A DNA stretch of 16,127 nt from Methylorubrum sp. B1-46. Its GTDB lineage: Bacteria; Pseudomonadota; Alphaproteobacteria; Rhizobiales; Beijerinckiaceae. Location of the stretch: assembly GCF_021117295.1 (NCBI RefSeq), contig NZ_CP088250.1, positions 1 to 16,127 on the forward strand, given 5' to 3'. The notes under the pieces are model-generated. The model was not told the DNA's origin. It saw nothing but the letters and a program-made list of their open reading frames with translations, and searched no databases. The position numbers were made by a program, and so were the translations under genes. Below are positions 1-16,127 of this stretch, one piece after another. How positions within the stretch are numbered: position 1 is the first letter of the stretch; every line of letters begins with the position of its first letter.

Positions 1-913
1 CGAGCCCGAACTTGGGCTGCGTCTCCTCGCGGCGCTCGATCTCCGCGACCCACCGCGCGGTCACGCCTTCGAGGCGCCGGGGGATCTTGATCTCACCCGA
101 CGACATCGAGCCGACGCGGGCCGCCTCACGGATCGGGCTGTATTGCACGAGGTTCCTGAGGAACTCGCTGCTGAACTCGGCGGGGGCGAGGTAGCCGCCC
201 GAGGTGTTGTCGGCCACGCGCAGGGCCTTGGTCTCCTCCGGGACCATCTTCTCGACACCGCGGCGCACGAAGGTCACGAAGGACTTGCGCTCGACCTTTG
301 CGGCGGCCTCCACGGGATCGCCCCCGGTCGGGCGGCCCAACTGCACTTCGATGCTGTCCAGGCGGCCGTTGATGCCCGTGATCTCGGTGGCGATGCCGTC
401 GAGGCGGGTCACGATGGCGGCGTTGTCCGGCGCGTCGGCGGCCGGTGCGGGAGAGTCAGACATTTCCTTGTGCCTTTCGCTTTTAACAGAAGTGATTGCT
501 GCACCGGGGTGGCAGGGCACTGCGACCACGCTGCATTCGAGAAGATCAATCAGGCTATAGGCTCGCCCGCCGCCAGCCCGAGATGTGTACTTGATCGGGT
601 TGAAACCAATCGAAACACCTTTGATCGCGCCCTCTTTGAGTAGGGCGAACACCTCTGCCGCCCGGCTCACCTTGTCGATCAGGAGCCGGCCCTTGAGGCG
701 CAGAGCATCGGCGGCAACCTCGACTGAGTGCCAGATCCCTATGGCTTCCTCATGCTGGTAGAGCATGGGGAGCGTCATGCCCGCAGCGGCCACGATGGCG
801 GCCCGGTCGATCGTGTCGTTCTCGCGGTCGGCCGACGCGAAGGGCCACGCAATCGCTTCGATCTCGCCCGCATCCGAGACGGACACGGCGGCCTTTGTGG
901 TTAGGAGCTTCAT
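1..913 (-). CDS. Prohead protease-major capsid protein fusion, N-terminal part (continues at 16127)
   Basis: The frame opens with ATG at 913-911, overlapping the portal stop as ATGA, and has no stop down to base 1. It continues in frame at base 16127 and ends at 15496, giving 514 residues in all. Residues 1-145 are a U35-type (HK97 gp4-like) prohead protease. The conserved YQHEEAIG carries the likely catalytic His54, GVSIGF carries the likely nucleophile Ser101, and the closing LLECSVVAVPCHPGA block is present. From about residue 151 (MSDSPAPAAD) the HK97 capsid begins, with a short helical delta-like scaffold segment (about 160-195) and the usual first residues of the mature shell (SGGYLAPAEF). 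These are normally two genes. In-frame Met151 (463-461) has an AAAGG/AAGGA purine run upstream, so a free capsid protein could also start there. Protease and capsid assignments are firm; whether the product is one chain or two is open. Confidence 0.9.
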   Translation of the reverse strand, partial: MKLLTTKAAVSVSDAGEIEAIAWPFASADRENDTIDRAAIVAAAGMTLPMLYQHEEAIGIWHSVEVAADALRLKGRLLIDKVSRAAEVFALLKEGAIKGVSIGFNPIKYTSRAGGGRAYSLIDLLECSVVAVPCHPGAAITSVKSERHKEMSDSPAPAADAPDNAAIVTRLDGIATEITGINGRLDSIEVQLGRPTGGDPVEAAAKVERKSFVTFVRRGVEKMVPEETKALRVADNTSGGYLAPAEFSSEFLRNLVQYSPIREAARVGSMSSGEIKIPRRLEGVTARWVAEIERREETQPKFGL

Positions 914-2208
914 TGCAGCGTCGGCTCCGGTGTGGGCGCGGGCTCTTGCGGCAGAGGGGTCGGCGGCAGGGGCGCGGGGGCCGGCGGGGGCGCATCGGCT
1001 CGCACGGTGTTGCCCGGCACCCGTAGGTGCGAGCCGCCCGGCGCGGGACCACGGCCCAAAATCTCGCGCGCTTCGTCGGGCGTCAGGAACGTCGTCGCCG
1101 CCTTGTAGAGCGCGTCATACAGTTGGAGCGTCGAGGGCTTGAGGAGTTCCTGATAGTCGAACTCAACGAAGTACTGCCCGCGCTCATCGTCACGGAACAG
1201 CACACGCTCGAAAGCATCGGCGAACTGTTCGCACCACGGCTTGATACACATGGAAACGAATTGGCGGCCTAGCTCTTCGCTATTATTGAAGGTCGCATTG
1301 GTCAGGTCGCCGATGATGATCGGCGGCACCCGGAAGGCGCGGGCTACATCGAGGATCGCGCGGCCCCACAACTCGACGTACTGCGCATCGACCGACGACA
1401 GGGCGAGTTGTTCGTAGCTGATCTCCCCAGGCAGCAACGCCGTCCCGCCGCTCTTGCCGCCACCATGGGCCGCGTTCCACGCCTGCACGATGTTCTTCAT
1501 GCGGGTGGGGCTGTTGTTGCCCTTGACGCTCAGGATCGAACCGGGGCGCGCCCCATTTCCGAACAGTCGCGAGCCGTGCGCCTGCAAGGCCATCAGGAAG
1601 CCGATGGCCTCGCGCGCCAGCGTCAGCGGTGCCGTGGTCTCGCCGTTCTCGGTGGGGATCGGCTCGACAAAGAGCACGTCCCGCCAGGAGCGCACACGGT
1701 CGCCGATGCGGAACGTCGGCTCGCCGGTCCCCGGATCGATCTCCCGCCCAAGCGAGCCCGGATGGATGCGGATGAGTTCGCGCGGCTCGCCGTTGACGCG
1801 CACCACGGCCGCGCCTCCGATGCCGTGCAGGTTCGCGTCCTTGGCAAGCTGATTGATGAGCCCGAAGCGTGAGGTCCACCCGTTGGGCCGGGCGATGATC
1901 CGATTGGCCGGATGGGCCGGGTCTTCCTGCCGGCGGCCGTTGGCGTCGAGGCGCATCACCCGCGGCTCAAGCGAAGCCAACGTCTCGCCGATCGCACGCA
2001 CCGCTGCGGCCACCACCGGCACGCGCATGGCCGAACCGGGACCAACCGCCTCGCCCGCCGCCGTGCCGACATGCAGCCCGTGGCTCATGATCTCCCACAG
2101 CTTGTCGTCGGGATCGGCAAGCGTGCCATCCGCCGCGACCGTGCCGGGCATAGCCTTGAGCTGGGCGACTTCCGAGCGGAGCGCGCGCAGTTGGGCCTTC
2201 CGCTTCAT
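910..2208 (-). CDS. Phage portal protein, HK97 family
   Basis: 432 residues, the normal size for HK97-type portals. The portal is the dodecameric ring at the capsid vertex through which DNA enters and to which neck proteins attach. Family signatures are seen in order: a variable N terminus, VPVVAAAVRAIGETLASL, a HPANRIIARPN segment, the clip/wing region with GIGGAAVVRVNGEPREL, the FGNGARPGSIL segment, and the crown-proximal FRVPPIIIGDLTNATFNNSE with a following helix. The last 30 or so residues are almost pure Pro/Ala/Glu and probably disordered. The ATG has a GAGGG ribosome site about 8 bases upstream and overlaps the stop of the preceding coiled-coil gene. The stop overlaps the protease start, both as ATGA, which puts it in one coupled head operon. 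Confidence 0.95.
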   Translation of the reverse strand: MKRKAQLRALRSEVAQLKAMPGTVAADGTLADPDDKLWEIMSHGLHVGTAAGEAVGPGSAMRVPVVAAAVRAIGETLASLEPRVMRLDANGRRQEDPAHPANRIIARPNGWTSRFGLINQLAKDANLHGIGGAAVVRVNGEPRELIRIHPGSLGREIDPGTGEPTFRIGDRVRSWRDVLFVEPIPTENGETTAPLTLAREAIGFLMALQAHGSRLFGNGARPGSILSVKGNNSPTRMKNIVQAWNAAHGGGKSGGTALLPGEISYEQLALSSVDAQYVELWGRAILDVARAFRVPPIIIGDLTNATFNNSEELGRQFVSMCIKPWCEQFADAFERVLFRDDERGQYFVEFDYQELLKPSTLQLYDALYKAATTFLTPDEAREILGRGPAPGGSHLRVPGNTVRADAPPPAPAPLPPTPLPQEPAPTPEPTLQ

Positions 2209-2387
2209 CCGAGTGCCCTCGCTTCCCTCATGCGCTCGCTGATGCGGTCGAGTTCGCGGCGCATGTCACGCTCGCGGCGTTCGGCCCGAGCGGCACGCAC
2301 GGCTTGCTCGTCGCGCTGGCGGCAGACGGCGGCGATGTCCCGCTGTAGCCGCTCGTTTTCTTTGGCGAGGCGGGCAACCTCATTCAT
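2205..2387 (-). CDS. Small coiled-coil protein upstream of portal
   Basis: 60 residues, almost entirely charged and helical (Glu, Arg, Lys, Ala), with heptad-like spacing from the N terminus (VARLAKENERLQRDIAAV) to the end. No enzyme motif. The ATG has a strong GGAGG site 8 bases upstream, and the gene overlaps both neighbours by ATGA, so it is very likely translated. Position directly before the portal suggests an assembly helper, scaffold-like or packaging-associated protein, but that is inference from place and shape only. I do not recognise a family. Heptad proteins of this size are easily matched by chance, so similarity searches should be read with care. Confidence 0.75.
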   Translation of the reverse strand: MNEVARLAKENERLQRDIAAVCRQRDEQAVRAARAERRERDMRRELDRISERMREARALG

Positions 2388-2584
2388 GGGAACGGCCTCC
2401 GCAAAGCCGCCATGGCGAGGCGAACGGTCGGAGCCGTCGTCACATGAGTGTCGGTGAGGTCGAAGGCGAGGAAGGACCGGCCCATCTGGAAAATGGTCCC
2501 GGTGCGCTCGCGGCCGTCGTAGGGCGACAACTCGCGGTCAGCGATTTCCCGCACGGCCTCGATCTCGATGCGGGCGGTGCTCAT
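2384..2584 (-). CDS. Small protein of unknown function
   Basis: 66 residues. I chose the ATG at 2584-2582 because it overlaps the upstream stop as ATGA and has AGAGG about 7 bases before it. The frame is open further upstream, but that extension would lie over the preceding gene and reads as low-complexity Arg/Pro. The sequence looks like a small alpha/beta fold: a helix (IEIEAVREIADREL), a turn containing SPYDGRERTG, then strands (TIFQMGRSFLAFDLTD). No catalytic motif is visible. The SPYDGR turn resembles SPFDGR in the gene just upstream. Coupled to both neighbours in the head operon; function unknown. Confidence 0.7.
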   Translation of the reverse strand: MSTARIEIEAVREIADRELSPYDGRERTGTIFQMGRSFLAFDLTDTHVTTAPTVRLAMAALRRPFP

Positions 2585-3186
2585 GCCTCCACCTCTGATT
2601 TTCGGAGGATGAGGTTGCCAAGGGCGAACAGCGTCTCGCTGGTGATGGTCGTGGAGTGGCGCCGGTCGGCACGCTGGCGCGACTCGGGGAGGTAGAAGCC
2701 CTTCGTCAGTCGGTCCGCGTCCACCTGCCATTCCGCGATCACGCGGCGGCGGTCGAGGCTGTCCACGAGGGCGAGGCTCGCGGTCGGGCAGGGCCGATGC
2801 ACGGTCAGTTCCAGCCGCAGGCCGGGGATCTCATCGCGGATGATCCAGGCGAACTCGATCAGCGCGGCGACGGTCTCGCCGAAGTTCGGCAGGCGGATCA
2901 CCAAGCCGAGGCACCGGGGGAGCGTCTTATCCTCCACGGCCGGGCGCCGCTTGAGGGTCGCGAGCACTTCCACGGCACGGGGCGAGGCGGTCGGTCCGTC
3001 CGTCCAAAGGCTCGCCAGCAACAGGGCCGCCACATCCTCCGCGGTGACGTGAGCCGCACCCCGCCCGCGATTGCCGACAGAGAACAAGCCAGCGTCCCGC
3101 AGATGCCGCGCAACCACCGTCAGGGCCGGGGGCGTCCGGCCGTCGAACGGCGACAAGGCGTCGGCAAGGGCGGGGAGAACGGCCAC
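2581..3186 (-). CDS. Hypothetical protein, first gene of the head operon
   Basis: 201 residues from GTG at 3186. The frame also allows TTG at 3237, just after an in-frame TGA, but that start has no ribosome site and would place two strong inverted repeats inside or against the coding region, so I prefer the GTG. The N-terminal 60 residues (ALADALSPFDGRTPPALTVVARHLRDAGLF, split by a turn, then VGNRGRGAAHVTAEDVAALLLAS) read as a small helical, possibly winged-helix-like domain. I recall similar N-terminal segments in hypothetical proteins of alphaproteobacterial prophages. The remainder is mixed alpha/beta with no recognised motif. It leads the operon and overlaps the next gene by ATGA. A DNA-binding or regulatory role is possible but not shown. 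Confidence 0.7.
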   Translation of the reverse strand: MAVLPALADALSPFDGRTPPALTVVARHLRDAGLFSVGNRGRGAAHVTAEDVAALLLASLWTDGPTASPRAVEVLATLKRRPAVEDKTLPRCLGLVIRLPNFGETVAALIEFAWIIRDEIPGLRLELTVHRPCPTASLALVDSLDRRRVIAEWQVDADRLTKGFYLPESRQRADRRHSTTITSETLFALGNLILRKSEVEA

Positions 3187-3200
3187 GATGCGGGCTCGCT

Positions 3201-3223
3201 TTCGATAGATGATGTCTATCGAA
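3201..3223. promoter_or_regulatory. Perfect 9-bp inverted repeat at head-operon start
   Basis: Arms TTCGATAGA and TCTATCGAA match perfectly around a 5-base spacer (TGATG). It lies just upstream of the GTG start chosen for the first head-operon gene. Arm length and spacing fit an operator for a dimeric repressor or activator. The binding protein is unknown. Confidence 0.6.
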
Positions 3224-3238
3224 CATCGGTCATTCAAT

Positions 3239-3261
3239 CATTCTGGTCAATCGACAGAATG
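3239..3261. promoter_or_regulatory. Inverted repeat overlapping a possible head-operon promoter
   Basis: Arms CATTCTG and CAGAATG match perfectly around a 9-base spacer. On the minus strand the spacer contains TTGACC, a possible -35 box. A -10 candidate 17 bases further on (GATGTT) is weak. With the 3201-3223 repeat it makes two different dyads within 61 bp in front of the head operon. The rest of the 3238-3444 gap holds one more stem-loop (3343-3370) and no gene I can support. Confidence 0.5.
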
Positions 3262-3342
3262 CGTCGATCACGGCCGAAACGCCGCGGCAAGCCGACGCAG
3301 GGGTTGGACCCTGATTTTAGAATGCCGTTTCCGTGCGATTAG

Positions 3343-3370
3343 GAGACCCAGGACGGGCGTTCGGGGTCTC
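3343..3370 (-). terminator. Stem-loop after the early block, weak terminator candidate
   Basis: Arms GAGACCC and GGGTCTC pair perfectly around a 14-base loop. It sits 75 bases past the end of the initiator-like gene in its direction of transcription. There is no T-run after it on the minus strand, so as an intrinsic terminator it is incomplete. It could instead be a processing or protein-binding site. Confidence 0.35.
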
Positions 3371-3444
3371 GCCCTTGCCAGGGTGCGGGCAGGCCCTTTC
3401 GGCGGCTCCTGAAAGCCCTCTGGGCGCAATTCGGTCGGACGGGG

Positions 3445-4215
3445 TTATTCGCCCTCAGACAGCCGCCGATAATCGATCCCGGCCCGCAACCAGGACGGCG
3501 TGTGACGGGCGCAATAAGCCTCGCCCTTATCGCGACAGCGGATCACCGCAGGCTTTCCGCACTCGGTGCAGATGAGCGGGCTCGCGGTCGTCGGCGGAAC
3601 GATCTCGCCTGTGTCCGGGTCGTGCGCCGGTAGTGCTACATCCTGATCCCGTAGAGCCAGAGGGGAAGGTGGGTGTGAAAGGTGTAAGGGGGGGTAAACA
3701 CCACCCTCCGACAGGGGCGTTTGCCCCCCTCTCACGCTCGATTTACGGGGCTGTTTACCCCCCTCCCCTTTCGCCACCACACGCGCGAGACGTTCCATAT
3801 CGCGGCGTTTCCGATCCGCTTCCCGGCGCTTTTCCCGAGGCCCTTTCAATTCCTCCCGCCGATCCAGAATGGGATTGGCCTGCTTCTCGCTCACGACATA
3901 GATGGTCGCGCGGCGGCCGTGCCCCGGCTCAAAAGTGAGCCATCCCGCAGCCGCGAGCGCCTTGCGGTGGCTGTTGATCGTCTTCCGATCCCTGTCCTTG
4001 AAGCCGGGGATCTCATCGGCAATCACGTCGTCGGGCAGATAGGTGCCACAGGTGCCCGCAGTCCTATCCCACTTGTCCTCGTCGAGGGCTTCCACGATGC
4101 GCAGCAGCAGGCGCACGCTCGCGGGCTTCAAGTTCTCATCCAAACCGGCGGCGTTGAGGATGTCGAGCTTCCAACTGGTGAAGCTCTCGCTGCTCCGATC
4201 CCGCTTCCGTGCCAC
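3445..4215 (-). CDS. Winged-helix protein, putative phage/plasmid replication initiator
   Basis: 256 residues from GTG at 4215, with GAGAGG just upstream. Three parts are seen. Residues 10-110 are a winged helix-turn-helix domain (SFTSWKLDILNAAGLD, then a recognition-helix region around DDVIADEIPGFKDRDRKTINSHRKAL and a wing around TFEPGHGRRATIYVV). Next comes a very basic helical linker (about 115-160). The C terminus has a zinc-ribbon-like CTECGKP ... YCARH pattern. Proteins with this SFTSWKLD-type N terminus recur in alphaproteobacterial phages and small plasmids as presumed initiators (recalled, not searched). The gene carries three copies of a GGGGGG(T/C)AAAC motif within its linker-coding part, as in lambda O, where the origin iterons lie inside the initiator gene. 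It is the last gene of the early block. A transcriptional regulator is the alternative. Confidence 0.65.
   Translation of the reverse strand: MARKRDRSSESFTSWKLDILNAAGLDENLKPASVRLLLRIVEALDEDKWDRTAGTCGTYLPDDVIADEIPGFKDRDRKTINSHRKALAAAGWLTFEPGHGRRATIYVVSEKQANPILDRREELKGPREKRREADRKRRDMERLARVVAKGEGGKQPRKSSVRGGQTPLSEGGVYPPLHLSHPPSPLALRDQDVALPAHDPDTGEIVPPTTASPLICTECGKPAVIRCRDKGEAYCARHTPSWLRAGIDYRRLSEGE
3689..3763. repeat. Iteron-like repeats inside the initiator gene, possible origin
   Basis: Three copies of one motif: GGGGGGTAAACACCACCC on the plus strand at 3689-3706, and on the minus strand GGGGGGCAAACGCCCC (3729-3714) and GGGGGGTAAACAGCCCC (3763-3747). The core GGGGGG(T/C)AAAC(A/G) is kept in all, and each copy is roughly palindromic (G-run to C-run). 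The two same-strand copies are 34 bp apart and the third is inverted. Such spacing fits initiator binding sites. No strongly AT-rich unwinding segment lies alongside, which weakens the origin reading. Confidence 0.5.
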
Positions 4216-4239
4216 GTCGCCAACCTCTCGAACAGGAAC

Positions 4240-4266
4240 GCCGCGCAGCAGGGGATGCCGCGCGGC
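4240..4266. other. Stem-loop between small membrane gene and initiator gene
   Basis: GCCGCGC at 4240-4246 pairs with GCGCGGC at 4260-4266. Inside, after one mismatch, GCA pairs with TGC around a GGGGA loop. It fills the 58-base gap between the stop of the 56-residue gene and the GTG of the initiator gene. It is not followed by T residues, so it may affect translation or mRNA stability of the initiator and is unlikely to terminate. Confidence 0.4.
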
Positions 4267-4273
4267 GAGTGGA

Positions 4274-4444
4274 TCAGCCCCGGATCAGCCGGCGCAGGTA
4301 GTAGAGCGGCAAGCCGATCAGGGCGGGCAGTAGGAGGCGCCAGGGAAACCCCGACGTAATACGTCCAGGTTTCTCGGGCTGTCTGAGCGGCACGGCGAAG
4401 TCAGGGACGGCCGCGAAGGGCGAGGCGGTAGGGGGATGCCTCAT
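4274..4444 (-). CDS. 56-residue single-span membrane protein
   Basis: ATG at 4444-4442 overlaps the stop of the upstream gene as ATGA, and the frame ends with TGA at 4276-4274. The N-terminal half is Pro/Ala-rich and probably disordered (MRHPPTASPFAAVPDF). Residues 35-51 (WRLLLPALIGLPLYYL) form one hydrophobic helix, followed by RRLIRG, a positive tail suggesting a cytoplasmic C terminus. No signal peptidase site is visible. Support comes from the overlap and the clean membrane helix, since the gene is short. Possible roles include a holin-like or membrane-anchoring accessory protein; nothing in the sequence decides. It is co-transcribed with the initiator-like gene. Confidence 0.6.
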   Translation of the reverse strand: MRHPPTASPFAAVPDFAVPLRQPEKPGRITSGFPWRLLLPALIGLPLYYLRRLIRG

Positions 4445-4692
4445 CGCGGACTAAGCCCCTCCGGGCCGCTCACAACCTCATCCAGCCGCTTGAGCCGGGC
4501 CAGGAGGTCTCCGATCCCGAATAGGATCAACCGCCACTCCCATTCTGCCACGAGGTAGTGGCCCGGATAGGGGGCCCGGCCGTCGAGCGGGGCGGCGACG
4601 CTCTCCGAGGCCCACTGGTTCAAGAGGGTCGCCGCACTGATGGCGTCCTCAAGCGGGCAGGCCAGATCGGCTTCGATGTCGAGGCGCTTCAT
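4441..4692 (-). CDS. Small helical protein of unknown function
   Basis: 83 residues from ATG at 4692, overlapping the previous stop by ATGA. The sequence is an N-terminal helix pair (DLACPLEDAISAATLLNQWA), a turn with APLDGRAPYPGHY, then an amphipathic, Trp-rich helix (AEWEWRLILFGIGDLLARL) and a charged tail. The layout, with two helices flanking a GHY turn, resembles the gene just upstream, which may mean a shared ancestor. No family recognised. It belongs to the early block driven from the divergent promoter at 5.0 kb. Confidence 0.65.
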   Translation of the reverse strand: MKRLDIEADLACPLEDAISAATLLNQWASESVAAPLDGRAPYPGHYLVAEWEWRLILFGIGDLLARLKRLDEVVSGPEGLSPR

Positions 4693-4931
4693 AGGCCGCG
4701 CCCCCGTGCCAGCCGCAGGAACCGGAGGTCGTCGCTCATGTGCCCGGCAAGGGTGTCAACGGCGTTGCCGATCACCCCGAAGTAATGGCCGTCGATTGGC
4801 TCGTCTGAGTCGGCGAGGGCGCGAACGATGAACCCCCAATCGGCAAGCTCTTGAGCCTTCCGGTCGAGGCTTTCGAGCCGCAGGTCTATGTCCTGCCGGT
4901 CAGGGGATCGTGTAGTGTGGTCGGTAGCCAT
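4689..4931 (-). CDS. Small protein of unknown function, first gene of the early block
   Basis: 80 residues. The ATG at 4931-4929 has TGGAGAG about 7 bases upstream and lies about 64 bases past the predicted start of transcription. An upstream extension to 5030 would cross that promoter and is rejected. Predicted helices IDLRLESLDRKAQELADWGF and GNAVDTLAGHMSDDLRFLRLA flank a DEPIDGHYFG turn. No known motif. As the first gene opposite the XRE regulator it occupies the place of an early lytic or copy-control gene in phage switches, but that is position only. Confidence 0.7.
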   Translation of the reverse strand: MATDHTTRSPDRQDIDLRLESLDRKAQELADWGFIVRALADSDEPIDGHYFGVIGNAVDTLAGHMSDDLRFLRLARGRGL

Positions 4932-5001
4932 GTGACGCTCTCCAGAGGCGTTGCTGGTCAGGCCGGGCGGGGAGGGCTCAAGCTCCCTGTCCGGTCGCCC
5001 T

Positions 5002-5030
5002 ATTAATGATCCCCTTACCATTGACGTCAA
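5002..5030 (-). promoter_or_regulatory. Promoter of the early block
   Basis: Reading the minus strand: TTGACG at 5030-5025, a 17-base spacer, then ATTAAT at 5007-5002. Both boxes are close to the sigma-70 consensus, and the segment is AT-rich against its surroundings. It would drive the 80-, 83- and 56-residue genes and the initiator-like gene, and perhaps the head operon if the hairpin at 3343-3370 is passed. Confidence 0.6.
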
Positions 5031-5031
5031 T
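5020..5031. promoter_or_regulatory. Shared operator palindrome ATTGACGTCAAT
   Basis: A perfect 12-bp palindrome. Because of its symmetry it supplies the -35 box of both divergent promoters. A protein bound here would block both directions. The XRE protein encoded next to it is the obvious candidate, which would give autoregulation plus repression of the early block. Confidence 0.6.
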
Positions 5032-5049
5032 ACCTCAGGGATTTATTTT
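5021..5049 (+). promoter_or_regulatory. Promoter of the XRE regulator gene
   Basis: TTGACG at 5021-5026, a 17-base spacer, TATTTT at 5044-5049. The expected transcript start falls near 5056, at or beside the CGGAGG ribosome site (5055-5060). The leader before the ATG at 5068 would be only about 12 bases. Confidence 0.6.
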
Positions 5050-5067
5050 GTCCTCGGAGGTATCGGA

Positions 5068-5319
5068 ATGCATATCACGAGCGAACAGGTCCGCGCGGCG
5101 CGGGCGCTCCTTCGATGGGAGCAAAGCACGCTGGCGGAACGGTCCGGGATCTCCCTGCCATCCATTAAGCGGCTCGAGACGACGCGTGGTCCACTGGCGG
5201 CTCACGGTCGGACAATGGCCGCGATCCAGGGGGCGCTAGAGGCCGCCGGCATTCTGTTTCTGGCCGAAGGTCACGTCTCGGACGGCGGGCCGGGCGTCAG
5301 GCTCAAGGCGACGGCCTAA
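5068..5319 (+). CDS. XRE/Cro-CI family transcriptional regulator
   Basis: 83 residues. The ATG is chosen for its CGGAGG site 7 bases upstream; the upstream extension would include the promoter. Residues 7-37 hold the helix-turn-helix (VRAARALLRWEQ, then TLAERSGISLPSIKRLE). The second half (IQGALEAAGILFLAEG, then GGPGVRL) is the usual ending of small XRE regulators common in Rhizobiales and Methylobacterium. The protein is expected to bind DNA as a dimer. It is transcribed away from the early block across a shared palindrome, the arrangement of a repressor controlling itself and an early operon. Its last 84 bases overlap the convergent DUF3102 gene. Confidence 0.9.
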   Translation: MHITSEQVRAARALLRWEQSTLAERSGISLPSIKRLETTRGPLAAHGRTMAAIQGALEAAGILFLAEGHVSDGGPGVRLKATA

Positions 5320-5610
5320 GCCATTGATCTCAATGGGTGCAAAATTGCGCCGGTCGATGATCTCGTCCTTCACCTCGTCCGGCGTAGACGGGGCGGCGAG
5401 CGCGTAGAGGACGGTGGGGGGCAAATCCGAAACGATTTCGGATTTGAAACGTTCGGCCACGCGCATGAAGTTAAGCGCCGTTCGGTCGCTCATCCCGAAC
5501 TCATCTTTGATCCACGGCAGGAAGTTGCCGTGACCGAGCAGTTCCTTCACCCGGATAAGGTCGCGGCCGATCTCAAAAAGAAACCGGCTGGATATCCTCG
5601 CGATACCCAA
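5236..5610 (-). CDS. DUF3102 domain protein
   Basis: 124 residues if the TTG at 5610 is the start. The core, from GRDLIRVKELLGHGNFLPWI to SDRTALNFMRVAERFKSEIV, is a good match to the DUF3102 pattern (lysine-rich helix, LGHG.F..W, then MS.RTA..FM.VA). The domain is known from phages and plasmids and is presumed to bind DNA; no reaction is established. No ATG or GTG lies in frame before the core, and there is no clear ribosome site, so translation may be coupled to the ribbon-helix-helix gene ending 29 bases upstream. The C-terminal 27 residues lie antisense to the XRE gene and fall outside the domain. Grouping with parA suggests a partition or copy-control accessory. Confidence 0.75.
   Translation of the reverse strand: MGIARISSRFLFEIGRDLIRVKELLGHGNFLPWIKDEFGMSDRTALNFMRVAERFKSEIVSDLPPTVLYALAAPSTPDEVKDEIIDRRNFAPIEINGLGRRLEPDARPAVRDVTFGQKQNAGGL
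5590..5605 (-). repeat. Second copy of the parA-upstream site (GAGGATATCC)
   Basis: On the minus strand this reads TATCGCGAGGATATCC, matching TACCGGGAGGATATCC at 6612-6627 in 14 of 16 positions. The shared core GAGGATATCC includes the palindrome GGATATCC. The two copies flank the parA and ribbon-helix-helix genes, in opposite orientation. Candidate binding site for the partition DNA-binding protein. Confidence 0.45.
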
Positions 5611-5639
5611 CCGGCATGTGGTGGCAATCCGGGATATGC

Positions 5640-5912
5640 CTATCCGCGATCCCGCTCCAGCTTTTCGGCGATGGCCTGCAAGATCCAGGTGTTGCGCGGG
5701 AGGCGGACGACGGTGGCCTTGCGGGCGGCTTCCAACCGCTCGAACAGGTCGGAGTCGGCGGGGAACTTGAGCGGATGTTGCGGCCCCTTCCCGGCTTTCT
5801 CTTGCTCTGGCGCGGGCGTGTCGGCGGCCACCGATCCGCCCTTGCTGATGAATGCCTCCACCGGGTCGGCGGGCTTTGCCGCCGGGCGGGCGGGCTTGGC
5901 GCTCAAAGCCAT
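5640..5912 (-). CDS. Ribbon-helix-helix protein, putative ParA partner
   Basis: 90 residues, starting one base after the parA stop. The N-terminal half is disordered (Ala/Pro/Lys-rich), as in ParA partners that use a basic tail to stimulate the ATPase. The C-terminal half fits the ribbon-helix-helix fold: a short strand (HPLKFP), helix (SDLFERLEAARKA), turn, and helix (LPRNTWILQAIAEKLERD). Such dimers bind centromere repeats and often repress their own operon, as in type Ib partition systems. The identity of the centromere is not proven; the GGATATCC sites flanking the operon are the best candidates. A plain transcriptional repressor is the alternative. Confidence 0.7.
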   Translation of the reverse strand: MALSAKPARPAAKPADPVEAFISKGGSVAADTPAPEQEKAGKGPQHPLKFPADSDLFERLEAARKATVVRLPRNTWILQAIAEKLERDRG

Positions 5913-6590
5913 CTATCGGGCCTCCTCTGGATTTGCGCTGGATATCTCCGAGGCATCGAACAGATGCCGGAACAGGGCCGTGACTTCCTCGGTGGCTTTC
6001 GGGTCGTGCGGGCGTAGCTCCACCACGGACAGGCCGGCGGCGGCGGCGTGAGCGAATGCCTTGCGGGCGCCCAGGCTCGACGGGATGTAGTCGAGGCCGG
6101 GCTTGGAGCGGATCAGTTCAGCGGCCTCGGCGTTCTCGCCGCCGCGCGCCTCGGCCCGGTTGATGAAGGCCAGCGCCCGGAGCTTCGGATTGACGGTCCG
6201 CGCCTCCTCCACCAGCTCGGCCACCTTATCGAGCGTCCACACGTCGAAGGACCGCGGCGCGAACGGCACGAGGTAGGCGTCGCATATCGAGAGGGCGGCG
6301 CGCTGGCTCACGGTATCGCGCCCGCCCGTGTCGATGATGACGTGTGCGTGCTTCGGGGCGAGTCGCTGCACCCCGGAGCGCACGGCGGCGCCCGTCAGGG
6401 CCACACAGGTATAGCCGGCGCCACCGGGGCGATTCGCTTCCCGCAGGTTGGTGAAGTCGGTTGCGGTCTCCTGATCGTCCGCATCGACTAGGAGCACGTC
6501 ACCGCCCGCAGCGGCGAGCATGATGGCGAGATTGGTGGCGACGGTCGATTTTCCCGACCCGCCCTTAGTCCCGCCGACGACGGTTATCAT
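5913..6590 (-). CDS. parA: ParA-family partition ATPase
   Basis: 225 residues, the size of small (type Ib) ParA proteins without an N-terminal DNA-binding domain. The deviant Walker A box KGGSGKST is at residues 9-16 with signature Lys9, A-prime VDADDQ at 35-40 (Asp36), and Walker B HVIIDTGG around Asp87. ParA binds ATP, coats the nucleoid and moves plasmid copies apart with a centromere-binding partner, here probably the next gene. ATG with GGGAGG 4 bases upstream. It shows that the element is maintained as a low-copy episome. No integrase is present, in keeping with that. Confidence 0.95.
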   Translation of the reverse strand: MITVVGGTKGGSGKSTVATNLAIMLAAAGGDVLLVDADDQETATDFTNLREANRPGGAGYTCVALTGAAVRSGVQRLAPKHAHVIIDTGGRDTVSQRAALSICDAYLVPFAPRSFDVWTLDKVAELVEEARTVNPKLRALAFINRAEARGGENAEAAELIRSKPGLDYIPSSLGARKAFAHAAAAGLSVVELRPHDPKATEEVTALFRHLFDASEISSANPEEAR

Positions 6591-6611
6591 GGTGCCTCCC
6601 GATCCGATCCA

Positions 6612-6627
6612 TACCGGGAGGATATCC
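6612..6627 (+). promoter_or_regulatory. parA operator or centromere-like site
   Basis: TACCGGGAGGATATCC lies 22 bases before the parA start. A weak minus-strand promoter (TTAACA at 6639-6634, 17 bases, CGGTAT at 6616-6611) would be covered by it, as expected of an autoregulated partition operon. The sister copy is at 5590-5605. Confidence 0.45.
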
Positions 6628-6631
6628 TTCG

Positions 6632-6670
6632 GATGTTAACCGGGTGTCTACGGGATGCCGGTTACGCATC
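6632..6670. repeat. Inverted repeat upstream of parA
   Basis: GATGTTAACCGG at 6632-6643 faces CCGGTTACGCATC at 6658-6670. The inner TAACCGG/CCGGTTA arms are perfect, and the outer GATG/CATC also pair after a one-base slip. The 14-base spacer contains CTACGGG, found again at 6711. Overlaps the possible parA -35 box; candidate partition-complex or operator site. Confidence 0.45.
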
Positions 6671-6710
6671 GGCGGGCGATCCAGCCGAACGCCTCGCGTC
6701 CGCTTGGTCG

Positions 6711-6737
6711 CTACGGGTACGAAATCCGTACTCGTAG
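6711..6737. repeat. Near-perfect 11-bp inverted repeat
   Basis: CTACGGGTACG and CGTACTCGTAG pair over 11 positions around an AAATC loop. The single mismatch becomes a G-U pair in plus-strand RNA. It is the strongest dyad in the 467-base gap between parA and the Rep-like gene. It could be an operator, an origin element or an RNA hairpin in the rep leader. A TTGACA box follows at 6759-6764 on the plus strand, but with no convincing -10. Confidence 0.5.
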
Positions 6738-6794
6738 GCGCCCCAGGGCGGGGCGAAATTGACAGGGGAGGCCGGAAGCTAGACGAATGGTTAA

Positions 6795-6813
6795 GCGCGG
6801 TGCCGTGCCGCGC
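6795..6813. other. Short GC stem-loop in rep leader region
   Basis: GCGCGG and CCGCGC pair around TGCCGTG. With the dyads at 6711-6737 and 6842-6860 it gives three hairpins in 150 bases, so a plus-strand transcript reading toward the Rep-like gene would be highly folded. No gene supported here. Confidence 0.35.
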
Positions 6814-6829
6814 CAACGAGTCGAGGCCC

Positions 6830-6860
6830 TAGAAACACGAAACCCGCCACGAGGGCGGGT
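6830..6860 (-). terminator. Intrinsic terminator, minus strand
   Basis: On the minus strand ACCCGCC, a 5-base loop and GGCGGGT are followed directly by TTCGTGTTTCT, a typical intrinsic terminator with a T-rich tail. No minus-strand gene lies just before it: the next one is at 8002, beyond the Rep-like gene on the other strand. It must end either an RNA antisense to the rep leader or read-through from the tail genes across rep. From here to 7058 I see no further element I can support. Confidence 0.65.
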
Positions 6861-7057
6861 CACATGCCGGCGTCGAGACCGGGGAAGTTCAATTCTTGGC
6901 GGAATGATCCTCCCCGAAATCGCCGCGATCCGCAAGAGGGAAGCACCGCTTTTCCTCACTGGCGGAGCTATGTCGAAGGGTATGGTGTAAATCGCCATCC
7001 CTTCAGCCGGCGTGCGTCCGCGTCCCCGCGACGGGTCAACCGACCCGAGGGACACCC

Positions 7058-7855
7058 ATGCGCGTCGAGGAAATGACGGCCGCGATCTCGCGCGCCGATG
7101 GTTCACATCTAAACGATCTCGCCCGCGCCTTGTGGGCCGCTCATGCCGCCGGGCAGATTGGCGACGAGGATGCGCAGGCGTTGTCCGAGGCGATCCAGGC
7201 GCGGCGTAAACCTGCCCGTCAGTCAGGTTTCAGCAGCGGTGACAGAGACGGCCCCAAAATTGGGGGCGTCCAACCCGACGCGAAACGTCGCCCTGTCCAG
7301 CGCCCCCGCGTCCGCTCCGAAGCGATAGAGCGCCGCCGCCGCCTCGCCGCGTCCGGTCCCATGCCGCCCGCCCTCGCCGCCCGGTTCACGGTGGGCGAGT
7401 TGGCCGTGATGCGAATCGTAGGCGACGAACAGCAAGCCCGCGGATCGTGCGCCCTCTGCATCGACGCGATAGCCGCCCGAGCGGGTGTGAGCCGTACCAC
7501 CGCACAGAATGCTATCCGGCAGGCCGCACGCCTCGGGATGCTGGAACGGCAGGAGCGCCGCCGACCGGGCATGGTGTCCCTCACGAACGTGCTGCGCGTG
7601 GTGGATCGGGAATGGTTGGCGTGGCTCGCCCGCGGCACTAAGGGAAAAACTTCCCTCAGTGGGGGAGGGCTCAAAAAGCCGAACACCTCGGATACCAGAG
7701 GTTTTAAAAGGGGCGACGGACTAGGCGGCCAGCCTCGCGCGCGTGAGGGGCGCCATTCGCATAATGCGATGTATGGAACCGGAATCGGCCCCTCCCGGAA
7801 GTGTCCAAAGGCATTCGAGGGGGCGAAGCGAGGCGGCCAAGTCGAGGGCCAGTAG
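7058..7855 (+). CDS. Rep-like winged-helix protein
   Basis: 265 residues. The ATG has GAGGGA about 7 bases upstream. Residues 90-185 hold the recognisable core: a basic helix (RRRLAASGPMPPALAARFT), GELAVMRIVGDE, then a winged helix-turn-helix (CIDAIAARAGVSRTTAQNAI, wing around LERQERRRPG) and REWLAWLAR. I recall this core as widespread on Rhizobiales plasmids and in genomic islands, where it is annotated only as a helix-turn-helix protein and suspected of starting replication. The C-terminal 60 residues are low complexity. It is one of only two plus-strand genes. Placement between a structured leader and a repeat tract fits a plasmid Rep, but a regulator cannot be excluded. Confidence 0.75.
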   Translation: MRVEEMTAAISRADGSHLNDLARALWAAHAAGQIGDEDAQALSEAIQARRKPARQSGFSSGDRDGPKIGGVQPDAKRRPVQRPRVRSEAIERRRRLAASGPMPPALAARFTVGELAVMRIVGDEQQARGSCALCIDAIAARAGVSRTTAQNAIRQAARLGMLERQERRRPGMVSLTNVLRVVDREWLAWLARGTKGKTSLSGGGLKKPNTSDTRGFKRGDGLGGQPRAREGRHSHNAMYGTGIGPSRKCPKAFEGAKRGGQVEGQ

Positions 7856-7914
7856 AATCGGCCGGGAGGCGGTCCCGAGGCGCCAGGGTTTTAGTTCGGA
7901 ATGCTTGCCGCTCG

Positions 7915-7957
7915 ATGCACGGGCCGATGCACGCTGGCCGGGTGTCACCCATGCACG
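7915..7957 (+). repeat. Short direct repeats ATGCACG, iteron-like
   Basis: ATGCACG occurs at 7915, 7927 and 7951, spaced 12 and 24 bases, and GGGTG-T-CACCC at 7940-7950 forms a small dyad between the last two. Further ATGC words follow at 7982 and 7999. The tract fills the gap between the Rep-like gene and the DUF3168 gene. Equal 12-base phasing suggests protein-binding iterons, though the unit is short. Confidence 0.4.
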
Positions 7958-8001
7958 AAGCTGATCGATCCGGCCCGATCCATGCGCCGGGCTGATGGAT
8001 G

Positions 8002-8394
8002 CTATCCCGACGCGCTCACCCTGAATCCCACGATCCGGGTAAAGCTCGATCCGTTCGGTTCGGCCGTGCCCGTGTCGTCGCCGTCCTGGAAGGTCTTCAC
8101 GCGGGTGCCGTCCGCAGTCTGGTGGCGCCCGTTCTCCAAGGCCGCGATGACGGCGCTCGCGAGCCTGTCGGCGGCGGTGAAGGTCTTGGCGGCGCAGAGC
8201 ACGTTCACCCGCGCCTCGCGTAGTCCGGTGGCCTTGGCGAGCCCGTAGGTCCGCCGCCCGCTTGCCTGCCGCACGACGATGCGGGGGAGCTGGTCGTTCT
8301 TCGCCATCTCGGGCTCAATCCGGTCGGACACGATCGCGCCCACCGGCACGTTGGCCTTGAGCATGGCGATGGTCAGGGTGATGGCCGAGGTCAT
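8002..8394 (-). CDS. DUF3168 tail completion protein (gp17-like)
   Basis: 130 residues with the DUF3168 pattern: an N-terminal helix, then VPVGAIVSDRIEPE, an LPRIVVRQASGRRTYGL strand, EARVNVLCAAKTFTAADRLASAVIAAL, and an ending beta stretch. Members cap or complete the phage tail at the neck. ATG overlaps the stop of the Ntn hydrolase gene by ATGA. It is the last gene of the long minus-strand run; in most phages it sits earlier, beside the neck genes. Having a tail-terminator-type protein without a tail tube gene is notable. Confidence 0.8.
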   Translation of the reverse strand: MTSAITLTIAMLKANVPVGAIVSDRIEPEMAKNDQLPRIVVRQASGRRTYGLAKATGLREARVNVLCAAKTFTAADRLASAVIAALENGRHQTADGTRVKTFQDGDDTGTAEPNGSSFTRIVGFRVSASG

Positions 8395-9089
8395 GGCGCC
8401 TGCTCCGGTGGGAAGGGGTTGATGCTCTTGCCCTTCTCATCGGGCCATCGGTGGATGATGTCCGTCGAGCAAGCCTGGTGATCGATGACGGCGCGCTGAA
8501 TGAAGCCGCCGATGTTGTGCTGCTTGACGGCCGGGTTGCGCGGGTCCGGTAGTTCGGACTCCCGCATGGCCTGCATCAGCATCGCCGCCACCTGATGCGG
8601 ATGCGGGCGCTCTCCGGCCCCCAGGTCTGCTTGTAGGGCGTCGAGGCGCTTTTGATCGGGCGTCGGCCATGCCCCGACAGGGCTCATCATCTTGCGCAGC
8701 GTCAGCGGGGGGTGATCCGTGTAGGGGGACACAGGGCCGCCGTGTACGTCCCACACCTCGAACGCCTGCCGCTCATGCGACCACCCGACTAGGACAAGCT
8801 CCCACTCACTCTTTTGGTGGCGGTGCATCTCGAACACTTTTTGGAAGAGCTGCGCGTCGTCCAGCACGCGTTCGAGGGCGTCATCGAGGCTGCCGACAGC
8901 GCCATCCCAATGGGTGCGGATGGTCCAGATGAATTGCGACGGGCCGCGGCAAGCAATGGCGCCCGGCCACTCCGGCATCAGGAGCACCTTGGACGCGACG
9001 TGCACCATCTTGCCCGCGTAATCGAGGTAAGCGCCGTCCGTGAACAGCGCCACTTCGTTCGGCTGAAGGAGGGCGACGATCCCGGTCAT
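8391..9089 (-). CDS. Proteasome/HslV-like Ntn hydrolase
   Basis: 232 residues from ATG at 9089, which overlaps the tape-measure stop as ATGA; a longer frame to 9128 starts inside that gene and adds only Arg-rich sequence. After Met removal the chain begins TGIVALL. In mature numbering Thr1, Asp17 (FTDGA), Lys33 (VASKVLL) and Gly47 (ACRG) fall at the positions of the catalytic Thr1-Asp17-Lys33 and oxyanion Gly47 of proteasome beta subunits. There is no propeptide, as in HslV. So an active N-terminal-nucleophile amidase or protease is likely; the substrate is unknown. Ntn-fold proteins are known sporadically in phage tail regions. The C-terminal 100 residues are helical and unassigned. Confidence 0.7.
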   Translation of the reverse strand: MTGIVALLQPNEVALFTDGAYLDYAGKMVHVASKVLLMPEWPGAIACRGPSQFIWTIRTHWDGAVGSLDDALERVLDDAQLFQKVFEMHRHQKSEWELVLVGWSHERQAFEVWDVHGGPVSPYTDHPPLTLRKMMSPVGAWPTPDQKRLDALQADLGAGERPHPHQVAAMLMQAMRESELPDPRNPAVKQHNIGGFIQRAVIDHQACSTDIIHRWPDEKGKSINPFPPEQAP

Positions 9090-10867
9090 AGGCGGATCTC
9101 GATCGCGCCGCCGGCCCCGGCAACGCATCCGGTCGAGGCTTTCCCGAGCAAGCCGCCGAACACCCCTCCCTCGCCGCTGCCGCTCTTGCCGAACAGCACA
9201 TCAGCGAGGCTATCCATCGCCCTGTCACTGAGACGTGCGGCGAGCCGATCCACCGCATTTGTGATGAGATCGATCGCGCTGGCGCCGTTGCGCGCATCGG
9301 ATGCCATGCCGCGGAACACGTCACCGCCAACGGAGCGGATGAAGTTCTGCGCCTCCATGCTCTCTTCGATCTTGGTCTTGTACTCGTCGGTTGCGAGGGA
9401 CAGGGCTTTCACCTTGTCGATCTGCTCTTGCGTCAGGGTGATGCCCTGCTGCCGGGCCGTGGCCTCCAGCTTCGCGACGTTGACCGCTGCCAGCCGTTCG
9501 CCGCCGGCCATGCCGAGCGCCGCCGTCTCGGCCTTGAGCGCCTCCGTGGAGCGCTCGATACCGTTGATGTAGGTCTCGACGGCGTTGAAGGACTCGGACG
9601 CTTCCTTCGCCCCGCCGCCTTTGGGCTTGGCGCTCACGATGGGCTTGGTCTGGTCGCGGCGAAAGCCTTCCGTCATCCGGCGGGAGGCTTCCTGTGCCTG
9701 GTCGATCAGCGTCCGGTTGCCGAGATTGCCCCGCAGCTTGTCGAGCGCCGCGTCGCGTTCTGCATCGCCCGTCGAGGTCGCTCGCGTGGTCCGGCCGATG
9801 TCCTTCTTCAGGCCCGAGGCGGGCGCGTCCTCCGGTCGGAAATAGTCCCGTCCGTAGATCGCCGGTTCGGTCGCCTCCATCTGCTCGCGGATCTTCCGAC
9901 CCTCCTGCAGGATACCCACGGCGATGCGGGCGCCGGATGCCATGAGCTCTTTCCAGGAGATGGCATCCTCGCGAAGTCCGATGCCCGCCTGCGCCAGTTC
10001 GTGCCGGAACTCGGTCGCGGCCCGGTCCATGGTCGCCTGCGCATCCTCAAGCCGACGCTGTAGCTCCTGCGCGCGGGTGATCTCCTCCGGCTTCAACAGC
10101 ACGAGGTCGGGATTCTTCACGTCGTCGATCATCCGCCGGAACTGGCTCAGTTCGACGGCGCCGCTGCGGATGCGCTCCACAAGCTCCGGCGGGAACAGCT
10201 TGCCGGCGAGGTCGAGGGCGGCGAGGTCGCGGCCCTTGGCCTGCAACTCGGCCATGATGTCGAGCGCGGCCTTGAACTGCGCCTCGGTGCCAATCGCGCT
10301 GTCGAACCGGCCAACCTGCGCGGCCGTGACGTTGCCAGCGGCCATCTGCTCACGGAGCCGGGCGCCGAACGCGCTATCGTTGCGGGCGTTCTCCCCTCCC
10401 TCGCCCTGCCGCACCGCGAACGCCGCGCGGGCGGTCTCCAACGACTTCACGAGGGCGTCGGCATCCACCTTCAGGGCGCGGGCCTGCGCGCGGTAGGTCT
10501 GAAGGAACGTGCTCGACACGCCCAGGCGGGAAGCGTCGTTGCCGATCTTCGCCATGAGGTCGAGTTGCACGCCGGCCTCGCGCGCCGCGGCTCCGAGCGC
10601 GTCCACCGCGAGCTTTGCCGCCTGGAACGCGGCCAGCGCGCCGACAAGGCCAAGGGCAACCGGGGCCAGCTTCGACGCCACCTCGCGCCCGAAGTTCGCC
10701 CCGACATTCCGGGCCGTCTGCGCCATGACGCGATCGATGCCGGTGGCGGTCGCCGCCCATTTCGCCCCGATCTGCGCGGCCGTCTGCGCGCCGATGTTGA
10801 GGGCCGCCTTCATGCCCTGGTCAAAGGCGCGCGTGTCGGCGCCTACCGTGATCGCCATTCCTGCCAT
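9086..10867 (-). CDS. Short tape-measure-like tail protein
   Basis: 593 residues. ATG at 10867 has AGGAG 7 bases upstream and overlaps the previous stop. The start (MAITVGADTRAFDQGMKAAL) is the usual opening of tape-measure proteins in alphaproteobacterial phages. It is followed by a hydrophobic stretch near residues 67-95 (LAPVALGLVGALAAFQAAKL) and then long helical, coiled-coil-rich sequence with many Ala, Gln and Glu. The C terminus is Gly-rich. A tape measure sets tail length and is ejected with DNA. At this length it would fit only a short tail by the usual rule of about 1.5 angstrom per residue. No tube or baseplate genes follow, so it may act in a hybrid or rudimentary tail. Confidence 0.7.
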   Translation of the reverse strand: MAGMAITVGADTRAFDQGMKAALNIGAQTAAQIGAKWAATATGIDRVMAQTARNVGANFGREVASKLAPVALGLVGALAAFQAAKLAVDALGAAAREAGVQLDLMAKIGNDASRLGVSSTFLQTYRAQARALKVDADALVKSLETARAAFAVRQGEGGENARNDSAFGARLREQMAAGNVTAAQVGRFDSAIGTEAQFKAALDIMAELQAKGRDLAALDLAGKLFPPELVERIRSGAVELSQFRRMIDDVKNPDLVLLKPEEITRAQELQRRLEDAQATMDRAATEFRHELAQAGIGLREDAISWKELMASGARIAVGILQEGRKIREQMEATEPAIYGRDYFRPEDAPASGLKKDIGRTTRATSTGDAERDAALDKLRGNLGNRTLIDQAQEASRRMTEGFRRDQTKPIVSAKPKGGGAKEASESFNAVETYINGIERSTEALKAETAALGMAGGERLAAVNVAKLEATARQQGITLTQEQIDKVKALSLATDEYKTKIEESMEAQNFIRSVGGDVFRGMASDARNGASAIDLITNAVDRLAARLSDRAMDSLADVLFGKSGSGEGGVFGGLLGKASTGCVAGAGGAIEIRL

Positions 10868-11265
10868 CAGGATTCTCCTGTCGCGTCCTCAGCCGCCTGG
10901 ATCACCTCCGGGCCGTGTCGCTCTTTCGCCGCCTCCACCTCCGGCCAGAAGAACGGTTCGGCCGGCTCATGGATGGTGCCGTATTCCTCGATCAGCGCCG
11001 TGTCGTAGACCGTACCCGCCTTCGTCGGCCGGGCGGTCTCCGGTGTCCCGCCGGCTCGCACCGTCACCGTGCCGTCCTCGTTCTCTTCCGCCCGGATGCT
11101 GTCGCGCAGGGCACCCGAGACGACGGACACGCGGGCGCGCATCCCCTCCACCATCTCCCCGGCGATGCTCCGCGACTTCGCCGCGGTGGCGATGCGCACG
11201 GCTTTCGAGATGTCCGAAAGCTCGCGGGCCAAGGTCGTGAGGCCGGATACGCCCGCGAAGATCAT
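10867..11265 (-). CDS. HK97 gp10-like neck/tail component
   Basis: 132 residues. It matches the HK97-gp10 pattern: an N-terminal helix (LTTLARELSDI), a basic helix ending in ARVSVVSGALRDSI, a strand hairpin with TVTVRAGG, and the typical ALIEEYGTIHEPAEPFFWPEVE ending (positions about 90-112), whose EYG(T) and PFF..P residues are the family mark. These proteins join the head-closure ring to the tail terminator. Overlaps both neighbours by a few bases. Confidence 0.8.
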   Translation of the reverse strand: MIFAGVSGLTTLARELSDISKAVRIATAAKSRSIAGEMVEGMRARVSVVSGALRDSIRAEENEDGTVTVRAGGTPETARPTKAGTVYDTALIEEYGTIHEPAEPFFWPEVEAAKERHGPEVIQAAEDATGES

Positions 11266-11729
11266 GCGGCGGCCTCCCCCGATCCGGCCGGCGCGGCGTC
11301 CTCATCGAACACGGCCACAGGCGCGGGCAGGCCGTAGCAGGCGGCGGCCAGGATCATCGCGGCGAGCGGCCCGTAGAGCGCCAGAGGGCGTTGCGACAGC
11401 ACGGCGTCGATCGCGGACAGGTCCACCCCGCGAGGCTGGCGCGGCGTGGTCGGCGCCGGTTCGGTGCGGCCGTCGATCCGGGCGCGGATGGATGACAGCG
11501 ACAGCGGCGCATAGCTCGACAGGCGGGAGGCCGGGGCCGGATGCGAGACGGCCAGGATGGTGCGCACGTCCGCCATGGTCCAAGTGCCGGCCTGGAACCG
11601 CTGCCAGCAAGCCGAGACGGAGCCGACGACGCTCTCAAGGCGATCAACCGTATCTCTGTCCCTATAGAGTTCGAAGCGCACGCGGCGCCCGCCGAACTTG
11701 GCATCGACGTGGTTGACGGTCTTCGTCAT
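11262..11729 (-). CDS. GTA-gp10-like tail assembly protein
   Basis: 155 residues. The first 65 (FGGRRVRFELYRDRDTVDRLE, then SACWQRFQAGTWTMADVRTIL) resemble the gene transfer agent gp10 family: a small beta hairpin copying the gene target, then two helices with a residue pattern ending in D(V)R.(I)L. That family is linked to tail tube assembly in Rhodobacter GTA and related prophages. The rest is Pro/Ala-rich with a hydrophobic helix (LALYGPLAAMILAAACYGL). ATGA overlap with the terminase stop. Assignment is by recalled pattern only. Confidence 0.5.
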   Translation of the reverse strand: MTKTVNHVDAKFGGRRVRFELYRDRDTVDRLESVVGSVSACWQRFQAGTWTMADVRTILAVSHPAPASRLSSYAPLSLSSIRARIDGRTEPAPTTPRQPRGVDLSAIDAVLSQRPLALYGPLAAMILAAACYGLPAPVAVFDEDAAPAGSGEAAA

Positions 11730-13333
11730 CGCAGCACCAACAGTTGAGGGTCAAAGTCTTCGGATGCGTAATAGTCGGCTTCCGGCGCGGTCGCGATCAG
11801 TCCCACGGCCATGCCGCAAGCAACGGCAAGGTCAATCGCCGCGCCCGAACGCTTCTTGCTCAGAATGAACAGGCTGTTCTCATGCGTCGTCGGGACGGCG
11901 TTGAGGATCGCGTGGCGCAGGACCGGCGAGCCGCCATGTCGGAATTGGCGCGAAAGCATGGCGCGTTGCAGTTCGACGTACATCGGGGCGAGGTTGGCGA
12001 ACGTCTGCGCGCTCTCCACCACGGGGAGGTCGTCCGCCGCCATCCGCGCCATGATCCGCCCGGCGAACTTCGGATCGAAGCCAACCGTCTCGACGGCGTA
12101 GGTCTCGCATAGCTCGCGCACCTTCGCCTCGATCACGTCTTCCGGGATGATGTCCCCCGGCGTGACCGTCAGGGCGCCGCTCTCGCGCCAGCCGGTCCAA
12201 TCGAAGCCGGGGGAGGAGGCGGACCGCTTGCGGAACGCCGTCTCGGGCAGGAAGGCGAAGGGCAACACCGTGTAGCTGCCCTCCTCATGCCGGAAGGCGA
12301 TGACGATGCCGGTCATGTCCATGGTCTTGGACATATCCACCCCCACGGCGGCAGGCAGGCCCGCCAACGCGTCGAGGTCGATCGGCGCAGACATGGCCGG
12401 ATCATCGTAGACGGTCGGCTCGATCCAGCCGGCGGCGGCGCCGTCCGTCCAGATGTTGAGGTGCACCTGTCGGAAGCCTGCCGCGAGCGCGGGAATGGAC
12501 TGCGCAAGCCGCGCCTCGTTGCGGAGCCCGATCAGGTCGGGGAATCCCTCCGCGAGGCCGGGATTGACCCGGTGCCACAAGGCTTCATCCAGCCAATCCT
12601 CTTTCGGGTCGGCCGCGAACAGCACGGGCAGAAACGTCGGATCAACCCGCCGGCCCTCGTGCACGTCGAGGGCGTACTTGAACAGTTCCCAGCACACGCC
12701 TTCGGCCATCTGCCCGGCCGTCGTCGTGATGACGGTGAGCGAGCCCGAGACCTTCGCCGCGCCCGAAGTCAGCGCGTTCCACAGGTCGAAGCCCGGCCAG
12801 ACATGCAGCTCATCCACCGCGAGGTAGCAGGGCGTAGCACCATGGGCGGCGTCCGCGTCCGCCGAAATCGCGCGGTAGACCGAACCGGATTTGGCGTGCT
12901 CGATCCGCTTGAGCGTGTCACGCGGGCGGTAGCGGCCTTCAAGGTTCGGGTCTTGCGCGAGCATGTCCCGCGCCTCATCGAACGCGATGCGGGCCTGTGC
13001 CGTGTCGCTCGCCGCTGAGATGGCGGTGCCGCGCGGTCGTTGGGCCGGGCCGATCGTGTGAGCGAGGGCCAGGACGGCCGTGAGCGTCGTCTTACGGGCG
13101 CCTCGCGGCAGTAGCAGGAACACCGTCTGCACCTGGCGCTCGCCTCGCTCATTCGAGGGGCCGTAGATCCGCTCCACGATGCGGCGTTGCCAGCGATGCG
13201 GCAGGGGCCGGCGATCCGTGCCCGTCGCGGCCGGATGCTTCAACAGGTCGGCGAAGGCCAGCACACGCTTCGCCCGCCCGGCCGGGTCCGGGATGGGCGT
13301 GTCGTCAAATGCCCAGATCGGAGTAAGCGTCAT
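11726..13333 (-). CDS. terL: Terminase large subunit, HK97-like
   Basis: 535 residues from the ATG at 13333-13331, chosen because GGAGG lies 8 bases before it; an ATG six bases earlier is too close to that site. The ATPase domain shows a P-loop at about 76-83 (PRGARKTT), where the usual Gly before Lys is Arg, and a Walker B box LAVDE with Asp174-Glu175. The nuclease domain follows: VGVDMSKTMDMTGI (first acidic metal ligand), a VGFDPKFAG segment, and SKKRSGAAIDLAVACGMAVG with the last Asp. The enzyme pumps DNA into the prohead through the portal and cuts it. It overlaps the small subunit by 29 bases. Confidence 0.95.
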   Translation of the reverse strand: MTLTPIWAFDDTPIPDPAGRAKRVLAFADLLKHPAATGTDRRPLPHRWQRRIVERIYGPSNERGERQVQTVFLLLPRGARKTTLTAVLALAHTIGPAQRPRGTAISAASDTAQARIAFDEARDMLAQDPNLEGRYRPRDTLKRIEHAKSGSVYRAISADADAAHGATPCYLAVDELHVWPGFDLWNALTSGAAKVSGSLTVITTTAGQMAEGVCWELFKYALDVHEGRRVDPTFLPVLFAADPKEDWLDEALWHRVNPGLAEGFPDLIGLRNEARLAQSIPALAAGFRQVHLNIWTDGAAAGWIEPTVYDDPAMSAPIDLDALAGLPAAVGVDMSKTMDMTGIVIAFRHEEGSYTVLPFAFLPETAFRKRSASSPGFDWTGWRESGALTVTPGDIIPEDVIEAKVRELCETYAVETVGFDPKFAGRIMARMAADDLPVVESAQTFANLAPMYVELQRAMLSRQFRHGGSPVLRHAILNAVPTTHENSLFILSKKRSGAAIDLAVACGMAVGLIATAPEADYYASEDFDPQLLVLR

Positions 13334-13694
13334 GCTCATCCCCTCCGGTGGGCTTGGCGGGTGCGCCGCTACCGATGATCCCAAGCCGCTTGGCGAGTTG
13401 GAGGGCGTTCTGCGATGCCTTGTTCCGAGCGCCGAATAGCGGGTGGACGCGCTCGATGCCGTTGGCGCCCTTAATCATCAGCCCGCCGCGCTTCGACAGG
13501 CTCTTGTCGCACTCGGCGATCAAGGCCATCGCGTTGCAGTAGGCGACCAAGAGGGGTTCGCGCTCGGCGGGGAGGCCGCCGCGATCCCGCAGGACCGGCG
13601 CAACGCGGTCCCACTCGGCGCGCGCCGCCTTCGTCAGGCCCTTTGGCACCGCTGGCGCATCGGCCTTCGTCACCAAGCGAAGCACGTCAGCCAT
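13305..13694 (-). CDS. terS: Terminase small subunit, P27 family
   Basis: 129 residues, fitting the P27/HK97-type small terminase in length and pattern: P.GLT..AR.EWDRVAPVL near the start, a LLVAYCNAMALIAECD helix, the basic strand-turn GGLMIKGANGIERVHPLF, then KASQNALQLAKRLGI. It recognises the packaging site and hands DNA to the large subunit. The last 25 residues are Gly/Pro-rich. It overlaps the head closure gene by 8 bases, so it lies in the middle of the operon, not at its head as in HK97. Confidence 0.9.
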   Translation of the reverse strand: MADVLRLVTKADAPAVPKGLTKAARAEWDRVAPVLRDRGGLPAEREPLLVAYCNAMALIAECDKSLSKRGGLMIKGANGIERVHPLFGARNKASQNALQLAKRLGIIGSGAPAKPTGGDEHDAYSDLGI

Positions 13695-14022
13695 AGGACG
13701 GCCCTTGATCTGCGGTGCACTGCACTTCGAGGTAGCGGCGGCGGCCGGCGAGTTCGCGGAAGGCTTCGATCCGCCACGTCAGGCCCTCGCACCGGAGTTG
13801 ATGCGAGGTCGAAAGGTCCGCCCGGTACGGTATCCAGAACAGGGCACGGGTCTCGGCGACGATGCCGCCGGCCTTCAGGAACTCGCCGCCGCCGCTGTCC
13901 TTGCGCACGCCCCACACGCGCGCGATCTCCCCGAACGTCTCGATCAGTTCGTTGGTGTCTGGATCGCGGGTGTAGGTCGGTCCCTCGATCAGGATGCGCC
14001 GGTCGCGCGTGCCGGCCCTCAT
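13687..14022 (-). CDS. Head closure (head-tail adaptor) protein
   Basis: 111 residues of the SPP1 gp16/HK97 gp9 type: MRAGTRDRRILIEGP at the start, DTNELIETFGEIARVWGVRK, and a C-terminal beta barrel region with FWIPYRADLSTSHQLRCEGLTW split by short turns and ending in LEVQCTA. The family forms the ring under the connector that closes the filled head and offers the tail docking face. Overlaps the connector gene by ATGA. Confidence 0.85.
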   Translation of the reverse strand: MRAGTRDRRILIEGPTYTRDPDTNELIETFGEIARVWGVRKDSGGGEFLKAGGIVAETRALFWIPYRADLSTSHQLRCEGLTWRIEAFRELAGRRRYLEVQCTADQGPSYG

Positions 14023-14606
14023 CCGAAGTAGGCCCGCTGGTAGGGCATCACGAGGTCAAGCCCGGCGAAGGGCACGGCCGTGAAGGTCGTGTTGGCGGTG
14101 ATGCTCTCGCGGTTCTCGTAGAGCGTCGCGACGTGCATCAGGATCGCGGTGCGGATCGGCTCCGGCACCGGGTCATAGCCGGCGGTGAACTCCACCGTGA
14201 CCGTCGCCACGTCGAACGGCAGGACCGGGCACATGCCGGCGGGCAGAACGCGGCCGGGCTCGCTGCCGCCGGGCATGACGCGGAAGTCGGGACCGGCGAG
14301 CGCCACCGTCGTCCCGCTGCGGAGCGTGCACGTCACCGTCTCGACCGATCGAAGCGGCGGGAGCGGGAGCACGATGCCGGCGCGGGGGAAACCGTCGTGC
14401 GAGTAGCGCCACCGCTGCACGCCGATCGCGCGATCCAGATACCCGGCCTCGCCGTCGAGGTACGCCGTCGCGGTCTCGATCAACGACGTGATGAGCAGGT
14501 CGTCGCTGATGACGGCCGAGTCCCCATCAGTGACGCGCAGGAACGCCTTCGCCTCCTCAAGCGAGACGACGGGCGCGGGCGCCTCGATCCGTTCCAGAGT
14601 TTCCAT
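14019..14606 (-). CDS. Head-tail connector, phiE125 gp8/HK97 gp6-like
   Basis: 195 residues. The N terminus VVSLEEAKAFLRVTDGDSAV with a following DDLLITSLIETATAYLDGE helix is the signature of gp6-like connectors. The middle LPLPPLRSVETVTC and GYDPVPEPIRTAILMHVATLYENRES complete the phiE125 gp8 pattern. It sits on the portal as the first neck ring. The ATG follows a GGAAAG purine run. The 97 bases before it, up to the HNH gene end, hold no gene or clear signal. Confidence 0.85.
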   Translation of the reverse strand: METLERIEAPAPVVSLEEAKAFLRVTDGDSAVISDDLLITSLIETATAYLDGEAGYLDRAIGVQRWRYSHDGFPRAGIVLPLPPLRSVETVTCTLRSGTTVALAGPDFRVMPGGSEPGRVLPAGMCPVLPFDVATVTVEFTAGYDPVPEPIRTAILMHVATLYENRESITANTTFTAVPFAGLDLVMPYQRAYFG

Positions 14607-14703
14607 TTCCGCTTTCCCGGTGCGAAAAATCGGATTGTGTTCGACGCGAGGGAGGAGCGAGGTCGTCAGTCCATTTGCTCTGACCTTTCGACCCCCTCCC
14701 CAC

Positions 14704-15036
14704 CTATCGCTTTGGATTGCCGAAGCCGCCTTCTGTGCTTGCGGCCTTTCGGCTATTGCAGGCGCGTGTCATCGGTTGCCAGTATCGGCGGTCGAACATG
14801 AGCGCGCCGTCTCGCCCGTGCTTGTGGTCCACCACCTCTGCGGGCCTGCCGCACCCACAGGCGCACAGTCGGTTCTCAGGACGGGCGAGCCATTCCTTGG
14901 CTTGGCGCCTCCACTCGGCTGTGTAGCCACGGGCCTGAGCGGTAGGGCGTTGGGCGAGGCGCCGACGCTGGCACGGGCAGAGCGCGCCGGGATCAACCCG
15001 GTGTCCGCACGCGCAACGTCGAGGCGCCCGCTTCAT
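14704..15036 (-). CDS. HNH endonuclease
   Basis: 110 residues. Core motif: CACGCGRPAEVVDHKHG (zinc cysteines and first catalytic His), then WQPMTRACNSRKAAS (central Asn and the stretch where the last His usually sits). An extra N-terminal CxCG...CPC cluster may bind zinc. HNH proteins next to terminase genes, such as HK97 gp74, stimulate terminase cutting at the packaging site, and that is the likely role here. The final canonical His is replaced by Asn (CNSRK), as in many phage members. Two bases separate it from the upstream gene. Confidence 0.85.
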   Translation of the reverse strand: MKRAPRRCACGHRVDPGALCPCQRRRLAQRPTAQARGYTAEWRRQAKEWLARPENRLCACGCGRPAEVVDHKHGRDGALMFDRRYWQPMTRACNSRKAASTEGGFGNPKR

Positions 15037-15038
15037 GG

Positions 15039-15482
15039 TCAGGCCGCGACGGGCTGTTCGCGCGGGTTGCCGAGGATGGCGAGCGCGGACATGGGCGTGC
15101 CGGTGCCGTGCGTGCCGATGAAGTCCGGCCGGAGCCGCACGTACCGCCGGTCGCCGATCGTGCCATCCACGTAGGCGAACTTGTGCACGGTCGGATCGGG
15201 ATGCGCGCTACGCTGAGACAGGACGATGCCGCTGCCGTCCGGCACGCCGCCGATGACGTTGGTGGGGCCGACAGCCTCCCAGGTCACGCCGTCGTCGGAG
15301 TGCTCCAGGTAGAGGTCGAGGCGGTTGGCCGAGGTGAAGGTGATGCCGCCCGCGCCCAACTGGAACACGAAGCTTACGGCATTAAAGCCGGATCGATCGA
15401 TGGTGATCGGCGCCGGGTCGGCGGACAGCACGGCGGGCAGAACGGCCGAGCGGGCCGCGAATGTGGTGACGTGATCGCGCAT
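15039..15482 (-). CDS. Capsid-associated protein of unknown function, possible decoration protein
   Basis: 147 residues, almost all beta strand (FNAVSFVFQLGAGGITFTS, LDLYLEHSDDGVTWEAV, KFAYVDGTIGDRRYVRLRPD). I recall a family with this layout, including the closing IGDRRYVRL-type strand, placed right after the capsid gene in many alphaproteobacterial prophages and left unnamed. Its place and beta-sandwich look suggest a head decoration or stabilising protein; that is inference. GGAGG lies 8 bases before the ATG, and 13 bases separate it from the capsid stop. Confidence 0.7.
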   Translation of the reverse strand: MRDHVTTFAARSAVLPAVLSADPAPITIDRSGFNAVSFVFQLGAGGITFTSANRLDLYLEHSDDGVTWEAVGPTNVIGGVPDGSGIVLSQRSAHPDPTVHKFAYVDGTIGDRRYVRLRPDFIGTHGTGTPMSALAILGNPREQPVAA

Positions 15483-15495
15483 GGTGGCGCCTCCC

Positions 15496-16127
15496 TTAGT
15501 TCACGGACACGCGCAGCTTGCGCAGGGCTTCGGGGCGGACGACGGCGCCGGCGACGCGGCGACGGGCTGTGAACTTCGTCTGGCCGTAGTCGGACAGCGT
15601 GTAGGGGTCGCGCAGGACGCTGAAGCCCACGCGGTCGAAGATGCGGTAAGCCGCCGACAGGTCGCCGTAGACGATGGGCGTGGAGTTCGCGGCCACGTCG
15701 GGCAGGTCGATCGCTTCGACCACGGGGCGGCCGAGAAGCGTCGGCGGCTGGCCTTCGGCAAGGCTCTCCTGCCAGAGGAAGCGGCCGGTCTGGTCCTTCA
15801 TCAGCCGGATCGCGGCGATGGTCGTCCCGTTGAGCAGCCATGAGCCGGCGTTCCGGTAGATCGGCGGCAGGCTGTAGAGCAGCTTGATAAGGGCTTCCGG
15901 CTGCAACACCGTCGCGTGGCCGTTCGGCACGATCGGCACCGCCTCGTTGGTCAGGATGCCTTCGGGCTGCTTCACCCCGGAGCCCGAGGCGAAGGCCAAG
16001 CCTTCAAGTCGGCCAAACTCCTCAGAAAAGGACTCAGACAGTTCGCCTTCGATGTCGTAGGCCGAGTCCTCCAACAACGTGTTGGACACCGGCACCCACG
16101 CGGACATCTCGTGCGCGACGATCTCCG
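15496..16127 (-). CDS. Protease-major capsid fusion, C-terminal part (joins at base 1)
   Basis: This is the rest of the fused gene that starts at 913. Across the junction the codon formed by bases 1, 16127 and 16126 is GCG (Ala), and the joined protein reads QPKFGL-AEIVAHEMSAWVPVS, which is exactly the course of an HK97-fold capsid after its spine helix. Seen here are the WVPVSNTLLEDSA strand, the long helical ELSESFSEEFGRLEGLAF, the SGSGVKQPEGIL loop, the A-domain (WLLNGTTIAAIRLMKD), and the closing strands with YDLSAAYRIFDR-like and VVRPEALRKLRV elements. The capsid part (from Met151) is 364 residues. The ATG at 16107 inside this stretch is not a gene start. Confidence 0.93.
   Translation of the reverse strand, partial: EIVAHEMSAWVPVSNTLLEDSAYDIEGELSESFSEEFGRLEGLAFASGSGVKQPEGILTNEAVPIVPNGHATVLQPEALIKLLYSLPPIYRNAGSWLLNGTTIAAIRLMKDQTGRFLWQESLAEGQPPTLLGRPVVEAIDLPDVAANSTPIVYGDLSAAYRIFDRVGFSVLRDPYTLSDYGQTKFTARRRVAGAVVRPEALRKLRVSVN

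Follow-up and report, generated by a model that had tools for sequence, protein, structure and literature searches.

The window (the whole stretch of DNA that was analysed, exactly 16,127 bp) is the complete contig C4 of a four-contig genome that is given as 100% complete. Its capsid ORF lies on the minus strand and runs from 913 to 1 and then from 16127 to 15496, encoding 514 aa with zero stops. Across the joined ends, this capsid aligns ungapped with the capsid of an island in the same genus (G008). Because the capsid gene is in frame across both ends, the contig is circular. It carries the following features.

2..913, minus strand: prohead protease domain and N-terminal part of the major capsid protein; the ORF continues over the junction
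910..2208, minus strand: portal protein (PF04860, 7.2e-70)
2205..2731, minus strand: orf60 and orf115, small ORFs between orf201 and the portal gene, with relatives in G762 (49%, 44%)
2581..3186, minus strand: orf201, satellite protein (37% in L002; 38-41% in G762)
3445..4215, minus strand: orf256, weakly replication-O-like (phrog_391, 0.006; 49% in G762)
4274..5030, minus strand: three small ORFs without any family match (of the third, a part was scanned)
5068..5319, plus strand: XRE-type regulator (weak Pfam HTH match; 35-49% to its counterparts at ten related loci)
5236..5610, minus strand: DUF3102 protein (PF11300, 6e-9)
5640..5912, minus strand: small ParB-type partner of ParA, assigned by position (76% in L002, adjoining its ParA)
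5913..6590, minus strand: ParA (phrog_164, 5e-41; 84% in L002)
7058..7855, plus strand: plasmid replication initiator, Rep (phrog_15967, 6e-71)
8002..8394, minus strand: DUF3168, tail-terminator-like protein (phrog_347, 5e-6; PF11367, 5.8e-6; 56% in G763, where the gene order is the same)
8391..9089, minus strand: orf231 (orf245 with a re-set start), with conserved columns and a T2/D18/K34 pattern that recalls proteasome-type hydrolases
9086..10867, minus strand: tape measure protein, 593 aa (phrog_8892, 5e-9)
10867..11265, minus strand: HK97-gp10/neck-like protein, adjoining the tape measure (phrog_5, 4e-8)
11262..11729, minus strand: gta10, weakly matched GTA-gp10-like tail assembly chaperone (PF11836, 7e-4, under the curated cut-off)
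11726..13384, minus strand: terminase large subunit, TerL (phrog_9, 1e-115; Pfam nuclease, 2e-31)
13305..13694, minus strand: terminase small subunit, TerS, Terminase_4 (PF05119, 2e-14)
13687..14022, minus strand: head closure protein (PF05521, 3e-17)
14019..14606, minus strand: head-tail adaptor (phrog_442, 1.7e-26)
14704..15036, minus strand: HNH endonuclease (phrog_144, 1.2e-10)
15039..15482, minus strand: orf147, probable capsid decoration protein (phrog_5707, 2.6e-9, a profile without assigned function)
15496..16127, minus strand: C-terminal part of the HK97 major capsid protein, same ORF as at 2..913 (PF05065, 6.7e-60, a score that covers this part only)

The element encodes its own capsid, protease, portal, adaptor, closure, HNH and terminase proteins, and every recognised head or packaging ORF is open. 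The N-terminal part of the capsid ORF encodes the protease and aligns with the separate protease genes of the plasmids pMPOP02 and pTT14-8 (by alignment rather than profile scan). Terminases placed last among the head genes are a mark of the cf-PICI family. The head genes of the window end in this way, as do those of a 16.0-kb Klebsiella circle with a cf-PICI gene set (NZ_CP069874, circular, 15,995 bp). From its gene list, we read this comparator as a cf-PICI; it shares the capsid, protease, portal, connector, closure, HNH and TerL genes, and its TerS is P27-type. It differs in carrying an integrase and AlpA, in having no annotated ParA, and in a TerL that is only distantly related. AlpA was not found in the window.

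Rep has relatives on 85 plasmid records, including 46 from Methylobacterium and 5 from Methylorubrum. ParA was considered as a class marker and rejected as too common (at least 3720 matches at 1e-50 among 8000 candidates scored). Its ParB-type partner has zero family match below 0.03, and the XRE regulator is 70% identical to its counterpart on plasmid G745:C93. An earlier note on this DNA had proposed an episomal element with ParA, replication proteins, an XRE switch and a full HK97 head set. All of these genes were recognised, the protease by alignment and the others with Pfam or PHROGs, the replication-O-like and XRE HTH matches being weak, and the circle with Rep, ParA and ParB-like genes agrees with an episomal life.

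Among the 20 proteins scanned with Pfam and PHROGs, no integrase, lysis, baseplate, fibre or major tail protein was recognised, and PHROGs alone recognised none in five small ORFs. The same PHROGs scan recognised the major tail proteins of two same-genus prophages (7e-19, 5e-31) and of pMPOP02 (3e-29). When these three control tubes were compared with the window by tblastn, zero matches were obtained at 0.01. These searches suggest that a tube is absent from the window. The tail tube, baseplate, lysis and integrase genes had been listed as missing in the earlier note, and profile searches recognised none of them, nor any tube or baseplate among the unassigned proteins.

The unassigned ORFs bear on whether the window could be a miniature phage that lives autonomously, its tube, tip and lysis genes having diverged beyond recognition. 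Several small ORFs have no family match, and orf231, orf201 and orf256 have no firm assignment, which leaves some room for this reading. However, the largest unassigned protein has only 256 aa, the scan recognised tubes in three other elements that lack a match in the window, and orf147 looks like a decoration protein, so that such a phage is very improbable. The two best PDB matches of the orf147 profile are both weak, with E 0.012 for a capsid decoration protein and E 0.036 for a cementing protein; three more matches are unrelated (E 0.49-0.76). Its length (147 aa) and place equal those of the annotated tube of pMPOP02, yet there is zero similarity at 1e-3, and none of the three tube queries matches it at 0.01. 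It is conserved at 63% in island G008, where the tube search also found none. By its profile, orf147 therefore probably resembles a capsid decoration protein rather than a tube. In orf231, the T, D and K residues, which we take to be the catalytic motif of proteasome-type hydrolases, align with those of the HslV-type protein of the host. A proteasome-like hydrolase was rejected as an assignment, since the likeness is one of pattern only (hhalign E 0.1, 0.6% probability). Pfam and PDB profile searches gave zero significant match for this protein, and PF00227 left the window untouched even at E 10.

The partial tail set named in the earlier note (GTA-gp10-like, gp10-like, short tape measure and DUF3168) was recovered, the first of these weakly. 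In prophages L126, L127 and L130, a gp10/neck-like protein likewise precedes the tape measure, and gta10 is matched in the corresponding position in L127, L130 and plasmid G745:C93. Weak contacts of gta10 with families named 'tail tube' were found (PF11836, 7e-4; phrog_8985, 0.059). Prophage L126 carries a phrog_8985 protein (1e-30) beside a separate major tail protein; because of this, gta10 is read as chaperone-type and the tube reading is set aside. Tape measures are also present in G015, L073, G188 and a Paracoccus plasmid, in all of which the three tube queries had no match at 0.01. At 1e-20, the tape measure has 37 relatives. By coordinates, it is about 100 C-terminal residues shorter than that of the G175 prophage, so that it could be non-functional; 4 of the 37 are shortened in this way or nearly so. 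Between relatives, tape measures diverge far more than orf201. Contig sizes and identities together suggest a conserved element size with swapping of the tape measure.

That element size is seen in the relatives of orf201. Those at 87, 84 and 72% identity have longest contigs of 16,532, 16,755 and 16,183 bp, respectively, and tape-measure relatives list identical contig sizes. Two further relatives are off this size (72%, 387,429 bp; 53%, 5,816 bp). orf201 was matched in 8 of 397 genomes of the order and 9 of 111 of the genus, its own genome being counted in both. Outside its own genome, orf201 reaches at most 41% in the genus (G762), so that none of these genomes shows a near copy. The G762 element is chromosomal and keeps relatives of orf60 and orf115 together with those of orf201 and orf256. 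In IMG/VR, single-protein scans gave 0 loci for TerL and 2 for Rep, and a scan with an alignment gave 15 loci; a separate scan with an orf201 alignment yielded L002 again and nothing else.

In a TerL tree of 40 rows, the window lies within a 15-row group (support 100/100), far from the Klebsiella record. The other 14 rows of this group are chromosomes, draft or metagenome contigs and IMG/VR contigs, and none is a known plasmid; plasmid TerL genes occupy at least three other, separate positions besides that of the window. In all 9 of the non-own whole genomes, an integrase is located no more than about 9 kb from the phage-gene block (a placing that does not extend to the four named genomes), and 5 of 7 virus records carry one. 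The search for att ends covered two islands, and exact tRNA-gene repeats were found in both. The island in the TerL group of the window has 51-bp repeats in tRNA-Arg that bound 17,973 bp, and the one in another group has 45-bp repeats in tRNA-Met that bound 17,618 bp.

These relatives also bear on the unlikely case that the window is what remains of a larger, decaying phage-plasmid after loss of the distal tail and lysis genes. The short C-terminus of the tape measure would fit such decay, as would the occurrence of the gta10/gp10-like/tape-measure block in fuller prophages of the genus. Against it, none of the recognised head and packaging ORFs is interrupted, 3 of the 5 other orf201 relatives list 16.2-16.8-kb contigs, and att repeats enclose two related islands of 17.6-18.0 kb. 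TerL is nearer to islands (57-60%) than to phages, of which the best-ranked of 1401 matching records reaches about 33% and all are below 60%. No large parent was found, including the 35-45 kb phage-plasmid that the earlier note had considered.

Comparison with known systems places the window close to cf-PISP, a circular 15.8-kb satellite-plasmid of Vibrio published in 2026 (PMC13230959). Both are small extrachromosomal circles of about 16 kb with parA, a rep gene (repA in cf-PISP), head genes, HNH, terminases and a regulator (Stl-like in cf-PISP), and both lack an integrase. In contrast, cf-PISP is reported to have a distinct tyrosine recombinase and to occur in Vibrio species only, while the window is alphaproteobacterial. 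cf-PISPs are described without tail genes, but the window carries tape-measure, terminator-like, gp10-like and chaperone-like genes, and the term 'tape measure' is absent from the text of the cf-PISP paper, whose authors suggest that similar particles are perhaps present in open-ocean metagenomes (PMC13230959). The extrachromosomal class of capsid-forming satellite suggested in the earlier note is supported by the relatives, but it has been published before, under the name cf-PISP, from Vibrio. cf-PICIs have an integrase and chromosomal att sites; the window is its own circle, and no integrase was recognised among the 20 proteins scanned. Phage-plasmids carry a complete virion and lysis set, of which the tube, tip, fibre and lysis genes were not recognised here. 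PLE satellites of Vibrio cholerae encode a tape measure and a chaperone and make chimeric tails, and a figure legend names cf-PICIs with putative tmp genes (PMC12987554). The window shares the satellite-encoded tape measure (phrog_8892, 5e-9), and gta10 is a weakly matched candidate for the chaperone (PF11836 at 7e-4, under the curated cut-off); PLE differs in being chromosomal and in taking its capsid proteins from the phage (PMC12987554).

HK97 head and terminase genes also occur on other small circular plasmids, namely pMPOP02 (Methylorubrum populi), a 17.5-kb plasmid of Paracoccus marcusii and pTT14-8 of Roseomonas mucosa. pMPOP02 shares the Rep family (52%), but its annotation also lists a tube and one more tail gene. 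The Paracoccus plasmid has chaperone-like and tape-measure genes with zero tube match, pTT14-8 gave zero match to 16 tail queries, and neither has a Rep or ParA match to the window. 'Satellite phage-plasmids' of the glacial G8 set are small circles below 16 kb, said to be without phage structural genes; one table row lists a terminase and a tail gene (PMC4490671).

Together, gene content, circularity and kinship with islands support well the core idea of an episomal capsid-forming satellite. The window is quite probably such a phage satellite, living as a plasmid and equipped with a chimeric-tail module; its genes were read here, and we infer the particles and the helper. In the inherited state, Rep would replicate the circle, and ParA with its small partner would partition it, replacing the integrase of the island relatives. 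Infection by, or induction of, a helper siphophage would relieve the XRE switch. The satellite may then build small HK97 heads from portal, protease-capsid, decoration, adaptor and closure proteins, which its own HNH, TerS and TerL would fill with 16-kb satellite DNA. The gta10, gp10-like, tape-measure and DUF3168 set would direct a chimeric tail of satellite-determined length, and the helper would supply tube, tip and fibres and lyse the cell. The earlier note had the tail parts adapt the head to a helper tail; these genes resemble a tape-measure/chaperone module for chimeric tails, such as that of PLE (PMC12987554), more than a simple adaptor. The host genome has zero other related tape measure at 1e-5, so a resident helper of that type is not seen.

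Related plasmids hold differing pieces of this set. In L002, portal, protease and capsid are recognised and a terminase is not; among recognised phage genes, L003 has capsid and tape measure only; and G745:C93 has the tape-measure block and no head genes. The single modules on L003 and G745:C93 would also suit a plasmid that captured a head module, is not mobilised, and uses phage proteins only to interfere with incoming phages. This is improbable because the full packaging set (TerS, TerL, HNH and portal) is kept, which interference alone would not need. For the satellite itself, these differing pieces, with the head and tape-measure block of the window, allow the tentative and rather doubtful hypothesis that Methylobacterium-group plasmids form a modular satellite pool. 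Head building and tail ruling would be exchanged separately, helper particles reprogrammed piecewise, and tape measures swapped to fit local helpers.

The satellite-plasmid way of life was first described in 2026 in marine Vibrio (PMC13230959), and satellite tape measures were published in the same year for PLE and some cf-PICIs (PMC12987554). Within the reach of our searches, an alphaproteobacterial plasmid of this kind that combines plasmid life with a tail-length module is new. The same satellite-plasmid life seems to have a representative in a bacterial class distant from that of Vibrio. Because plasmid TerL genes lie in at least three separate places and island relatives are att-bounded, the step from chromosomal satellite to plasmid can be compared directly. 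These findings also suggest that capsid-forming satellites have repeatedly come to encode tape measures of their own, and Methylobacterium would offer a tractable system for testing this.

The window is the complete contig C4 of 16,127 bp in a 5.50-Mb genome of four contigs, whose completeness is given as 100%. The capsid reading frame exits at base 1 and resumes in frame at base 16127, giving 514 aa without a stop, and the capsid of a same-genus island aligns ungapped over the junction of the window ends, so the contig forms a closed circle. Relatives of its Rep are carried by 85 plasmid records, 51 of them from Methylobacterium or Methylorubrum. Another contig of the genome has an insertion sequence with a 97% match to Methylobacterium sp. 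DM1, and Methylorubrum populi has a near-identical tape measure; with the Rep relatives, these matches point to a host in Methylobacterium as broadly defined.

Profile searches covered 20 proteins, and five further small ORFs were compared with PHROGs only. The head and packaging genes follow the order portal, protease-capsid, orf147 (15039..15482), HNH, adaptor, closure, TerS and TerL. After TerL come a GTA-gp10-like gene (gta10, 11262..11729), a gp10/neck-like gene, a 593-aa tape measure (9086..10867), orf231 (8391-9089; called orf245 before its start was re-set) and a terminator-like DUF3168 gene. The remaining genes encode XRE, DUF3102, a small ParB-type protein, ParA, Rep, a weakly replication-O-like protein, orf201 (2581..3186) and small ORFs. 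Neither the 20 proteins nor, by PHROGs alone, the five small ORFs yielded a recognisable integrase, lysis, baseplate, fibre or major tail protein. As a positive control, the same PHROGs scan picks out the major tail proteins of plasmid pMPOP02 and two same-genus prophages, and none of these three proteins matches the window at 0.01. The gta10 protein weakly touches PF11836 (7e-4) and phrog_8985 (0.059), both labelled 'tail tube'. This candidate tube was set aside because in prophage L126 a phrog_8985 protein adjoins a separate major tail protein.

The best two PDB matches of an alignment of 21 orf147 sequences, both weak, were to a capsid decoration protein at E 0.012 and to a cementing protein at E 0.036; three unrelated matches ranked behind them. 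The island relative in same-genus chromosome G008 is 63% identical, and orf147 is provisionally placed in the head. The relatives of orf231 in L041, L056, L071, L042 and L095 all begin with M, mostly followed by T, and share invariant D18, K34 and G49. We take this spacing to be that of the proteasome/HslV active site; profile tests of orf231 were not significant. An orf231-like gene often adjoins a tape measure or stands behind TerL.

TerL matched at 1e-30 in 37 of the 298 genomes sampled from the family, the host's own included, and the closest others in this sample were G264 (60%; its contig is the same as that of a named Microvirga subterranea record), G008 (57%) and G015 (51%). Scans with TerL found 14 loci in named genomes, including Methylobacterium sp. 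J-068 and M. soli, and 15 in IMG/VR. Seven of the latter lie on contigs of 14.8-18.1 kb, and the five available whole have no end repeats. In a tree of 40 TerL rows, the window falls within a 15-row group (support 100/100). The other 14 rows, three of which are one identical sequence, comprise two chromosomes together with IMG/VR contigs and contigs from drafts or metagenomes; no known plasmid is among them. The plasmids pMPOP02, Paracoccus marcusii NZ_CP157016 and Roseomonas pTT14-8 lie outside this group in three separate places, so that, judged from the tree, the plasmid state seems to have arisen several times.

Among the matches listed, with the own genome and four named genomes left out of the counts, an integrase stands no more than about 9 kb from the phage-gene block in all nine non-own whole genomes and is present on five of seven virus records. 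Both islands searched for ends have exact flanking repeats in a tRNA gene: 51 bp around the 17,973-bp island of G008, and 45 bp around the 17,618-bp island of G188, which belongs to a different TerL group from the window's. In G146 and G087, host-like genes, judged by eye, stand behind TerL. The host chromosome (G000:C1) carries a second head-bearing island with portal, TerL, integrase, protease and HNH genes (L047, about 4770-4780 kb) and a GTA-like cluster, so labelled by eye, with a portal and a 1302-aa tail protein (L048, about 1615-1635 kb). At 1e-5, the host genome shows no further tape measure related to that of the window.

Tail genes were surveyed with 16 tail-protein queries at 1e-3, with labels partly by eye. 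Within the TerL group of the window, ten of the 14 relatives gave no match. A fragment of the central fibre J start in L055 (11604-12080; 4e-7) escaped these queries. The J start was matched in L041 (13759-14235; PHROGs 5e-10) and L071 (about 11697-12182). In all three islands, a stretch of about 160 aa resembling the J start lies next to the orf231 relative. The tape measures of L042 (936-aa ORF) and L073 (753-aa ORF) were confirmed by PHROGs. Three tube queries at 0.01 against 51 loci matched pMPOP02, draft loci L058, L061, L063 and L065, and prophages L094, L126-L128 and L130; they matched no row of the window's TerL group, nor G188, G745:C93, small plasmids L002 and L003, the Paracoccus plasmid or pTT14-8.

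Genes of the tape-measure block also occur outside the window's TerL group. In G188, orf245-like, gp10-like and closure genes accompany a tape measure. A contig of G763 opens with the tape measure, orf245-like and DUF3168 genes, ordered as in the window, and an integrase (phrog_1, 1e-40) comes next. G745:C93 (L129, L131) is a same-genus circular plasmid, and its contig of 19.8 kb has an end repeat of 141 bp. Besides Rep, ParA and an XRE 70% identical to that of the window over 80 aa, it carries a gta10 gene, a gp10-like gene, a tape measure and an orf245-like gene; no head gene was recognised in it. Same-genus prophages L127 and L130 have the order gta10, gp10-like, tape measure, and L126 has at least the last two. 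A tube precedes these genes in L126 and L127. Behind them, L127 has genes identified as minor tail and J by their likeness to PHROGs-confirmed L094 genes.

Six proteins among 5.8 billion match orf201, itself counted. Relatives at 87, 84 and 72% have longest contigs of 16,532, 16,755 and 16,183 bp; two others have longest contigs of 387,429 bp (72%) and 5,816 bp (53%). Tape-measure relatives with longest contigs of the same three lengths are 42, 50 and 39% identical, respectively. These are probably the same contigs, given the identical sizes; in that case, close relatives of roughly equal size would diverge much more strongly in the tape measure than in orf201. Over 76% of its length, the tape measure of the window is 97% identical to one in a 6.26-Mb M. 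populi contig, and the ends differ. Its short end was found in four of 37 relatives (P0007, P0008, P0024 and, nearly, P0012).

Small plasmids share parts of the window. L002 (IMGVR_UViG_3300017664_000011) is circular, 10.7 kb, with a 114-bp end repeat, and resembles the window in ParA (84%), ParB-type protein (76%), Rep (55%) and orf201 (37%). Portal, protease and capsid, and no terminase, were recognised in it, and its size is near that of the published 11-kb PISP. L003 (IMGVR_UViG_3300034069_001502), circular, 10.6 kb, with a 141-bp end repeat, has a Rep of the window's type (54%), and the only virion genes recognised in it are those for HK97 capsid and tape measure. In plasmids L004 (8020-9102) and L005, the Paracoccus plasmid (14279-15187), one protein each contains an HLH/HVH stretch reminiscent of HUH replication or transfer enzymes. 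L005 also has an unannotated 842-aa tape measure gene spanning the record start (15413-17941). In pTT14-8 (L006, CP099479), an IS21 element seems to interrupt the head-tail adaptor gene. The Klebsiella record NZ_CP069874 (L119), filed as a plasmid, has a cf-PICI gene set plus integrase and AlpA, and is perhaps an excised island.

The definition of cf-PICIs comes from PMC10690885, with which PMC11389934 and PMC12409344 concur in the relevant passages; a term search of PMC11364771 returned nothing on them. Satellite phage-plasmids are described in a passage of PMC4490671. In its account of the cf-PISP, PMC13230959 describes a circular 15.8-kb satellite-plasmid carrying head and terminase genes, found in Vibrio only by the authors' search, with similar elements possible in open-ocean metagenomes. 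According to the relevant part of PMC12987554, PLE satellites encode a tape measure and chaperone, tails are chimeric, and PLE without tmp lowers transduction by 96 to about 99.9%; a figure legend there lists some cf-PICIs with a putative tmp. Among the papers listed by full-text searches of the open-access literature, no report of a satellite-plasmid with both features outside Vibrio was seen. For the plasmid-borne capsid-forming satellite proposed earlier, we infer a helper, induction, small heads and particles. The window unites the cf-PISP feature, a satellite-plasmid with head and terminase genes, with the PLE feature, an own tape measure and, in the window, a putative chaperone.
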